NCBI RefSeq assembly: GCF_004786015.1 | Contig: NZ_CP032096.1 | Coordinates: 2,046,001-2,110,000, forward strand | DNA length: 64,000 nucleotides | Direction: 5' to 3' | From: Hydrogenovibrio crunogenus | Lineage (GTDB): Bacteria; Pseudomonadota; Gammaproteobacteria; Thiomicrospirales; Thiomicrospiraceae | Shown: positions 1 to 64,000 of the stretch, one piece after another | Numbering within the stretch: position 1 is the stretch's first letter | How the letters are laid out: the number at the start of each line of letters is the position of its first letter | Translations under genes and position numbers: made by a program | Notes under the pieces: generated by a model | What the model saw: the letters and a program-made list of their open reading frames with translations, nothing else | What the model was told of the DNA's origin: nothing | The model's database searches: none

Positions 1-76
1 TGCCGACTGGTTAAAGCAAGTGCATGAAGTGCGCATGGAATTTGTCAAACACGCCAAGTCTAAAGGGTTAATTTAA
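1..76 (+). CDS. C-terminal end of an unidentified protein (partial)
   Basis: The frame is open from the window edge (first complete codon at base 2) and ends with TAA at 74-76. Only 24 residues are visible, charged and probably helical, ending KSKGLI. Too little is present to name a family. The last 9 bases overlap convergently with the 3' end of the PilZ gene on the other strand. Confidence 0.55.
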   Translation, partial: ADWLKQVHEVRMEFVKHAKSKGLI

Positions 77-994
77 CAAGTCGTCAGGAACCATTTTCAT
101 CGCATCTTGTAACTCACAATGTTGCTCAAAAAGCGTTATTTTTTGCGCATGTTCATTACTCAGAAATTCAAATTCAACGGCAACTCGGTATGAAAATTCT
201 GCACTTTTCAGTTTTTTATTTAAAACAATTTTGCCTCGGCAAACCAAGATGTGATCATCCAGCTGCATAAAAACATTCATATGTGCAAAGTTTTCAAACT
301 TCTGATTGGTCAAAAAACTGAATCCACCCGCGCTTAAATTAATCTTTTGAACAGCCCAGGTTTCCGGGTCAGAAATAGAATGATATGCCTCTTTTAAACG
401 CCCTAAAATGGTTTCATATAAATTCAACCGCTCAATCAAAAGAATCAATGCTTTTGCCGGCGCAATCCCTTTGTCACTTAACTCTTTCAAGTTTTTGACA
501 TAGTCTCGTTCGTTAAAGTTCGGCTTGATTTTTCTGGGAAATAAAAAGATTTTTCCATCAATACTGTTCTCTACCGATTCAATCAATTCATGAATATGAT
601 CAGTCAGTTGTAAGAAAAACCCTTCTATCAATGGGCCGACTTTCGACTCGTTGCGAACATCGGGTAGTTTATGTTTATGGTCTTCTCTTAAACGGAACTT
701 ATAATCCGATCTCAAACGCGGATCGACCTGATCAATCAAATCATCCAATAACCAAGCCATATAATTAATTCGATGATTCAGCATATAAAAGATATGTAAA
801 GCGTCCGATTCGGCTGAAAAAGCTTCTGCCAACAGTTCTTTGATCGTTAGGTTTAAATGTTCGAGATGCGCTTCTTCCTGCTCTGAAATTAATTTTTTTC
901 GATTTACTTTCAGAACATATCCCTTATCGTCGACGGTTTCAAAATACAAAGGAACCTCAACATCATATCGAAAAAAACGTCTTACATTTGCCAT
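68..994 (-). CDS. PilZ-domain protein, probable c-di-GMP receptor
   Basis: A 308-residue soluble protein. The N-terminus carries RRFFRYDVEVPLYF (residues 5-18), resembling the arginine motif of PilZ domains, and the second PilZ motif NLSAGG lies at about 219-224, followed by beta-strand-like sequence ending YRVAVEFEF. The two halves of the motif are separated by some 200 mostly helical residues, so this is not a minimal PilZ. Start ATG has a good AAGGA Shine-Dalgarno 7 bases upstream. The expected role is binding c-di-GMP and passing the signal to an unknown target. It lies downstream of the esterase gene on the same strand, 65 bases away. The family call is firm; the target is not visible. 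Confidence 0.75.
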   Translation of the reverse strand: MANVRRFFRYDVEVPLYFETVDDKGYVLKVNRKKLISEQEEAHLEHLNLTIKELLAEAFSAESDALHIFYMLNHRINYMAWLLDDLIDQVDPRLRSDYKFRLREDHKHKLPDVRNESKVGPLIEGFFLQLTDHIHELIESVENSIDGKIFLFPRKIKPNFNERDYVKNLKELSDKGIAPAKALILLIERLNLYETILGRLKEAYHSISDPETWAVQKINLSAGGFSFLTNQKFENFAHMNVFMQLDDHILVCRGKIVLNKKLKSAEFSYRVAVEFEFLSNEHAQKITLFEQHCELQDAMKMVPDDLLN

Positions 995-1045
995 CTAACT
1001 TTCCTTAATCCGCTTTTCAAATGCGTCTGTCATCTGCTGTTTCTC

Positions 1046-1055
1046 CCAGGCCTGG
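1046..1055. repeat. CCAGGCCTGG palindromic repeat copy
   Basis: Exact 10-bp copy just after the esterase stop codon. Followed on the plus strand by CTATTTA, a weak form of the T-rich tail. No run of T strong enough to make it a convincing terminator. Confidence 0.85.
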
Positions 1056-1059
1056 CTAT

Positions 1060-1731
1060 TTATTGAATATTCAAACATTGTCGAACAAAAGCCGCCATGT
1101 CTTTTATTTCATCCAAACACACTTGATGCTGCATCGGGTAAGTGTGCCACTGAGGTTGAAATCCTAATTCCGTCAATGCTTGACGAGATTGCTCGGCAAC
1201 AAAAAATGGACAAACCGGGTCGTCCATCCCATGAGCCATAAAAACAGGGCAGCTTTTAGGTTGCATGTATTTTCCCTTGCGAGCTTCAGGATCAGGAAAG
1301 TATGTCGACAACGCCATCATCCCGGCTAATGGTTTTTCAAACGTTAAACCGGCATTCAAAATAACCACTCCTCCTTGAGAAAACCCTGCTAAGACTATTT
1401 TATCACTCTCAATGCCTGAAAAAATCTGAGATTCAATCAAATCGTGCACTACTGTGACACTCTGATCAATTCCTTCCCAATCCACATCGTGAATAAGATT
1501 TAAAGATCGAATGTCATACCATGCTGTCATTTCGCTCCCTAGGTTAACCGTGACTGGCATTTTCCTGGCTGTAGGAAAAACAAAACGAACAGAATGATTC
1601 TCAGGTAACCCAAGCTCTGGAACAATATTTTCAAAGTCATGGCCGTCTGCGCCAAGCCCATGCAACCAAATCACGCAAGCCTCGGCTTGAGCATTTGGCT
1701 CTAGAATAATCGGGGGCTGAACAGCATCCAT
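1060..1731 (-). CDS. Alpha/beta hydrolase, carboxylesterase/lysophospholipase family
   Basis: 223 residues, the usual size for the small bacterial carboxylesterase (EstB/YpfH-like) family. It shows the oxyanion region WLHGLGADGHDF (22-33), the nucleophile elbow GFSQGG with Ser118, Asp171 in GMDDPV and His202 in PMQHQV. The last motif is usually GH-[EQ]-V, so MQHQV is a small departure that keeps the histidine. It probably hydrolyses short acyl esters in the cytoplasm; the natural substrate cannot be read from sequence. AAGGA lies 8 bases before the ATG. A CCAGGCCTGG repeat follows the stop codon by 4 bases. Confidence 0.85.
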   Translation of the reverse strand: MDAVQPPIILEPNAQAEACVIWLHGLGADGHDFENIVPELGLPENHSVRFVFPTARKMPVTVNLGSEMTAWYDIRSLNLIHDVDWEGIDQSVTVVHDLIESQIFSGIESDKIVLAGFSQGGVVILNAGLTFEKPLAGMMALSTYFPDPEARKGKYMQPKSCPVFMAHGMDDPVCPFFVAEQSRQALTELGFQPQWHTYPMQHQVCLDEIKDMAAFVRQCLNIQ

Positions 1732-1873
1732 AAAACACTTCCTTATTTGATAATTGTGGTTGATGGCTATTTTAACGAAAAACCAAGCGTTATTTGCACT
1801 GCAAGGCCTTTAAAGTTTTTAATTTAACCAAGGGATAAGATAAAATAATCGCTTTACTGTTTTGGATAGTTCA

Positions 1874-2077
1874 ATGCCTTATTTATCTGTTGCGACACAA
1901 AAAAAATATTCTGCTGTTATCGTAGCTTTCTCGATCGCATTAATGACGTCTTCATTAACAGGATGCGGCAAAAAAGGACCTTTGTATTTACCGGAAACCC
2001 CTCCTGAAGAAGCCAAGGTCACTCCAGAACCAAAACAACCGCCTCAAGAACAAGAAACAGAACAGGAACAACCATGA
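1874..2077 (+). CDS. lptM: LptM-like small lipoprotein
   Basis: 67 residues from the ATG at 1874; an in-frame TTG at 1862 would add four residues but has no ribosome-binding site. A hydrophobic signal segment ends in the lipobox LTGC, followed at once by GKKGPLYLPE, the hallmark of the YifL/LptM family. The remainder is a Pro/Glu/Gln-rich tail. In E. coli LptM is an outer-membrane lipoprotein that helps LptD mature. Its stop overlaps the lysA start as ATGA, and the lptM-lysA order is conserved in many gammaproteobacteria, supporting both calls. Confidence 0.85.
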   Translation: MPYLSVATQKKYSAVIVAFSIALMTSSLTGCGKKGPLYLPETPPEEAKVTPEPKQPPQEQETEQEQP

Positions 2078-3330
2078 GTCAGAGCCCAATTTTCCATTAC
2101 CAAAACAACACGCTTCATGCCGAAGGCTGCCCCTTAGACACTCTGGCTCAAAAATACGGCACGCCATTATACGTGTATTCCCGCCAAGCATTTGAAGAAC
2201 GCTGGCGTGAATTTGATGAAGCGTTTGGCCGCCAACCGCATTTAGTGTGTTATGCAGTCAAGACCAATTCCAACATTGCAATCTTAAACCTCTTGGCCCG
2301 TTTAGGCTCTGGGTTTGATATCGTCTCTCAAGGAGAGCTTGAACGTGTTTTGCGCGCGGGTGGAGATCCTTCTAAAGTGGTTTTTTCAGGAGTCGCAAAA
2401 AAATCTTCTGAAATCGAACGAGCCCTAACAGTCGGTATTCGTTGTTTTAATATAGAATCTCACGCCGAGTTAGATCGTATTCAAGCAGTTGCCAAAAAAC
2501 TGAATAAAATCGCTCCAATTTCCATACGCGTCAACCCTGATGTAGATGCCAAAACCCATCCTTACATTTCGACTGGATTGAAAGATAACAAGTTCGGAGT
2601 CGACATCAATACTGCCCCAGCTTTATATGCTGATGCCCAAGCGCTCTCGCATATCGACATCATCGGGATTGATTGTCACATCGGTTCTCAACTTACGGAA
2701 ATCACCCCTTTCGTCGATGCGCTTGATCGAGTTTTAGAGCTTAAAAAGACCTTAACGGATCAAGGTATCAACATCCACCACTTGGATTTGGGAGGCGGTC
2801 TAGGCATTCAATACACAGATGAAACGCCGCCGGAAATCGCTGATTACATTCAGGCATTATTGAAAAAGCTGAATGATGCTTCAATTGAAGTCATTATCGA
2901 ACCGGGACGCGCCATTGCCGGTAATGCAGGGGTGTTAGTGACTGAGGTTGAATACCTTAAACCAACGGAACACAAAAACTTTGCCATCATTGATGCCGCA
3001 ATGAATGATTTAATTCGCCCCGCACTTTATCAGTCACATCAAACCATTCAACCGGTCACCCCTAGAACAGACGGTGAGGATGTTGAATGGGATTTAGTCG
3101 GTCCGGTTTGCGAAACGGGAGATTTTTTAGGGAAGCAACGTAAGCTGAACTTAAAAGCAGGCGATTATCTGGCAGTCATGTCCTCAGGCGCTTATGGCTT
3201 TACCATGAGTTCAAACTACAATACACGAACGCGCGCCGCTGAGATCCTGGTTGACCATAAACAAGCTTATGAAATTCGCCCACGGGAAACTTATAATGAC
3301 TTAATGGGAACTGAAAAACTCATCCCTTAA
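2074..3330 (+). CDS. lysA: Diaminopimelate decarboxylase
   Basis: 418 residues, a typical fold-III PLP decarboxylase. The PLP lysine is K63 in CYAVKTNSN; the glycine-rich phosphate loop HLDLGGGLGI and the EPGRAIAGNAG segment are present, and VCETGD near the C-terminus supplies the catalytic cysteine. It converts meso-diaminopimelate to L-lysine, the last step of lysine synthesis. Translation is coupled to lptM by a 4-base overlap. A strong terminator follows. Confidence 0.95.
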   Translation: MSQSPIFHYQNNTLHAEGCPLDTLAQKYGTPLYVYSRQAFEERWREFDEAFGRQPHLVCYAVKTNSNIAILNLLARLGSGFDIVSQGELERVLRAGGDPSKVVFSGVAKKSSEIERALTVGIRCFNIESHAELDRIQAVAKKLNKIAPISIRVNPDVDAKTHPYISTGLKDNKFGVDINTAPALYADAQALSHIDIIGIDCHIGSQLTEITPFVDALDRVLELKKTLTDQGINIHHLDLGGGLGIQYTDETPPEIADYIQALLKKLNDASIEVIIEPGRAIAGNAGVLVTEVEYLKPTEHKNFAIIDAAMNDLIRPALYQSHQTIQPVTPRTDGEDVEWDLVGPVCETGDFLGKQRKLNLKAGDYLAVMSSGAYGFTMSSNYNTRTRAAEILVDHKQAYEIRPRETYNDLMGTEKLIP

Positions 3331-3355
3331 TAGATAAACATTAAGCTTATAAAAG

Positions 3356-3380
3356 AGCCCCGATTATCGGGGCTTTTTTT
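3356..3380 (+). terminator. Intrinsic terminator of lptM-lysA
   Basis: Perfect 8-bp stem AGCCCCGA/TCGGGGCT with a TTA loop, followed by seven T. It lies between lysA and the converging gene at 3394. Confidence 0.9.
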
Positions 3381-3393
3381 ATAGCGTAACAAC

Positions 3394-4527
3394 TCAGAAT
3401 GACTCTTTTCCTACGAGCCATAAATGCCAGAAGCTAAGCTGTTGAGAGCTTGGTAGTTGATTCTCTGGCTGGCGAATACGGCGTATTTTAGGCATTTCAT
3501 CGTCATCCAGACCGGCTGCTTCTTCGCGCAAAACAGCCACGGCAACCCCCTCTATTTCTGCGGCCCATAAGGAAACCTTTCCGGCCTGAAAGTCGGCCCA
3601 ATCCGTTAACCAGTAATGCGACTGCAAACGACTTAATGCCATCCAAGAGGCATATTCGGTGAGCTGAACAGGTTTCTTATTTAATGTCAGTATGCCGCTG
3701 TCCCCTAACTCAAAAGACCACCAGGCCTGGTAGATTTTTTCGACATCCACCAGATACCGGCATTGACCAATTTTATTGACCTCTTCTGTAGGAAGTTGTA
3801 AAAAGGCTGCTAATCGAAAGGTATCCTCTAACTGCGCAATCATACTTTGACATTGCATTGGACGACACGGCAACTGCGCCAAGCTGACATGTAAGCGAGA
3901 GCCAATCAATTGCGGAAAACGCGCCGCCAAAGACAATGCCATTGAATTGACTCTAGGCAAGGTCTGCAAAGCTGATAACCGCGCTTCATCTAAAATACAC
4001 GTCTCAACAAATTCAGAAATTTCAGAAGTAACGTAACGCAGTCGAAGTTTGCGCAAGAATTGCACCGTTTCCTTTTTACCTGGCCAGCCCAACTGCTCAA
4101 CCACTTGCGTGCGCTTATCCTGTAACAGAGCAACAATGTCGGCTTCCGTTAATTTAGAAGCAACCAAACGCCAAGCCAACATAGGAGAATGATCCAACAG
4201 CTCCAGCAGTTGTGGATAACGCCCAACATAATGAAGCAAATGCAACTGATGGGTTGGAAACAACGCACAACTTTCCAGTACCCATGCAGGAATCTGTTTT
4301 TTCCAAAAACTGAGCTGGGAATATGACGACCACTCTAGAACAGACAGGTTTTTAGGATAATCAGGAATCGGTTCCGACCCCATCATCATCGCATCCCAAC
4401 CGGGAATCGAAAACACCCCATATTTCGGCATCCAACGACGGCAATCGACCCATAAGGTCTGCGCTTCGTCATCCCAAAAACAGTGTTTCGCAAGTTGCCT
4501 TTCTTGTGTGGACAATACGGGTTTCAT
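3394..4527 (-). CDS. Protein of unknown function
   Basis: 377 residues without a signal peptide, membrane segment or family motif that I recognise. It is rich in Trp and Leu, with a helical central part (about 90-260) that looks like a repeat-type or all-alpha fold. The C-terminus carries an acidic stretch (GLDDDEMPK) followed by a basic one. It lies 9 bases downstream of rlmI on the same strand and is probably co-transcribed. Codon use resembles the neighbours, so it is likely a resident gene. A CCAGGCCTGG copy inside it encodes QAW. Confidence 0.7.
   Translation of the reverse strand: MKPVLSTQERQLAKHCFWDDEAQTLWVDCRRWMPKYGVFSIPGWDAMMMGSEPIPDYPKNLSVLEWSSYSQLSFWKKQIPAWVLESCALFPTHQLHLLHYVGRYPQLLELLDHSPMLAWRLVASKLTEADIVALLQDKRTQVVEQLGWPGKKETVQFLRKLRLRYVTSEISEFVETCILDEARLSALQTLPRVNSMALSLAARFPQLIGSRLHVSLAQLPCRPMQCQSMIAQLEDTFRLAAFLQLPTEEVNKIGQCRYLVDVEKIYQAWWSFELGDSGILTLNKKPVQLTEYASWMALSRLQSHYWLTDWADFQAGKVSLWAAEIEGVAVAVLREEAAGLDDDEMPKIRRIRQPENQLPSSQQLSFWHLWLVGKESF
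3721..3730. repeat. CCAGGCCTGG copy inside a gene
   Basis: Exact copy within the unknown gene at 3394-4527, encoding Gln-Ala-Trp on the coding (minus) strand. The plus strand continues TAGATTTTTT, the T-rich tail. Confidence 0.85.
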
Positions 4528-4536
4528 GAAACGACC

Positions 4537-5733
4537 TTACCAGCTTTTAGACACTTTAAAGAAAAAGGTTTTAATATATTCCGTTTCCGGAATCGCCGGA
4601 TGAATAGGGTGATCGGGACCTTGATGCCCTTGCTCGAACATTTGAATGTTGCGATCAATATGGCGAGACGCTAGTTGAATCTGTTGTAACAAAGCATCTC
4701 GGCTCATATGATGTGAGCAGGAAGCCGACACCAAAATGCCGTCAGTATTTAGCAGACGCATCGCCAACTCATTGATACGACGATAGCCATCAGCTCCGGC
4801 TTTAAAATCTTTTTTACGCTTAACAAATGCCGGTGGATCCACAATCACCACATCATATTTATGCGCTTCAGTTGCCAGCGCTTTTAAGACATCAAATGCA
4901 TTTCCTTCAATCGTGATGACTTTTTCTGCCACACCGTTGAGTTCGGCATTACGGTCCACACCATCCAAAGCAAAAGTAGAGGCATCAACACACGTCACTT
5001 CTTTCGCTCCCGCCACGGCAGCCTCAATCCCCCAGCCGCCCAAATAACTGAACACATCCAAAACGGTTTTATCTTTAACAAAGTCCTGCAAACGTCCTCT
5101 CGCTATACGATGGTCATAGAACCAACCGGTTTTTTGTCCATCCTCTGTCGGGATGGCAAACTTAGCACCATTTTCTTCAATTACAATCTCGTCCGGTAAT
5201 GGCCCGATGGCGACTTCAGTATAGAGTGAAAGCCCCTCCAACTCTCGACTAGGGCTATCATTTCTCAATACCAACGCTTGAGGGTGATATAAATTCTCAA
5301 TGGTCTGCACCAATTCCTCTTTTAAAGCTTCCATGCCAGCTGTAGTAATTTGTGCGACAAAAACATCGCCGAAACGGTCAATCACCAACCCTGGCAAACC
5401 ATCTGACTCACCAAACACCAAACGATAAAAGGGCGCATCAAAATTCGCTTCACGCAATGCTTGTGCTGCTTGAATCCGCTTCTTTAAAAATGCTTGGTTA
5501 AACTGCACTTTCGGGTTGCGACTCAATAAACGACCACAAATCAGAGTATTCGGATTAACATAAGCCACCCCTATGGCCTTACCATTAGCTGCTTCAACCG
5601 TGACAACCTGACCGGCTTCAAAATTTTTCAAAGGCGAGACCTGATTGTCAATTTCATTACTGAAAATCCACAAATGACCCTGCTTTAAGCGCTTATCTTC
5701 GTTTTTCTTTAATCTTATCGCTGACATAGTCAT
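4537..5733 (-). CDS. rlmI: 23S rRNA (cytosine-C5) methyltransferase, RlmI family
   Basis: 398 residues, close to E. coli RlmI (396). An N-terminal PUA-like domain (LKQGHLWIFSNEI) precedes a central RNA-binding part and a Rossmann methyltransferase: FSYLGGWGIEAAVAGA binds S-adenosylmethionine, VDPPAF is motif IV, and SASCSHHMS holds the catalytic cysteine. RlmI makes m5C1962 in 23S rRNA. The start ATG at 5733 has CAGGAG 7 bases upstream. A long hairpin with a T-run sits just before that site. Confidence 0.88.
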   Translation of the reverse strand: MTMSAIRLKKNEDKRLKQGHLWIFSNEIDNQVSPLKNFEAGQVVTVEAANGKAIGVAYVNPNTLICGRLLSRNPKVQFNQAFLKKRIQAAQALREANFDAPFYRLVFGESDGLPGLVIDRFGDVFVAQITTAGMEALKEELVQTIENLYHPQALVLRNDSPSRELEGLSLYTEVAIGPLPDEIVIEENGAKFAIPTEDGQKTGWFYDHRIARGRLQDFVKDKTVLDVFSYLGGWGIEAAVAGAKEVTCVDASTFALDGVDRNAELNGVAEKVITIEGNAFDVLKALATEAHKYDVVIVDPPAFVKRKKDFKAGADGYRRINELAMRLLNTDGILVSASCSHHMSRDALLQQIQLASRHIDRNIQMFEQGHQGPDHPIHPAIPETEYIKTFFFKVSKSW

Positions 5734-5748
5734 GCTTTCTCCTGAAAC

Positions 5749-5803
5749 AAAAAGGGCATGTGGATGAAAAAGATGGTTTGCATCTCCTCATCTCGCACGC
5801 CCT
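5749..5803 (-). terminator. Nested hairpin with T-run between gcvH and rlmI
   Basis: On the minus strand, AGGGCGTG pairs with CACATGCCCT (one mismatch), enclosing GATGA/TCATC and an inner GATG/CATC. The stem ends in CCC followed by five T. Its base is about 7 bases before the rlmI Shine-Dalgarno. It would end gcvH transcription or attenuate read-through into rlmI. Confidence 0.5.
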
Positions 5804-5888
5804 CATTGTTAATACATATTGACGTATATCTAAACGACGATACGCCTTTACTCCCTTAGCAAACAATACTTGAGCTAAGTGAACTTAA

Positions 5889-6275
5889 TTACTGGTCAAT
5901 CAACCCTTGATAATCCGAGTCGGACAGCAAACCATCCATTTCCGATAGATCATGTGGTGCCAACTTAAACAACCACCCGCCATCATAAGGTTCATCATTG
6001 ACGCGTTCGGGTTCATCTTCTAATTCGGTATTGACGGCAACCACTTCCCCGCTCAATGGAGAAAAAATATCGGATGCCGCTTTGACAGACTCTAACGACA
6101 TGATTTCTTCGCCTTGTGCAATGTCCGCACCGATTTCCGGTAAATGCACATCCATCAAGTCACCTAAAGATTCTTGTGCAAAATCGGTGATACCCACCAC
6201 CGCATGCCCTTCTTCATCCAGATAAACCCATTCATGCGAATCTGCATATTTTAAATGACTTGGTAACACACTCAC
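5889..6275 (-). CDS. gcvH: Glycine cleavage system H protein
   Basis: 128 residues. The lipoylation site is K65 in SLESVKAASDI, and the surrounding pattern (HEWVYLDEEG, VGITDFAQESLGDL, GWLFKL) is that of true GcvH. It carries the aminomethyl intermediate between the P, T and L proteins, and can also be a lipoyl carrier. No gcvT or gcvP is nearby, so the gene stands alone here. I looked for tandem glycine riboswitch motifs upstream (6276-6470) and saw none. Confidence 0.93.
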   Translation of the reverse strand: MSVLPSHLKYADSHEWVYLDEEGHAVVGITDFAQESLGDLMDVHLPEIGADIAQGEEIMSLESVKAASDIFSPLSGEVVAVNTELEDEPERVNDEPYDGGWLFKLAPHDLSEMDGLLSDSDYQGLIDQ

Positions 6276-6421
6276 CGTGATTCTCCCACTAAATAAAGGG
6301 TGATAAAGTTGCCAGCATTGGCCTCAAAGCTGGCGCTGTAAAATAAAAAGAATGATACCAAAAATTGGCTGAAAAAACTTTTTTCATCCCCAAAAGCATC
6401 CGGAAAAATAGAATGGCAATC

Positions 6422-6447
6422 AAAAAAACAGCCAGGCCTGGCTGTTT
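6422..6447 (-). terminator. Terminator of the diguanylate cyclase gene, built on a CCAGGCCTGG copy
   Basis: A perfect 22-bp palindrome (11-bp arms, AAACAGCCAGG/CCTGGCTGTTT, no loop excess) centred on CCAGGCCTGG at 6432-6441, followed on the minus strand by seven T. It lies 24 bases after the stop codon at 6471. Confidence 0.85.
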
Positions 6448-6470
6448 GGACAAGACGGGAATTAACGAAT

Positions 6471-8357
6471 TTACGTTCGCTCTTCTACCTGGGTTTCAAT
6501 ACGGTTTCGGCCATTTTCTTTCGCTTTGTATAAGGCTTCATCGGCACGTTTATAGAAACTCTGAACGTTATCCCAGGAGTGTAGCTCAACCAACCCCATA
6601 CTAATGGTCAGTTTTTCAGGCACCTCTTTACTGGAAATTTCTTCCACAGAAGTCCGGATACGCTCGGAAATAATTAATGCATTTTCAAGGTTGGTTTCAG
6701 GCATCATAATGACAAATTCTTCCCCCCCAACACGACAGAACACATCTGTACTCCGTAACAATGGGCTGATGCTCTTCGCCAAACTTAGCAATACGACATC
6801 CCCCACATCATGACCATAGGTATCATTAATCTTTTTAAAGTGATCAATATCTATAAACGCCATTGAAAACGGTGATTGATAACGCTGATGACGTTTGATT
6901 TCTTGCTCAAGAGTGCGATTAAAGTAGTGCCTGTTATAAATGCCCGTCAATTCATCATGGATAATCAAATGCTCTAACTGGGATTTATAACGTTCTTCTT
7001 CTGTAATATCCGTCATCAATACACTGACATATTGATCCCCATAAGTATTGGATATTTCCGTTGCTTTCACCAAGAAAATATATTCTTTGCCATTCACTTG
7101 GACCTTTGCATAATGCGATTCGTTTTTATTTTGAATGACATGATTAAACCAGTAGACGCCGTTCATGTGACGCTTCAAGAACCCTTCTTCTGGCATAAAA
7201 AGCTCACAGATACAGTGGTGCTTTTCATGAAATTCGTCCAGTGTTTCGAATTCATTAAAAAACTCAAAAAAACGTTTATTGGCAAATAAAATTCGACGTT
7301 GATTGGAGACATATACAATTTCGGTTGAAGTGTTGAACACATCGAAAAAGAAACGTTTTTCAAACTCGGCTTGACGCTTAAAATACATCATCGCCAACAG
7401 CATCAACAATAAAGCAAAAATAAACACCGTAATGACAATGAACTGACGCTGGGTTTTCTGCACATTAACGAAAGCAAAATCCTCTAGCGACTTCAATGTG
7501 ACCCAAGTCGCCATCGGCTGGCCATGAATATCGTAAATCGGACGCGTCACCATCAATTGATCTTCAAACAAGACATAGTTGGAGCTGGAAAAAACTTTGT
7601 CTACGCCAAATTTTTTAATCAATGCCATATCACGGGTGTCGGCATCGCTGTTAGCGACATAATAATCGTCAATAAATTTACCTGTAAAGGCATTGGTCAG
7701 CTGCTTACGATACCGCTTGCTTACCAATACCACAGAGTGAACACCATTGGTTTCCGCCAAAGCATGGTCAATGGAATTCACTTGTGAAATAACATCCACC
7801 ATCCCAATAAATTGGTTGTTATCATCAAACAAAGGCACCATCGACTTAAACGTCAAAGCAAACTTGCCGACACTAAAGTTATTCATTCGGCGCGGATCTT
7901 GGATCAGCGCTGCGACATCTTGTCGCACTTTACTTAAATCATCACCGTGTTTTTTTGTCCAACTTCGTGCAATACTGATGCCGTTAGCATCAATCAGCTG
8001 AATCCAGACACCTTTATATTTCGTTAATGTTTTGAGTCGTTGACTGTAATTTTCCAGTTCTTTTTGAATCGATTTATCATTCTCTAACAAAGCTTTTTTA
8101 AAGTTTGGAGGTGAGGTCATTGCAACGGCTAAAGCATGCGTGGTGCTTTGCTTCTCCTGAATCATGACATCGACTTTTTCGGTTAAATTGGCTTTGTAAA
8201 ATTGAAACTCCTGATTGCGCGCAGTCTCAATTTGCCATTGATATAAAAAATAAATAATTGGAAGTGCAATTAAAATAAAAACCGCGCTTAAGGAAAAAAG
8301 TCGTTGGTTAAAAAATTGTGCAAAGTGTGGCATAGAGGGTTTATTTATTTTTATCAT
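6471..8357 (-). CDS. Membrane diguanylate cyclase with periplasmic Cache-like sensor and PAS
   Basis: 628 residues. One transmembrane segment at about 18-40, a periplasmic sensor to about 305, a second membrane segment (about 308-328), a PAS-like region (about 340-450) and a GGDEF domain. The active site GGEEF is at 544-548, and RSTD five residues before it is an intact RxxD inhibitory site, so it should make c-di-GMP with product feedback. The sensor contains ARSWTKKHGDDL, which recurs in the chemoreceptor at 44443-47955. Stands alone; a terminator follows. Confidence 0.9.
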   Translation of the reverse strand: MIKINKPSMPHFAQFFNQRLFSLSAVFILIALPIIYFLYQWQIETARNQEFQFYKANLTEKVDVMIQEKQSTTHALAVAMTSPPNFKKALLENDKSIQKELENYSQRLKTLTKYKGVWIQLIDANGISIARSWTKKHGDDLSKVRQDVAALIQDPRRMNNFSVGKFALTFKSMVPLFDDNNQFIGMVDVISQVNSIDHALAETNGVHSVVLVSKRYRKQLTNAFTGKFIDDYYVANSDADTRDMALIKKFGVDKVFSSSNYVLFEDQLMVTRPIYDIHGQPMATWVTLKSLEDFAFVNVQKTQRQFIVITVFIFALLLMLLAMMYFKRQAEFEKRFFFDVFNTSTEIVYVSNQRRILFANKRFFEFFNEFETLDEFHEKHHCICELFMPEEGFLKRHMNGVYWFNHVIQNKNESHYAKVQVNGKEYIFLVKATEISNTYGDQYVSVLMTDITEEERYKSQLEHLIIHDELTGIYNRHYFNRTLEQEIKRHQRYQSPFSMAFIDIDHFKKINDTYGHDVGDVVLLSLAKSISPLLRSTDVFCRVGGEEFVIMMPETNLENALIISERIRTSVEEISSKEVPEKLTISMGLVELHSWDNVQSFYKRADEALYKAKENGRNRIETQVEERT

Positions 8358-8483
8358 TATAAGTAGTCAATAATTTTCTTATTTTTTAAAGCAGATGTCC
8401 AATAAAACACCCCTTATTAAAAATAAGGGAATTTAATACACCTCTATTCGTTTCATATTCTCAACATTCGTTGAAAGACGACT

Positions 8484-8518
8484 GAGTATTCAGACAAAAA
8501 ATATTTTATAATAGCCGC
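8484..8518 (+). promoter_or_regulatory. Probable promoter of tRNA-Arg
   Basis: A perfect TATAAT at 8507-8512 lies about 30 bases before the mature tRNA and is followed by the GC-rich GCCGCGC, a discriminator type typical of stringently controlled stable-RNA promoters. No good -35 hexamer was found. Confidence 0.5.
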
Positions 8519-8541
8519 GCAAAGAGCACTCTTCTTCTATT

Positions 8542-8618
8542 GCGCCCGTAGCTCAGCTGGATAGAGCGTTGCCCTCCGGAGGCAAAGGTCTGGGGTTCGA
8601 ATCCCTTCGGGCGCACCA
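8542..8618 (+). tRNA. tRNA-Arg (anticodon CCG)
   Basis: 77 bases including an encoded CCA end. The acceptor stem GCGCCCG pairs with CGGGCGC, the D arm is GCTC/GAGC, the anticodon stem TTGCC/GGCAA encloses loop CTCCGGA (anticodon CCG at 8576-8578), and the T arm contains GGTTCGAATCC. It reads CGG arginine codons. Confidence 0.97.
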
Positions 8619-8914
8619 TTTATCTTCTGAATCTTCAAGCATTTATCTCACACAAACTTTACGTTTGCCATAAAGCATTCGCTTAAGTAACCATCTAATT
8701 AAGAAATAATTTTTCAAGAATTGAATAAAAAGAGTGGGAAGAGATTCTCGCCCCTAAATGCTCTTAGCATTCAGGGACTTATTTGTTAAATAAAACACGC
8801 TCAAAGCAGGAACAGTTCTTTATTTAAAAAATGAGCAAAAAAACGAAAACAACTGAAAAAAGATATAAAAAAACCCTTCAGTGAAAAATCAATAAAGGGC
8901 TTATAGAGTGATTT
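8619..8914. other. Gene-free stretch after tRNA-Arg
   Basis: AT-rich, without an open frame having a convincing start. It holds one hairpin at 8753-8774 (CCTAAATGCT/AGCATTCAGG, one mismatch, CTT loop), which may end the tRNA transcript. Near 8868-8900 a weak CCCTT/AAGGG hairpin followed by a T-run on the minus strand is the likely terminator of the cold-shock gene. Confidence 0.5.
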
Positions 8915-9124
8915 TTACTGAGCAGTAACGTTTTCTGCTTGTGGCCCTTTTTGACCTTGAGTTACTTCCATAGTAACTGACTGGCCTTCCATCAATGATT
9001 TGCGACCGGCACCGTTAATAGCTGAAAAGTGAACGAATACATCCTTTCCACCTTCTTGTTCGATGAATCCGAAACCTTTTTCATCGTTGAACCATTTAAC
9101 TGTACCTGTAACTAACTCTGACAT
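8915..9124 (-). CDS. Cold-shock domain protein, CspA family
   Basis: 69 residues, one cold-shock domain. RNP1 (KGFGFIE) and RNP2 (VFVHFSAI) are intact. These proteins bind single-stranded RNA or DNA and melt RNA structure. A TATAAT on the minus strand at 9220-9215 would give an untranslated leader of about 80 bases, as often seen for csp genes. The expected paralogue (A, C, D or E type) cannot be decided from this copy. Confidence 0.93.
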
Positions 9125-9327
9125 GCTTTTTCCTTTATAACAAATAATATAAAACTAAAGCTAAGACCTTAAAATTACTAGAAAATTAAGGCATAAATAA
9201 GCTTCAGCAATTCCATTATAAAGAAATTACAACAAAATACTCATTAATTTTTCGTATTTTATAATAAAAATCAATCAAATAGCGCTCAGCCCTTAGCCAG
9301 AGGACAGTCAATAGCGTCTTTTATCCT

Positions 9328-10326
9328 TCAACGGTAAGCTGTAACCTTGGATCGAAGCGCTAAATCTGCAGGATAAGGGTTCAAAAAAACTTGAGTTGAA
9401 AGATAATCTGACCCGTAATGTTTCAAAAACTGTTGCAATACTTTAATCACGGCAATCAAAGGCACAATGCCTTCTCGAAACTCTTCTAGGGTTTCACGAT
9501 AATGCTCTTTCTCATCTTCCAGCAATTGCTTTTTGAAATACCCATAAATATGGTCCAGCACATTAATCACCATGCCGCGTGTTGAGCGACATGCCAAAAG
9601 CGCATGGAGATTTTCTTCATATCGCGCCAATTGAACGCTTAAATTATCTGGTGCGGCCTGCGCAACAATCGGCCCCATTTCACGATAAATAGGTTCCGAT
9701 TTCGACAAAAACAGATACTTATGATCTCGGTGAAAAACCTGAAAATCATGCACTGTTGGATTTGAAGCTAAAAACTCTCGCCAACGTGCTGCCGTAAACA
9801 CGCGCATCACAAAGTTCTCTCTCAACCAAGCGTCCTGCAACCGTCCTTCTTCTTCAACGGCTAACTGGGGGGCTTGCTGTTGCAATTCAGCCGTAAACAA
9901 ACCTTGCCCCATTTTATCTTGCGACCCATACCATTCTCCGGTTGGGCGGTAAATTTTAATACGCTCCATCCCGCAAGTAGGGGAACGTGACTTCACAATA
10001 GCGCCATCCACCCCTTGTTCCAGCAACTTCGGAATCATTTTGTGGTTATAGTTTTGAATGCCTTCGGTGACATCATTTTCAGACTTGGTGCCTCTTACCC
10101 GAATGTTGCCGTCAATATTGACAAGACGAATGGTTTCTCGCGGCGTTCCCAAGACAGGCGCTTCCGGACAAAAAGGGAGAAACTGTGCATAAGGTGCCAA
10201 ATCATGATTGATAAAATCGTCCTGCGCATGACCCCCATTGTAACGACACTCTGTGCCCCTCAAGCAGTCGGAAACCGCAATTTTAAGCTTAGGAAAGTTC
10301 GTTCGATCAAGGTTTGATGTGAGCAT
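9328..10326 (-). CDS. DUF523/DUF1722 protein (TudS-like domain plus YbgA domain)
   Basis: 332 residues from ATG 10326. That start is preferred over the upstream ATGs at 10344 and 10332 because GAGGAG lies 7 bases before it and would overlap the other starts. The N-terminal half is DUF523 with conserved cysteines in SDCLRGTECRYNGGH, FCPEAPVLGTPR and SPTCGM; some DUF523 members are [4Fe-4S] thiouracil desulfidases (TudS). The C-terminal half is DUF1722 (YbgA). The fusion is common in proteobacteria and its exact function is unsettled. It faces away from hemH. Confidence 0.85.
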   Translation of the reverse strand: MLTSNLDRTNFPKLKIAVSDCLRGTECRYNGGHAQDDFINHDLAPYAQFLPFCPEAPVLGTPRETIRLVNIDGNIRVRGTKSENDVTEGIQNYNHKMIPKLLEQGVDGAIVKSRSPTCGMERIKIYRPTGEWYGSQDKMGQGLFTAELQQQAPQLAVEEEGRLQDAWLRENFVMRVFTAARWREFLASNPTVHDFQVFHRDHKYLFLSKSEPIYREMGPIVAQAAPDNLSVQLARYEENLHALLACRSTRGMVINVLDHIYGYFKKQLLEDEKEHYRETLEEFREGIVPLIAVIKVLQQFLKHYGSDYLSTQVFLNPYPADLALRSKVTAYR

Positions 10327-10377
10327 ATTCATTCTCCTCACCATAAAACATTCAATAGACTTAATGAATAAGTTTTG

Positions 10378-10397
10378 TATAATTATTGCACAATAAT
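10378..10397. promoter_or_regulatory. TATAAT with overlapping inverted repeat between the DUF523 gene and hemH
   Basis: TATAAT at 10378-10383 runs into a 7-2-7 inverted repeat, ATTATTG-CA-CAATAAT (10382-10397). It sits in the 181-base divergent gap. Which gene it serves is not clear. Confidence 0.35.
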
Positions 10398-10507
10398 ACC
10401 GAATTTTTCTAATTATTCTGTTTTAATACAAACTAGGATACATCAGAGCAGTTTACCTGACACACAAATCGGTCTAAAATGGCCAAAAATTATTTTGGGA
10501 TACCATA

Positions 10508-11644
10508 ATGGAATATAAAAATTACACCGCCTATCAACATGGTTCTGAACCCGCTGTTGGTGTCCTCATTACCAACCTAGGCACACCTGATGCACCGACA
10601 AAAGAAGCATTGAGACCTTACCTAAAAGAATTTTTAATGGATCCTCGCGTAGTGGAACCACCACCAGCTCGATGGCTGTGGAAAATGATTTTGAATTTAA
10701 TTATCCTCAACACACGTCCCGCCAAGTCTGCGGAAGCTTACCAAGAAGTTTGGGGAAAGTATGGTGATGGATCGCCGTTATTAGACATCAGCAATCGTCA
10801 GCTAGCGGATATTGAAGAAAAGGTACGTGCCCATTTTTCAGGCCGAGTCGAATTCGCATTGGGCATGCGTTATGGCAACCCGTCCATTGCCGATGCTTTA
10901 AAATCCTTACAAGACCGTAATGTGCAGCGCTTAATTGTCGTGCCGCTTTATCCACAATATGCCGGTGCCACCACTGCATCCACATTTGATGCCGTCTCAG
11001 CCGAACTACAGCAATGGCGTTGGATTCCAGAGCTACGCTTTGTGCGTAACTACCACAAACACCCTGGCTACATAAAAGCCTTGGCTAATAGCATTCGCGA
11101 ACATCAGGCGGAGCATGGCAAACCGGATTTACTGGTTATGTCTTATCACGGTATCCCACAACGTTATTTTGACAATGGCGACCCTTACCCATGTGAATGC
11201 CGCGCCACCTCTCGCTTGGTCGCGGAAGAACTCGGCCTGAGCTCAGATGAATACATGGTGACCTTCCAATCCTTATTCGGTAAGGAAGAATGGGTCAAGC
11301 CCTATACCGATGCAACCTTAAAAGGCTTGCCCGATAAAGGGGTCAAACACTTGCAGGTCATTTGTCCCGGTTTTTCAGCCGACTGTTTGGAAACCATTGA
11401 AGAAATTGATCAGGAAAACCGTGAATACTTTGAAGAAGCCGGAGGGGAAAAGTTCAGTTATATCCCTGCCTTGAATGATCGCGACGACCATACCACGGCG
11501 CTGACGCAAATCATTCTGCAACAAACGCGCGGTTGGCCAGAAAGAGATGGATTTGATGCCGAAGCAGACAAAGAAGAACGCGCTTTACAAGCCAAGTTGG
11601 CCGACCAATTAGAGAAAAAACTCTCTGACGAATTTGGTCAATAA
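10508..11644 (+). CDS. hemH: Ferrochelatase
   Basis: 378 residues. GVLITNLGTPDAP opens the family signature, SYHGIPQRY holds the metal-binding histidine, and PGFSADCLETIEEI supplies the conserved glutamate. It inserts Fe2+ into protoporphyrin IX, the last step of protohaem synthesis, at the inner face of the membrane. A lysine/glutamate-rich C-terminal extension of about 40 residues exceeds the core family length. Its stop codon is 2 bases from that of the converging folM gene. Confidence 0.95.
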   Translation: MEYKNYTAYQHGSEPAVGVLITNLGTPDAPTKEALRPYLKEFLMDPRVVEPPPARWLWKMILNLIILNTRPAKSAEAYQEVWGKYGDGSPLLDISNRQLADIEEKVRAHFSGRVEFALGMRYGNPSIADALKSLQDRNVQRLIVVPLYPQYAGATTASTFDAVSAELQQWRWIPELRFVRNYHKHPGYIKALANSIREHQAEHGKPDLLVMSYHGIPQRYFDNGDPYPCECRATSRLVAEELGLSSDEYMVTFQSLFGKEEWVKPYTDATLKGLPDKGVKHLQVICPGFSADCLETIEEIDQENREYFEEAGGEKFSYIPALNDRDDHTTALTQIILQQTRGWPERDGFDAEADKEERALQAKLADQLEKKLSDEFGQ

Positions 11645-11646
11645 CG

Positions 11647-12360
11647 CTAAAACGTTTCGTGCTGTAATTGTCCGAGTGATACGGTAGAACCGGTGGCATT
11701 CGGGCTGTTCATTAAAAACTGCACCGCTTGCCAAATCGAATCCATGCCCGGTTCAACCGGAATGGCGCTTTCCGCCAAGCGAGCTTGCTTATACGCGTCC
11801 GAATCGCCTTCATTAAAAATCACCAGACCGGGCGCAATCGTGTTCACCTTAATATTCGGTGCAAACGCTTTGGCAAACGACAAGGTTAACGATTCCAACC
11901 CGGCTTTGGAAGCCAAATAGCCCGCATAGTCGGGATGCCCTTTAGCCACTTTGGCGTCCGATAACGCAATAATATCCGTCACCGCTGTTTGGCTTTTTCG
12001 TAATAATGGCTCACAAGCTTGGTTGATTTGATACGGTGCGGTGACATGCACCGCCATCAAATCCGCCAGCATGTCAGCCGTTTTAATTTTCGAGTCAGGT
12101 AGCCATAACGACGCGTTATGAATCACAGCTCTTAGGCTGGAAACCTCTTGTGGTAAGGCCTGCAAGAACTGTGTCAATTGTTCCTGCTGAGTGAAATCCA
12201 CTTGAAACCCCAGCGCACCTTGCGCTTTTAACGCGTCAACCGCGGGGCGCTCTGTTCGATAAGTAAAAACAACGGGTTGATGTTGGGCTAAAAACTGTTG
12301 CGCAAGATATTCGCCAATGCGTTGCCCTGCTCCGGTGATTAAAATCGCATCCGAGATCAC
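11647..12360 (-). CDS. folM: Dihydromonapterin reductase, FolM-type short-chain dehydrogenase
   Basis: 237 residues. The cofactor motif TGAGQRIG (arginine-containing, typical of FolM and pteridine reductases) lies near the N-terminus, HNASLWLPD follows, and the catalytic YLASK matches YxxxK. FolM reduces dihydromonapterin and dihydrofolate with NADPH. It is the last gene read leftward after the arsenic cluster but is separated from arsJ by a hairpin, so membership in that operon is doubtful. folE2 lies 9 kb away. Confidence 0.85.
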   Translation of the reverse strand: MISDAILITGAGQRIGEYLAQQFLAQHQPVVFTYRTERPAVDALKAQGALGFQVDFTQQEQLTQFLQALPQEVSSLRAVIHNASLWLPDSKIKTADMLADLMAVHVTAPYQINQACEPLLRKSQTAVTDIIALSDAKVAKGHPDYAGYLASKAGLESLTLSFAKAFAPNIKVNTIAPGLVIFNEGDSDAYKQARLAESAIPVEPGMDSIWQAVQFLMNSPNATGSTVSLGQLQHETF

Positions 12361-12387
12361 ATGGTTTCCTTTCTTAAAGCGGTTCTG

Positions 12388-12412
12388 AAAACAACCAGAC
12401 CTGGTCGTTTTT
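12388..12412. terminator. Hairpin between arsJ and folM, near-copy of the repeat
   Basis: AACAACCAG/CTGGTCGTT around CCAGACCTGG (12395-12404, one change from the repeat core). T-rich on both sides: six T on the plus strand, four on the minus strand. Likely ends or weakens arsJ transcription. Confidence 0.6.
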
Positions 12413-12430
12413 TATTCATCGCTTTCTATT

Positions 12431-13627
12431 CTAAACGGTTTGCACCGGTTTCGCTTTCAAAACCAACAAGGCCGCCAAAATCACAAACAGACTCGATACC
12501 CACAATGTCGCTTCCAGTCCCGCGATTTGATATAACCAACCCGACAAAATCGTGCCGATTAAACGACCCGCGGCGTTGGCCATATAGTAAAACCCGACAT
12601 CTTTAGACGTACCATCCGCATCGGCATAAGACACAATCAAATAAGAATGCACCGAAGAATTAAGAGCAAACACCACCCCAAACACCAGCAACCCGAAAGC
12701 CACCACCAGAGTCGGTGAAAAAGACAGCAACAATCCAATAGTCATTGGCACCAACGCCAGCATCAACGCCAGCTTCATCGCGGTTTGCTGTGTCGGATTC
12801 GCCTGCTCTTTTCCTCGCCCCGTCAATTTAGGCGCAAACGCCTGAACAATACCGTAACCGATGATCCAACTGGCCATAAACGCGCCGACCGCGGTATGAG
12901 ACCAGCCTAAAACCGCCTGCAAATAGACCGGTAAAGCCACCACAAACCAGACATCACGCGCGCCAAACAAAAAGAAGCGCGCGCCGGATAACCAATTGAT
13001 GGCCGACGACTTGGAAAAAACGTCCTGAAATTTCGGTTTGTTTTTCGCCTTCCCAAGCGAGCCATCCAACCACAGTAATGAGAAGATCAGCGGAATAACA
13101 ATCAAAACTGTCAAGACATACAACGCATTCGCAAAACCGACTGCCCCTAACAAGGCGGCCCCGACAAAAAAGCCCACTCCTTTCAAGGCATTTTTAGAAC
13201 CCGTCAATAACGCCACCCAGCGATACAACTGTCCGGTCGCTTCCGAGGCCAGGCTTTTCACCGAACTTTTGGCCGACATTTTATTCAAATCTTTCGCGAT
13301 GCCCGACAAGGCTTGCGCGGTCATCACGTAGGCCACCGTCAACCATTCCGGGGAAACCGTCAACATCATCAAGGCAATGATCTGTAACCCCAGCCCCAAA
13401 TTCATGGTGACGTTCAAACCTAATCGCGCCCCCAGCCAGCCACCGAACAGATTGGTAACAATGCCAAAAAATTCATAGAACACGAACAGCAAAGCAATCT
13501 CAAGCGGACTGTAGCCCAACTGATGAAAATACAGCAACACCAGCATTCGAATCGCGCCATCAGTGACGGTAAAGGCCCAGTAATTTGCCGTCACCAAGCC
13601 ATATTGCTGTAAAGGGGATAATGTCAT
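12431..13627 (-). CDS. arsJ: Organoarsenical efflux MFS transporter ArsJ
   Basis: 398 residues with about 12 hydrophobic segments of the major facilitator type. The N-terminus (YGLVTANYWAFTVTDGAIRM) and the region FGARDVWFVVALPVYLQ match ArsJ as I know the family. ArsJ exports 1-arseno-3-phosphoglycerate, made when GAPDH uses arsenate instead of phosphate, which gives arsenate resistance without reduction. It starts 7 bases after the partner GAPDH gene, the classic arrangement. Confidence 0.9.
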   Translation of the reverse strand: MTLSPLQQYGLVTANYWAFTVTDGAIRMLVLLYFHQLGYSPLEIALLFVFYEFFGIVTNLFGGWLGARLGLNVTMNLGLGLQIIALMMLTVSPEWLTVAYVMTAQALSGIAKDLNKMSAKSSVKSLASEATGQLYRWVALLTGSKNALKGVGFFVGAALLGAVGFANALYVLTVLIVIPLIFSLLWLDGSLGKAKNKPKFQDVFSKSSAINWLSGARFFLFGARDVWFVVALPVYLQAVLGWSHTAVGAFMASWIIGYGIVQAFAPKLTGRGKEQANPTQQTAMKLALMLALVPMTIGLLLSFSPTLVVAFGLLVFGVVFALNSSVHSYLIVSYADADGTSKDVGFYYMANAAGRLIGTILSGWLYQIAGLEATLWVSSLFVILAALLVLKAKPVQTV

Positions 13628-13634
13628 GCCGAAT

Positions 13635-14657
13635 TTATTCCGCGTTTGCGTGACGATTTAACAACGCCACTTTTACTGCCAACTCCATCATACGGGTCAC
13701 ATAGCCGATCTCATTGTCATACCAAGCCAGTAATTTCACTTGCGTGCCATTCACCACCATCGTCGAAGGCGCATCAATCACCGAAGAGCAAGTCTCGCCT
13801 TCATAGTCGACCGACACCAAAGGACGCTCTTCATAGCCTAGAATGCCTTCCAGCTCATTTTCAGAGGCTTGTTTTAAAAACTGATTCACTTCTTCCACCG
13901 ATGTCGGACGTTTCATTTCCAGTACCAAGTCCGTCAAAGACGCATTCATAAAGGGGACGCGCACCGCCAATCCATTCAAACGTCCATTCAGTTCTGGAAA
14001 AATAGTGCCAATCGCCTTGGCTGAACCCGTCGTCGTCGGAATCAGCGACTCGAATGACGCACGTGCACGACGTAAATCCGAATGACCGTGATCCACCACT
14101 TTCTGGGTATTGGTACGATCATGCATGGTGGTAATCATGCCGTGTTGAATACCGATTTTTTCATGCATGATCTTGATTACTGGTGCAATACAATTGGTCG
14201 TACACGAAGCCGCCGTGATAATCGGATCTTGGCCGGCGTCAAACACGTTATCGTTAATGCCCATCACGATGTTCTTGATGTCTTCTTTCATCGGTGCCGC
14301 CACAATCACTTGCTTGACACCTTGATCCAGATAAGCTTGCAGACTCTCACGCGTTCGGAATTTTCCGGTCGCTTCAATCACGACATCCACATCCATCGCG
14401 CCCCAATTCGTGTCGGCAATCGCTTCATTGGATGAATAAGAAATGACCTGATCTTCAATTTGAATCGTATTGCCTTCCGCTTCCGCTTCATGCCACCAAC
14501 GCCCATGTGCCGAATCAAAATGTAACAGATGCGCCGAACCTGCCGCATCGGTTGCGATTTCATTAATATGCACAAACTCGACATCCGGCCAATCATACGC
14601 TTCTCTTAACGCCAAGCGCCCCATTCGCCCAAAACCATTGATGGCAACCTTAATCAT
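13635..14657 (-). CDS. ArsJ-associated glyceraldehyde-3-phosphate dehydrogenase
   Basis: 340 residues. NAD-binding INGFGRMGR is at the N-terminus, and the catalytic cysteine is C152 in ASCTTNC. The protein matches the ArsJ-linked GAPDH clade by context and length. It forms 1-arseno-3-phosphoglycerate from glyceraldehyde-3-phosphate and arsenate; the adjacent ArsJ removes the product. A housekeeping glycolytic role cannot be excluded by motif alone, but the 7-base spacing to arsJ argues for the arsenic function. Confidence 0.9.
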
Positions 14658-14740
14658 GCTAGTCTCTCTTTTTTATATTCAGTATTTTTAAATTCATATT
14701 TTATGGCTCGCTAGCCATCCATATATTGCAATTACATGAA

Positions 14741-15322
14741 TTATGAAGAAGCCAGTTCATCGAGCCATTCAGCGACTTTATCCTGACTCGGAATGCTGCC
14801 ACTATGAATCACTTCTTCATGAATCACGATGGCCGGCGTACTCATCACCCCATAAGAAGCAATTTCACTGACATCCTCTACCTTCACAATCTGCACCGCT
14901 ATCTTTTTCTGATCCGCCACCGACTGAATCAATTTCACAGCATTGTCACAACTGGCACAACCTGTTCCCAATACCTTAATTTCAACCCCAGATTGCGAGC
15001 CACAACAGTCATTCGCACTGTTTTTCGCACTGCTATCTGATCCGCAACAACCCGCCTGAGAAGTTGCTTTCTGTGCCTTTTCAGTTTGAGATGTTGTGCT
15101 GCAACTGCCCGCCGGACAACATTCACCCGTTTTCGACAGCTTACCGACTAAGTTAGAAGGGCACAACCCGGTAAAGGTCGCTTGAAATCCCATCGCACTG
15201 GCAAACACCGCCAGCCATAGCCAGTTAAGCTCCCATAAATTCACTTGGTTAAATATATGCGCCAAGCCGATCGACAACAACACCATAAAGGTCATCATTC
15301 TGACCATCAAATTCCCTTTCAT
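14741..15322 (-). CDS. Fusion of membrane domain (DUF2892-like), Cys-pair linker and thioredoxin-fold domain
   Basis: 193 residues. Residues 5-50 form two hydrophobic segments ending in TGLCPSN, like the YgaP/DUF2892 inner-membrane module. A hydrophilic linker (about 60-112) carries cysteine pairs at 68-69, 92-93 and 106-107, plus C74. The C-terminal part (113-193) is a small thioredoxin_3-type domain with GCASC (C122, C125) and the cis-proline region STPAIV. Ten cysteines in total. Such thioredoxins occur in ars operons; the linker suggests metal(loid) binding or disulfide relay at the membrane. Function is inferred. SD GGAG fits the start at 15322; ATG 15307 is possible. Confidence 0.75.
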   Translation of the reverse strand: MKGNLMVRMMTFMVLLSIGLAHIFNQVNLWELNWLWLAVFASAMGFQATFTGLCPSNLVGKLSKTGECCPAGSCSTTSQTEKAQKATSQAGCCGSDSSAKNSANDCCGSQSGVEIKVLGTGCASCDNAVKLIQSVADQKKIAVQIVKVEDVSEIASYGVMSTPAIVIHEEVIHSGSIPSQDKVAEWLDELASS

Positions 15323-15349
15323 TCTTCTCTCCTATTATTTTGACACTTT

Positions 15350-15379
15350 GCAAAAACAGCCAGGCCTGGCCGTTTTCAA
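15350..15379 (-). terminator. Intra-cluster hairpin on a CCAGGCCTGG copy
   Basis: On the minus strand AACGGCCAGG pairs with CCTGGCTGTT (one G-T pair) and is followed by TTTTTG. The exact core is 15360-15369. It lies between the permease and the fusion gene and probably reduces read-through within the arsenic cluster. Confidence 0.7.
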
Positions 15380-15392
15380 TCAAGATACATTC

Positions 15393-16352
15393 TTAAAAAA
15401 TAGCATTAAATAGATAACCCACTGCCATAAAGGCGATTGCCAACACAGTGATAAACAGCACCAATGCCGGCCAACGGATGACTTTACGTAAGATCAATAG
15501 TTCCGGCAGTGATAACGCTGCAATACTCATCATCAAAGCCAAGCTGGTTCCAATCGGCACCCCTTTCATCAACATCGCTTCCACAATCGGAATCACACCG
15601 GTCGCATTGGAATATAAAGGCACCCCAATTAAAACGGCAGCCGGCACACCCCACCAATTCTGAGCATCTGCCAAGGTTGATTCAATCCAAGCTTGAGGTA
15701 CATAACCATGAAATGCCGCACCAATTCCAATCCCGACAACAACCCACAACCAAATACGCTGAACAATGACCTTGACTTCATTCCAGGCAAAGTCATGACG
15801 TTCTTTTATGCCGCCGGAATAAGCCTGTTGCTCTTGCGTTTGTCTCACTTTAATGTCCCAAACATAGGCTTCTACCCAGCGCTCCGGCTTAAATGCTTCC
15901 ATCACCATCGACCCGACATAGGCCACAACAACGCCGGCTAATACATAGAGCAAGGCCACTTGCCACCCTAAAATACCGATCAGCAATACCACCGCCACTT
16001 CATTAATCATCGGACTGGCAATTAAAAACGCAAAAGTGATTCCTAAAGGAATACGCGCTTCCACAAACCCGATAAATAAGGGCACCGAAGAACAAGAACA
16101 AAACGGGGTTACACCACCTAACAAAATCGCCAAAGAACGTCCCATCCATTTCGGTTTGCCCACGACAATGGTTCGAACTCGCTCGGTCGACACAAAGGCT
16201 CTGAGCAACCCCATCAGATAAATAATCACCACCAGCATCACGAATATTTTCAGCGTATCCATGATAAAAAACTGCACCGACGCGCCCAGTGCGCTTTGTG
16301 GGTCCAGTTTCAATACTTCATAGGCCAGCTGATTTCCGATTAACTCAAACAT
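15393..16352 (-). CDS. arsP: ArsP/YraQ-type permease
   Basis: 319 residues with about eight membrane segments. The family signature TPFCSCSSVP (C85, C87) is present, along with GVPLYSNATGVIPI and a second Leu/Pro-rich segment near the end. ArsP members expel trivalent organoarsenicals such as methylarsenite, while related YraQ permeases may handle other metals. The arsenic context favours ArsP, but there is no arsM methyltransferase here, so the cargo is open. 23 bases separate it from the upstream metallo-beta-lactamase-fold gene. Confidence 0.8.
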   Translation of the reverse strand: MFELIGNQLAYEVLKLDPQSALGASVQFFIMDTLKIFVMLVVIIYLMGLLRAFVSTERVRTIVVGKPKWMGRSLAILLGGVTPFCSCSSVPLFIGFVEARIPLGITFAFLIASPMINEVAVVLLIGILGWQVALLYVLAGVVVAYVGSMVMEAFKPERWVEAYVWDIKVRQTQEQQAYSGGIKERHDFAWNEVKVIVQRIWLWVVVGIGIGAAFHGYVPQAWIESTLADAQNWWGVPAAVLIGVPLYSNATGVIPIVEAMLMKGVPIGTSLALMMSIAALSLPELLILRKVIRWPALVLFITVLAIAFMAVGYLFNAIF

Positions 16353-16375
16353 GAAATTTCCTGTTATTTCTGAGT

Positions 16376-17305
16376 TTAAAGCGACGCTTCTATCTGCAAA
16401 TACGCACGATTCAAGTTTCGTTTATGCCACGAATCGTAATGCTTCAAATGTTTAAAAGCTGGCCAATTTACATTGGCGGATACTGCCGCCCCCACGCCGG
16501 AAAAGTTTTCCGCTTCTTCCGTCATGGTTTCAACCAACTTTGCCAAATAGTCTCCGGTTTCCGCATCCGCTTGCTGCCAGTTTGTCACTCGACCATGTCC
16601 CGGCACAACGAATTCTGCCGGTAAAGCACGCATGGATTGATAAGCAGCATTCCAAGACACTACATTCGACCAAGGGTGAATGCCTAACATACGGTCGACA
16701 TAAACAATATCACCCGTGAATAAAACCTGTTGTTTCGGCAACCACAGCACGGCATCACCTGGGAAATGGGCGTCGCCATAAAAATTAAGCTGCATTGCAA
16801 CCCCGCCAATTGAAAAGCTGTTTTGCTCTGCATCTAGAACTTTGTCCGCCGTTTTCATTTTCGTGCCTTTTAAAGCGGGCACCTTTCTGACCAACGATGA
16901 CTGCAATTGGGCAAACATTTTTTTCTGGGTCGCGACCGTTCCTTGGTAGGCATAAATCTTCGCGCCCTGTCGAGCAAAATAATCATTCCCCAACCATCGG
17001 TGGTCCTGACTGCCTAAATTCACCACTGCCACGACCGGCTGAGATTTAATCTTTTGAGCCGCTTTTTCCAAAGCCTTTGCTGCCAAATCACCGGCACCGG
17101 AATCGACAAAGACCCAACCCTCCGACGTATCAATCAAACCGATATTATTATTCAGCCCTAGATTTTCAGGCGTACGATCCGTTAAAGGCCCCACATAGGC
17201 ATAGACACCTGTCGTGACTTGACGAAATTCAATCCCGGCGGACCACGCTGACGTCATTCCACCCAATAAAAACAACACCGCAACCCATCTCATAACGTTT
17301 TTCAT
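16376..17305 (-). CDS. Exported metallo-beta-lactamase-fold protein with altered zinc motif
   Basis: 309 residues from ATG 17305, chosen because a GGGGG site lies 10 bases upstream and a clean signal peptide follows (cleavage near WSA-GI). The beta-lactamase fold is clear: GLNNNIGLIDT, VFVDSGAG, FTGDIVYVDRM and VPGHG. The usual HxHxDH is replaced by LGSQDH (residues about 97-102), so the first two zinc histidines are missing while Asp, His and the later ligands remain. It is the first gene of the arsenic cluster, divergent from arsR. It resembles the second such protein at 25516-26619. Confidence 0.8.
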   Translation of the reverse strand: MKNVMRWVAVLFLLGGMTSAWSAGIEFRQVTTGVYAYVGPLTDRTPENLGLNNNIGLIDTSEGWVFVDSGAGDLAAKALEKAAQKIKSQPVVAVVNLGSQDHRWLGNDYFARQGAKIYAYQGTVATQKKMFAQLQSSLVRKVPALKGTKMKTADKVLDAEQNSFSIGGVAMQLNFYGDAHFPGDAVLWLPKQQVLFTGDIVYVDRMLGIHPWSNVVSWNAAYQSMRALPAEFVVPGHGRVTNWQQADAETGDYLAKLVETMTEEAENFSGVGAAVSANVNWPAFKHLKHYDSWHKRNLNRAYLQIEASL

Positions 17306-17352
17306 TTTCAAATTGCCCCCATAATTTAGGACCTTAAAAATCATATAAATTC

Positions 17353-17376
17353 ATATATCCGCATAAACAGATATAT
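17353..17376. promoter_or_regulatory. Candidate ArsR operator
   Basis: Perfect 7-bp inverted repeat ATATATC (17353-17359) and GATATAT (17370-17376), 10-base spacer, inside the divergent gap between the arsenic cluster and arsR. A second palindrome, ATGAT-ATAA-ATCAT, lies at 17477-17490, 27 bases before arsR. Either fits dimeric ArsR binding. Confidence 0.5.
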
Positions 17377-17516
17377 AATACGCCACCCTCTATCAAAAAG
17401 TAAACCTTTTGATTACCAGAACAGCACTCACACGATAAAAAATTAACAAAGTTGCCTGAACAGACCAACAGGCGATATGATATAAATCATTAATAAAACC
17501 AATTGAAACCGAAACT

Positions 17517-17870
17517 GTGACCCTAGATAATACCGCCCGTCTTTTTAAAGCCCTTTCCGAACCGCTAAGATTACGCATCCTTGCATTGTTACTGCAAAGA
17601 GACACCTTATGCGTTTGCGATCTCGTCACCGTTCTCGAACAAGGCCAAAGTACCATCTCACGCCACCTTAACTATCTGAAAAATGCAGGCCTGGTCAATT
17701 CTTGGCGAGAAGGCACTTGGATGCATTACCAAATCGAACACCACGCCCTTTCTTTACTGAACTTGACCGAGCTTCAAACTTTGTTGAAGGCAACGCCTGA
17801 ATGCCAGAGCGATTTGGTCGCGTTAGAAAAATACGAAATCCATCCTCGAAGCTGCCAATCGACCTCTTAA
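17517..17870 (+). CDS. arsR: ArsR-family arsenic-responsive repressor
   Basis: 117 residues with a GTG start. Winged-helix sequence LSEPLRLRILALL, then TLCVCDLV with the arsenite-binding pair C32/C34, then the recognition helix QSTISRHLNYLKNAGLV. A third ligand could come from the C-terminal cysteines (PECQ, SCQ). It would repress the divergent cluster until trivalent arsenic binds. The Shine-Dalgarno is poor. A CAGGCCTGG copy inside encodes GLV. Confidence 0.92.
   Translation: MTLDNTARLFKALSEPLRLRILALLLQRDTLCVCDLVTVLEQGQSTISRHLNYLKNAGLVNSWREGTWMHYQIEHHALSLLNLTELQTLLKATPECQSDLVALEKYEIHPRSCQSTS
17686..17694. repeat. CAGGCCTGG copy inside arsR
   Basis: Nine-base core followed by TCAATTCTT; encodes Gly-Leu-Val. 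Confidence 0.8.
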
Positions 17871-17982
17871 TTTTTTTCTATCGACCGAATAACAACAGCT
17901 TACCTCAATTCTCATTATGCAAACCCTAAAGAATTTTATATAATAGCGAGCTTCCTAAAAATTTTAAATGGACTGAAATGCT

Positions 17983-19323
17983 ATGCAAAATCGTATGTTT
18001 GATGTGGTGATCGTTGGCGGTGGAATCACTGGAACCGCGCTGGCTTATACCCTGGCCAAATACACCGACATCAAATCCATCGCCATCCTGGAAAAGTACG
18101 GCTCTTTGGCGCCATTAAACTCCAATGCGCGTAGCAACAGCCAAACGTTACATTGCGGTGACATCGAAACCAACTACACCTTGGAAAAAGCCATTTCAGT
18201 CAAGCGTACGGCTAACATGTTGGTGAAATACGCAGAACAAGTCGATAAAAACGACTTCTTGTTCAAATACCCGAAAATGATTCTTGCCGTCGGCGAAGAG
18301 GAATGTGAACGTTTGGAAAAACGTCATGAAGAATTCAAAGAAGGCTTCCCCTACATGGAGCTGTGGGATGCTGAAAAAATTGCCGAAGTCGAGCCGAATG
18401 TCGCTTTAATCAATGGCAAACCACGCCCGGAAAAAATCATGGCCAGCGGCTGCACCGATGAATACTCCGCGGTGAACTATGGCGTCTTATCCAAGTCTTT
18501 TATTGAAAGCGCTCGTAAAACCGGTAAAGACATCCAGGTTTTCTTAAGCTCGAAAGTCGATGACATCAAGGACTTTGAAGACCACTATGAACTAAACACC
18601 GCCCACGGCACCTTTATGGCAAACTTTGTGGTCGTCTCAGCCGGTGCACACAGTTTATTGCTGGCCAACAAAATGGGGCATGGCATGGACTTATCCACAC
18701 TACCGATGGCGGGCAGCTTCTATTTTGCCCCGAACATGCTGAACGGAAAAGTCTACACCATGCAAAACGACAAGCTACCATTTGCCGCGTTACATGGTGA
18801 TCCGGACTTGACCGAACCCGGCAAAACGCGTTTAGGACCCACTGCATTGGCACTGCCTAAATTGGAGCGCTATACAGGCGGCACTTATTGGGATTTCTGG
18901 AAAACTCTCAAATTGGACACCAAAGTGTTACGCGTTTTCTGGGATCTGTTAAAAGACAGCACCATTCGAAACTACATTTTCCGTAATTTCTTGTTTGAAA
19001 TTCCATGGTTGAATAAAAAACTGTTTGTGAAAGATGCGCGTAAGATTCTACCTAACATCACAACGGATGACTTAACCTATGCCGAAGGGTTTGGCGGTGT
19101 ACGACCACAAGTCATCGATAAAACCACCAAACAGCTTAAACTGGGTGAAGCCAGCATCGTTCCAGAAACCGGCAATGTCATTTTTAACATGACGCCATCT
19201 CCTGGCGCCACCACCTGTCTGGGGAATGCTTACCGTGATGCGCAAATCATTTGCGAACGCCTGGGCAGAACCTTGAAAAAAGACGAACTCATCAACGATT
19301 TGTTGGATGGAAAAGACCTCTAA
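17983..19323 (+). CDS. mqo: Malate:quinone oxidoreductase-like FAD enzyme
   Basis: 446 residues. FAD-binding VVIVGGGITGTALAYTLAK opens the protein, SNARSNSQTLHCGD resembles the substrate/FAD region of the Mqo/DAO family, and SPGATTCLGNA is near the C-terminus. The short form resembles the epsilonproteobacterial Mqo group. It would oxidise malate to oxaloacetate at the membrane and pass electrons to quinone. Other members of the family (e.g. L-2-hydroxyglutarate dehydrogenase) share the fold, so substrate is inferred. A TATAAT at 17939-17944 may be its promoter. It overlaps the next gene by 17 bases. Confidence 0.78.
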   Translation: MQNRMFDVVIVGGGITGTALAYTLAKYTDIKSIAILEKYGSLAPLNSNARSNSQTLHCGDIETNYTLEKAISVKRTANMLVKYAEQVDKNDFLFKYPKMILAVGEEECERLEKRHEEFKEGFPYMELWDAEKIAEVEPNVALINGKPRPEKIMASGCTDEYSAVNYGVLSKSFIESARKTGKDIQVFLSSKVDDIKDFEDHYELNTAHGTFMANFVVVSAGAHSLLLANKMGHGMDLSTLPMAGSFYFAPNMLNGKVYTMQNDKLPFAALHGDPDLTEPGKTRLGPTALALPKLERYTGGTYWDFWKTLKLDTKVLRVFWDLLKDSTIRNYIFRNFLFEIPWLNKKLFVKDARKILPNITTDDLTYAEGFGGVRPQVIDKTTKQLKLGEASIVPETGNVIFNMTPSPGATTCLGNAYRDAQIICERLGRTLKKDELINDLLDGKDL

Positions 19324-20317
19324 ATCAATTCCTGTCACCTTGGTGACGGGCCTGCTTGGCAGTGGTAAAACCACTACCATTCACCATCTGCTTGAGCACA
19401 AACCCGCGCACGAAACTTGGGGGCTGCTCATCAATGAATTTGGTGAAATCGGTATTGATGCCGCCACCCTTAATCTTGATAGCGATGTCATCGAGGCCGT
19501 TTCCGGCGGATGCATTTGCTGTAGCGCTCAAATGGGCTATCAGCAGGCTTTGCAATCGTTATTAAAACACCCGCTTGACCGCATTCTCATTGAGCCAACT
19601 GGATTGGGACACCCCGCTAAAATCATTGATACCCTCAGAGCATTCCAACCCCAAATTCATCTTGCTGGCATCATCTGCTTAATCACCCCCGCTCAACTGA
19701 CCCCGAAACGCTGGCAAAAATCCGCTGTGATGCGAGACTTAATTCATTTGGCTGACACCATTTTGCTGAACAAAATCGATACCGCTTCCTCTGAAGAGAT
19801 TCAACAAGCCAAAACGTTGTTACAGAGCGTTTACCCTCCGAAAGAAAACATCCTCCTCACACAATTCGGAGACTTTGCCGAAAAGCAGCCAGGCCTGGTC
19901 GATTTTAAACAAACCCAAGCGCCTTTCACTTTGCTGGAAGGGCTGAACGAACATACTGAACAAACCCAGCATACGCCAATTGACTATCAATCCTCCCTGC
20001 CACATTGCTTAAACATTCAGGTACAGATTGGCGTCACCAGCACGATTGGTTGGCAATTCAGTCCACAAGTTCAATTCAATCGAATTCGGTTCAAAGAATT
20101 CATCAGCCAACAACCCAACTTGATTCGCGGTAAAGGCATTTTAAGAACGGGCAATGAATGGCAACTGTTCAATCAAATCGATGACCAAATCACCTTGGAA
20201 GACATCGCTTGGCGCCAAGACAGCCGTTTGGAACTTATCTACCAAACCGACATCAGCGACCAACTGCAACACATCGAAACCGAGCTACAAAAAGCCCTGC
20301 TGATTCGAGACAAATAA
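19307..20317 (+). CDS. COG0523-family GTPase metallochaperone (CobW/ZigA-like)
   Basis: 336 residues. Walker A GLLGSGKTT (16-24), the metal motif GCICC (C69, C71, C72), the switch region EPTGLGHPAK and the guanine motif LNKID are all present, followed by a CobW_C-like domain. These GTPases deliver zinc or another metal to client enzymes. The next gene is folE2, a known partner in zinc-limitation loci. Its 17-base overlap with mqo implies coupled translation. A repeat copy inside encodes GLV. Confidence 0.88.
   Translation: MEKTSKSIPVTLVTGLLGSGKTTTIHHLLEHKPAHETWGLLINEFGEIGIDAATLNLDSDVIEAVSGGCICCSAQMGYQQALQSLLKHPLDRILIEPTGLGHPAKIIDTLRAFQPQIHLAGIICLITPAQLTPKRWQKSAVMRDLIHLADTILLNKIDTASSEEIQQAKTLLQSVYPPKENILLTQFGDFAEKQPGLVDFKQTQAPFTLLEGLNEHTEQTQHTPIDYQSSLPHCLNIQVQIGVTSTIGWQFSPQVQFNRIRFKEFISQQPNLIRGKGILRTGNEWQLFNQIDDQITLEDIAWRQDSRLELIYQTDISDQLQHIETELQKALLIRDK
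19889..19898. repeat. CCAGGCCTGG copy inside the COG0523 gene
   Basis: Exact copy with tail TCGATTTTAA; encodes Pro-Gly-Leu-Val. Confidence 0.85.
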
Positions 20318-20373
20318 CCCCGAATTTTTGCTTACGCAGCGTGTAAATTACGGACTTTGCTTACAAATAAACT

Positions 20374-20412
20374 TGAGTCGTTGACTCAGATAATCACAAC
20401 ATATGGTATAAT
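20374..20412 (+). promoter_or_regulatory. Possible folE2 promoter with inverted repeat
   Basis: TATAAT at 20407-20412, with TTGACT at 20381-20386, spaced 20 bases (long). The perfect inverted repeat TGAGTC-GTT-GACTCA (20374-20388) overlaps the -35 and could be an operator. It does not match the Zur box I know. Confidence 0.4.
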
Positions 20413-20492
20413 TTTCTTCTTTTTTACAATATGAGCACGACTTTGCTTTAAAATCGTTTAAATCAAAGCACTCAAAAGCCGAAGGAAATTGC

Positions 20493-21440
20493 ATGACAAA
20501 GCACATGCCCGATATCGCTTGCCAGCCCCACCAAGACCCACAAGGCAAACTGAACTGGGTCGGAATGAGTGGCATTGAACTGCCAATCAAAATCGAACAA
20601 GATTCGCAAACCTTAACCCTTTCATCACAAGTTCAAGCTTACGTCAGTCTCGACGATCCTTTAAGCAAAGGCATCCACATGTCTCGACTGTACTTGATAC
20701 TCGATGAAATGGGGTCGAATGCCCCGCTGAACCCTGCCAGCATTCAAACCCTGTTAACCGCGTTCATCGAATCACACCAAGGCCTCAGCCAGAATGCCTT
20801 TGTGGAATTTCGATTTGATTACTATGAAAGACGCCGCTCGCTCAAATCAGACAACTCTGGTTGGAAACATTACCCTTGTACCCTAAGAGGGGAAATGCGA
20901 AACGGCCAATTTGAGTGTGAAATCAGCATCAGCGTGCCGTATTCCTCCACTTGCCCTTGTTCAGCGGCTTTATCGCGTCAGCTGATTCAAGAAGCCTTTG
21001 AACAACAGTTCAACGGACAAGAATTGGATTACAACCAAGTATTGGAATGGCTCGGTACGCCGGAAGGCATCTGTGCCACGCCGCACAGCCAGCGCTCTTA
21101 TGCACAGGTGAAACTGAAAGTGAATGCCGAGCACCCGCTGAATTTATCCAATGTCATCAACCAGATTGAAGACGCGGTGAAAACACCGGTGCAATCAACG
21201 GTGAAACGCGAAGACGAGCAAGAATTCGCCCGCTTGAATGCCACCAACCTGATGTTCTGTGAAGATGCCGCGCGCCGCTTACAAGCCAAATTGGAAAGCT
21301 GCCCGGAATACAAAGATTACTGGGTGCGTGTCAACCACTTGGAAAGCTTACATCCACACGATGCCGTGGCGATTGTCACCAAAAACGTTCCGGGCGGATA
21401 CTCCGACGAACCGAACTTTATGGAACGCTTCCAGAACTAA
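20493..21440 (+). CDS. folE2: GTP cyclohydrolase I type B
   Basis: 315 residues. The GCYH-IB signature is clear: the N-terminal GMSGIELPI, the central YSSTCPCSAALSRQL with the catalytic cysteine, and the C-terminal VNHLESLHPHDAVA. It makes dihydroneopterin triphosphate for folate or queuosine using metals other than zinc. Bacteria often use it when zinc is scarce, which fits the COG0523 neighbour. AAGGA lies 6 bases before the ATG. Confidence 0.93.
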   Translation: MTKHMPDIACQPHQDPQGKLNWVGMSGIELPIKIEQDSQTLTLSSQVQAYVSLDDPLSKGIHMSRLYLILDEMGSNAPLNPASIQTLLTAFIESHQGLSQNAFVEFRFDYYERRRSLKSDNSGWKHYPCTLRGEMRNGQFECEISISVPYSSTCPCSAALSRQLIQEAFEQQFNGQELDYNQVLEWLGTPEGICATPHSQRSYAQVKLKVNAEHPLNLSNVINQIEDAVKTPVQSTVKREDEQEFARLNATNLMFCEDAARRLQAKLESCPEYKDYWVRVNHLESLHPHDAVAIVTKNVPGGYSDEPNFMERFQN

Positions 21441-21457
21441 GTCGTTTCGTTCTCAAT

Positions 21458-21483
21458 AAAAACGCCCAGGCCTGGGCGTTTTT
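21458..21483. terminator. Bidirectional terminator on a CCAGGCCTGG copy
   Basis: Perfect 26-bp palindrome, core 21466-21475, with T-runs in both directions. It serves folE2 and the converging PIN-like gene, whose stop codon begins one base further on. Confidence 0.9.
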
Positions 21484-22083
21484 TTATTGAAATTGTTCTA
21501 AAACATAAGATTCCAAGCTGCCTCCTCCAAACCATTCAAAATGATTTAAAAAGACAACATAATTTCCATCGTCACAAGCCGTTTTTAAAGGGCCTCGCTT
21601 TTTATCTAACGTTAAAACAATTGAACTCATGGACCTCACAGCTAAATCAATATCCGCTTCATTTTTATATAAATCGGTTTTTTTGTTTTTACCAGCCTTC
21701 AAATACAAATCATTTAATTGTTTTCTATATGCTTCCTGATTTTTATCTGAAAATACGCCACCAACACCGGGATTAAACAAGTCACCAAACCCTCCGGAAC
21801 GTTGCTTATCTGGGGAATGCCTTTCATCATAAAAACCAAAAAAAGGAATGACTTTGACACACTCATCCATTAGGTGCTTTATAAATTCTTGCGTATCTAG
21901 ATTAGGAATTTCATCTTTTTCAAAACTAACTTCTTTATTAATACAAAGGTTAAACCTTTTTGGTGGAAACTCAGCACATAAATCAATACGGTTACGAAAC
22001 AAAAAATCCCAAACATTGTTATCCAGAAATATAGGTATCCGTCCATTTTCGTCAGTTAAATGTTCTATCTTTCTATCAGACAT
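21484..22083 (-). CDS. PIN-like domain protein of unknown role
   Basis: 199 residues from ATG 22083, chosen because GGAGAGT lies 7 bases upstream. The N-terminus IPIFLDNNVWDFLF (D21) and the later acidic NEADIDLAV and VLTLDKK suit a PIN-type nuclease fold with a conserved acidic cluster. No family name is recognised. The gene is visibly more AT-rich than its neighbours, suggesting acquisition. It begins 4 bases after the lrp-type gene ends, so the two are probably one transcript. A toxin role is possible, but no small antitoxin gene is seen. Confidence 0.6.
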   Translation of the reverse strand: MSDRKIEHLTDENGRIPIFLDNNVWDFLFRNRIDLCAEFPPKRFNLCINKEVSFEKDEIPNLDTQEFIKHLMDECVKVIPFFGFYDERHSPDKQRSGGFGDLFNPGVGGVFSDKNQEAYRKQLNDLYLKAGKNKKTDLYKNEADIDLAVRSMSSIVLTLDKKRGPLKTACDDGNYVVFLNHFEWFGGGSLESYVLEQFQ

Positions 22084-22087
22084 AGAA

Positions 22088-22573
22088 TTACTCTCCAATC
22101 GGCAACGCCGTTTTATCCACCACTTTGCGTAAGACAAAACTGGTGTGCACGCCGCTGACGCCTTCGATTTGGGTAATATGATTGAGCAATAAATCTTGAT
22201 AGGCTTCCAAATCCTTCACCACAACCTTTAACTGATAATCCGCCGTTTGCCCCGTAAGTAACAGACACTCCACCACATTTGGCAATGCCTGTATTGCTTC
22301 ATCAAACGCTTCAAAACGTTCGTGCGTGTGCTTATCCATGGAAATATGTACTAGCGCCATCAAGTCTAATCCTAAGGATTTGGCATCTAATAAAGCACGA
22401 TAGCCGACAATCACACCCGCTTCTTCCAAAGCTTTAAAACGCCTTAAACAAGCTGAGGGGGATAAGCCGATGGCTTCGGCGAGTTCTTGATTGCTTAAAC
22501 GGCCGTTATTTTGCAAGGTGCTCAGAATGGCTTTGTCGTATTTATCGAAATGTTCGGTTGTCATAATGGCCAT
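22088..22573 (-). CDS. Lrp/AsnC-family transcription regulator
   Basis: 161 residues. An N-terminal helix-turn-helix (LSNQELAEAIGLSPSACLRRFKALEE) is followed by the RAM effector domain (VVECLLLTGQTADYQLKVVVKDLEAYQ). Members sense leucine or another amino acid. Divergent position beside leuA, with a 217-base gap, suggests it controls leuA. The start may be ATG 22564 instead. Confidence 0.9.
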   Translation of the reverse strand: MAIMTTEHFDKYDKAILSTLQNNGRLSNQELAEAIGLSPSACLRRFKALEEAGVIVGYRALLDAKSLGLDLMALVHISMDKHTHERFEAFDEAIQALPNVVECLLLTGQTADYQLKVVVKDLEAYQDLLLNHITQIEGVSGVHTSFVLRKVVDKTALPIGE

Positions 22574-22790
22574 TTTTATCCAATTATTTTAATAAAACTT
22601 TATATACAAGCAGTTTATTTCTATTTTAACTACATTATTGATATTTAGTTGTGATATTACCGTAAATTAGTTAATTTTTCACAATTAAATAGACCGCTTA
22701 AGTTGTTACAATTTTCTCCAGAGGTGAGCGCCATTCGCTCGCAACGCTGAAAACGCAATCAATAACCGAACATCCATAGGAAAAAAAACT

Positions 22791-24419
22791 GTGAACACGA
22801 TGACTCCTGAAAAATATCGCCCAACGATCACGCCCGATTTACCCAATCGCCAGTGGCCGAACCAACGCCTTACCCAGGCACCGATTTGGGCAAGTGTCGA
22901 TCTACGAGACGGCAATCAGGCGTTGGCCAACCCAATGACGGTGGAGCAAAAGCTTAAGCTTTGGGATCAACTGGTGGCGATTGGTTTTAAAACCATCGAA
23001 ATCGGTTTCCCGGCCGCTAGTCAGTTGGAATTTGATTTTGCGCGCCGCTTAATTGAAGAAAACCGCATTCCGGACGACGTGACGGTGCAGGTGCTGGTGC
23101 AGGCCAGAGAGCATTTGATTAAGCGCACTTATGAAGCGTTGCAAGGCGTGAAGCAAGCGGTGGTGCATGTGTACAACACCACCTCTACCGTACAACGTGA
23201 AAAGGTTTTCTGTAAATCGAAAGCCGATATTAAAGCCATGGCCGTCCAAGGCGCCAAATGGGTACAAAGTTATGCCAAAGAGCATCCGGAATCGAACTGG
23301 GTATTCCAATACTCACCGGAAAGCTTTTCTCAAACCGAGACCGATTATGCGGTTGAAGTGTGCCAGGCGGTGATGGATGTGTGGCAACCGACACCAGACA
23401 ATCGCTGCATTTTAAATTTGCCCGCCACGGTGGAAAGTACGTCTCCAAACCGCTTTGCCGACCAGGTGGAATATTTCATCACCCATTTGAAAAACCGTGA
23501 ATCCGCCATTATCTCCATCCACACCCATAACGATCGCGGCTGTGCGGTGGCGGCAGCGGAGCTATCATTATTAGCAGGTGCCGATCGTATAGAAGGCACT
23601 TTGCTAGGCAATGGCGAGCGCACGGGGAATATGGACATTGTGACTTTGGCAATGAACCTATACAGCGAAGGCATCGACCCGCAACTGAACTTGTCCAACC
23701 CAGACAGTTGGGTACCGGTAATTGAAGAAGTCACCAAAATTGACACCCATGTTCGTCATCCGTGGGTGGGTGAAGCCGTTTACACAGCGTATTCCGGCAG
23801 CCATCAGGATGCAATTCGCAAATGCTTGATGCGCCAAAAAGACGATGAACCGTGGAATGTGGCGTACTTACCGATTGACCCGAAAGATTTGAACCGGAGC
23901 TATGAGGCGATTATTCGTGTCAACAGCCAGTCCGGTAAAGCGGGCGCGGCATTCGTGCTGACCCAAGAGTATGATTTGAACTTGCCTAAATGGGTGCAGC
24001 AAGACTTTGCACCGGTCGCGCAAACCATTGCCGAACAAGCGGGCGGGATTGTCAGTCATCAGATGCTGTATGATGCGTTTATCCAGCATTATCGCTTGGA
24101 CAAAGCTTTAGCGGAATTGAACAATTACCAACTATCCCGCAAGGAAGGCAAAGAGCATTTAAGCGTGGAAGTGAATGGCGAAACTTGGCAGGGTCAAGGC
24201 AATGGCACCTTAAGCGCTTTGTGTGATGCCTGGCAAAGACGCACCGGGCAACAGGTGGATGTTTTAGATTACAGCGAGCATGCCTTGCATGAAGGCAAAG
24301 ACTCGAAAGCGATTGCCTATGTGTATGTGCAACATAAAGACAGCAAACGCATCGGGATCGCCATGGCGGAGGACACCGTTTCCGCGATGATTCAGGCTTT
24401 GTTGTCCACCATTCATTAA
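22791..24419 (+). CDS. leuA: 2-isopropylmalate synthase, type 2
   Basis: 542 residues, the longer type found in fungi and some bacteria. [13 protein letters not shown] holds the metal and substrate residues, SIHTHNDRG the metal histidines, and LGNGERTGN follows; the C-terminal 120 residues form the leucine-sensing domain. It condenses acetyl-CoA with 2-oxoisovalerate, the first committed leucine step, and leucine inhibits it. Start is GTG 22791 with AGGA upstream; ATG 22800 is possible. No leucine-rich leader peptide is visible upstream. Confidence 0.93.
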
Positions 24420-24423
24420 TTGT

Positions 24424-24452
24424 AAAACCGCCAGTCCTGGCGGTTTTTTTTC
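24424..24452 (+). terminator. leuA terminator
   Basis: 11-bp stem around ACCGCCAG/CTGGCGGT followed by eight T. The centre CCAGTCCTGG (24431-24440) is one base from the repeat. Confidence 0.9.
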
Positions 24453-24538
24453 GCACAACCAAACCAGAGCGGCAGAATGTTCTGAAATTGCTATAATAAC
24501 AAGCTATTACCTTGAACCCACAACACAAGAATTCCATT

Positions 24539-25411
24539 ATGAGCCAACCAGAAATTTATAACTTTGAAGTCTCGAAAAACAATTTCAACAACATTGTTTT
24601 GACCAACTCGTACAAGCTGCCCGTGTTTGTTTTATTCATGAACCCGACGCTTGGTACCTGCGTTCAAATGGAAAACTCGCTTTCTGACCTGGCCGAAACG
24701 TTTGCCGGACAATTTATTGCCGCACGGGTCGACACGGACATGGAGGTGGATTTACGTGAAATGTATGACATCGTCAATGTGCCATCTTTAAAAGTCTTTA
24801 AAGAGGGCGAAATCGTTCATAACGAAGTGGGCTTGATGACCACGGACGAATTGCGTGCCGTACTCAAGAACTTTGGCATTTTCCGTGAATCGGATGATAT
24901 GCGCGAGCAAGCGCGACTAAAACACCTGGAAGGCGACACGCCGGCCGCGATTCAACTGTTGACTGAAGCGATTCAAAAAGACCCGAGCAACGTCATGGTT
25001 GCAATGGACATGATTCAAGTGATGCTGGATGTCGGTTTACTGGAACAAGCCACCGAGCTGTTCAACAAACTGCCGGATAGCCAAAAAGACAGTGAAACCG
25101 GTCGTGCCTTAACGGGGCAAATCACTTTCAAAGGGTTAGCTAATAAAACCGCCGGAAAGGAAACTTTACTAGGTCAAGTGGAAGCCAACCCAAATGATTT
25201 TGATGCACGGTTTGATTTATCGATTTGTTACATCGCCGATCATCAGTATATGGAAGCGATGGATCAACTATTCACCATCCTGGACACGCAACCGGATTAT
25301 AAAGACGGGGCCGCACAAGAAATGACCGTAAGCGTGATTCAAATGCTGGCGCCGAACGACCCGGAACAGGCGAACGAATTCCGCCGAATCTTAGGAAACC
25401 TGGTCGCATAA
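24539..25411 (+). CDS. cnoX: CnoX/YbbN-like thioredoxin-TPR co-chaperone
   Basis: 290 residues from ATG 24539 (an upstream TTG lacks support). An N-terminal thioredoxin-like domain is followed by tetratricopeptide-like helices (about 125-290). The active-site position reads NPTLGTC, so only the second cysteine of CxxC remains, as in CnoX proteins that are holdases rather than reductases. It would protect unfolding proteins and hand them to GroEL or DnaK. The cis-Pro region VPSLKVF is intact. Confidence 0.82.
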   Translation: MSQPEIYNFEVSKNNFNNIVLTNSYKLPVFVLFMNPTLGTCVQMENSLSDLAETFAGQFIAARVDTDMEVDLREMYDIVNVPSLKVFKEGEIVHNEVGLMTTDELRAVLKNFGIFRESDDMREQARLKHLEGDTPAAIQLLTEAIQKDPSNVMVAMDMIQVMLDVGLLEQATELFNKLPDSQKDSETGRALTGQITFKGLANKTAGKETLLGQVEANPNDFDARFDLSICYIADHQYMEAMDQLFTILDTQPDYKDGAAQEMTVSVIQMLAPNDPEQANEFRRILGNLVA

Positions 25412-25424
25412 CCGATAAAAAACC

Positions 25425-25434
25425 CCAGGCCTGG
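25425..25434. repeat. CCAGGCCTGG copy after cnoX
   Basis: Exact copy, 13 bases after the stop. On the minus strand it continues GGTTTTTTATC. Confidence 0.85.
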
Positions 25435-25453
25435 TTAAAAACTCATGCTTTTC

Positions 25454-25492
25454 AGGCAATAAAAAAGGGCTTTCAGCCCTTTTTTATTGCCT
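25454..25492. terminator. Bidirectional terminator
   Basis: Perfect 18-bp stem (AGGCAATAAAAAAGGGCT and its complement) around a TTC loop. T-rich in both directions. Shared by cnoX and the converging gene at 25516. Confidence 0.93.
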
Positions 25493-25515
25493 ACTGATTT
25501 TCTAAGAAAGGTGAA

Positions 25516-26619
25516 TTAAAAATCCCCACCGGTGATTTCGATGTAAATGCGTCTGGCATTGTTTTTCGCAGCTTGGTCAAACACGGGACGATCTTTATAC
25601 ATCGACTGATCGACGTTTTCTGCTTCTTCCTGATGCCCGCCTTCATCGACGACTTTTTGGATTTCTTTCTGCAGGTAACGGAAATAGTCATAAGTTTGTT
25701 TTTTCACCGTCGCCATATTGGTTGGCGTACCATGCCCCGGAATCACAAACACGTCTTTTGGAATGACTTTCATCATGTTTTCAAACGAGTTCATCCAGTC
25801 AAAACTGTTAGTGTAAGCAAACATTACCGGCATGCGCTCATTAAACGCTAAATCACCTGATAAAAAGACTTTTCTTGATGGAACGTAAACACTGGTGGAT
25901 GCCGGTGTATGCCCAGGCCCAAAGTCCATCAAAATGAATTTTTCGCCATCACCGACATCGACTTCCATTTTATTGTTAAAGGTCGTGAATTTATCTGAGA
26001 CATTACGCGCCGATGCGGTAATTGCCTTACCGACACGCATTGACCATTCCTGTTTGATCGCGTCAAATGCTTGATCGAACTGCATATTGGCCAAATCACT
26101 GGAATACAGGTTCTTAACGCCGACATCCACCCAGTAGCTTGCTCCCAAATAAGCATGCCCTTGATTGTTTTCAACTGCCACCCATTTCACTGGTTTCTTA
26201 GTCAGCTTTTTGATTTGTTGATGCACACTATAAGCAATCGCCGGATTGGCGCCCGCATTGAAGACGAACACGCCATCTTTGAAAATGACAAACGAAATAT
26301 TGTTATTCAGTCCGAAGTTGGAGGGGTTATGCCAAATCTGACTACCAACAATGGTATAAACGCCGTCCGTCACTTTCACGGCTTTTGGCAACGGCAGTTT
26401 ATCACCAATATAGCCAGCCTTTTTTTCGGTTGCTTTCACATTATTGACATAGGTTTTAGCGGCCTGAGACTGGATATTACCATTGCCATTACCGACTTCT
26501 TTGGCCCAGGCTTCAAAGCCAGCGACATAGGGGTCTTGATTGGTTTCCGCGTTGACGTTAGGCAACACAGCCAACCCGGCCATTAAAGCAATAAAACTCA
26601 GTTTATAAGTGCCTTTCAT
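25516..26619 (-). CDS. Second exported metallo-beta-lactamase-fold protein, metal site degraded
   Basis: 367 residues from the second ATG (26619), which has AGGAGG 4 bases upstream; ATG 26622 is too close to it. A signal peptide ends near VNA. The fold signatures GLNNNISFVIF, LSGDLAFNERM and IPGHGTPTN are kept. HxHxDH is replaced by ENNQGH: both first histidines and the aspartate are gone, and VDSG is FNAG. It shares GLNNNI with the protein at 16376 and belongs to the same wider family, some members of which occur with sulfur-oxidation (SoxH-like) or quinoprotein genes. Hydrolase activity is doubtful. Confidence 0.75.
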   Translation of the reverse strand: MKGTYKLSFIALMAGLAVLPNVNAETNQDPYVAGFEAWAKEVGNGNGNIQSQAAKTYVNNVKATEKKAGYIGDKLPLPKAVKVTDGVYTIVGSQIWHNPSNFGLNNNISFVIFKDGVFVFNAGANPAIAYSVHQQIKKLTKKPVKWVAVENNQGHAYLGASYWVDVGVKNLYSSDLANMQFDQAFDAIKQEWSMRVGKAITASARNVSDKFTTFNNKMEVDVGDGEKFILMDFGPGHTPASTSVYVPSRKVFLSGDLAFNERMPVMFAYTNSFDWMNSFENMMKVIPKDVFVIPGHGTPTNMATVKKQTYDYFRYLQKEIQKVVDEGGHQEEAENVDQSMYKDRPVFDQAAKNNARRIYIEITGGDF

Positions 26620-26656
26620 CATTCCTCCTAATCATTGTTTTAAATCATTTCATTCA

Positions 26657-26669
26657 TTGCGTGACGCAA
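26657..26669. promoter_or_regulatory. 13-bp palindrome before the second metallo-beta-lactamase-fold gene
   Basis: TTGCGT-G-ACGCAA, a perfect 6-1-6 inverted repeat about 38 bases before the start codon. A possible operator; no matching regulator is nearby. Confidence 0.35.
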
Positions 26670-26710
26670 ACGGTAGTTCAAATGTAAAACGATAATAACA
26701 TTTACGCAGT

Positions 26711-26731
26711 AAAAACCTCATTGAGGTTTTT
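26711..26731 (-). terminator. Terminator of the AI-2E family gene
   Basis: AAAAACCTC/GAGGTTTTT stem with an ATT loop and T-run, 40 bases after the stop codon at 26772. Confidence 0.75.
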
Positions 26732-26771
26732 AATCACTGACAAAATAATTCAATAGGGTTTGAGGGAATAA

Positions 26772-27875
26772 TTACGTTCGGTCTAATAAATCTGAGTTTT
26801 TATGGGCGTAAACATCAAAGATGGTAATCGCCATGGCGGCGATGACAGGTCCGAAAAACAAACCGATCATCCCGAAGTGAATCAGTCCGGCAAAGGTGGA
26901 TAACACGGTAATCAAAGTATGATTTGCTACGGCTAACTCTTCAGAAGCGCCCCCTAAGGAAGCCGAGATTTTTTGAATCAACATCGGACGGACAACATTA
27001 TCAATAAAGAACCCGTTCACGACGGCACCAAAGAACACCACCACACTGGCGGCGACATAATCTCCCTGTGCAGCCATAACCAGAGCAAAAGGAATCCAAA
27101 TCAATGCCGCACCGACAATCGGAATAAAAGAGGTAATGGCGATCGCCATTCCGATAAACAATCCCGGCATGCCTAAAAACCAAGCCACGATGGCAAACAC
27201 AACCCCTTGCATCAATGCCACCCCCAGTACCGACAATAACAAAATGGTCGACAGATTTGAAAAGCGCGTCATGATCATGGTGTCATAGTAGTTTTCCAAC
27301 GGTGACAAAATTTTTAAATGATGAGAAATACGGTGCCCATCACGATAAAAGAAAAACAACGCAAAGACCGCTAAAAAGATAAAGGTAATGAATGAAGTGG
27401 TGCTGCCAAAAATCCCCTTCACCAGAAACATAATCGTTTCTTGTGCAAAGGCAATGAGTTTGTCGGAATTGTCTTTGACCTGTCGAATCAATTCCATTTG
27501 TGTACTTTCAGGAAAAGGAATGACTTCCACAAGGTTTTTATTCAATTCTGCCAAAGTTTCCGGCGTCTGCTGAGATAACCACTGTTCTGCCTGACTGACG
27601 ATATGCCCGACTTGCAACCCAACTTCCAGCAACAAATATGTCACCGGTGCAATCACCGTTGCAAACACAAAGACACTCATGACTGCCGAAGCATAATTTG
27701 GCGATTGCTTTACTTTGGGTAATACTTTTAAATACAAGGAGTAAGTTGCGGTGGCGAGAATCATCGCAAACAGCAATGCCTCTAAAAAAGGGGAAAACAG
27801 CCAAAGTAGCCCGACAACAGCGGTCAAGAGTAAAATAATTAAAAAACCTTCTTCATAAGGGGCATTTGAGCGCAT
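26772..27875 (-). CDS. AI-2E family transporter (PerM-like)
   Basis: 367 residues with about eight membrane segments, clustered as 10-60, 65-90, 150-175 and 210-350. The SFIPIVGAALIWIP motif and the end segment GLIHFGMIGLFFGPVIAA are typical. Family members include TqsA, and some act as Na+/H+ antiporters, so the cargo is not defined. It faces away from ppnN with a 40-base gap. Confidence 0.88.
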   Translation of the reverse strand: MRSNAPYEEGFLIILLLTAVVGLLWLFSPFLEALLFAMILATATYSLYLKVLPKVKQSPNYASAVMSVFVFATVIAPVTYLLLEVGLQVGHIVSQAEQWLSQQTPETLAELNKNLVEVIPFPESTQMELIRQVKDNSDKLIAFAQETIMFLVKGIFGSTTSFITFIFLAVFALFFFYRDGHRISHHLKILSPLENYYDTMIMTRFSNLSTILLLSVLGVALMQGVVFAIVAWFLGMPGLFIGMAIAITSFIPIVGAALIWIPFALVMAAQGDYVAASVVVFFGAVVNGFFIDNVVRPMLIQKISASLGGASEELAVANHTLITVLSTFAGLIHFGMIGLFFGPVIAAMAITIFDVYAHKNSDLLDRT

Positions 27876-27915
27876 AATATCAACCTGGACAGAAATTTAG
27901 TAACACTAATCTATC

Positions 27916-29289
27916 ATGAATAATCTCATCAAAAAAGCTTTAATTCGCCCCGCAGGCGCCCTGCAAATCCTTTCCTATAAAGAAGCACAGCAGTTGTGTG
28001 ACCAAACCGATCAAGGTCTGAATGATGTTTTCAGACAATGTAGTTTGGCTGTACTGAATACCGGCACTAAAGATGACAACGGGTTGGCTTTACTGGAAGC
28101 GCACCCTGATTTTCAAATTCGGGTGTACATCAAAGGTCGCGGGTTACAAATGGAAATTGAGAATGCGCCTGAAAACGCGTTTGTAAATGGGGTCATGATT
28201 GAAGGGTTACAAGAACATTTGACCGCTGTCATCCGGGACTTAATTTATGCTCGAAATGAGATTATGGACAGTGGTGAATTTAATCTCTCAACTTCTTTCG
28301 GCATCACGAATGCGATTTTCCACCTAGCCAGAAACGCCTCATTGATGAAACCGGATTGCGTTCCCAATATTGTGACGTGCTGGGGCGGCCACTCCATTAC
28401 GCTAGAAGAATATAAGTACACCAAACAAACCGGCTACCACCTTGGACTGCGAAAACTGGATATTTGTACCGGTTGTGGCCCCGGTGCGATGAAAGGCCCA
28501 ATGAAAGGCGCCGTACTAGGGCATGGAAAGCAACGATATACCAAAGGACGCTTTATCGGACTCACAGAACCGGGCATTATCGCGGCAGAAGCACCCAATG
28601 CGATTGTGAATGAACTCACCATTATGCCGGACATTGAAAAACGCCTAGAGGCGTTCATGCGACTAGGGCATGGCATTATCATTTTCCCGGGGGGTGCTGG
28701 CACGATGGAAGAAATTCTGTACCTACTGAGCGTTTTAATGCACCCAAAAAATGAAGATATTCCTTTACCTGTGGTACTGACTGCTCCGAAATCCGGTAAA
28801 GCTTATTTTGATGCGGTGATTGAATTCATAGAATATACACTGGGGAAAGAAGCAACTGATAAGCTGACATTATTAATCGGCCACCCGGAAGAAGCCGCTG
28901 ATTTTATTCAACACGGCATTCAAGAGGTCAAAATTCATCGTAAAGCGAACAGCGATGCGTATTACTTTAACTGGAACCTACACATTCCATTTGAACTACA
29001 ACAGCCATTTAATCCTACCCATGAAAGCGTTTCTCAACTGAGGTTGCATAAAGAGCAACCCGCCCATGAACTGGCCAGTCATTTACGCTGCGTCTTCTCA
29101 GCCATCGTGGCCGGAAACGTTAAAACGGAAGGAATTGCTCAAATTGAAAAACATGGTCCTTTTCAAATCAAAGGGGATCGTGAAATCATGAGTCGCATGG
29201 ATAAGTTATTAAAACAGTTCATTGAACAACGCCGAATGAAATTAGGAACGGATAACTACGAGCCTTGCTATAATATCATTTCTGATTAA
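27916..29289 (+). CDS. ppnN: Pyrimidine/purine nucleotide 5'-monophosphate nucleosidase
   Basis: 457 residues, the length of E. coli PpnN (YgdH). The LOG-type catalytic motif PGGAGTMEEI is present, preceded by CTGCGPGAMKGPMKGA, with conserved N- and C-terminal flanking domains. PpnN cleaves nucleoside monophosphates to base and ribose-5-phosphate and is controlled by (p)ppGpp in E. coli. Confidence 0.9.
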   Translation: MNNLIKKALIRPAGALQILSYKEAQQLCDQTDQGLNDVFRQCSLAVLNTGTKDDNGLALLEAHPDFQIRVYIKGRGLQMEIENAPENAFVNGVMIEGLQEHLTAVIRDLIYARNEIMDSGEFNLSTSFGITNAIFHLARNASLMKPDCVPNIVTCWGGHSITLEEYKYTKQTGYHLGLRKLDICTGCGPGAMKGPMKGAVLGHGKQRYTKGRFIGLTEPGIIAAEAPNAIVNELTIMPDIEKRLEAFMRLGHGIIIFPGGAGTMEEILYLLSVLMHPKNEDIPLPVVLTAPKSGKAYFDAVIEFIEYTLGKEATDKLTLLIGHPEEAADFIQHGIQEVKIHRKANSDAYYFNWNLHIPFELQQPFNPTHESVSQLRLHKEQPAHELASHLRCVFSAIVAGNVKTEGIAQIEKHGPFQIKGDREIMSRMDKLLKQFIEQRRMKLGTDNYEPCYNIISD

Positions 29290-29372
29290 TCCTAACGGAT
29301 AACTCCTTTTTTCTGTACGACTCGTACGCTTTTAAATGATTAAAAGCAACGACTGATAACCAAAGAGCAGCC

Positions 29373-30578
29373 ATGACCTTCGAAGAACTAGACCTTGATC
29401 CCAAACTCCTTACGGCGATTGAAGAGCAACATTATCACAAACCGACCCCTATCCAGGCGGAAGCGATTCCTGAAATGTTGTTGAGCAAAGATGTGCTGGC
29501 TGGCGCTGCGACCGGAACAGGAAAGACAGCCGCCTTTGTGTTACCCGCCTTACAGTTTTTATTGGATGACCCCAGACCGAGCCGTAAACCGAGAGTGCTG
29601 ATTTTAGCGCCAACACGAGAACTGGCTTTTCAAATCCATAAAGTGGTTAAACAGTTAGGCACTCACTGCCCTTTTGAGTCGAATGTTGTGACGGGCGGGT
29701 TCGCTTCAGACAAACAGCTGGAAATCTTACAATCGAATATGGACATTCTGGTGGCCACACCTGGACGATTGCTAAATATTATGAGTAAAGAGTTTATTGA
29801 CCTTTCAGACATTGAACTCCTGATTATTGATGAAGCCGATCGAATGCTAGACATGGGACAAGGCCCTGATGTTTTAGCTTTAATTGAAGCCATTCCTGGC
29901 GATTTCCAAGCGGCCTGTTTTTCTGCCACATTAGCGGGATCAGGCATCACCAAATTTGCTGAAGAAGTGCTCGACTCCCCTGAAGTCATCCAAGTCAACG
30001 CGCCGAATGAAAAATCAGAACAGATTCAGCAATTGGTTTACCTAGCAAACGATAAGGCACATAAGCAAGCCCTACTCAAAGCGATTTTGGAAGATGAAAC
30101 TTGCCAAAGCGCCATAGTGTTCTGCAACAAAAAAGACCGAGCAATTGAGTTGGCTGACTGGCTTCAAAACGAACAGATTTCCAGCACGGTCTTACATGGT
30201 GATTTTATTCAAGCCAAACGCTTGGAAAAAACTCAAAAATTCAAACAAGGAAAGGTCAAGGTTCTGGTTGCCACCGATGTCGCTGCTCGAGGTTTAGATA
30301 TTTCAAACGTGACCCATGTCATCAATTATGACATTCCGTATCGTGGAGACATCTATATTCATCGTATTGGACGCACAGGACGTGCACAACAAGTGGGAAT
30401 CGCCATCAACTTGGTGGAACGCCATGACATCACCAACTTGCAACGCATTGAATATCATTTGCAGCAATCTCTGCCTGTCAGCAAAATCAAAGGGCTTGAG
30501 CCAAGTTTCAAATTAAAAGACGCGCTCAAAAAACCCAAGAAAAAGAAGAAGAAAGCCGCCAAGAAAAAGAAAAAATAA
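29373..30578 (+). CDS. DEAD-box ATP-dependent RNA helicase, SrmB-like
   Basis: 401 residues. Q motif (PTPIQAEAIP), Walker A (AATGTGKT), DEAD box (IIDEADRMLDMG), SAT (FSATL), and the C-terminal motifs VATDVAARGLDI and HRIGRTGR are all intact. A tail of about 20 residues is almost pure lysine, fitting RNA binding as in SrmB. It probably assists ribosome assembly or RNA turnover. The exact orthologue is uncertain. Confidence 0.88.
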   Translation: MTFEELDLDPKLLTAIEEQHYHKPTPIQAEAIPEMLLSKDVLAGAATGTGKTAAFVLPALQFLLDDPRPSRKPRVLILAPTRELAFQIHKVVKQLGTHCPFESNVVTGGFASDKQLEILQSNMDILVATPGRLLNIMSKEFIDLSDIELLIIDEADRMLDMGQGPDVLALIEAIPGDFQAACFSATLAGSGITKFAEEVLDSPEVIQVNAPNEKSEQIQQLVYLANDKAHKQALLKAILEDETCQSAIVFCNKKDRAIELADWLQNEQISSTVLHGDFIQAKRLEKTQKFKQGKVKVLVATDVAARGLDISNVTHVINYDIPYRGDIYIHRIGRTGRAQQVGIAINLVERHDITNLQRIEYHLQQSLPVSKIKGLEPSFKLKDALKKPKKKKKKAAKKKKK

Positions 30579-30641
30579 CCTTTTTCACCTCCTTTTTTAT
30601 GACTCGCACATTTCTTTCACATTTGAATCCTGGATTTTTAT

Positions 30642-30666
30642 AACTAAATAGTTAAACTATATAGTT
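30642..30666. promoter_or_regulatory. Tandem palindromes, likely TetR-family operator
   Basis: Two 12-bp palindromes, AACTA-AA-TAGTT (30642-30653) and AACTATATAGTT (30655-30666), separated by one base, ending 31 bases before the tetR start. The arrangement suits binding of two TetR dimers and autoregulation. Confidence 0.65.
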
Positions 30667-30697
30667 AATTTAATTATCCTTCAGGATTCCTCCATAA

Positions 30698-31318
30698 ATG
30701 GCTCGCCAGAAACACAATACAACGGCACTAAAAATTCGTGATACAGCAACCGATATGTTCGCTGAAAAAGGCTACGATGGCACCATAATGGACGAATTAA
30801 CCATTCGATCAGGTGTTAATAAAGCCAGCATTTATTATCACTTCCAAGACAAGTCGAACCTCTATGAACAATGTTTAACACACCTATTCGGCAACGTTGC
30901 CGATGCGGTGATTGAAGCCACCGAACATGCCACGACGGATACCTTAAAACTGGAAGCGTTCGTCAAGACATTTGCAAAACTAGCACATGACACCCCCGCA
31001 ATGCCTGCAATTCTCATGCGAGAAATTGCGTCTGGTGGCCACAATATGCCTGTCACTGCTCGGCAACAAATGCAACGATTACTGTCGAATCTGAAAGCCA
31101 TTTTAAGTACGCGACCTTTTTGCCAACACATTGAATCTATCAATCCTCTGACGCCACATTTTATGATTATCGGCAGCTTGTGTTTTTATCTGACAAGCCA
31201 GCCAATGCGAGACCATATTGAAAGCACTGAAAAACTTGATCCAACATTGGATGACTTTACCCAGCAACTGATTCAGATTCTGCAATCAGGCCTGGTCAAA
31301 AAAACAAAGGAGAGCTAG
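30698..31318 (+). CDS. TetR-family repressor
   Basis: 206 residues. The N-terminal helix-turn-helix is clear (DTATDMFAEKGYDGTIMDELTIRSGVNKASIYYHF). The rest is a helical ligand domain of unknown specificity. The stop is 1 base from the ATG of the cytochrome gene, so the pair is one operon. The tandem operator upstream suggests self-control. A repeat copy at the 3' end encodes GLV. Confidence 0.92.
   Translation: MARQKHNTTALKIRDTATDMFAEKGYDGTIMDELTIRSGVNKASIYYHFQDKSNLYEQCLTHLFGNVADAVIEATEHATTDTLKLEAFVKTFAKLAHDTPAMPAILMREIASGGHNMPVTARQQMQRLLSNLKAILSTRPFCQHIESINPLTPHFMIIGSLCFYLTSQPMRDHIESTEKLDPTLDDFTQQLIQILQSGLVKKTKES
31287..31295. repeat. CAGGCCTGG copy at the end of tetR
   Basis: Nine-base core; encodes Gly-Leu-Val. 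Followed by TCAAAAAAA, so the T tail is absent on this strand. Confidence 0.75.
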
Positions 31319-31319
31319 C

Positions 31320-31790
31320 ATGACATTGACAGCATACCCGATACAATTATTCTTCAATCGCCTTACACTCGGCGTTTTATTCACCATCATCACGCTTCCC
31401 GCAATGTCTGCCGATAATCGAACCGCCATATGGTTAGACAAAGAGGAAAAGAGTTTACTCTTGAGTGAAATGCGTCAGTTCTTAGTAGCCAGCCAAAAAA
31501 TCTTGGCCGCCAGCTTAAATAACGACATGGAAACGGTCAAAATAACGGCTCGACAGGTTGGCATTCAGCAAATGAACTCCACGCCAACGAGCTTAAGAAA
31601 AAAACTGCCGAAAGGGTTTAAAACCTTAGGGCCTAAAATTCATAGAGGATTTGAAGACATTGCCTATGAAGCAGAAACTATGGGCGATTCAACCGTCATA
31701 CTGGAAAGATTGGCAACGTTACAGCAGACTTGTATCAGTTGTCACGCCACGTATCAAATCAAACTATCGACCGACCCGGCCTTACCATAA
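31320..31790 (+). CDS. Exported class II (c'-type) cytochrome
   Basis: 156 residues. A hydrophobic signal segment (about 14-30) with MSA cleavage, then a helical body and the haem-binding CISCH at about 138-142, close to the C-terminus, as in cytochromes c' and c-556. The single haem and helical body suggest a four-helix bundle in the periplasm. Cytochrome c' binds NO or acts in electron transfer; which applies cannot be told here. SD AGGAG lies 7 bases upstream, within the tetR end. Confidence 0.8.
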   Translation: MTLTAYPIQLFFNRLTLGVLFTIITLPAMSADNRTAIWLDKEEKSLLLSEMRQFLVASQKILAASLNNDMETVKITARQVGIQQMNSTPTSLRKKLPKGFKTLGPKIHRGFEDIAYEAETMGDSTVILERLATLQQTCISCHATYQIKLSTDPALP

Positions 31791-31822
31791 CCCCTGCTAG
31801 AAAAGAACTCACAGGGAATATA

Positions 31823-32602
31823 TCAATCAATAATGGCGTCAACATCATCTAAACCAGGTTCCAATGAGAGCTGGTCGAAATAATAATGCGATAATGCGAT
31901 CACTGCGAGTACGGGAGCAAAGAAACTGATAATCGGAAAAATACTCAAGGCATACAACACACCTATGGAAAACGTGGGTGGCCAATTAGTAATCGGCTTC
32001 AGTTTCTTAAACAATGGTTCCGGCAAAATGACCTGCCCCACATCCAATACGATTGCGTAATGAAAAAATAGAAAACCAATCAACCAGAACCAAACAACAT
32101 TAATCAATGGAACAAACAGCAAAGGAAACGTCACTAAAATCAGTAACAACATCAGCAACCCGAATTTAACCAACTTCCAGATCATGCCTGCCATTGATCC
32201 ATGCCCGCTGTAAGGCGTATGTGGGTAATGCTTATCGTGTACCGCTTTTACCAGAGAATCTGTCATAAACCCGGTCACAATCATGGCAAACAACAATACT
32301 AAATAACTGCCTAAAACAATCCCAAGCATGCCTGCAATCACGGCAACGGTAAACCCAAGAAACCAGAGAATCAAGCCGCCCACTAATGGAATACCACCAA
32401 TGGTGTCTTCGGCTTGTTGTTGCCAGCTGTTAAAATCTTGCACGAAAGCGCTTTGCGTTACGAAATCACTGGTCAGAATAAACCCGAACAAACCGTACCC
32501 CATCAAAGAGACGACAATCAACCCCACCACAAACGGAATGAATAGTCGAATCAAGATAGCAGGCTCTTTTAAATCGACCAGTGTTTTCCAAAGCAATGTC
32601 AT
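31823..32602 (-). CDS. EI24-domain (CysZ-like) membrane protein
   Basis: 259 residues from ATG 32602; an upstream TTG was rejected. Four or more hydrophobic segments (about 20-45, 80-120, 150-200, 215-245) and the pattern FHYAIVLDVGQ match the EI24 family. Family members include CysZ sulfate permease, but many are uncharacterised. The start overlaps the aldehyde dehydrogenase stop as TAATG, implying translational coupling. Confidence 0.75.
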   Translation of the reverse strand: MTLLWKTLVDLKEPAILIRLFIPFVVGLIVVSLMGYGLFGFILTSDFVTQSAFVQDFNSWQQQAEDTIGGIPLVGGLILWFLGFTVAVIAGMLGIVLGSYLVLLFAMIVTGFMTDSLVKAVHDKHYPHTPYSGHGSMAGMIWKLVKFGLLMLLLILVTFPLLFVPLINVVWFWLIGFLFFHYAIVLDVGQVILPEPLFKKLKPITNWPPTFSIGVLYALSIFPIISFFAPVLAVIALSHYYFDQLSLEPGLDDVDAIID

Positions 32603-33972
32603 TATTTCACCCAAATGGTTTTAATATTCGTAAACTCTCGAATCCCTTGCGCGGACAGTTCGCGGCCATAACCGGAATTTTTTACCCCACCGAAAGGCAA
32701 ACGCGGATCGGAAAAGGTAGAGCTGTTAATAAAGGTCGCGCCTGACTCCATGCCTCTCGCCATCGTTTCAGCGGTGGCAATATCATTTCCCCAGATAGAA
32801 CCGCCCAGACCAAAGTCAGTCGCATTAGCTAGTCCTAACGCATGCGCTGGCTCAGAAGCCTTCAAAACAATGGCCACAGGCCCAAAGAATTCTTCATTAT
32901 AAGCCGGCATATTACTGGTGACATTTGTCAGAATTGTTGGCGCATAATAATATCCGGGGCGGTCCAGCTGATAACCGCCCGTGATAATTTTCGCCCCCAG
33001 TTCCACAGATTTCATCACTTGCTGGTGAAGCTCATCCAATAAATCCTGACGCGCCATCGGCGCTAAAGTCGTTTCTTTATCCATCGGATCGCCGGCAACA
33101 AACTGATCTTCGATTGCCGCCTGGAACTGTGCCGTAAAATCATCTGCAATCATACTGTCGACAATAAAGCGTTTCGCGGCAATACAACTTTGCCCCGCAT
33201 TCAGAAAACGACCTTTTACGGCGCCGGCAACAGCTTGCTTAATATCGGCATTATCCAACACGATAAACGCATCCGACCCACCTAGCTCCAAAACCGTTTT
33301 TTTCAACTCTTCACCCGCAACGCTGGCGACCTTACGACCGGCCGGTTCACTTCCAGTCAAAGATACCGCTCTTACCGTAGGATGACGAATAACCGATTCT
33401 ACTTTGTCTGAACCAATCATCAAGTTTGTAAAAATACCGTCAGGATACCCAGCTTTTCGGAACACTTCCTCGATTGCCAAAGCACATTGCGGGACATTTG
33501 AAGCATGTTTCAACAAGGCGATATTTCCCGCCGTGACAGTTGGCACCGCAAAACGGAACACTTGCCAGAAAGGGTAATTCCATGGCATGACACCCAACAC
33601 CACACCCAAGGGTAAATAAGCGACATAACTACGGGAGGCATCCGATTCTACCGGCTCATCGGCCAGAAATTGCTCGGCATGTTCAGCATAGTAGTCACAC
33701 AGCAGCGCACACTTTTCAACTTCCGCCAAGGCTTCGGAATAGAGTTTTCCCATTTCAAGCGTAATCAGTTCGGCTAACAACGACTGATCATCCATCAGAA
33801 CATCACCTAGCCGTTTTAATAACGCCACTCGGTCTTCCAAAGGCGTAAGCTTTGACCAATCTGCAAATTCATACCCTGCTTGTGTCACAACATCATCCAG
33901 TGTTGCTTGATCCCAAGTATCGAATTCCGCGACGAGTTCTCCTGTCGCAGGGTTGATTGATTGCATGGCCAT
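32602..33972 (-). CDS. NAD(P)-dependent aldehyde dehydrogenase, succinate-semialdehyde type
   Basis: 456 residues from ATG 33972, which has AAGGA 7 bases upstream; a longer frame runs back to 34107 but would overlap the preceding gene. LELGGSDAF holds the general-base glutamate and NAGQSCIAAKRF the catalytic cysteine; PWNYPFWQ is typical. The closest resemblance is to YneI/Sad, which oxidises succinate semialdehyde. The physiological aldehyde is not certain. Coupled to the EI24 gene. Confidence 0.85.
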   Translation of the reverse strand: MAMQSINPATGELVAEFDTWDQATLDDVVTQAGYEFADWSKLTPLEDRVALLKRLGDVLMDDQSLLAELITLEMGKLYSEALAEVEKCALLCDYYAEHAEQFLADEPVESDASRSYVAYLPLGVVLGVMPWNYPFWQVFRFAVPTVTAGNIALLKHASNVPQCALAIEEVFRKAGYPDGIFTNLMIGSDKVESVIRHPTVRAVSLTGSEPAGRKVASVAGEELKKTVLELGGSDAFIVLDNADIKQAVAGAVKGRFLNAGQSCIAAKRFIVDSMIADDFTAQFQAAIEDQFVAGDPMDKETTLAPMARQDLLDELHQQVMKSVELGAKIITGGYQLDRPGYYYAPTILTNVTSNMPAYNEEFFGPVAIVLKASEPAHALGLANATDFGLGGSIWGNDIATAETMARGMESGATFINSSTFSDPRLPFGGVKNSGYGRELSAQGIREFTNIKTIWVK

Positions 33973-34012
33973 ATCCTTTTCCTTCTTTGTTTGGACGGTT
34001 AATTTATAAGTA

Positions 34013-35215
34013 TTAAAGATTGTCGGTTGCTTGCTGTGCCCAAGCAGATGCTGACATAAAAATGTTGGCGATATCACTGATACCGACGGTTTCATAGCAT
34101 AAATCAATACTACTGGCGTCTGTAGACTCCAGTTTTTGTAAGCATTTCAAAGCTTCACCCATCGGCCCTTTTTTATCCACAAGCGCTACTTTAATGTCAT
34201 CCGACAATGGCATTTCTTCCACAATCGATTCAATGGGAGCACGGAAAAATGCGCCTAAGCTGGAAAACAAGCCGACTAAAAAGAAGCTGTCTTTGTCACG
34301 GCTGTGGCCAGATTTCTCAGCAAGCTTTTCACAAAACTTGGCTCGAACCAAAGAGGTTGTCAGCAGCTCTTTGGGGGTATCTTCCAAATCAGACAGCAGC
34401 ATCATATTCACCCAGAATTTCAATCGTTTGAGCCCCATATACTTTAATGCGTCTGCAATGGTTTCAACTTTAATTGGAATCATCGCTGCGGGATTATTTA
34501 CTGCAACCAACAGTTTATGACTTAAAGCCACATCATGACTTAATATCTTCGAAAGTTCTTCAAAACCGGTACTGGGATCATTTATTTTTGAAACAAGCTG
34601 CAATAAAGTCAGTTTATTGCCAGACAACTTGTGCCCATTCATAACCACAGGGTTGGTGAAAAAATACCCTTGGAAGTAATCAAAGCCCATCTTTTTCAAG
34701 TAGTTGAACATTTCTTCCGTTTCAACTTTTTCAGCAATGACTTTAACCCCTTTCTCATGAAGTGATTTTAACATTGATTTCATCTTCACTTCAGAACAGG
34801 CTTCATTATCTATTTTGACAAAATCACTGATGGCCGCCAGTTTTTGACTCGATTCATCATCGGTAAAATTATCCAGCGCAATAGACGATCCTTCCTGTTT
34901 TAGCGCTTTTAAACTTTTTAAAATCTCAATATCATGCGTTACATCATTGGGGATTTCTAATACGATACGATGATTGGAGTCAAACGCAGGAAGCTTGGCA
35001 TGAGCAATCAACTCTCTGGGGAGTTGCATCAATGCGGAATGTTTGCCGACAATCGATTGAAACCCAATCTCCTCTTCGGTTTTTTGAAGAAGCTGTTCTG
35101 TGGCAGCGACGGTCGTTTGGTTCGGATTAAGTCCTTGATGAAATTCCAATTCATAGGCAAAGACTTTCATAGATTGATCTAAAATCGGCTGGCGGCCAAT
35201 AAAAACTTCTGACAT
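34013..35215 (-). CDS. Degenerate EAL plus HDOD signalling protein
   Basis: 400 residues. The start FIGRQPILDQSMKVFAYELEF matches YuxH-like EAL-HDOD proteins, where EAL is replaced (here YELEF) and other catalytic residues are lost, so phosphodiesterase activity is unlikely. HDOD covers about 200-390 (LSHDVALSHKLLVAVNNPA). It is probably a c-di-GMP-linked regulator of motility or surface behaviour. ALDH follows after 40 bases. Confidence 0.85.
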   Translation of the reverse strand: MSEVFIGRQPILDQSMKVFAYELEFHQGLNPNQTTVAATEQLLQKTEEEIGFQSIVGKHSALMQLPRELIAHAKLPAFDSNHRIVLEIPNDVTHDIEILKSLKALKQEGSSIALDNFTDDESSQKLAAISDFVKIDNEACSEVKMKSMLKSLHEKGVKVIAEKVETEEMFNYLKKMGFDYFQGYFFTNPVVMNGHKLSGNKLTLLQLVSKINDPSTGFEELSKILSHDVALSHKLLVAVNNPAAMIPIKVETIADALKYMGLKRLKFWVNMMLLSDLEDTPKELLTTSLVRAKFCEKLAEKSGHSRDKDSFFLVGLFSSLGAFFRAPIESIVEEMPLSDDIKVALVDKKGPMGEALKCLQKLESTDASSIDLCYETVGISDIANIFMSASAWAQQATDNL

Positions 35216-35383
35216 TTTTAAACCCCTAATGAGTGGCTAAACAAGAGTCTTCAATCAGCCTTTACTTATATAGAATAGGTATTTAAAGGCTTTTATCAGG
35301 CTTATAAAAACTTTACTCTGCACGTTTATTGAACGCAAGCAAAAATGACTTATTAGAAAGCAAAGTTGATTAAGATCGTTTAT

Positions 35384-35412
35384 TTAAAACCGCCAGGCCT
35401 GGTTATTTTTGA
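35384..35412 (-). terminator. Terminator of pyrC on a CCAGGCCTGG copy
   Basis: AACCAGG/CCTGG with CGGTTTT on the minus strand; exact core 35393-35402. The plus strand reads TTATTTTTGA after the core, the repeat tail. 23 bases beyond the stop at 35425. Confidence 0.6.
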
Positions 35413-35424
35413 AGGTCTATCAAA

Positions 35425-36759
35425 TTAACTGCGATCAAATGACAATCTCTGTCCCGGAGTAAACTCGGAAAACTGCCCTTGATGATATTTAATTTCTCCA
35501 TTGACAATGGTTGTCATCACGCTCGATTTAAAGGTATGCCCTTCCCACGGAGACCAGCCACACTGATACAGGTTATCTGCTTTGTTGTCGGTGTGCGGCT
35601 TATTCATGTCTACCAACACAATATCCGCCGCATAGCCTTCTCGAATATAACCACGGTCTTTAATTTCATATCGAATGGCGACATTATGCGCGGTTTTCTG
35701 CACAACAGTTTCTAAATCAAACACCCCCTGATGCACCATATCCAACAATGCCGTTAACGACTGTTGAACCTGCGGCAAACCGGCCGGAGCGGTAAAATAG
35801 GTATTTTGCTTTTCTTCCCATGTATGTGGGGCATGATCTGTTGCGATAATGTCAATTCGGCCTTCTCTTACCGCTTGACGAACCGCGTCGCGATCGGATA
35901 TTTTTTTGATCGCCGGATTACACTTGATTAAACTGCCTTTGGTTTCATAATCTTCTTCGGCAAACCATAGATGGTGCACACAGGCTTCTGCGGTAATCTT
36001 TTTACCTGCGACCGGGCCTGGTTCGAACAAAGCCATTTCTTCAGCGGTCGTCAAGTGCAATACATGTAAATCTGCCCCCGTTTTTTTCGCCAGATCCACA
36101 GCAAAAGAAGATGATTTGTAACAGGCTTCGCGGCACCGGATATCAGGATGGTATTTCATCGGGACATCCTCACCATACTTTTCACGGTAAATCGCTTCTT
36201 GCGCTTGAATCATCGGGGTATCTTCACAATGCGTGGTAATCAATGTCGGGCTATGGGTAAAAATATCGGTTAACGCTTTTTCACGATCGACCAACATATT
36301 TCCTGTGGATGCTCCCATGAATATCTTAACCCCGCACGCTTGATTAGGGTCTAACGCCTTCACTTCTTCGATATTGTCGTTAGTGGCACCCAAATAAAAT
36401 GAATAATTGGCCCAAGAGGTTTTAGAAGCCAAGTCAAACTTCGCTTCAAGATTCTCAAGCGTCGTCGTGGTTGGTTTCACATTCGGCATGTCCATAAACG
36501 AAGTGGTTCCGCCAGCAATGGCCGCTTTTGATTCTGTTGCAATACTGCCTTTGGCTGCAAAACCAGGATCTCTGAAATGCACCTGATCATCAATAAAACC
36601 AGGCAATAAATGCTGACCTTGGGCATCGATAACGGTATCGGCTGAAACGTCTAATTTCGGCGCAATTTGTTGAATCAAGCCGTCTTTGATTAAAACATCG
36701 GCTTCAAAAATTTTACCTTCATTCACAACTTTGGCTTGGGTAATTAGAATCGTTTTCAT
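35425..36759 (-). CDS. pyrC: Dihydroorotase
   Basis: 444 residues, the longer class I-like type. The metal motif DDQVHFRDPG, GVKIFMGAST region, HCED and the late ATDHAPHTWEEK are intact. It interconverts carbamoyl-aspartate and dihydroorotate in pyrimidine synthesis. pyrE lies 7 kb away. Allantoinase is the nearest alternative but the motif spacing favours dihydroorotase. Confidence 0.9.
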   Translation of the reverse strand: MKTILITQAKVVNEGKIFEADVLIKDGLIQQIAPKLDVSADTVIDAQGQHLLPGFIDDQVHFRDPGFAAKGSIATESKAAIAGGTTSFMDMPNVKPTTTTLENLEAKFDLASKTSWANYSFYLGATNDNIEEVKALDPNQACGVKIFMGASTGNMLVDREKALTDIFTHSPTLITTHCEDTPMIQAQEAIYREKYGEDVPMKYHPDIRCREACYKSSSFAVDLAKKTGADLHVLHLTTAEEMALFEPGPVAGKKITAEACVHHLWFAEEDYETKGSLIKCNPAIKKISDRDAVRQAVREGRIDIIATDHAPHTWEEKQNTYFTAPAGLPQVQQSLTALLDMVHQGVFDLETVVQKTAHNVAIRYEIKDRGYIREGYAADIVLVDMNKPHTDNKADNLYQCGWSPWEGHTFKSSVMTTIVNGEIKYHQGQFSEFTPGQRLSFDRS

Positions 36760-36882
36760 AGCTTCACTCTGTCCATTTCGATAATTACATGTATTCTAAA
36801 CGCTAATAAAAAGGTTCAACAGTATTTTATTTCAATCTATACGTTCTAACCCATAGACTGCTTTTCAAGCACCACAGCCTAT

Positions 36883-36902
36883 TTATGATAAGCTTATCAT
36901 AA
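36883..36902. promoter_or_regulatory. Perfect 20-bp palindrome between pyrC and yidD
   Basis: TTATGATAAGCTTATCATAA, fully self-complementary, 36 bases before the yidD ATG in the divergent gap. It looks like an operator; the pattern is near, but not equal to, a Fur box. Confidence 0.6.
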
Positions 36903-36938
36903 TCGTTTCAAATCATTCCCAACTGTTTAGAGTACATT

Positions 36939-37214
36939 ATGAACCCTTTTAAATGGCTGATCATCTTGCCTATCCGCTTCTACCAGCTTTTTATCAGCCC
37001 GTTACTTGGCCCTCGTTGCCGGTTTTACCCGACCTGTTCTCACTATACGATCGAGGCGGTACAAAAACATGGCGTGTTTTGCGGCTTATGGCTGGCAATC
37101 AAACGAATTGCAAAGTGTCACCCAGGAAACCCTGGTGGGGTTGACCCTGTGCCAGATTGTGGCTGCCATACCAATAAAGAAACCTCTTCAAAGGAAGGTT
37201 CAGAGAAAACTTGA
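36939..37214 (+). CDS. yidD: Membrane protein insertion efficiency factor
   Basis: 91 residues. The near-complete family signature is visible: [30 protein letters not shown] and [14 protein letters not shown]. YidD aids insertion of inner-membrane proteins with YidC. It normally sits between rnpA and yidC; here it stands alone before ppk. Confidence 0.95.
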
Positions 37215-37231
37215 TATTGCTTTCTCTGAAA

Positions 37232-37251
37232 AAGTCATCTCAGCGTCATTT
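37232..37251 (+). promoter_or_regulatory. Candidate PhoB box before ppk
   Basis: Two GTCAT repeats (37234-37238 and 37245-37249) 11 bases apart, the period of a Pho box, with half sites AAGTCAT and GCGTCAT against CTGTCAT. A TATCCT at 37260-37265 could be the -10. Confidence 0.45.
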
Positions 37252-37379
37252 AAATCCGATATCCTATTTTTAATGTTTTCAGCTCGAACCAAAACGAGTA
37301 AAATCAAGGAATCGCCCTGTCAAAACAGGACCGTGACATCTTAACAATAACCCCCTAAAACAATAATAAAGAGGACCCT

Positions 37380-39491
37380 ATGCAAACCGAAGCGACGCCA
37401 GACACCCCTTACATCAACCGAGAAAGAAGTCTGCTTGAATTTAACCGTCGTGTTCTGGCGCAAGCTAAAAACCCTGAAATCCCTTTATTAGAAAGATTGA
37501 AGTTCCTCTGTATCTCCAGTAGCAATATGGATGAATTTTTCGAGGTACGACTGGCAAGCTTATATGAGTTAAGAAACGATCCAGCAGCTCGAACGCAGCC
37601 TGATAATATGGATCCGCAAGATGTCATTGATATGCTTTCTGAAGTCGCTCATGACTTGGTCAAAGACCAGTACCATACCCTGAACAACATCCTGATTCCG
37701 GACCTAGAAAAAGAAAATATCCGCTTTTTACGCCGTAACCGGTGGACAGATCAACAAAAGGAATGGATACGGGAATATTTTATCCAGTCGTTACAGCCCG
37801 TCATGAGCCCAATGGGGTTAGACCCCTCTCACCCCTTCCCGAGACTGTTAAACAAGAGTTTAAATTTCATTGTTTCTCTTGAAGGGAAAGATGCCTTCGG
37901 ACGCTCGAATGGTTTGGCGATTGTGCAAGTACCGCGCTCTTTACCTAGAATTATCAAGTTGCCCCCGGAAGCGACCGATGGACCGAACGACTTCGTTTTC
38001 TTGTCCTCAGTTTTGCACTCCAACGTATCGAACCTATTCCCTGGCATGACAGTGACCGGCTGTCACCAATTCCGTTTAACACGCAATACTAACCTCTTTA
38101 TCGATGAAGAAGAAGTAGACGATATCATGAGTGCATTGCAAGGTGAATTAACCAGCCGTCAATATGGTGGCGCCATTCGCCTAGAAGTCTCGGATCAGTG
38201 TCCGAAAAATATGTACGAATATCTGCTGGACCAATTCGACATGAATAACGACCAGCTGTACATGGTTAACGGGCCAGTTAACTTACATCGTTTGAACGCG
38301 GTACCAGACTTGGCCAAACGGCCCGACCTGCTGTTTGCACCCTACTCACCAAGACAGTTAAGCATTAAAAAGAAAAAACAAGCCGGGTTCAAACTCTTTA
38401 GCCGAAGTAAACAGCCTGAATCGTTATTTGAACAAATTCAGCGCAAAGATATTTTATTGCACCACCCTTACGATTCTTTTACGCCCGTTATTGAATTTTT
38501 ACAACAGGCTGCCAAAGATCCGAATGTACTTGCCATTCGGATGACACTCTATCGAACCGGTGAGAAATCTGCCATTATTGATGCTTTGGAAAAAGCCGCT
38601 CGCAACGGGAAAGAAGTCACCGCGGTAGTGGAATTAAGAGCGCGCTTTGATGAAGACAACAACATCATTCAAGCCAACCGTTTACAGGATGCCGGAGTCA
38701 ACGTTGTATATGGTGTCGTAGGATATAAAACCCATGCCAAGATGATCCTTGTGGTACGTCGCGAAGAAGATCAGCTCAGACAATATGTCCATCTTGGAAC
38801 AGGAAACTACCATCACATCACAACCCGCTTCTATACCGATTTTGGTCTTTTTTCCGCCAACCCGTCAATGGGGCGAGATGTATCGAAAATCTTCCAGCAA
38901 TTAACCAGTTTAGGCGATACCAACAACTTATTGGTTTTATTGCAATCGCCCTTTACCTTGCAACCCGGCATGGTGAAACGCATTCAGAGAGAAGCAGAAA
39001 ATGCTCGCCTAGGAAAATCGGCACGTATTATTGCCAAAATGAACGGATTACAAGAACAAGGCATCATTGATGCACTTTATGAAGCGTCTCAAGCCGGCGT
39101 TAAAATAGACCTGATTATTAGAGGAATTTGTAGTCTTCGTCCAGGTATTCCAGGCTTATCTGAGAACATTACAGTGACCAGCATCATCGGACGTTTTTTG
39201 GAACATCACCGCGTTTACTACTTTGAAAACACGGATGGCAACCCGGAGCTTTTCTGCTCAAGTGCTGACTGGATGCGTCGCAACTTATTCTCCCGAGTGG
39301 AAACCTGTTTCCCAATTTTAGATAAAAACAACTTCCAGCAAGTCTATACCGAAGGACTTGCCATTTACTTGGACGACAATGTCGGTGCATGGATACTTCA
39401 GCCGGATGGTTCTTACTTGAAAAGAGAGCCTCAACAAGATGAGCCACCCTTCAGCGCGCAAGACTGGTTAATTGAAAAATACTCCAGTTAA
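37380..39491 (+). CDS. ppk: Polyphosphate kinase 1
   Basis: 703 residues, full length. N-terminal ERSLLEFNRRVL and SSNMDEFFEVR, the phosphohistidine motif GYKTHAKMI (about 452-460), the second histidine HLGTGNYHH and the C-terminal SADWMRRNLFSRVE are intact. It polymerises the gamma phosphate of ATP into polyphosphate at the membrane. ppx follows on the same strand but a hairpin separates them. Confidence 0.96.
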   Translation: MQTEATPDTPYINRERSLLEFNRRVLAQAKNPEIPLLERLKFLCISSSNMDEFFEVRLASLYELRNDPAARTQPDNMDPQDVIDMLSEVAHDLVKDQYHTLNNILIPDLEKENIRFLRRNRWTDQQKEWIREYFIQSLQPVMSPMGLDPSHPFPRLLNKSLNFIVSLEGKDAFGRSNGLAIVQVPRSLPRIIKLPPEATDGPNDFVFLSSVLHSNVSNLFPGMTVTGCHQFRLTRNTNLFIDEEEVDDIMSALQGELTSRQYGGAIRLEVSDQCPKNMYEYLLDQFDMNNDQLYMVNGPVNLHRLNAVPDLAKRPDLLFAPYSPRQLSIKKKKQAGFKLFSRSKQPESLFEQIQRKDILLHHPYDSFTPVIEFLQQAAKDPNVLAIRMTLYRTGEKSAIIDALEKAARNGKEVTAVVELRARFDEDNNIIQANRLQDAGVNVVYGVVGYKTHAKMILVVRREEDQLRQYVHLGTGNYHHITTRFYTDFGLFSANPSMGRDVSKIFQQLTSLGDTNNLLVLLQSPFTLQPGMVKRIQREAENARLGKSARIIAKMNGLQEQGIIDALYEASQAGVKIDLIIRGICSLRPGIPGLSENITVTSIIGRFLEHHRVYYFENTDGNPELFCSSADWMRRNLFSRVETCFPILDKNNFQQVYTEGLAIYLDDNVGAWILQPDGSYLKREPQQDEPPFSAQDWLIEKYSS

Positions 39492-39499
39492 AGTGCTTC

Positions 39500-39534
39500 A
39501 ACCTTGCCCTGAACCCGGCAAGGTTACTATTTTT
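39500..39534 (+). terminator. Hairpin between ppk and ppx
   Basis: AACCTTGCC/GGCAAGGTT stem, eight-base loop, then ACTATTTTT. Ends ppk or limits read-through to ppx. Confidence 0.75.
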
Positions 39535-39591
39535 CATTTATTGTAAAAGGGAGTACACTATGCGCCCTTTTTGCCAAACAAGAAGCCTAAA

Positions 39592-41100
39592 ATGACAGAC
39601 ACGACTGAATCACAGAACATTTATGCCGCAATCGACCTTGGCTCCAACAGCTTTCACATGATGGTCGCCCGTGAAGTGCACGGACAACTCCAGGTTATTG
39701 ACAAGCATAAAGAAATGATTCGACTTCGCTCTGGGCTGGATAAAAAAGGCTACCTGACTCCGGAAGCCTTTCAAAACGGAATTGAATGTTTAGAACGTTT
39801 TGGACAACTGATTAAAAAAATTCCCGGTCATCAAGTTCGTGCTGTTGGCACCAATACCCTCCGTAATGCCAAAAACAGTCAAGAATTTTTAAGGCAGGCA
39901 CGCAAGGCTCTTGGACATGAAATTCAAATCATCGCAGGGCAAGAAGAGGCTCGTTTGATTTATTTAGGGGTTGCGCACGGATTACCACAAAACGATGAAC
40001 AACGTTTGGTGATGGACATCGGAGGCGGAAGCACGGAATACATCATTGGTAAAAACTTTAATTACCGACACTTAACCAGTACCGAAATGGGCTGTGTCAG
40101 CATCACTCAGCAGTTCTTTTCAAAACCTGAAATCACTGAAAAACGAATGACTAAAGCCATTTCCAATTGTCGGCAAATCTTACGCCCTCATTTAACCAAA
40201 CTGACCAGCTTAGGATGGGACAGTGCTATTGGAGCCTCCGGTAGCATCAAGTCGATTGGCACGCTGCTCAAAGAGAATGGCTGGACGGAAGGAGAGATCA
40301 CGTTAGAAGGCATGCTAAAACTGAAAGATGCCTTGCTTCAGGCTGGCTCCATTCAAGCCGCCAGTTTACAAGGCCTCAAAGAAGAACGGATCCCTGTTCT
40401 GGCCGGTGGCTTGGCCATCTTAATCGCGACTTTTGAAGAGCTAAAAATTGCACAAATGCAGGTTTCTTCCAATGCTCTCCGAGAAGGTCTGGTATTTGAT
40501 ACCTTAGGGCGCCTGTTCGCAGAAGATGTTCGTGAAACCAGTGTTGCAGCTGCGCAGGCCTGGTTAAAAATTGATACCGAACAAGCCGAAGCGATTGCGC
40601 ATACCAGCAAAATATTTTATAAGCAGGCACATAATATTTGGCAGCTCCATGATGCGGACTACAACTACAAAAAACTCTTGAACTGGGCGGCTCAATTGCA
40701 CGAAGCAGGTATGGCGCTGAGCTATAAACGCTACCGTCATCACAGTGCATATTTAATTGAAAATTCAGAATTAGCCGGATTTACTCAGCAAGAAAAACAA
40801 ATGTTGGCGACCATGCTTCTGAATCACCGTGGTAAATTCGTGCCGGAAGCTTATGAACGGTTTGCCTCACCGCATAAAGAAAAACTGAAATATCTCACGG
40901 TGTTATTGCGTCTGGCGGTTCGAATCCACCGAGGAAGGGAAAAAGATATTCCGGACATTTTGCTTTACACAACAGGTGAAAAGACCATTCATTTATCCTT
41001 TGAAAAGGATTGGTTAAAAGCTCACCCGCTGACACAAATGGACTTGGAAGTGGAAGCTGAACGTTTAGCCGGCGCTGATTTCACCCTGACTTACGAATAA
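39592..41100 (+). CDS. ppx: Exopolyphosphatase (Ppx/GppA family)
   Basis: 502 residues from ATG 39592 (an upstream TTG lacks a ribosome site). Actin-like ATPase motifs AAIDLGSNSFHMMVAR, MDIGGGSTEY and GASGSIKSIGTLL; the C-terminal half is the HD-type domain. It releases phosphate from polyphosphate; GppA activity on pppGpp is also possible. Partner of ppk. Confidence 0.92.
   Translation: MTDTTESQNIYAAIDLGSNSFHMMVAREVHGQLQVIDKHKEMIRLRSGLDKKGYLTPEAFQNGIECLERFGQLIKKIPGHQVRAVGTNTLRNAKNSQEFLRQARKALGHEIQIIAGQEEARLIYLGVAHGLPQNDEQRLVMDIGGGSTEYIIGKNFNYRHLTSTEMGCVSITQQFFSKPEITEKRMTKAISNCRQILRPHLTKLTSLGWDSAIGASGSIKSIGTLLKENGWTEGEITLEGMLKLKDALLQAGSIQAASLQGLKEERIPVLAGGLAILIATFEELKIAQMQVSSNALREGLVFDTLGRLFAEDVRETSVAAAQAWLKIDTEQAEAIAHTSKIFYKQAHNIWQLHDADYNYKKLLNWAAQLHEAGMALSYKRYRHHSAYLIENSELAGFTQQEKQMLATMLLNHRGKFVPEAYERFASPHKEKLKYLTVLLRLAVRIHRGREKDIPDILLYTTGEKTIHLSFEKDWLKAHPLTQMDLEVEAERLAGADFTLTYE
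40555..40563. repeat. CAGGCCTGG copy inside ppx
   Basis: Nine-base core; encodes Gln-Ala-Trp. Tail TTAAAAATTG. Confidence 0.75.
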
Positions 41101-41108
41101 ACTTAATA

Positions 41109-42206
41109 TTAATAGACATCCAACTGAACGCGACGCTGCTTTTTCCAGTCATGCCAAAGCGCTTCAGCCGCTTCTTCTGTCATCCCGCCTTCGGTTTGTA
41201 GAATCGACAGCATAATTTCTTCGACAGAGGTTTTCAGTCGCGTTTTATCGCCACACAAATAGAAAAAAGCACCTTGCTGCAAGAGAGCCCAGATAGCTGA
41301 TCGCTCTTCCCATAATCGGTCCTGAACATACACTTTATGCGCTTGATCTCGGGAAAATGCCGTTCTTAACTGAAGCCCTGCCGCTTTCCATTGAGCCATC
41401 ATGTCTTTAAACAAATGGCTTTTTTCTTCATGGGTTTCACCAAAGAATAGCCAGGCCTGGTGGTTTTTAGCCAACTTTTCATCCAAAAACCATTCTTGTA
41501 AAAACCCAATAAAAGGCGCTACCCCAGTACCCGAGCCGACCATAATGACCGGGGCATGTTGTGCCATCGACTCTTCCAATGCAATAGGAAGTTTAAAATT
41601 ACGGTTTTTACTCAGAGCCACATCAATCTGGTCACCGGCTTCCAGTTCGCTTAAAGCGGTGGTCACCACACCTTTTCGTGCACGGTTTTCTCGTTCAAAA
41701 AAGACCTTTCGGTATACTAAATCAACCCGGTTTTCTCCCACCGCTTTCGGTGCAGAGGCAATCGAATAATAACGAGGCGCTAAAGGCGTTAATAGATTAC
41801 ACACATCAACACCTTTTAAGAAAGGATACGCTTCAAGTAAATCCAAGATATCGCGCCCTTCGGCATACGCCATCATCTCAGCGCGGTCGGCCCAGTCATT
41901 CAAATCATATTGTCTTTTGAGCTTGTTGAGAATGGCGGGATTAAGTTGCGTTAACTCTAAATGATAATGTAAGGCTTCTTTGACCGGCATCTCCCCAAAC
42001 CGTCTCAGTTCAATGAGTTCATTGCCTGACAAGTCGAGCTTTTCTAACACCATCGCCACCATTTCAGGCGAGTTTTCAGCCGAAACCATCAACCAATCCC
42101 CTGGCAAATAGCCCAAAGGGACTTCCGTTTCCAGCCCAATATGGTAAACATCTTTTTCAGGGTGACTCGGGGTCAGCAATTCATTAAACAAAACGGTCGC
42201 TTGCAT
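41109..42206 (-). CDS. CysJ-like FAD/NADPH reductase without flavodoxin domain
   Basis: 365 residues. FAD-binding PRYYSIAS, the KGVVTTALSEL phosphate motif, NADPH motif VGSGTGVAPFIGFLQEW, YLCGDKTRLK and the C-terminal aromatic DVY match the reductase half of sulfite reductase alpha subunit. The N-terminal flavodoxin domain of CysJ is absent. It should transfer electrons from NADPH to an unknown acceptor. It converges with ppx (8 bases apart). A repeat copy inside encodes QAW. Confidence 0.8.
   Translation of the reverse strand: MQATVLFNELLTPSHPEKDVYHIGLETEVPLGYLPGDWLMVSAENSPEMVAMVLEKLDLSGNELIELRRFGEMPVKEALHYHLELTQLNPAILNKLKRQYDLNDWADRAEMMAYAEGRDILDLLEAYPFLKGVDVCNLLTPLAPRYYSIASAPKAVGENRVDLVYRKVFFERENRARKGVVTTALSELEAGDQIDVALSKNRNFKLPIALEESMAQHAPVIMVGSGTGVAPFIGFLQEWFLDEKLAKNHQAWLFFGETHEEKSHLFKDMMAQWKAAGLQLRTAFSRDQAHKVYVQDRLWEERSAIWALLQQGAFFYLCGDKTRLKTSVEEIMLSILQTEGGMTEEAAEALWHDWKKQRRVQLDVY
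41451..41460. repeat. CCAGGCCTGG copy inside the CysJ-like gene
   Basis: Exact copy with plus-strand tail TGGTTTTTAG; coding (minus) strand reads Gln-Ala-Trp. Confidence 0.85.
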
Positions 42207-42307
42207 CCACCTATCCTTATTTTTACTCAGGGTTTTATTATAGAGTTCAAGGAGAAGTATACAAATTTTTCAATCAAGCGAAACAAGAGAAACAAGCAAG
42301 AAGCATC

Positions 42308-42329
42308 GCCGGCTCTATTCAGAACCGGC
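42308..42329 (-). terminator. Hairpin after the small membrane protein gene
   Basis: 9-bp stem GCCGGTTCT/AGAGCCGGC (one G-T pair) with a GAAT tetraloop on the minus strand, 16 bases beyond the stop. No long T-run, so termination is uncertain. Confidence 0.45.
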
Positions 42330-42344
42330 CTAAAGAAGAGAAGA

Positions 42345-42842
42345 TTAACCTCGAATATTTTCAATCAACACCGTCAACCAAGGCGCTGTGGCAAGAATGG
42401 TCACCGCTGACATCAAGCCGGAGATCAGCCCAATACCAATTTGAGGAATTAAGTTATTGTTTTTAAGTTCGACGTCAGACATTTGACGTTCTATCGCACC
42501 AAACACATCTACTTGTTTTTTCAACAATCCGTTCAACGTTCGGATTTGTTTAAAAAGCAGATGTTGCTCTTTCTCCATTTTGGCACGTGATTTTTCAGAA
42601 ACATTTTCCAAATCACGCATCTGAATAGCCAGTTGACCAATAGAAGTATCCATCTGCTTGACAAGATTCTGAACGGCGGTTTTATCTTCTTTTAGCCATT
42701 CGAAATCAGGCGTCACCATGTCAGACATATCCATTGCATCATACTCTTCCGCTTTGGATTGCGCTTTATGACGTCTTAAAGCCTGCTCCAAAAGCACACT
42801 TTTCGACCCTAAAGGTTCGACTTTTCTTAAATCAATCGCCAT
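42345..42842 (-). CDS. Small membrane-anchored coiled-coil protein of unknown function
   Basis: 165 residues from ATG 42842, selected because GAGGA lies 7 bases upstream. Residues about 50-125 are charged and helical with probable coiled coil (MDTSIGQLAIQMRDLENVSEKSRAKMEKEQ). A single hydrophobic segment (about 135-158) lies near the C-terminus, so it is probably tail-anchored in the inner membrane. No family recognised. Confidence 0.6.
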   Translation of the reverse strand: MAIDLRKVEPLGSKSVLLEQALRRHKAQSKAEEYDAMDMSDMVTPDFEWLKEDKTAVQNLVKQMDTSIGQLAIQMRDLENVSEKSRAKMEKEQHLLFKQIRTLNGLLKKQVDVFGAIERQMSDVELKNNNLIPQIGIGLISGLMSAVTILATAPWLTVLIENIRG

Positions 42843-43129
42843 ATCATTTTCCTCATGTCTGTCCATCAAAGAGAATCTCCACTTACTGCTTCGAAAACTC
42901 AAACTTAAAGTGTCAATTTTTTGTCATTTATACATTTCTTAGTCTCTACAATGCATATTGTGTGCCAACATTGAAAAAAGACATGACGATACGAAATAAG
43001 GCGCACTAGGCTTTTGAATTACATGAAAAATTCATTCCTTATATTAAAAATCTTTATCAGCTAATGCTTGAGAAATGTGCAACCCATGATAAGATAAAGA
43101 TTAATTTTTAATGACAATTTGACACCTCA
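42843..43129. other. Divergent intergenic region before pyrE, with long inverted repeat
   Basis: 287 bases without a gene. It holds a 10-bp perfect inverted repeat AATCTTTATC (43049-43058) and GATAAAGATT (43093-43102), 34 bases apart, ending 27 bases before the pyrE ATG. It may be a leader hairpin or operator. No other structure is clear. Confidence 0.4.
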
Positions 43130-43774
43130 ATGAATAAATCTGAATTTATTGAATTCATCATGCAAGCTGGCGTTCTCAAGCTGGGTGAATTCACACTAAA
43201 ATCCGGGCGAAAAAGCCCTTACTTCTTCAACGCTGGGCTATTCAACACTGGCGGACAAATGGCTCAACTGGCCAAAGCCTATGCCGCCACCATTGCAGAA
43301 AGCAAACTGGCGTATGACGTCCTATTTGGCCCAGCCTATAAAGGCATCCCGCTTGCAGCCACCACCAGTGTCTCTTTGGCACAGGACTTTCAGCATGACA
43401 CACCTTACGCTTTCAACCGTAAAGAAGCCAAAGATCACGGTGAAGGGGGCAACATCGTTGGACATCCGCTTGAAGGAGATATTTTAATCATCGACGATGT
43501 CATTACCGCAGGGACAGCGATTCGAGAATCGATGGACATAATTCAAGCGAACGGTGCTCGCCCAGCCGGCGTAGTGGTTGCTTTAGATCGAATGGAAAAA
43601 GGGCAAGGGGAAAAGTCTGCTATACAAGAAGTCGAACAACAGTATGGTATTCCGGTCATCAGCATCATTAACCTAAATGACATTATTGAGTATCTAGAAA
43701 CACATAACCAAGCAAACCAGGCCATTCTAGATTCGATGAAAACGTATCGAGCACAATATGGTATTGTTCAATAG
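43130..43774 (+). CDS. pyrE: Orotate phosphoribosyltransferase
   Basis: 214 residues. [37 protein letters not shown] (flexible loop) and the PRPP motif [13 protein letters not shown] are all intact. It joins orotate to PRPP to give OMP. No clear Shine-Dalgarno precedes the ATG. The SixA-type gene follows by 44 bases. Confidence 0.95.
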
Positions 43775-43818
43775 ACAGGACGTCTATCAACACAAACGGG
43801 CTAACATGGATAAATTCA

Positions 43819-44349
43819 GTGAGTAAACAACTGCGCGAATTAATGCTGCTTAGGCACGCCAAGTCTGACTGGAAAGAACCCGAACTTCCAGATAGGGAGA
43901 GACCTATCTCCGATAAAGGGAAGAAATCTGCCTGCAAGATGGCAAATTGGCTCAGTCAGAATAATGTTTTGCCGGATCTGGTTTGGGTTTCCCCCGCCAA
44001 ACGTGCACAACAGACACTAAAAAGACTCAACCTGCCTAAAGAAATTCCCGTTGAAACTCAAGAACTTCTTTACCTTGCCAACACAGATCAGTTAAAAGAT
44101 TTACTATCGAAAATTCCGGCACAATTTGAACGCATCATGCTCATCGGCCATAACCCTGGGTTTGAAAAACTGATGCGACAATTGATGGCAACGGATGACC
44201 CCAGTAAGCCGGAGCTGTTTCCAACGGCAACCTTGGCACATTTTATTTTACCGAACCAATGGCATGACTTATCAACAGGTGATGCCAAGCTGATTAACTT
44301 TATTCGACCCAAGGACATTACACTGGCTTCGTGTAAAGAAACGACTTAA
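43819..44349 (+). CDS. SixA-type phosphohistidine phosphatase
   Basis: 176 residues with a GTG start. LMLLRHAKSDW is the RHG-type catalytic motif, VSPAKRAQQT and LIGHNPGFEKL the remaining phosphate-pocket motifs. The closest match is SixA, which removes phosphate from histidines on phosphocarrier or kinase proteins. Its position just before a chemoreceptor is suggestive but unproven. Confidence 0.82.
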   Translation: MSKQLRELMLLRHAKSDWKEPELPDRERPISDKGKKSACKMANWLSQNNVLPDLVWVSPAKRAQQTLKRLNLPKEIPVETQELLYLANTDQLKDLLSKIPAQFERIMLIGHNPGFEKLMRQLMATDDPSKPELFPTATLAHFILPNQWHDLSTGDAKLINFIRPKDITLASCKETT

Positions 44350-44442
44350 CTTTTTATTATCAATACGTTAGACAGGCACAACAATTGCTAGACCCATAAA
44401 AATACATATTAAATAAATGGATACTCATTGAGGCACCTTGAC

Positions 44443-47400
44443 ATGACAAACCCTAATCGACCGATCATTGATGAATCAGTTACCATTCCTGAGCACTATC
44501 GTATCATCTCCCGCACCGATCTACGCGGAACCATCTTAGAAGCCAACTCAGAGTTTATTGAAATCAGTGGCTATCAAGCCGATGAGATTCTGGGACAACC
44601 TCATAATATCTTGCGTCATCCCGATGTGCCTAAAGCGGTTTTTAAAGATTTCTGGAACACTTTACAAGCAGGAAAGTCATGGACGCAAATTGTCAAAAAC
44701 CGTGCTAAAGACGGCCGACATTATTGGGTCAAAGCCAATGCGGCACCCGTTTTTGAAAACAACAAAATAAGCGGATACATTTCAGTTAGAACCCCCGCTA
44801 CCGAAGAACAAATCAAACTGGCCTCTCAAGCTTATAAAGACATTAATGCCGGCAAACTCATCATCAAAGAAGGCCATATTTATAAAGCATCGGAATACCG
44901 CCGATTGAAAATGAACCCTTTCCGAAAATTCAGCATTCTAGGAAAGCTGGCAACAGCGGGACTTTTCTTGGTTGTCATTGGGTTCTTAGCCAGCGCCTTC
45001 CTAGCCAATTCAACTTATGTTGAAACCGTTGCTGAAAACAGTAAAGTTCGAAGCCAGCAAGTTAAAAAAGACATCAACAACTACATTCAAAAAATGGAAA
45101 AAACCAGCTTAAACACAGCGTTAGGCTTAGCTTCGAATTCCGACATCATTACCGCGCTGGAAAATGGGTCTCACCAAGCCGCAAGAGCAGCGCTGAAAAA
45201 AGAATTAGACTTCATCAAAAAGGTATCAGGACAATCCGTTAGAGCGCATATTCATGATGCACAAGGTCACTCTTTTGTGCGCTCATGGCGTGACAAACAG
45301 GGAGATGATTTAAAGTCATTCCGTTATACCGTCAACCAGGTTAGAGACAAAAAAACTACCGTCATGGGGATTGAGCTAGGTCGTGCAGGTGCTGCCATTC
45401 GAAGCCTGTCCCCGATTTTCAGTGACGATGGAAGTCAATTTTTAGGTTCGGTTGAAGTGGTCTCCAGTATCAAAGCTCTGGTCAAGCATTTCAAAGAAGA
45501 TTCCATCAATTATGTTTCTCTCTTCACCCCTAACGCACTGGATATTGCCATCAAAGCAAAAGACAACCCTAAATTTGGCAATTTGACTTTAGCCAGCACA
45601 AAGGATTTTGCGCCTGAAGCCATCGAGAAATTAAAACAAATTGACCTCAATAAATTGAAAAGCCAAGGAGTCCTAACTACAGCAACGGATTTCTTTGTCA
45701 TGATGCCGATCATTGATACCAACCAAAGCTTAGTTGGGTACCATATCTTTATTGAAGATTTATCGCAGATCAACACACTGAATAAGTTAAGTTTGGAAGC
45801 GGCGATCTCGTCAGTGGTCAAGGTCACGCTTTCCATGTTGATTTTAATCATCATTTTCTTATTGATTATTCGAAGCAGTGTCACGGCGCCTTTACGAAAA
45901 ATCGTCGAAGGAATGAATGAGGCGACTGAGAGCGGAGACTTAAGTACGCGTGTTGATAATTCTCGTTATGATGAAATGGGCGAATTGGCGAAGGCTTATA
46001 ATGATCAAATGCAAGCGGCCCAAATTTCACTCGGTGAAGCGGGTCGTATGTTAAAAGATATGTCCGAAGGACACCTCAAAACTCAGACTGTCATCCCAAT
46101 GGTGGGTGACTTCAATGTTATGAAAACCAACTTGAACGAAGCATCGAGAATGCTTCAAAAAACATTTGGTGAAGTTCGAGGCATTCTAAAAGAAATTCGT
46201 TCCGGAAACTTCAGCTATGAGTCAAATCATGAGACACAAGGAGACTTTAAGGAAGCCATGCAGGACGCAGAAGCGGCGATGGCTATCTTAAAAGGGGTTT
46301 TCTATGAAGTGAATGAATTGATGTCTCAAGTCGCAGAAGGTTTCTTTGGAAGACGAATCACCGCTGAAGCGGAAGGTGAAATCAAAGAACTTAAAAACAA
46401 TATCAATGCCTCTTTAGACCAACTGGAGGCGGTTATTCAAGAAACCACCCAAGTGATGATTGCACAGGGTACCGGAGACTTGAAAAAACGTATTGAGATG
46501 GAAACAAACGGTACACTGGCCGTTCTAAAAGCCGGAATCAATAATTCTGTCACCAACATCGGAAGTTTGCTATCGCAGTCTAACTACTCCATTAAAAAGT
46601 TGTCAGATGGCACCATCAAGATTTCGCAAGACATTTCAGACTTGTCTGCCCGTACCCAACAGCAAGCGGCTTCATTAGAGGAAACGGCTGCGAGCATGGA
46701 ACAAATCACTTCCACTATTCAACAAACGGCGAACAATGCCAGAGAAGCAAATGAAGCGGCAAATGAATCTTTGGTGGAAGCACAAGATGCCAACCAAGTG
46801 GTTCAAAAAACCATTACGTCAATCAATGAAATCAATGAAGCCAGTACAAAAATTTCTGAGATCACCACTTTAATTGACAGCATCGCTTTCCAGACTAATC
46901 TATTAGCCCTTAACGCGGCTGTTGAAGCGGCACGTGCCGGAGACCATGGACGAGGATTTGCCGTTGTGGCAGGTGAAGTCAGAAGCCTTGCCGGGAAATC
47001 GGCGGAAGCGGCAAAAGACATTCGACAATTGATTGATAATACTGTCGAAAAAGTGCATGAGGGCGCTAAACTTGCGGATGAATCTGGTAAAGCACTTGAA
47101 TTAATCAATGACTCTATCGCTAAAATTGGTAATTATGTCAGTGAAATTTCTCAAACAACTGCAGAGCAGGCGAAAGGCGTAGAACAAGTTAATATTGCCA
47201 TCAGCAGCATCGACCAAGTGACGCAACAAAACTCTGCTCTGGTAGATGAAACTGCCGACAGAACAACCGATATGAGCAAACTGGCTGAAGACGTCAACAA
47301 TGTCATCAGCACCTTTAAAATCGACCTGAACCAAATTGGTTTCAGCACAGCCATGCAAACCGGTGAGTTTACCTTTGCCAATGCCAGACGTGCACACAGT

Positions 47401-47955
47401 CAATGGAAGGGACTGGTCACAGCCTATGTAGAAGGGGTTCATGTTGAATTTGATAAAGAGGCAGCAACGGATCATCACAAATGTGCCTTAGGACAGTGGT
47501 TCTATGGATCGGAAGGTCAACAATATGCCAACCAGCCTGAAATGCAGACACTGGAAAAATGGCATGCCGAATTGCATGCTACTATTAAACGTATCTTAAC
47601 GGCTCACCAGGTCGGTGATATTGATAACATTAAAAATGAATTCCGTAATTTGGATAAAGCAAGCGAAGAAGTGATTCATAGCCTCACGCAGGTTGAGCAA
47701 GCATTGGCAAAAGATCGATCACCCAAAGCCCATCAGCAGCAACCGCGAGCAATAAAATCGACCTCTGCCCCCAAACTGGCACAGGAAAAACCTAAGTCAG
47801 TTCCTCCTAAAAAAGAAAACACAACTGCCAGACACAGTGCGGAGACAACGAAGGCAGATCAAATAAAAGCAAAACCGGATACGGAAAAAGGAATGCAAAA
47901 ACCTGCGCCTTCTCAACCAAAGAACACCTCGACGGATGAGTGGAGTGAGTTCTAG
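44443..47955 (+). CDS. Large methyl-accepting chemotaxis protein: PAS, Cache-like sensor, tandem HAMP, CZB
   Basis: 1170 residues from ATG 44443 (GAGG upstream; an earlier TTG is weaker). N-terminal PAS (about 15-120, Aer-like), membrane segment (about 163-190), periplasmic Cache-like sensor with VRSWRDKQGDDL, second membrane segment (about 460-485), five successive HAMP-like units (about 485-735), the receptor hairpin with AVEAARAGDHGRGFAVVAGEVR (about 826-847), and a zinc-binding CZB-like domain (about 982-1085, HHKCALGQWFYG). A Pro/Lys-rich linker leads to a final EWSEF, which fits the CheR/CheB docking pentapeptide. It should direct swimming using both internal and periplasmic cues. Confidence 0.9.
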   Translation: MTNPNRPIIDESVTIPEHYRIISRTDLRGTILEANSEFIEISGYQADEILGQPHNILRHPDVPKAVFKDFWNTLQAGKSWTQIVKNRAKDGRHYWVKANAAPVFENNKISGYISVRTPATEEQIKLASQAYKDINAGKLIIKEGHIYKASEYRRLKMNPFRKFSILGKLATAGLFLVVIGFLASAFLANSTYVETVAENSKVRSQQVKKDINNYIQKMEKTSLNTALGLASNSDIITALENGSHQAARAALKKELDFIKKVSGQSVRAHIHDAQGHSFVRSWRDKQGDDLKSFRYTVNQVRDKKTTVMGIELGRAGAAIRSLSPIFSDDGSQFLGSVEVVSSIKALVKHFKEDSINYVSLFTPNALDIAIKAKDNPKFGNLTLASTKDFAPEAIEKLKQIDLNKLKSQGVLTTATDFFVMMPIIDTNQSLVGYHIFIEDLSQINTLNKLSLEAAISSVVKVTLSMLILIIIFLLIIRSSVTAPLRKIVEGMNEATESGDLSTRVDNSRYDEMGELAKAYNDQMQAAQISLGEAGRMLKDMSEGHLKTQTVIPMVGDFNVMKTNLNEASRMLQKTFGEVRGILKEIRSGNFSYESNHETQGDFKEAMQDAEAAMAILKGVFYEVNELMSQVAEGFFGRRITAEAEGEIKELKNNINASLDQLEAVIQETTQVMIAQGTGDLKKRIEMETNGTLAVLKAGINNSVTNIGSLLSQSNYSIKKLSDGTIKISQDISDLSARTQQQAASLEETAASMEQITSTIQQTANNAREANEAANESLVEAQDANQVVQKTITSINEINEASTKISEITTLIDSIAFQTNLLALNAAVEAARAGDHGRGFAVVAGEVRSLAGKSAEAAKDIRQLIDNTVEKVHEGAKLADESGKALELINDSIAKIGNYVSEISQTTAEQAKGVEQVNIAISSIDQVTQQNSALVDETADRTTDMSKLAEDVNNVISTFKIDLNQIGFSTAMQTGEFTFANARRAHSQWKGLVTAYVEGVHVEFDKEAATDHHKCALGQWFYGSEGQQYANQPEMQTLEKWHAELHATIKRILTAHQVGDIDNIKNEFRNLDKASEEVIHSLTQVEQALAKDRSPKAHQQQPRAIKSTSAPKLAQEKPKSVPPKKENTTARHSAETTKADQIKAKPDTEKGMQKPAPSQPKNTSTDEWSEF

Positions 47956-47980
47956 GCAAAAGGCGATGACATAAACCAAC

Positions 47981-48007
47981 AAACTGGGCAGAAGCCCAGT
48001 TTTTTTT
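47981..48007 (+). terminator. Terminator of the chemoreceptor gene
   Basis: AAACTGGGC/GCCCAGTTT stem with AGAA tetraloop and T-run. Lies between converging genes. Confidence 0.92.
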
Positions 48008-48021
48008 ATGAAGACAAGAAA

Positions 48022-48786
48022 CTAAATGGCTTTCGCAATTAGGGCAATACCAACCAACACAGTGACTATTTCAAAACTGCGCTTAACGAGTTGATTACCA
48101 CGCACAATTGAAAAGTGTGCTCCCAGATACCCACCAATTAACGAACCCAAAATAAGCGCTGGCAACCAACTCCATTCAATTTGCCCTTGCACGCCTAAAG
48201 TCCAGGCTCCGACACCATTCCAGAAAATACCAACCAATACCAAGGTATAAGCGACAGCTGCCTTATAATCAAAGCCGAACCAGACAATGAGCCAAATCGT
48301 AACGAACAAACCGGTACCAGATGTTAAGGAGCCATTTAACACACCGATGAAAAACAAAACGATGCCACCGACTAACAACCCTGGCAACGTTTGGTGCTTT
48401 GCCGAAGAGCTTTGTCCTAACTCAGGCTTTAAACCTGAATAAATCCCCAATCCCAAGGTCAAAACGCCCAGTGCTATCTGAGCCCAACGATCATCCAACT
48501 GCAAAATTAAATTTGCCCCTAAAATCACGCCAGGAAGCCCAAAGACCAAAATAATTGAGACAAAACGCAGGTTAAGCTTGGAAGAACGGATATGGCGGGA
48601 AGTCGCCCCAATGCCTAAAAAAACACTAGCAACTTTATGGGTCGCCAATGCAACACTGAAAGGCAACCCTAAAAATAATAGTGCAGGCAGTTGTAGCAGC
48701 CCTGCCCCGCCACCGGCTAAGGCTGAGAGCAAATTTGCGACAAGGGAAACAATAAATAAAACAATTTGTTCAGAGACACTATCCAT
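48022..48786 (-). CDS. TSUP-family carrier (TauE/SafE)
   Basis: 254 residues with seven or eight membrane segments. The glycine-rich ALAGGGAGLLQLPALLFLG and the second-half repeat GVLNGSLTSGTGLFVTIWLI are typical of TSUP. Members move sulfite, sulfonates or other anions; in a sulfur oxidiser sulfite export is plausible. Lies 21 bases after argB on the same strand. Confidence 0.85.
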   Translation of the reverse strand: MDSVSEQIVLFIVSLVANLLSALAGGGAGLLQLPALLFLGLPFSVALATHKVASVFLGIGATSRHIRSSKLNLRFVSIILVFGLPGVILGANLILQLDDRWAQIALGVLTLGLGIYSGLKPELGQSSSAKHQTLPGLLVGGIVLFFIGVLNGSLTSGTGLFVTIWLIVWFGFDYKAAVAYTLVLVGIFWNGVGAWTLGVQGQIEWSWLPALILGSLIGGYLGAHFSIVRGNQLVKRSFEIVTVLVGIALIAKAI

Positions 48787-48807
48787 GGCACTAAAATATC
48801 GAAGAGA

Positions 48808-49731
<924 letters not shown>

Positions 49732-49922
49732 TTAAGATTAAAAGGAAAAATAAATCACTGGCTTTTTTAAATCCAGCCATTTAAAACAACCCTCCAATTT
49801 TACCATTTTTAACCTATTAAAAAGGGCTTTGATAATAAACCCTCCTAGAAAGCATTTCTTGTGGTGTAAGCCATGTATGGTTACAATCACGCGAATTCTC
49901 TGAGAACTAAAAAGGAATGGGC

Positions 49923-50459
49923 ATGAAACGGTTAAGTTTAGCATTGCTTATGTTGTTGTTTTTATCGGGTTGCAACACGCTACCACATCGCTTTTCAAAC
50001 GAAGAAGTAATTGATTTACAAAACAAAAACAATATTGAAGCCACGACTGCGTTAGTCAATACTTTAAAAGCAAAAGGATTTACGACTCGAAAAATTTCAC
50101 CCACTCAATTTTTAGTTCGTTACAACGAGCATGATTTTTTAATGGAACCCAAAATTGTCGAAGATGGATTAAGCCGGATTCTTGTTTCACGACTGTTCAA
50201 AATTAAAGAAGAATACCAAGAATCTCCTGAGCTGTTTGTACTGATTATCGCACTGAACCGTCATTTAAATTTTGCTAAATTTTCTATGCTCCCAGAGAAT
50301 AGAGCCGGACAAGTACAAACCGCGATCACATTTGTCGATGAAACCATTCAAATCTTGGAAATTCAACAGTTTTTGATATGGATGGATGACAGCCTAAACA
50401 AAATCAAAACCATGGTGCCACCTGAAGCGCTTCATATGCTGGAAAATGAAACGAACTGA
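49923..50459 (+). CDS. Small lipoprotein of unknown function
   Basis: 178 residues from ATG 49923 (AAGGA 6 bases upstream; ATG 49917 overlaps it). Signal peptide with lipobox LSGC-N. The mature part is mixed alpha/beta with no motif I know. Asn at +2 does not show the Asp retention signal, so outer-membrane sorting is likely. It stands alone and converges with the calcium-loop gene. Confidence 0.65.
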   Translation: MKRLSLALLMLLFLSGCNTLPHRFSNEEVIDLQNKNNIEATTALVNTLKAKGFTTRKISPTQFLVRYNEHDFLMEPKIVEDGLSRILVSRLFKIKEEYQESPELFVLIIALNRHLNFAKFSMLPENRAGQVQTAITFVDETIQILEIQQFLIWMDDSLNKIKTMVPPEALHMLENETN

Positions 50460-50462
50460 TTC

Positions 50463-50491
50463 AACAAAGCCTTCTTAAAGAAGGCTTTGTT
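50463..50491. terminator. Hairpin between converging genes
   Basis: 13-bp stem (AACAAAGCCTTCT and complement), TAA loop. No strong T-run, but ideally placed between the two stop codons. Confidence 0.6.
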
Positions 50492-50493
50492 GG

Positions 50494-51792
50494 TTATGCG
50501 GAATAGCGTTGCTGAATCCGATCCAAAATGGCTTTTCGCTGCTCAATCATTTTTTGAATCTGCTCACGCAATTGTTCAAAAAACTGCTTGGCATCTTGAG
50601 CAGCTTCCCGACCTTTACCTAAAGAAGCAAAAGGCCTTTCCAAGCTGATTGCCTCGGACGCCCTTTCCGATTTGATTTGCTGAAGCGAGTTCATAGCCTC
50701 ACTGAAGTCTTTTATAGCCTGTTGCTGAGATGCTGAAAAAAAGGTATGAGAGTCAGATTTTGAAGGTTGAAAAGCTTGACGTTCCGCCAAATCAATCGCT
50801 TGTGCAGTTTGCACGGCGCCATTCTCCATTAAAACGATCCCTGCCGACTTAACATGACCCAGTTTCTCGCCTTGCGATCCCATTAAATCTTCTTCCTGTT
50901 CAGCATGTCCTAAATAAATCGCACCGACCCCTTTTGAAGCCAAGCTCACCAAATGTGATTCATTTGATTGATCTGTCCAAAGCTTCAGATGCTGAAAAAT
51001 AGGATCCGCTTCATCAATCCAGCCATTGCCATCGGCATCAAATATTGCTAAATCCGCAAATGCCTGCCCACTTTGGGCGCCAAACAGTTCGGAGCCATCA
51101 TTGACCTGGCCATCCTGATTTTCATCAAACACGAGAAAGCCACTCCCCGCACCTAACTGTGCAAAATGATGTTGCTCTCCGTTTCCTTGTATATCAAATT
51201 CAAAAAACTGGTCATTCAATGTAACGGACTCTGTTCCAAAGTTAATCACTAACGGGTCTTGCATTGACGCAACACTCAAAGATGCTTTGCTTTCAGCCAT
51301 TACTTCCGTTTTTGCTGAATGCGAGGTTACAAGTTTAAAATCAATTGAACGTCCATCGTTCAATAATACCTGCCCAGTGGCTGACATAGCTGAAAAAGAG
51401 GCGGTTTTAAGATGGAGCTGATGGTTCAAATCAAATGAGACTTCTCCACTGACTTCAATTGACGCTTTATCATTGGCTGGAAAGGCCTTTTGTGACGCCA
51501 CTAAAGCCGATTCTCCTGTCAAACTTAATTGCGCCAATTCATGAATGACTTGAGTTTGCTTTAAAACGGTTTCTTGTTGTCCCTGAGTGACTTGACTGGT
51601 TGATTCAAACTGTCTTTGCTTTCGGTGTGAATAATCAAAACGTTCAGATTGTTGATATTCTACTCGTTGATCACTATTTGTTAGCAATTGAGGGCGAACG
51701 GCTTCGCCCACCATTAAGCTTTGTTTCTGTGAAAAAGACGAGTCATACTGATGTTGCTGTTGCAGGCGAACAGCGGAAGATTGGATAATCAT
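50494..51792 (-). CDS. Protein with EF-hand-like calcium loops, function unknown
   Basis: 432 residues from ATG 51792 (GGAG 9 bases upstream; a GTG earlier is weaker). The first 190 residues are Gln/Ser-rich and low-complexity. Around 205-310 lies the pattern FDENQDGQVNDGSELFG and FDADGNGWIDEADPIF, two EF-hand-like loops with the SELFG element found in many large bacterial calcium-binding or RTX-linked proteins. The C-terminal 60 residues form a charged coiled coil. No signal peptide. A structured leader precedes it. Confidence 0.7.
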   Translation of the reverse strand: MIIQSSAVRLQQQHQYDSSFSQKQSLMVGEAVRPQLLTNSDQRVEYQQSERFDYSHRKQRQFESTSQVTQGQQETVLKQTQVIHELAQLSLTGESALVASQKAFPANDKASIEVSGEVSFDLNHQLHLKTASFSAMSATGQVLLNDGRSIDFKLVTSHSAKTEVMAESKASLSVASMQDPLVINFGTESVTLNDQFFEFDIQGNGEQHHFAQLGAGSGFLVFDENQDGQVNDGSELFGAQSGQAFADLAIFDADGNGWIDEADPIFQHLKLWTDQSNESHLVSLASKGVGAIYLGHAEQEEDLMGSQGEKLGHVKSAGIVLMENGAVQTAQAIDLAERQAFQPSKSDSHTFFSASQQQAIKDFSEAMNSLQQIKSERASEAISLERPFASLGKGREAAQDAKQFFEQLREQIQKMIEQRKAILDRIQQRYSA

Positions 51793-51815
51793 TTTTGGGT
51801 GCTCCACGATACATT

Positions 51816-51998
51816 ATTAAACAAATTTCCCTTGTTTAATCGTGACAAGCGAACTGACACGATGTCGTAGAATCACACTTTCATTTCTGGTCGATGAACG
51901 GTGACGGCTTATAAGCCTTATCGAATTGCTCTGGCAATTTCTGTTTTATGTTTAGAGTGCTTCATTCTGAGTGAAAGCTTAAAACTGTTATCGACCAG
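51816..51998 (-). ncRNA. Candidate structured leader RNA
   Basis: In the 236-base gap before the calcium-loop gene. A 9-bp pair CTGGTCGAT/ATCGACCAG (51887-51895 and 51990-51998) encloses three hairpins: GCTTTCA...TGAAGC, AATTGC-CAGA-GCAATT (51924-51939), and the palindrome GGCTTATAAGCC (51906-51917). A further hairpin ATTAAACAA/TTGTTTAAT (51816-51840) lies just before the ribosome site. It does not match the c-di-GMP-I, lysine, glycine or other riboswitch cores I know. Confidence 0.35.
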
Positions 51999-52028
51999 TT
52001 TGATATTTTATTGAGTTAATTAACCGGA

Positions 52029-52514
52029 TTAATCTCTAAAATTGTTAAATTGCAGAGGCATGTCGAGGTCTTCCATCCCTTTCAACAGTTGCATCACCGC
52101 TTGCAAATCATCGCGTTTTTTTCCGGTGACACGAATCGTGTCTTCTTGCTTTGCTGCTTGTACTTTGATTTTCGATTCTTTAATCGCTTTGATGATTTTC
52201 TTAGCCAAAGGGGCATCCAGCCCTTCTTTCATCTCGACCACTTGTTTGGCTGTTTTCAATTGAATCTCAGGGTCTTTAACTTCCATACACTTCACATCAA
52301 TGCCACGTCGATTGGCTTTTTCAATGAGGATATTCAACATCTGCTGTAACTGAAATTCAGATTCTGTTTTCAACGTCACCACGGACTCTTTTAATTCAAA
52401 ACTGGAATCCGTTCCTTTAAAGTCGTAACGCGTTGTTACTTCTTTATTCGCCTGATCAACGGCATTGGTTAATTCATGTTGGTCTAATTCTGAAACAATA
52501 TCAAATGAAGGCAT
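52029..52514 (-). CDS. yajQ: YajQ-family nucleotide-binding protein
   Basis: 161 residues. PSFDIVSELDQHELTNAVDQ and TRYDFKGTDSSFEL are diagnostic. In Xanthomonas and Pseudomonas, YajQ homologues bind c-di-GMP and affect virulence genes. It adds another potential c-di-GMP protein to this window. A repeat copy lies 18 bases upstream of the start. Confidence 0.93.
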   Translation of the reverse strand: MPSFDIVSELDQHELTNAVDQANKEVTTRYDFKGTDSSFELKESVVTLKTESEFQLQQMLNILIEKANRRGIDVKCMEVKDPEIQLKTAKQVVEMKEGLDAPLAKKIIKAIKESKIKVQAAKQEDTIRVTGKKRDDLQAVMQLLKGMEDLDMPLQFNNFRD

Positions 52515-52531
52515 ATCTTCTCCTAAAATGA

Positions 52532-52541
52532 CCAGGCCTGG
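52532..52541. repeat. CCAGGCCTGG copy before yajQ
   Basis: Exact copy. On the minus strand it is followed by TCATTTTAGGAG, so the T-rich tail runs into the yajQ ribosome site. Confidence 0.85.
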
Positions 52542-52694
52542 CTATTCTGCCTTACCAAGCCTATCTAAAATAAAGCATTATTTTAGCATTCCAAGATAAA
52601 TTCATTGGCTATTTTTAGTTTGAATCGGCATCGTTATCTGGAAAACGCGGAACGACGTGATAGGATAAGCTATCTGATGAATTGAAGAATTTTT

Positions 52695-53885
52695 ATGACA
52701 GACTTTACCCCCAACATTGCTGACCATGCCCAAACCCTTCAACCCTTTCGGGTCATGAAAATTTTAGGAGAAGCCAAAGCGCTTGAACGCCAGGGAAAAG
52801 ACATTATCCATATGGAGATTGGTGAACCGGATTTTGAATCGCTGGAATGTGTGCATGATGCTGTTAAAGCTGCGTTAGATCAAGGAAAAACGCACTACAC
52901 CGCCACTTTAGGACTGCCTGAGCTGCGTCAAAAACTCGGCGAATTTTATGCTGACTTTTATCGAGCCAATGTCAAAAGCGACAACATTATGCTCACGCCT
53001 GGTGCTTCGTCGGCACTGCAGCTGGCATTAACCGCTTTACTCAACCCCGGTGATAAAGTGCTCATGTCCGATCCAACCTATCCATGCAACCGCCAATTTG
53101 TTCAGCTATTACACGGCGAGCTAGTGCTTTTGCCGGTGGACGCCTCCAGTGATTATCAACTGACATTAGCGCATTTAGAAGAATATTGGCAAGAGGACAT
53201 AAAAGCCGTCATGGTTGCGAGCCCATCAAATCCAAGTGGCACCGTGATTGAACAAGATGAGCTGATCAAAATGGCTCAGTTTGCGGCAACAAAAAATGCC
53301 TACTTTTTAGTGGATGAAATCTACCAAGGGCTGGTTTATGACCGACCAGCAGAATCCATTTTAAGCCATGCCCAGCGACCAGACAATGTCATTGTGATCA
53401 ACTCATTCTCTAAATTCTTCAACATGACCGGGTGGCGTTTAGGCTGGATGGTGGCACCTTCTCATCTCATGCCCGTATTGGAGAGACTAGGACAAAACTT
53501 ATTTCTCTGCGCACCCACACCATCACAACACGGTGCTTTACATGTGTTAGAGCCAGATGCATTAATGCAGTTGGAAGCTCGTCGAAAAACATTTGAACGT
53601 CGCCGTAATACGCTGTTTAAAGCCATGCAGGAAGCTGGCATCGCGCCAAAGGTTTTACCTCAGGGCGCTTTTTATCTCTATTGGGATGTATCAGACTATA
53701 CAGATAATGCGGAACAGTTTTGCTCAAGATTGTTGGCTGAGACTGGCGTTGCAATAACCCCGGGAACGGATTTTGGCACGCATAAAGCTCAGCAACATGT
53801 TCGCTTGGCTTACACGACGTCGGAAAAGCAACTGCAAAAAGCCGTTGTAAAAATTCGAGCGTTTCTCGATAGCTTGACGTTATGA
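52695..53885 (+). CDS. PLP-dependent aminotransferase, class I/II
   Basis: 396 residues. VMKILGEAKALERQGKDIIHMEIGEPDF opens the protein; the PLP lysine is in NSFSKFFNMTGWRLGW, and ASPSNPSGTV precedes VDEIYQGL. The closest type is an aspartate/alanine-type aminotransferase of the AlaA or AspC-like group; the substrates cannot be fixed. The 3' end overlaps the converging HDOD gene by 6 bases. Confidence 0.85.
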   Translation: MTDFTPNIADHAQTLQPFRVMKILGEAKALERQGKDIIHMEIGEPDFESLECVHDAVKAALDQGKTHYTATLGLPELRQKLGEFYADFYRANVKSDNIMLTPGASSALQLALTALLNPGDKVLMSDPTYPCNRQFVQLLHGELVLLPVDASSDYQLTLAHLEEYWQEDIKAVMVASPSNPSGTVIEQDELIKMAQFAATKNAYFLVDEIYQGLVYDRPAESILSHAQRPDNVIVINSFSKFFNMTGWRLGWMVAPSHLMPVLERLGQNLFLCAPTPSQHGALHVLEPDALMQLEARRKTFERRRNTLFKAMQEAGIAPKVLPQGAFYLYWDVSDYTDNAEQFCSRLLAETGVAITPGTDFGTHKAQQHVRLAYTTSEKQLQKAVVKIRAFLDSLTL

Positions 53886-54713
53886 AGAGCTGATTAGAAC
53901 CCGGCGTAACTGGTTGACAACGGATGGTTCAAGCATTAACTCTTCTTGACCTTCCGCCATAAATTCACGCGCTTCTTCTGTCATATAAGCGCCATAAGAA
54001 ACTTCATTGACAATCACATTCGCGACTTTCAGCATGGCAATCATGCCACGAACTTTATCTTTGGCAACATTGTTTTCAGGGATATGGTGCAGCATAATCG
54101 CATTCAACATTTCAACCGAGAGTTTCCATTTCTGCCCCAGTAAAATACCGATATCGGTATGACTGGCACCATAAACCTCAAGTTCTTTTTCAATCCCGGA
54201 AACTGGATGCGTATTGAGACGAGAAAACATTTTGTCATACTTGTCTGCATCTTTGGTGGCGAGTAGCAAACAACCACCATTATGGAACAATCCCAATAAA
54301 TAAGCTTCATCGCGGGAAATATCGGCAATATACTCGGAAAGCTCGGCACAACAAAACGCCACATCTTTCGAGTGTTCGATAATCCCTTCTACTTCATGCG
54401 TGTTAAACAAATTTTTAATCGCCGCGGAAATCACCAGGTTTCTTAAGTTGACATAGCCCAGCACATCTACCGACTCTCGAATCGACTTAACAGGGGTTTT
54501 CAGCTTCATTACCGGTGAATTTACAATTCTTAACACCTCACCTGACAACTTGGTATTACTTTCAATAATATCCGTTATGGCTTGATTATTAGGAAACTTA
54601 CTACTAAGAGCAGAATCCAACTCCATGATTTCTTTAGGTAAATCTGGAATCTTTACTCCTTGTATCGCTTTTAAGGCAGCTCTTAATCGTTCTTGCATGG
54701 TGGTAAGGTTCAC
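53880..54713 (-). CDS. HDOD-domain protein
   Basis: 277 residues, almost entirely one HDOD domain (IPDLPKEIMELDSAL, SGEVLRIVNSPVMKLKTPVKSIRESVDVLGYVNLRNLV). HDOD proteins are non-enzymatic relatives of HD hydrolases, used in signalling with c-di-GMP or two-component systems. It lies 100 bases downstream of algC on the same strand. Confidence 0.88.
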   Translation of the reverse strand: MNLTTMQERLRAALKAIQGVKIPDLPKEIMELDSALSSKFPNNQAITDIIESNTKLSGEVLRIVNSPVMKLKTPVKSIRESVDVLGYVNLRNLVISAAIKNLFNTHEVEGIIEHSKDVAFCCAELSEYIADISRDEAYLLGLFHNGGCLLLATKDADKYDKMFSRLNTHPVSGIEKELEVYGASHTDIGILLGQKWKLSVEMLNAIMLHHIPENNVAKDKVRGMIAMLKVANVIVNEVSYGAYMTEEAREFMAEGQEELMLEPSVVNQLRRVLISSS

Positions 54714-54813
54714 TTTTAGTTGGTATGAATTTACGGTATTTTAATCAGACGCTTGATATTTCACAATAAAAAACTCCGTAAAAGCGCCTATATAATAAAT
54801 AACTAATATTTAT

Positions 54814-56199
54814 TCAAAAGGGAAGCGAAAGCGTAGGTTCCACTTTTAACATCAGCGTTTTAAATTTTTGTTGAATGCGCTGAAGTGCTTGCGGCGTTTC
54901 TCCTTCAAACCGCAGGACGATAACCGGTGACGTATTTGATGGACGAATCAAGCCCCAACCGTCTTTAAAGTCGGCTCGAATGCCATCCAAATCAAAAATA
55001 TCCGCTTCAGGAAAATCAGCAATGGCTTCAATCTTTTTCATAAAAGCATAATGCTCCCCTTCTGCAAATGGAATATCGATTTCAGGGGTATTGTAGGCAT
55101 CGGGTAACTGGCTGAACAACTCCGATGATGTTAAGGCTTGCGCTGCCACAATCTCTGACATCCTTGCAGCGGTATATACGCCATCATCAAAGCCATACCA
55201 GCGCTCTTTGAAAAACATATGACCAGAGACCTCACCTCCCAAAGCCGCACCAGATTCTCGCATTTTGGCTTTCATAAAAGAGTGGCCTGTTTTCCACATC
55301 GTCGCTTTACCGCCCGCTTCATGTATGACTTTTGGCAACAAGGCGGTACATTTGATGTCGTACAAAATTTCTGCTCCCGGTTGCCGACCAAGAATATCTT
55401 GTGCAAACAGCATCATTTGTCGATCTGGATAAAGGGGTTGGCCATGATTATCGACGACGCCACAACGATCACCATCTCCATCAAAGGCAACCCCAATGTC
55501 TGCATGCGTTTCAATCACTTTTTTAGATAAGTCCTGAAGGTTTTTAAGCTTGGCTGGATCGGGGTGGTGATTCGGAAAATGCCCATCCACATCACAAAAT
55601 AACTCGATGACGTCACACCCCAGTTTTCGAAAAATGCGAGGCGCATAAGCACCGGCGATCCCATTTCCAGAGTCGATGACCACCTTCAAAGGGCGTGACA
55701 AATGAATTCCGGAAATAATTCTGTGTTGATAATCCGCCGCGATATCATGCTGCGAATAGTGTCCGGATGTCTTTCCCGTCTGGAAATCACTCTGTAAGAT
55801 ACGTTTCAAGAGTACCTGAATATACTCTCCATAGAGTGTCACGCCTTTGACCACCATCTTAATGCCATTATAATTTGGTGGGTTGTGGGATCCCGTAATC
55901 ACAACGCAAGAACGAACATTGGGCAACGTTTCAGCTGCAAAATAGACCATTGGCGTCATGACCTGCCCCAGGTCAATGACATTCACACCCACCGAAAGAA
56001 GCCCTTTTGTGATGGCCTTTGAAAAGCGTTCACCCGATAAACGACCGTCTCGTCCTAAAACGATTTCAGTCTCTTTTTGACGTACCAACTCAGACCCTAG
56101 CGCTTTTCCTATCAGCTCCACCGTTGCTTCAGTGAAGGCTTGATCCACAATGCCACGAATATCATAAGTTCTGAAAATACTGGGTTCAACGTGTGGCAT
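54814..56199 (-). CDS. algC: Phosphomannomutase/phosphoglucomutase
   Basis: 461 residues. The phosphoserine loop ITGSHNPPNYNGIK, metal loop AFDGDGDRCGVVD, sugar-binding GEVSGHMFF and the phosphate loop RPSNTSP are intact. It interconverts the 1- and 6-phosphates of mannose or glucose for lipopolysaccharide or exopolysaccharide. Its dut neighbour, 72 bases upstream, is the order in pseudomonads. Confidence 0.93.
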   Translation of the reverse strand: MPHVEPSIFRTYDIRGIVDQAFTEATVELIGKALGSELVRQKETEIVLGRDGRLSGERFSKAITKGLLSVGVNVIDLGQVMTPMVYFAAETLPNVRSCVVITGSHNPPNYNGIKMVVKGVTLYGEYIQVLLKRILQSDFQTGKTSGHYSQHDIAADYQHRIISGIHLSRPLKVVIDSGNGIAGAYAPRIFRKLGCDVIELFCDVDGHFPNHHPDPAKLKNLQDLSKKVIETHADIGVAFDGDGDRCGVVDNHGQPLYPDRQMMLFAQDILGRQPGAEILYDIKCTALLPKVIHEAGGKATMWKTGHSFMKAKMRESGAALGGEVSGHMFFKERWYGFDDGVYTAARMSEIVAAQALTSSELFSQLPDAYNTPEIDIPFAEGEHYAFMKKIEAIADFPEADIFDLDGIRADFKDGWGLIRPSNTSPVIVLRFEGETPQALQRIQQKFKTLMLKVEPTLSLPF

Positions 56200-56271
56200 T
56201 CAATTACCTGACTGTTTATTAGCGTTATAAAGGATATGTTAGCAGCTGATCATGGCAAACAGATGACACGG

Positions 56272-56733
56272 TTAGAGGGATCCCGTATGACCAAAACCAC
56301 CCTTACCACGTTCAGTGGCCTCTCCAAACTCTTCCACTTGTGTAAACACCGGTTGAAGCACAGGTACAATGACCATTTGAGCAATTCTTTCGCCCACAGT
56401 GACCTTGTATGCCTCTTCACTTCGATTCCAACATGAAACCATTAAAGGGCCTTGATAATCCGAGTCGATTAACCCCACCAAATTCCCCAGCACAATACCG
56501 TGTTTATGCCCTAAGCCAGATCTTGGCAATAACATCGCCGCCAATCCAGGGTCATCCAGGTGAATGGCCATTCCGGTTGGAATCAGGACGGTTTGTCCGG
56601 GTTCAATCATCATGTCTTTTTCAATACAAGCTCTTAAATCCAGTCCCGCTGATCCTTTTGTGCCATAATGCGGCATCTCAATTTCCTTACCCAAACGCGC
56701 ATCTAGAATCTTATATTGCACCTGCATTGTCAT
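56272..56733 (-). CDS. dut: dUTP diphosphatase
   Basis: 153 residues. Motifs [35 protein letters not shown] and the C-terminal [10 protein letters not shown] (active-site arm) are complete. It hydrolyses dUTP to dUMP. AAGGA lies 7 bases before the ATG. Confidence 0.96.
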
Positions 56734-56880
56734 ACTTTTGTCCTTCTATTTTCTTAATCGCTTTATTTTACAATAAAAAGCCGCTGACCTTGTTCTGAGA
56801 CACTGATAAAAATAACAATTTTTGCTTACTTAACGAATTTAAATTACGATAACGACTCATTCTTTTTAAAAGTAAGCCCT

Positions 56881-57597
56881 GTGACTGAACTCACTCAAAT
56901 CATACTCTATACTTTATTTGCCGGTGCCTGCATCCCTATCGGTGGCCTTTTGGGTTACTTTGAAAAAATTCGCCCACAATGGCTGGAAAATGAACTCCGA
57001 CACGGTATTATTGCATTCGGTGGTGGCATTTTAGTGGCAGCGGTTGCATTAGTTCTGGTGCCGGAAGGTAAACATTACGTCGACCACGATTTTTGGAGTG
57101 TTGGCCTCTTCCTATTTGGAGGTATCTTCTTCTTTTTGATGGAACGATACTTGGGCACTAAACGGCAAGAAAAACCTCAGTTTACTGCAATGCTGTTAGA
57201 CTATCTGCCAGAATCACTTGCACTGGGAGGTGCCTTCGCCATTGGAGCCGCTTCTGCTCCTTTGCTGGCATTGTTTATTGGATTACAGAATTTACCTGAA
57301 GGATTCAATGCTTACCGTGAGCTTATCAACAAACCCAATGCCAGCAAAAAACGAATTTTAGGATTCATGGGAGGGTTAGCACTACTCGGCCCGATTATCG
57401 CGATCATCGGCTGGCATTATTTAAGCCATAACACCTTGTTATTAGGCGCTGTTATGCTATTTGCCTCTGGCGGTATCTTGTATCTTATTTTCCAAGACAT
57501 TGCTCCCCAATCAAAAATGCAACGACATTGGGCCCCGCCATTAGGCGCCATTCTCGGCTTTTGCTTCGGCATGTTAGGCCAGGCTTTCTGGAACTAA
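56881..57597 (+). CDS. ZIP-family metal transporter
   Basis: 238 residues, GTG start, about eight membrane segments. DYLPESLALG and LQNLPEGFNAY stand for the paired metal motifs of ZIP proteins, where HNxPEG is usual; here the His is Gln, which may alter selectivity. Inner-membrane import of Zn2+ or another divalent metal is likely. Confidence 0.8.
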   Translation: MTELTQIILYTLFAGACIPIGGLLGYFEKIRPQWLENELRHGIIAFGGGILVAAVALVLVPEGKHYVDHDFWSVGLFLFGGIFFFLMERYLGTKRQEKPQFTAMLLDYLPESLALGGAFAIGAASAPLLALFIGLQNLPEGFNAYRELINKPNASKKRILGFMGGLALLGPIIAIIGWHYLSHNTLLLGAVMLFASGGILYLIFQDIAPQSKMQRHWAPPLGAILGFCFGMLGQAFWN

Positions 57598-57754
57598 TTC
57601 ACTTAAAAAAACAATAACTTGATTTCAAAAACTTTTATCAAAAACAAACTTACTGTACGATAAAACTCTAAACAAGACAGCGACCTAACCTCCAGACCAA
57701 AAGCTGTCGATAACCATTTCCCTTAGAACTGTTATTAACATCAAAAAGGAATTT
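57598..57754. other. Gene-free gap with nothing recognisable
   Basis: AT-rich sequence with no clear hairpin, palindrome or open frame; presumably the promoter region of the APC gene. Confidence 0.4.
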
Positions 57755-59077
57755 ATGGATCACTCTCAGATGAAGTCAACGCATTATCAATCTAATAGTT
57801 TAACGTTAACCGGTGCGGTCGCCATGGGAACAGGCGTCATGATTGGGGCCGGTATTTTTGCCTTAACAGGACAAGTTGCAGAACTGGCCAAAAGCTGGTT
57901 TCCATTAGCCTTTCTGGCCGCCGCCATTGTCGCTGGTTTCAGTGCTTATTCCTATGTCAAAATGGCTAACGCCTATCCATCTGCCGGCGGCATTGCGATG
58001 TTCCTCAAAAAAGCCTATGGCAAAACCGTCATGACCGGAGCCGGCGCTTTATTGATGTACTTTTCCATGGTCATCAATGAAAGTTTGGTCGCGAGAACGT
58101 TTGGTACCTACACCATGGAGCTATTTGATGCGAACCAATATCCCGAGTGGGTTATTCCAGCGTTAGGGGTCGCCCTATTATTCTTTGCTTTTCTCATCAA
58201 TATCCTAAGTAATCGCTTTATCGAACGCTTTTCTTTTTTTATGGCGTTCATCAAAATTGCAGGCCTGGTCGTTTTTGCATTAGCCGGCTTATGGGTTTCT
58301 GGTTTATCTTTTGAAAGCATTTCGGCCGCCCCGCCGTCAACATCAAGCAGTACCGATTTCTTGGGAGCGGTTGCGTTGGCGGTATTGGCTTATAAAGGGT
58401 TTACCACCATCACGAACAGTGGTGGCGAAATTGAGTATCCTCATACAAATGTCGGACGAGCCATTATTATTTCGATTTCACTTTGTCTGACTTTATATAT
58501 GTTGGTAACGTTTTCGATAGGGGCGAACCTGAGCATTGAAGAAATCGTTCAAGCGAAAGACTATGCTTTGGCAGAAGCCGCCAGACCTGCCTTTGGTGAT
58601 GCAGGGCTATGGTTTACCGTTATTTTCGCAATCGTCGCCACAGTGTCCGGCGTCATTGCCAGTGTCTTTGCGGTAAGTCGAATGTTAGCCATGCTGACCG
58701 AAATGAAGCTGGTGCCCCATCGCCATTTTGGTATGCCGGGCGATCTCCAAAAACATACCTTGGTATACACCATTGTCATTGCAATGCTCCTCACGATATT
58801 TTTTGATCTCAGTCGCATTGCTGCCTTAGGCGCAATCTTTTATATCATCATGGACATCGCCATTCATTGGGGAGTGCTACGCTACCTTCGAGAGGAAGTG
58901 AAGGCCAGTACCGCGATTTTAATAACGGCAATCGTTTTAGACATCATCATTCTCATCGCATTGATTGCAGTTAAATTTCAAACGGATCCTTTCGTCATCT
59001 ATGCTGCCCTAATCGGCTTAGCGTTGATTTTTGTCGGAGAAAGACTCTTTTTAAGTCATCAACGCAAGGCGTCATAA
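57755..59077 (+). CDS. APC-superfamily amino acid permease
   Basis: 440 residues with about 12 membrane segments. MGTGVMIGAGIFALTGQVAE is the family's unwound helix 1. AAGGA lies 4 bases upstream. Substrate not predicted. A repeat copy inside encodes GLV. No operon partner. Confidence 0.85.
   Translation: MDHSQMKSTHYQSNSLTLTGAVAMGTGVMIGAGIFALTGQVAELAKSWFPLAFLAAAIVAGFSAYSYVKMANAYPSAGGIAMFLKKAYGKTVMTGAGALLMYFSMVINESLVARTFGTYTMELFDANQYPEWVIPALGVALLFFAFLINILSNRFIERFSFFMAFIKIAGLVVFALAGLWVSGLSFESISAAPPSTSSSTDFLGAVALAVLAYKGFTTITNSGGEIEYPHTNVGRAIIISISLCLTLYMLVTFSIGANLSIEEIVQAKDYALAEAARPAFGDAGLWFTVIFAIVATVSGVIASVFAVSRMLAMLTEMKLVPHRHFGMPGDLQKHTLVYTIVIAMLLTIFFDLSRIAALGAIFYIIMDIAIHWGVLRYLREEVKASTAILITAIVLDIIILIALIAVKFQTDPFVIYAALIGLALIFVGERLFLSHQRKAS
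58260..58268. repeat. CAGGCCTGG copy inside the APC permease gene
   Basis: Nine-base core with tail TCGTTTTTGC; encodes Ala-Gly-Leu-Val. Confidence 0.8.
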
Positions 59078-59085
59078 AAACTGGC

Positions 59086-59095
59086 CAGGCCTGGT
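59086..59095. repeat. CCAGGCCTGG copy after the APC permease gene
   Basis: Exact copy 8 bases after the stop, tail TTGTTTTGGC. May act as a weak terminator stem. Confidence 0.85.
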
Positions 59096-59172
59096 TGTTT
59101 TGGCACCCTTAGCCTGGCCTAAAGCGCTTTATAAAAACGATACAAAAGAGTTCTAAATCAAACTTCAAGACA

Positions 59173-59204
59173 AAAAAAAGCCCGTTAAATAACGGGCTTT
59201 TTTA
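59173..59204. terminator. Bidirectional terminator
   Basis: AAAAAAAGCCCGTT/AACGGGCTTTTTT stem, AAAT loop, T-rich in both directions. Serves the APC permease and the converging BCCT gene. Confidence 0.93.
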
Positions 59205-59223
59205 TTGCCATACGTCAATGAGA

Positions 59224-61206
59224 TTAACGCAACACGTGCAAGAAATGCATATGTTTATGGTAATGATCAATAATATCATGAATGATCGCCTGCTTTGACC
59301 ACCCCATCACATCATAGTCCTGTCCGCCTTCACGTAAATGAATTTCAGCACGATAATAACGCGCCGATTCATCCATTTCGTCCATCGACGTTTCAACCTG
59401 AGTAAACTCCGGCTTCAAATGCGAACGACTGCGAACTTCATAAATAAAGTCAGTCTCTTCACCGTGGCGAACAATTAAACGGACTCGGTCATTCTCTTTT
59501 TCATTTTCGACCAACACATCCAACTCTTGTGCTTTAAGTTCTTCAGCCACCTCTTCGCAAGCTGGGCGAGCCACACTTTGAATATAACGACTCACGACGG
59601 ATTTACTTGGGTAATCAACGATATTATGTAACCGCTCTTTCCAATTGCCATCCGTGGTCGCAGGTGGCGTCGGCGCGACATTCATCTGCAAACTTTCACG
59701 CTTAGCAATGTCGACCCTTAACGCCATAATCAAACCATAAGTGGCAATTAATAGCACAATGGAAAAGGGTAATGCACTGGCAATCGTTAATGTCTGTAAA
59801 GCACCCAACCCTCCAGCAAGCAAGAGAATTGCAGCAATCAATCCAACTCCGATGACCCAGTAAAGTCTTTGCCAGATGGGGGTATCATCTCGGCCATTTG
59901 AACACAACATATTCACCACCAACGCACCGGAATCGGCTGATGTAACGAAAAAGATAATCACCATTAAAATCGCGATAAACGACAGTATTGAACCAAAAGG
60001 AAATTGATCCAAGAAAGCAAACAAAGCGATGGCAACATCATTCGATACGGCTTTTCCTAAACTATCCAATCCACCATTCAAAATCATATCGATGGCGGAA
60101 TTCCCGAAGAAAGTAAACCACATCATACTGAAACCAATCGGCACAAATAGAACCCCGGTTACGAATTCACGGATACTGCGTCCTCGCGAAACACGGGCAA
60201 TAAAAAGACCGACAAAAGGCGCCCATGCTAACCACCATGCCCAATAAAAAATCGTCCAACCCCCAATCCAATCTGTCTTTTCATAAGCAAAAAGATTGAA
60301 AGTCACTCGAACAATGTCAGATAAATAGGTTCCGGCATTCTGAATTAAAGCTTGCATCAAGAAAATGGTTGAGCCTAAAAACAATACCAGCAACATTAAA
60401 ATGACTGCCAAACTCATATTCAGCTCTGATAGACGGCGAATCCCTTTGTCTAACCCCGTTACCACTGAAACAGCCGCTAAGGCGGTCACAGCTGCAATTA
60501 ACACCACCTGGGTAATCACACCGATAGGCACTTCAAATAAATAATTTAACCCTGTATTCATTTGTAGTACCCCATACCCTAATGAGGTGGCGATACCGAA
60601 TACCGTACCAATAACCGCAAATACATCCACTGCATGCCCTACTGGTCCATAAATGCGTTCACCAATCAAAGGGTATAAAGCAGAACGCATGGTTAAAGGC
60701 AGTCCATGACGATAACTAAAAAACGCTAAAATCAATGCCACAATCGCATAGATCGCCCAGGCATGTAACCCCCAATGGAAAAAAGTGATTTTCATGGCCT
60801 CACGAGCGGCTTCAACCGTTCCCGCATCACCGACAGGTGGTGACAAGAAGTGCATCACCGGTTCAGCAACCCCGAAAAACATAAGCCCGATTCCCATACC
60901 GGCAGAAAACAGCATTGAAAACCAGGTAATTTTAGAATAATCCGGCGAGGCATGATCGGGACCTAACTTGATATCGCCATAACGGGAAAGCCCAAGAAAG
61001 ACCACCGTGATTAAAATAATAGCAACCGTTAAGACGTAAAACCAACTGCCATTATCAACAATGATATTTTGTAAATGGCTGAAAGCGCCGTCCGCTTGTT
61101 GTGGAAAAACAGCGGCATACAACAACAGTAAAATAACCAGGCCTGAGGCGGTAAAAAAGACAGGGGGGTTCAATCGTGCTTGCTCTGCAGTGGAGGATTG
61201 TTTCAT
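59224..61206 (-). CDS. BCCT-family transporter (choline/betaine type)
   Basis: 660 residues with about 12 membrane segments (about 12-500) and a long cytoplasmic C-terminal domain (about 510-660), as in BetT. GMGIGLMFFGVAEPV and the aromatic FYWAWWLAWAPFVG box are the BCCT signatures. It would import choline, betaine or a related quaternary amine for osmotic protection. The porin gene lies 70 bases upstream on the same strand. A near-copy of the repeat (61137-61146, read on the minus strand) encodes SGLV. Confidence 0.9.
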   Translation of the reverse strand: MKQSSTAEQARLNPPVFFTASGLVILLLLYAAVFPQQADGAFSHLQNIIVDNGSWFYVLTVAIILITVVFLGLSRYGDIKLGPDHASPDYSKITWFSMLFSAGMGIGLMFFGVAEPVMHFLSPPVGDAGTVEAAREAMKITFFHWGLHAWAIYAIVALILAFFSYRHGLPLTMRSALYPLIGERIYGPVGHAVDVFAVIGTVFGIATSLGYGVLQMNTGLNYLFEVPIGVITQVVLIAAVTALAAVSVVTGLDKGIRRLSELNMSLAVILMLLVLFLGSTIFLMQALIQNAGTYLSDIVRVTFNLFAYEKTDWIGGWTIFYWAWWLAWAPFVGLFIARVSRGRSIREFVTGVLFVPIGFSMMWFTFFGNSAIDMILNGGLDSLGKAVSNDVAIALFAFLDQFPFGSILSFIAILMVIIFFVTSADSGALVVNMLCSNGRDDTPIWQRLYWVIGVGLIAAILLLAGGLGALQTLTIASALPFSIVLLIATYGLIMALRVDIAKRESLQMNVAPTPPATTDGNWKERLHNIVDYPSKSVVSRYIQSVARPACEEVAEELKAQELDVLVENEKENDRVRLIVRHGEETDFIYEVRSRSHLKPEFTQVETSMDEMDESARYYRAEIHLREGGQDYDVMGWSKQAIIHDIIDHYHKHMHFLHVLR

Positions 61207-61276
61207 CCGAATAACCTCATCTTAATATTCGATTGCAAAAAAGTGCGGACTATCAATAACAACGATGCGACCACAA

Positions 61277-62353
61277 CTAGAAATAGAAATCCATCGTTAA
61301 ATACAGTGCTGAAAAATCGCCTTCACCGACATTCCCATTCCGACCGATATAACCGTCTTGCGTTAAATATTCTGCATATATCCAACCCGGTCCATAGTTA
61401 TATTTGATACCTGGCGCATAGGCAGAAACAACATTGGCATCATTGCCTTTGGTTTGTGGGTCTGCCCACGAGGCATCCAAATAATACGTCCAATCGCCAC
61501 TGGAACGCCCGATTTCAAGGGCATAGCGTGTATTTTCAACCTTACGTTCCAACCCGTTGCTGTTTGCATAATTTTCAGGTAAATTGCGTTGCGCTTGAAT
61601 AACTTCCCCGTTTAAGAAAGTCTTTCCAAATGTTCCTTTATAGTAAACAACTAAAGCAGAATGATCTCCATCAACCTTATCATTAGCAGTTGTAAAATCT
61701 TGTAAACGTCCCGCTTGTAAAGCCGCCCCAATGGTCTGATTTGAAGCTAAATCAATGCCGACATTTCCAACCACAGTTTGAACTTTTCGATAAGTGGTTG
61801 ATGACCCCCAGTGTCGATTGTCGTCCATGGTATCGGTACTGGTTTTGCCCCAGTCGTCCTGATGATAATAAGCCACATCATAGTTGAGATTAGAGGCTTT
61901 ACCTTGCAACTTCAGCCCCACATCCATTTGGTCGCCATAACCACCTTGCAACATATCACCAGGCCAGAAGTTATAAGTCTTCCAACCAAACGGAACCTGA
62001 CTTTTACCCACAATCAGCTTGTGATCGTCATTAAGATCAAACCCGACCCATGCTTTATGCATACCGGCTTGGTCACCGGTTGAATTATTGTCGGGATCGG
62101 TAAAACTCCCTGGCCCCATGCGCCATTCCATAGAGTAAGACCAGTTACCTTTCCCTTTGTCCGCTTGACCATCAGCATACAAAACCAAAGCCTCATCACC
62201 AATGGTGCCGTTATTAGGCTCATTGGCACCAGAGTGAAATGACTGGTTATAATTAAACCAAACACCCCCGGCTAACTGATTGGATGCTTGCACTGAAGAA
62301 AAGACAAAAGGAAATGAAAAAAGTGTCGCTAAAGACAAGGGAGATAATCGCAT
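61277..62353 (-). CDS. Outer-membrane porin-like protein
   Basis: 358 residues. A signal peptide (cleavage near VQA-SN), then repeated amphipathic strands and a terminal phenylalanine (MDFYF), typical of outer-membrane barrels. AAGGAG lies 7 bases before the ATG. Resembles phosphate-selective or generic porins, but the family is not firm. The co-directional BCCT gene suggests that it may pass the same solute through the outer membrane. Confidence 0.8.
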   Translation of the reverse strand: MRLSPLSLATLFSFPFVFSSVQASNQLAGGVWFNYNQSFHSGANEPNNGTIGDEALVLYADGQADKGKGNWSYSMEWRMGPGSFTDPDNNSTGDQAGMHKAWVGFDLNDDHKLIVGKSQVPFGWKTYNFWPGDMLQGGYGDQMDVGLKLQGKASNLNYDVAYYHQDDWGKTSTDTMDDNRHWGSSTTYRKVQTVVGNVGIDLASNQTIGAALQAGRLQDFTTANDKVDGDHSALVVYYKGTFGKTFLNGEVIQAQRNLPENYANSNGLERKVENTRYALEIGRSSGDWTYYLDASWADPQTKGNDANVVSAYAPGIKYNYGPGWIYAEYLTQDGYIGRNGNVGEGDFSALYLTMDFYF

Positions 62354-62445
62354 GAGTGTTCTCCTTCTATTGATAAGAATAAAATCAGTTTAACAATTGT
62401 TACATCGATAGTGCAAGTTCAGGCAGATAGCACCCAACCTTTCAG

Positions 62446-63510
62446 TTAGGTCGATGTCTTATCTGAATACTTGTCTTTGATTTGAATAATTTGGGGCAGG
62501 ACAGCCAAAAAACACTCCACCAACTCCGGATCAAAATGTTTATTTTTCTCAGACTTGATTAAGTGCACCGCCTTTTCAACCGGCCAAGCTTCTTTATAAG
62601 GGCGTTCGGATGTTAGCGCGTCGAACACATCCGCAATGGCCACAATTCGTCCTGAGATAGGAATATCTTTTCCAGACAACCCCTTAGGGTAGCCTTTACC
62701 ATCAAACTTTTCATGATGGGTTAATGCAATTTCATAAGCGGTTTTTAACACATTAGAATCATGTCCTTCCAGAATTTCGCCCCCGATTTCGACATGACGC
62801 TGCATTTCAAGATACTCTGCTTCAGATAGTTTTCCTGGCTTCATCATAATCGTATCTGAAATGCCAATCTTACCAACATCATGCATCGGCGAGGCAATTC
62901 GGATCATATGCGCTTCTTTTTTATCTAAGCCCGCTTCAAGTGCGATCAACTCTGAAAAATAACTGACGCGTTTGACATGGTTGCCTGTTTCATTATCTCG
63001 ATATTCTGATGCGCGCCCCAGTCGATAAATAATTTCATGGTGCGCTTCCTCCAAAGCTTGCGTTCGCTCCTGAACTTTTTGCTCAAGCAATCGATTCTGT
63101 TCCTTCAACATCATTTTCATTTGCCAGTTCTCAAGCTGAATTTCAATCCGCTTAAGCAACTCATGACGATTAAAAGGCTTCATCACATAATCACTGGCAC
63201 CATTTTTCAAAGCTCTGAGCCGATTCTCTTGATCATTTTGAGCCGTTAACATCACAACGGGGGGAGCATCCTGTTCATGGTAATGCTGTTTAATCATCGC
63301 TAAGGCTGCAAACCCATCCAAAATGGGCATATTAATGTCTAACAAAATCAAATCAATGGGTTGAGATGCCAGCACAGCGCTTAACTGAAGCGGGTCATTC
63401 AAGAGTTGAATATTTTTATAACCTTCAAGCGTCAAAAGATCCATGACAAGGTCTAAGTTGACCTGTTGATCATCTAACACCAAAACCCGAGCATCATAGA
63501 GTTGCGTCAT
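62446..63510 (-). CDS. Response regulator with HD-GYP phosphodiesterase domain
   Basis: 354 residues. The receiver domain (1-125) has the acceptor Asp in LILLDINMP and the Lys in VMKPF. A coiled linker precedes the HD-GYP domain: MHDVGKIG and HHEKFDGKGYPKGLSG, both complete. It should hydrolyse c-di-GMP when phosphorylated by the upstream hybrid kinase, whose stop overlaps its start as ATGA. Confidence 0.94.
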   Translation of the reverse strand: MTQLYDARVLVLDDQQVNLDLVMDLLTLEGYKNIQLLNDPLQLSAVLASQPIDLILLDINMPILDGFAALAMIKQHYHEQDAPPVVMLTAQNDQENRLRALKNGASDYVMKPFNRHELLKRIEIQLENWQMKMMLKEQNRLLEQKVQERTQALEEAHHEIIYRLGRASEYRDNETGNHVKRVSYFSELIALEAGLDKKEAHMIRIASPMHDVGKIGISDTIMMKPGKLSEAEYLEMQRHVEIGGEILEGHDSNVLKTAYEIALTHHEKFDGKGYPKGLSGKDIPISGRIVAIADVFDALTSERPYKEAWPVEKAVHLIKSEKNKHFDPELVECFLAVLPQIIQIKDKYSDKTST

Positions 63511-64000
63511 GATTTTCTTGACTCCTGTACCTTATGAATCCACATTAGTATTTCTGTCTCATTCAGCGGAGATGACAGCTTATCATCCACCCCCTCTATT
63601 TCTGAGTGATTAATCGACACAAAATAAGCTTTTTTGTGTTTAAAAACCGACAACTGCCTAAGGCTGGAAACAGTTGTTTGTATGGCTTCTTTTTTCAAAG
63701 CCATCCCCACAAAAACAATATCTGGCTTAAGGGTTTGAGCCATGTTTAGCCCAAGTTCTAAATCAGGCGCCACATTCAGCTCAATGAGTTCGCTCCCCTT
63801 GCCTAGCCCGGCCATGACATGCATATTCTGTGGCTGGTTATCGATTAACAACACTTTCACTAGAGTGTTGTTGATCGATTCAGAGGGCTCTTTCGTTTCC
63901 AAATCAACCTGATGAAGCGTGGACAAAGGAAAATCAACCCAAAAACAAGACCCTTCATTCTCTTCACTGGTAAACCCAATGTCTCCCCCCATCAAATACA
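63507..64000 (-). CDS. Hybrid sensor histidine kinase, C-terminal part (runs off the window)
   Basis: At least 164 residues, open at the window end. It begins in the last part of a kinase ATPase domain (MGGDIGFTSEENEGSCFWVDFPL, the G2 box) and then has a receiver-like domain (VKVLLIDNQPQNMHVMAGL). The usual acceptor Asp position reads IVFVGMAL, so phosphotransfer to this receiver is doubtful. The 4-base overlap with the HD-GYP gene makes them a pair. Confidence 0.82.
   Translation of the reverse strand, partial: YLMGGDIGFTSEENEGSCFWVDFPLSTLHQVDLETKEPSESINNTLVKVLLIDNQPQNMHVMAGLGKGSELIELNVAPDLELGLNMAQTLKPDIVFVGMALKKEAIQTTVSSLRQLSVFKHKKAYFVSINHSEIEGVDDKLSSPLNETEILMWIHKVQESRKS

Follow-up and report, generated by a model that had tools for sequence, protein, structure and literature searches.

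A palindromic 10-mer as the probable core of an uptake-sequence-like mark in Hydrogenovibrio crunogenus and its family

Introduction

Why does one 10-bp palindrome, CCAGGCCTGG, recur within and between genes all along a 64-kb stretch of bacterial chromosome (the window, meaning the whole stretch analysed)? The original prediction took it for a signature of the whole genome that serves some specific role. A strong preference for particular sequences during DNA uptake has been described in two bacterial families only, the uptake signal sequence (USS) being accompanied by AT-tracts (PMC7811141). The DNA uptake sequence (DUS) of Neisseriaceae occurs in dialects, with copies inside genes and inverted pairs at terminators (PMC3630211), and uptake sequences are reported to serve in terminators (PMC13020248). 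Comparison of the window with its chromosome and with 62 genomes of the family leads us to consider that the family probably marks its DNA with an uptake-sequence-like watermark, of which CCAGGCCTGG is the core.

Results

Enrichment and spacing of the palindrome

The 11 exact copies originally counted in the window are all found, one of them shifted by a single position (59085, not 59086), as are the four copies of CAGGCCTGG (17686, 31287, 40555 and 58260) and the four near-copies, each with one mismatch (Table 1). Dinucleotide shuffles contain 0.03 copies on average and never more than 1, and CCAGGCCTGG is the top-ranked 10-mer of the window, in full agreement with the strong over-representation that had been claimed. 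The chromosome (2.45 Mb) holds 367 copies, i.e., one per 6.7 kb, and none of the reversed control. CCAGGCCTGG is again the top 10-mer when 554 kb of this genome are ranked, occupying 75 bins of 1.5 kb vs 0.53 expected under an order-4 Markov model (z 94); words were ranked by such occupied bins, as plain k-mer ranking left the words of genomes G010 and G004 masked by clustered repeats. The whole-genome count is therefore far above expectation, and the enrichment extends beyond the window to the chromosome and to other genomes of the family, which supports the palindrome as a genome-wide signature with a putative role.

Table 1. Exact, 9/10 and near copies of the palindrome in the window, with their gene context.
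Position	Word	Context
1046..1055	CCAGGCCTGG	directly past stop of 1060-1731 (-); no terminator fold
3721..3730	CCAGGCCTGG	within 3394-4527 (-); flank GGTAGATTTTTT
6432..6441	CCAGGCCTGG	past stop of 6471-8357 (-); 9-bp stem, GGCC loop, then T-run
12395..12404	near copy CCAGACCTGG	past stop of 12431-13627 (-)
15360..15369	CCAGGCCTGG	past stop of 15393-16352 (-); hairpin, then U-run
17685..17694	GCAGGCCTGG (9/10)	between listed genes; possible short helix-turn-helix ORF (+; by eye only)
19889..19898	CCAGGCCTGG	within CobW-like gene 19307-20317 (+); codons QPGLVDF; orthologous codons in G001, G010, G004 are other dialects
21466..21475	CCAGGCCTGG	between convergent folE2 (20493-21440, +) and 21484-22137 (-); hairpin -15.2 kcal/mol, z -3.7, then U-run
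24431..24440	near copy CCAGTCCTGG	past stop of 22791-24419 (+)
25425..25434	CCAGGCCTGG	14 bp past stop of 24512-25411 (+); no terminator fold on either strand
31286..31295	TCAGGCCTGG (9/10)	close to 3' end of TetR-like gene 30698-31318 (+; named by eye)
35393..35402	CCAGGCCTGG	past stop of 35425-36759 (-); no terminator fold
36012..36021	near copy CCGGGCCTGG	within 35425-36759 (-)
40554..40563	GCAGGCCTGG (9/10)	within 39571-41100 (+)
41451..41460	CCAGGCCTGG	within 41109-42206 (-); flank GGTGGTTTTT
52532..52541	CCAGGCCTGG	between divergent 52029-52514 (-) and 52695-53885 (+), a rare setting; no terminator fold on either strand
58259..58268	GCAGGCCTGG (9/10)	within 57755-59077 (+); flank GGTCGTTTTT
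59085..59094	CCAGGCCTGG	8 bp past stop of 57755-59077 (+); no terminator fold
61137..61146	near copy CCAGGCCTGA	within 59224-61206 (-)

The copies had also been described as evenly spread along both strands. This needs amending: a palindrome is strandless, and its copies favour the first few tens of bases past stop codons. Gaps between the first 100 listed copies are steadier than random (CV 0.78; none of 99 below 1 kb vs 12.9 expected). Steady spacing is not general, some copies of G005 being 228-341 bp apart. Across the genome, 20 sampled stretches, not referred to ori/ter, contain 0-5 copies each (mean 2.6, variance 2.1), without any visible cluster. Such words could be read by a DNA-binding protein of the cytoplasm, for instance one that organises the chromosome, whose specificity would drift by lineage with the sites following. 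The fairly even genome-wide spread and regular spacing are in line with this reading, as are the lineage-specific spelling described below and the palindromic core, which would fit a dimer; the lack of a visible cluster in the 20 stretches speaks against it.

Dialects across the family

In the 62 genomes, CCAGGCCTGG reaches 106-856 copies in 27 and 0-44 in the other 35. Four genomes of the same genus are devoid of it, and each carries a sister word: CCCAACCTGGYAGATTTT in two of them, CCCAGCCTGGYAGATTTT and CCACCCCTGGCGATTTTT in the others. All these words have CCnnnCCTGG and a T-tract in common. CCCAACCTGGYAGATTTT is the extended consensus of both G001 (36 sites) and G010 (31 sites), CCCAGCCTGGYAGATTTT that of G004 (33 sites) and CCACCCCTGGCGATTTTT, with a second T-tract, that of G008 (33 sites), conservation stopping after about 18-26 bp. 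CCCAACCTGG is found 400 times in G001 and 364 times in G010, and at most 7 times in each of the other 60 genomes; CCCAGCCTGG is found 326 times in G004 and at most 11 times in each of the other 61. The palindrome is thus one dialect of a longer T-tract word, whose spelling varies between related species.

Sequence samples for other words took in 12 of the 35 low-count genomes. Further words appear in those of G008, G043 and G047; the word of G047 is a perfect palindrome, like that of the AGG species, and the flank in G043 is weaker (53-71% per base over most of the tract). G016 carries a USS-like word and, like G008, shows two T-tracts 10-15 bp apart. No dominant word is detected in the 80-120 kb samples of G050, G018, G051 and G017 (top 10-mer z 7.6-8.9 vs 28-94 in ten carriers). 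At least six spellings exist within one family: the non-AGG dialects of the genus (CAG, CAA and ACC) group in a single clade, and CCGGCCTGT and CCGGCCGG belong to another genus. In the CobW-like gene, the spelling is swapped in place at one orthologous codon position (PGLVDF, PNLVDF, PSLVDF), this same-site swap being seen in six of the ten orthologs listed. Palindromy is therefore not the key property of the word and is dispensable, as the sister dialects are asymmetric; the palindromic spelling is probably the ancestral one.

These dialects bear on the possibility that the word is a restriction-modification or methylation site, or an iterated palindrome like HIP1 of cyanobacteria. HIP1 is a highly iterated palindrome, and the perfect palindromes of the AGG species and of G047 resemble it. 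However, what sister species carry at these places is an 18-bp word that is not palindromic and has a T-tract. Half of the copies, moreover, lie between genes and mainly on the 3' side (see below), and HIP1 is not known to have a T-tract, dialects or a 3'-end preference. We therefore regard this reading as highly improbable.

Placement relative to genes

In a sample of 76 copies of CCAGGCCTGG from the own genome, assigned with our own simple gene caller, 37 are coding and 39 intergenic, though coding DNA makes up 84%; about 0.4 copies would be expected within genes. Among 37 intergenic copies with a measurable distance, 28 lie within 60 bp past a stop codon. Convergent gaps harbour 16 of 38 intergenic copies vs 13% of intergenic bases (P 1e-5), and divergent gaps only 1 of 38. 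Of the eight exact copies that lie between genes in the window, three are predicted to fold as a terminator, with a hairpin followed by U residues.

Inverted pairs within 60 bp are present at 40 of 134 sites of the sister dialects (10/36 in G001, 12/31 in G010, 8/33 in G004 and 10/34 in G008), and those of non-palindromic dialects often sit past gene ends. As a palindrome is its own inverted repeat, a single copy could form by itself the terminator stem for which other dialects need two inverted copies. A promoter and terminator consensus scan of positions 1-20000 gave no excess over shuffles (promoter-like matches, 37 vs 35.3; terminator-like matches, 23 vs 21.6), so that the scan alone did not reveal a tie to gene ends. 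A promoter-site reading was set aside. Island DNA contains no copy in 31.9 kb vs 4.8 expected, an observation made post hoc, and three viral records, of unverified hosts, contain one exact 18-mer each.

The stop-proximal copies, the preference for convergent gaps and the three hairpins could suggest that the word is merely the standard intrinsic-terminator hairpin of many genes. This is nevertheless very unlikely: nearly half of the sampled copies are intragenic, the other five of the eight intergenic window copies form no terminator, and complementarity suffices for a terminator, which does not require a fixed word per species. Moreover, intragenic copies of the non-palindromic dialects retain their T-tract (33 copies in G001, G010, G004 and G008, with means of 3.8-4.15 T of 5).

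REP or MITE-like mobile elements, spread by a transposase, would also scatter palindromes over the 3' ends of genes. We find this reading barely credible, given a conserved length of only about 18-26 bp, the frequency of intragenic copies and a respelling in place at one codon, which is not transposition.

The same placement bears on the cytoplasmic DNA-binding protein considered above. Copies sit just past stop codons and shun divergent gaps, the dialects form inverted pairs, and some family members have no dominant word in their samples, all of which argue against such a protein; furthermore, no protein of this kind is known to have sites that are respelled in place within a genus. We consequently consider it unlikely.

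Competence machinery and receptor candidates

The own genome encodes a set of ComEC, ComEA, PilT and an MSHA-type pilus (detected by its secretin), with ComEC, PilT/PilU-family ATPase and MshL matches above cut-off; no canonical PilB is evident among its four ATPases. ComEA is matched in all 11 genus genomes (above cut-off in 10). Three words were counted across the family, and 30 genomes reach 100 copies or more of one of them; ComEA is found in 29 of these, but also in 24 of the 32 others. The four genomes without a dominant word in their samples have both ComEA and MshL matches, and a ComEA match is absent from G016 despite its USS-like word. The presence of the mark is not, therefore, predicted by the machinery genes. 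In the dense-mark genomes G041 and G047 MshL is interrupted or split, and in the carrier G067 (86% complete) it is unmatched, which argues against the MSHA pilus as the importer there.

A prepilin scan of the own genome gives seven genes. By the pI of the pilins, GspH (9.26) and GspI (9.16) stand out weakly. The minor pilins P1-P3 are present in 10 of the 11 genus genomes, P1 being partial in G005 and G006, and the contig of G003 ends there. They evolve fast, as many surface proteins do, and we therefore make no claim of co-variation for them.

Discussion

The word shares with DUS and USS a genome-wide excess, genic and intergenic copies, dialects per lineage and inverted pairs at gene ends, and, with USS, an AT-tract. 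It departs from the REP/BIME class, which is extragenic and longer, from an intrinsic terminator family, which would have a hairpin and U-tract at each copy, and from the conserved palindromy of methylation or HIP1-like sites, palindromy being dispensable here.

The likeness to DUS, whose receptor is ComP, includes an abundant 10-mer, related spellings in sister species, inverted pairs and, in both groups, family members without any such word (PMC3630211). The differences are that 943-5918 copies are listed for DUS (PMC3630211) vs 106-856 per carrier here, and that the present word belongs to another group of bacteria, is palindromic in its own dialect, has a T-tract attached and has only candidate pilins, none of them identified as ComP, as receptor. 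With the USS of Pasteurellaceae, it shares a core followed by AT-tracts, two T-tracts being seen in G008 and G016, and a predicted use in terminators (PMC13020248); it differs in being sparser, with one copy per 6.7 kb vs the roughly 1 kb quoted for Haemophilus (PMC7811141), and in the number of its spellings, of which the family has at least six. REP/BIME elements (PMC2817692) likewise form many palindromic copies at gene ends. REPs are longer and extragenic, whereas about half of the copies here are in genes. By eye, all words found here differ from both DUS (GCCGTCTGAA) and USS (AAGTGCGGT), as quoted in PMC13020248; it would thus not be DUS or USS by descent, although it would act like one.

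For the uptake-sequence-like mark that we favour, a putative DNA-binding pilin of a DNA-uptake pilus would prefer the word, the pilus would retract via PilT, and ComEA and ComEC would import the DNA. Recombination of the imported DNA so favoured would then hold the word enriched, with one spelling per lineage. More tentatively, and with less than even confidence, the mark could be a third, independently evolved uptake-sequence system, of free-living sulfur-oxidiser-like bacteria, in which an ancestral palindrome with its T-tract was respelled several times and the receptor sits on an MSHA-type or type II secretion pseudopilus rather than on a classical type IVa pilus. Within such an independent system, the repeated respelling would imply that receptor and genome co-evolved repeatedly. 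Searches of open-licence PMC gave no match for DNA uptake sequence with Thiomicrospira, Hydrogenovibrio or MSHA, nor for Hydrogenovibrio competence with type IV pili; among the matches listed, there was no uptake-sequence work on Thiomicrospira or Thiomicrorhabdus, and none was relevant by title for the string CAGGCCTG.

Both known families with a strong uptake preference live mainly in mucosal environments, and the origin of this preference is debated (PMC7811141). If true, a third case among sulfur bacteria that look free-living would make competition with host DNA less convincing as a cause in general. Its dialect switches, with a palindrome turned asymmetric among them, could then serve to find receptors by co-variation and, in practice, the case would name the DNA tag to add when transforming these chemolithoautotrophs.

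Abundance and dialects of the palindrome

The 10-bp palindrome is the top-ranked 10-mer of the window (bases 2046001-2110000 of the chromosome). All 11 exact copies claimed by the original prediction are found, one with its coordinate off by one, and the 9-of-10 and near copies also match. The enrichment extends beyond the window, as the whole chromosome (2,453,259 bases) contains the palindrome 367 times and its reversed control never, and related genomes are dense too. In the window plus 20 evenly placed stretches of the chromosome (464 kb), 63 copies are far above the approximately 0.43 expected under an order-4 Markov model, a per-copy figure derived from a tally on both strands (126 vs 0.87). 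Inner substitutions are rare among variants, the commonest changes affecting the end bases and converting the central G-C pair to A-T.

Among the 62 family genomes compared, the palindrome is present in 106-856 copies in 27 and in 0-44 copies in the remaining 35. We take this family to be the Thiomicrospira-Thiomicrorhabdus-Hydrogenovibrio group, because one window gene finds its named relatives in Thiomicrorhabdus and Thiotrichales records and in one distant Bowmanella. Within the own genus, seven genomes, including that of H. crunogenus (G000), hold 367-677 copies and the four others 0-1. A top word of their own was sought in samples from 12 of the 35 genomes with low counts, 11 of them represented by at least 80 kb and G012 by 20 kb, which is too little. 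The word is CCCAACCTGG in G001 and G010 (CAA dialect), CCCAGCCTGG in G004 (CAG) and CCACCCCTGG in G008 (ACC); as these genomes all belong to the own genus, its four apparent negatives are therefore all explained. In whole-genome counts, CCCAACCTGG occurs 400 and 364 times in G001 and G010 and no more than 7 times in any of the 60 other genomes, and CCCAGCCTGG 326 times in G004 and at most 11 times in each of the other 61; the other dialect words are based on samples of 100-205 kb. In another genus, G043 uses CCCGGCCTGT with TTGAGTTT and a weaker flank, and G047 uses ACCGGCCGGT, likewise palindromic. No dominant word is detected in 80-120 kb of G050, G018 and G051 (other genus) or G017 (top 10-mer z 7.6-8.9). 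A distinct word bearing two T-tracts, GGGGGTCCCCGACTTTT, recurs 13 times across 140 kb of the GC-rich G016, which belongs to yet another genus.

Among seven loci of relatives, that of Thiomicrorhabdus cannonii (11 kb) contains four CCGGCCTGT and no CAGGCCTG; the latter is found three times in Thiomicrorhabdus sp. zzn3, four in Milos-T2 and five in one Thiotrichales MAG. A second Thiotrichales MAG has two CCGGCCTGT, the Bowmanella locus has two words in one copy each, and none of the six words sought is found in the 7-kb locus of Thiomicrorhabdus NP51. The palindrome is thus a real, genome-wide feature and one of a family of lineage-specific spellings.

Extended word and T-tract

The full CAA word is the 18-bp CCCAACCTGGYAGATTTT (36 and 31 sites in G001 and G010), its flank reaching at least 86% at every position but Y. 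The full CAG word is CCCAGCCTGGYAGATTTT (at least 91%, 33 sites), and that of G008 is CCACCCCTGGCGATTTTT followed by a second T-run (at least 76%, 33 sites). Orientation can be read in these non-palindromic dialects; in the palindromic AGG dialect, the tract is possible on either arm. The better arm fits at least 5 of 7 shared-template positions at 60 of 76 own sites, versus 276 of 4000 random positions not matched for setting. The AGG arms have a weaker consensus (0.4-0.95 per base) and are GTTTTT in the own genome, GGATTTT-like in G002 and G009, and TCAA-like in G005, G006 and G041. As they differ between species, AGG may also comprise sub-dialects.

Placement of the copies

Using a simple codon-usage gene caller made for this analysis, 39 of 76 own copies fall between genes although the DNA is 84% coding (P 1e-12). 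Most of those with a measurable distance (28/37) lie at most 60 bp past a stop codon, and 16 of 38 are in convergent gaps versus one in a divergent gap. A share of the sites has an inverted partner no more than 60 bp away, as in AAAATCTGCCAGGTTGGGG...CCCCAACCTGGTAGATTTT: 10/36 in G001, 12/31 in G010, 8/33 in G004 and 10/34 in G008. Three of the eight intergenic exact copies of the window form a hairpin with U downstream (z -1.7, -2.3, -3.7); the terminator fold is absent in the other five. Copies are also found within genes (37 vs about 0.4 expected), and the 33 intragenic copies of the non-palindromic dialects retain the T-tract. The strand split is 198/166 in G010, 205/195 in G001 and 184/142 in G004 (P 0.10, 0.65 and 0.02); the bias is weak at most, which differs from an oriented replication signal.

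Among the first 100 own copies listed, the largest gap (39 kb) spans L003, where a ribosomal-protein operon lies, and a gap of 21 kb includes a transposase and methylase island. The first 14 kb of L007, which likewise resemble an island, are free of copies too. Together, the two islands, picked after the gaps were seen, have 0 copies in 31.9 kb versus 4.8 expected (P 0.008). The YifB/ComM-type gene beside the first island stops early (profile positions 2-378 of 499). Since ComM aids transformation, the own strain may transform poorly. The spacing regularity of the own genome (see table) is not shared by G005.

Coordinates of features and side observations
Location	Feature	Reading
L001:5462-10983	about 18-19 direct repeats, each exactly 306 bp	very large repeat protein, probably
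L015:6026-6361	12-bp unit, 28 copies head-to-tail	
window 13635-14657	GAPDH, ArsJ-associated family above cut-off; transporter-like gene adjoins (by eye)	likely arsenic detoxification pair
L002:2416-20000 (G000:C1 about 222416-240000)	TniB/TniQ/Mu-type transposase and methylase island, after YifB/ComM-type gene	
G000, first 700 kb	first 100 copies listed all at least 1.1 kb apart; 12.9 gaps <1 kb expected	
L048:3393-6653	three consecutive fast-diverging minor-pilin-like genes, 42-53% identity own vs G001, near MiaB (89%)	possible receptor candidates
G041 C1:1755518-1756388; G047 C1:2177308-2178176	MshL with stop or frame split, dense carriers	
G016 (L065, L155-L160)	dispersed GGGGGTCCCCGACTTTT and second T-tract despite no ComEA match	
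L182, L183, L184 (35.6, 14.3, 39.0 kb)	IMG/VR records with one CCCAACCTGGYAGATTTT	

Evolution of the dialects

In a midpoint-rooted tree of the 11 genus members, built on concatenated proteins of 14 genes (one clearly mixing paralogs and one being a CobW-like gene; G003 and G007 incomplete), CAA, CAG and ACC form a single clade (support 1.0), with AGG outside. As the non-AGG dialects form one clade and AGG is present in three further genera, AGG is likely ancestral on this comparison; that CAA arose by way of CAG is a guess.

The orthologous counterparts of window 10-30 kb, largely collinear across the genus, were compared between genomes. In the CobW-like gene, the own copy CCAGGCCTGGTCGATTTT encodes QPGLVDF; the same codon site reads PPGLVDF in G002 and G009 (AGG), PNLVDF in G001 and G010 (CAA) and PSLVDF in G004 (CAG). 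No copy is present at this site in G007, G005, G006 or G008, G005 and G006 having copies elsewhere in the gene, and no ortholog from G003 was found. The gap after folE2 has a copy in the genome's own dialect in 8/11 members (G000, G002, G009, G007, G003, G010, G004, G008) and none in G005, G006 and G001; G005 has there CCAGCCTGG, which is not its own word. Other gaps hold a copy in only a subset of species, showing that gain and loss of sites also occur.

Putative uptake machinery and viral records

ComEC/Rec2, a PilT/PilU-family ATPase and the MshL secretin are above curated cut-offs in the own genome, which also encodes an MshEN-domain ATPase; Tad and type II secretion systems are assigned there from the order of the genes and from matches below cut-off. 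Of its four PF00437 ATPases, the fourth sits in the type II operon, and none of the three scanned reaches the PilB cut-off; no PilA-like gene stands out among seven prepilin hits. ComEA is matched in 53/62 family genomes, namely 29 of the 30 genomes in which any of the three counted words reaches 100 copies (only G056, 82% complete, lacks a match) and 24 of the 32 others. MshL is interrupted in two dense carriers (see table), and no match is found in carrier G067. The machinery thus permits the uptake reading without proving it, as the distribution of ComEA and MshL does not track the mark.

Among 2.9 million viral records, the exact CCCAACCTGGYAGATTTT is found in three, in one copy each, lying within phage-like genes in both records inspected (by eye); the own-type word CCAGGCCTGGTCGNTTTTT is absent from all of them.

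Comparison with known uptake sequences

Uptake sequence preference is described as known from two families, with AT-tracts and a roughly 1-kb spacing (Mora et al. 2020, PMC7811141), and the terminators of both contain such sequences (TerminatorNet, PMC13020248). For Neisseriaceae, 10-mer dialects, intragenic copies and inverted pairs at terminators are reported, as are some members without obvious DUS (Frye et al. 2013, PMC3630211). Genomic islands had earlier been noted to lack the primary DUS (PMC7371117), intragenic biases are described (PMC2346458), and a PpdA/ComN pilin has been proposed as the USS receptor (PMC12616744). The structural features checked agree with these systems, leaving aside the tentative island depletion, whereas the word itself and its lower density differ. 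The palindrome is not DUS or USS by descent; it quite probably works like an uptake sequence.
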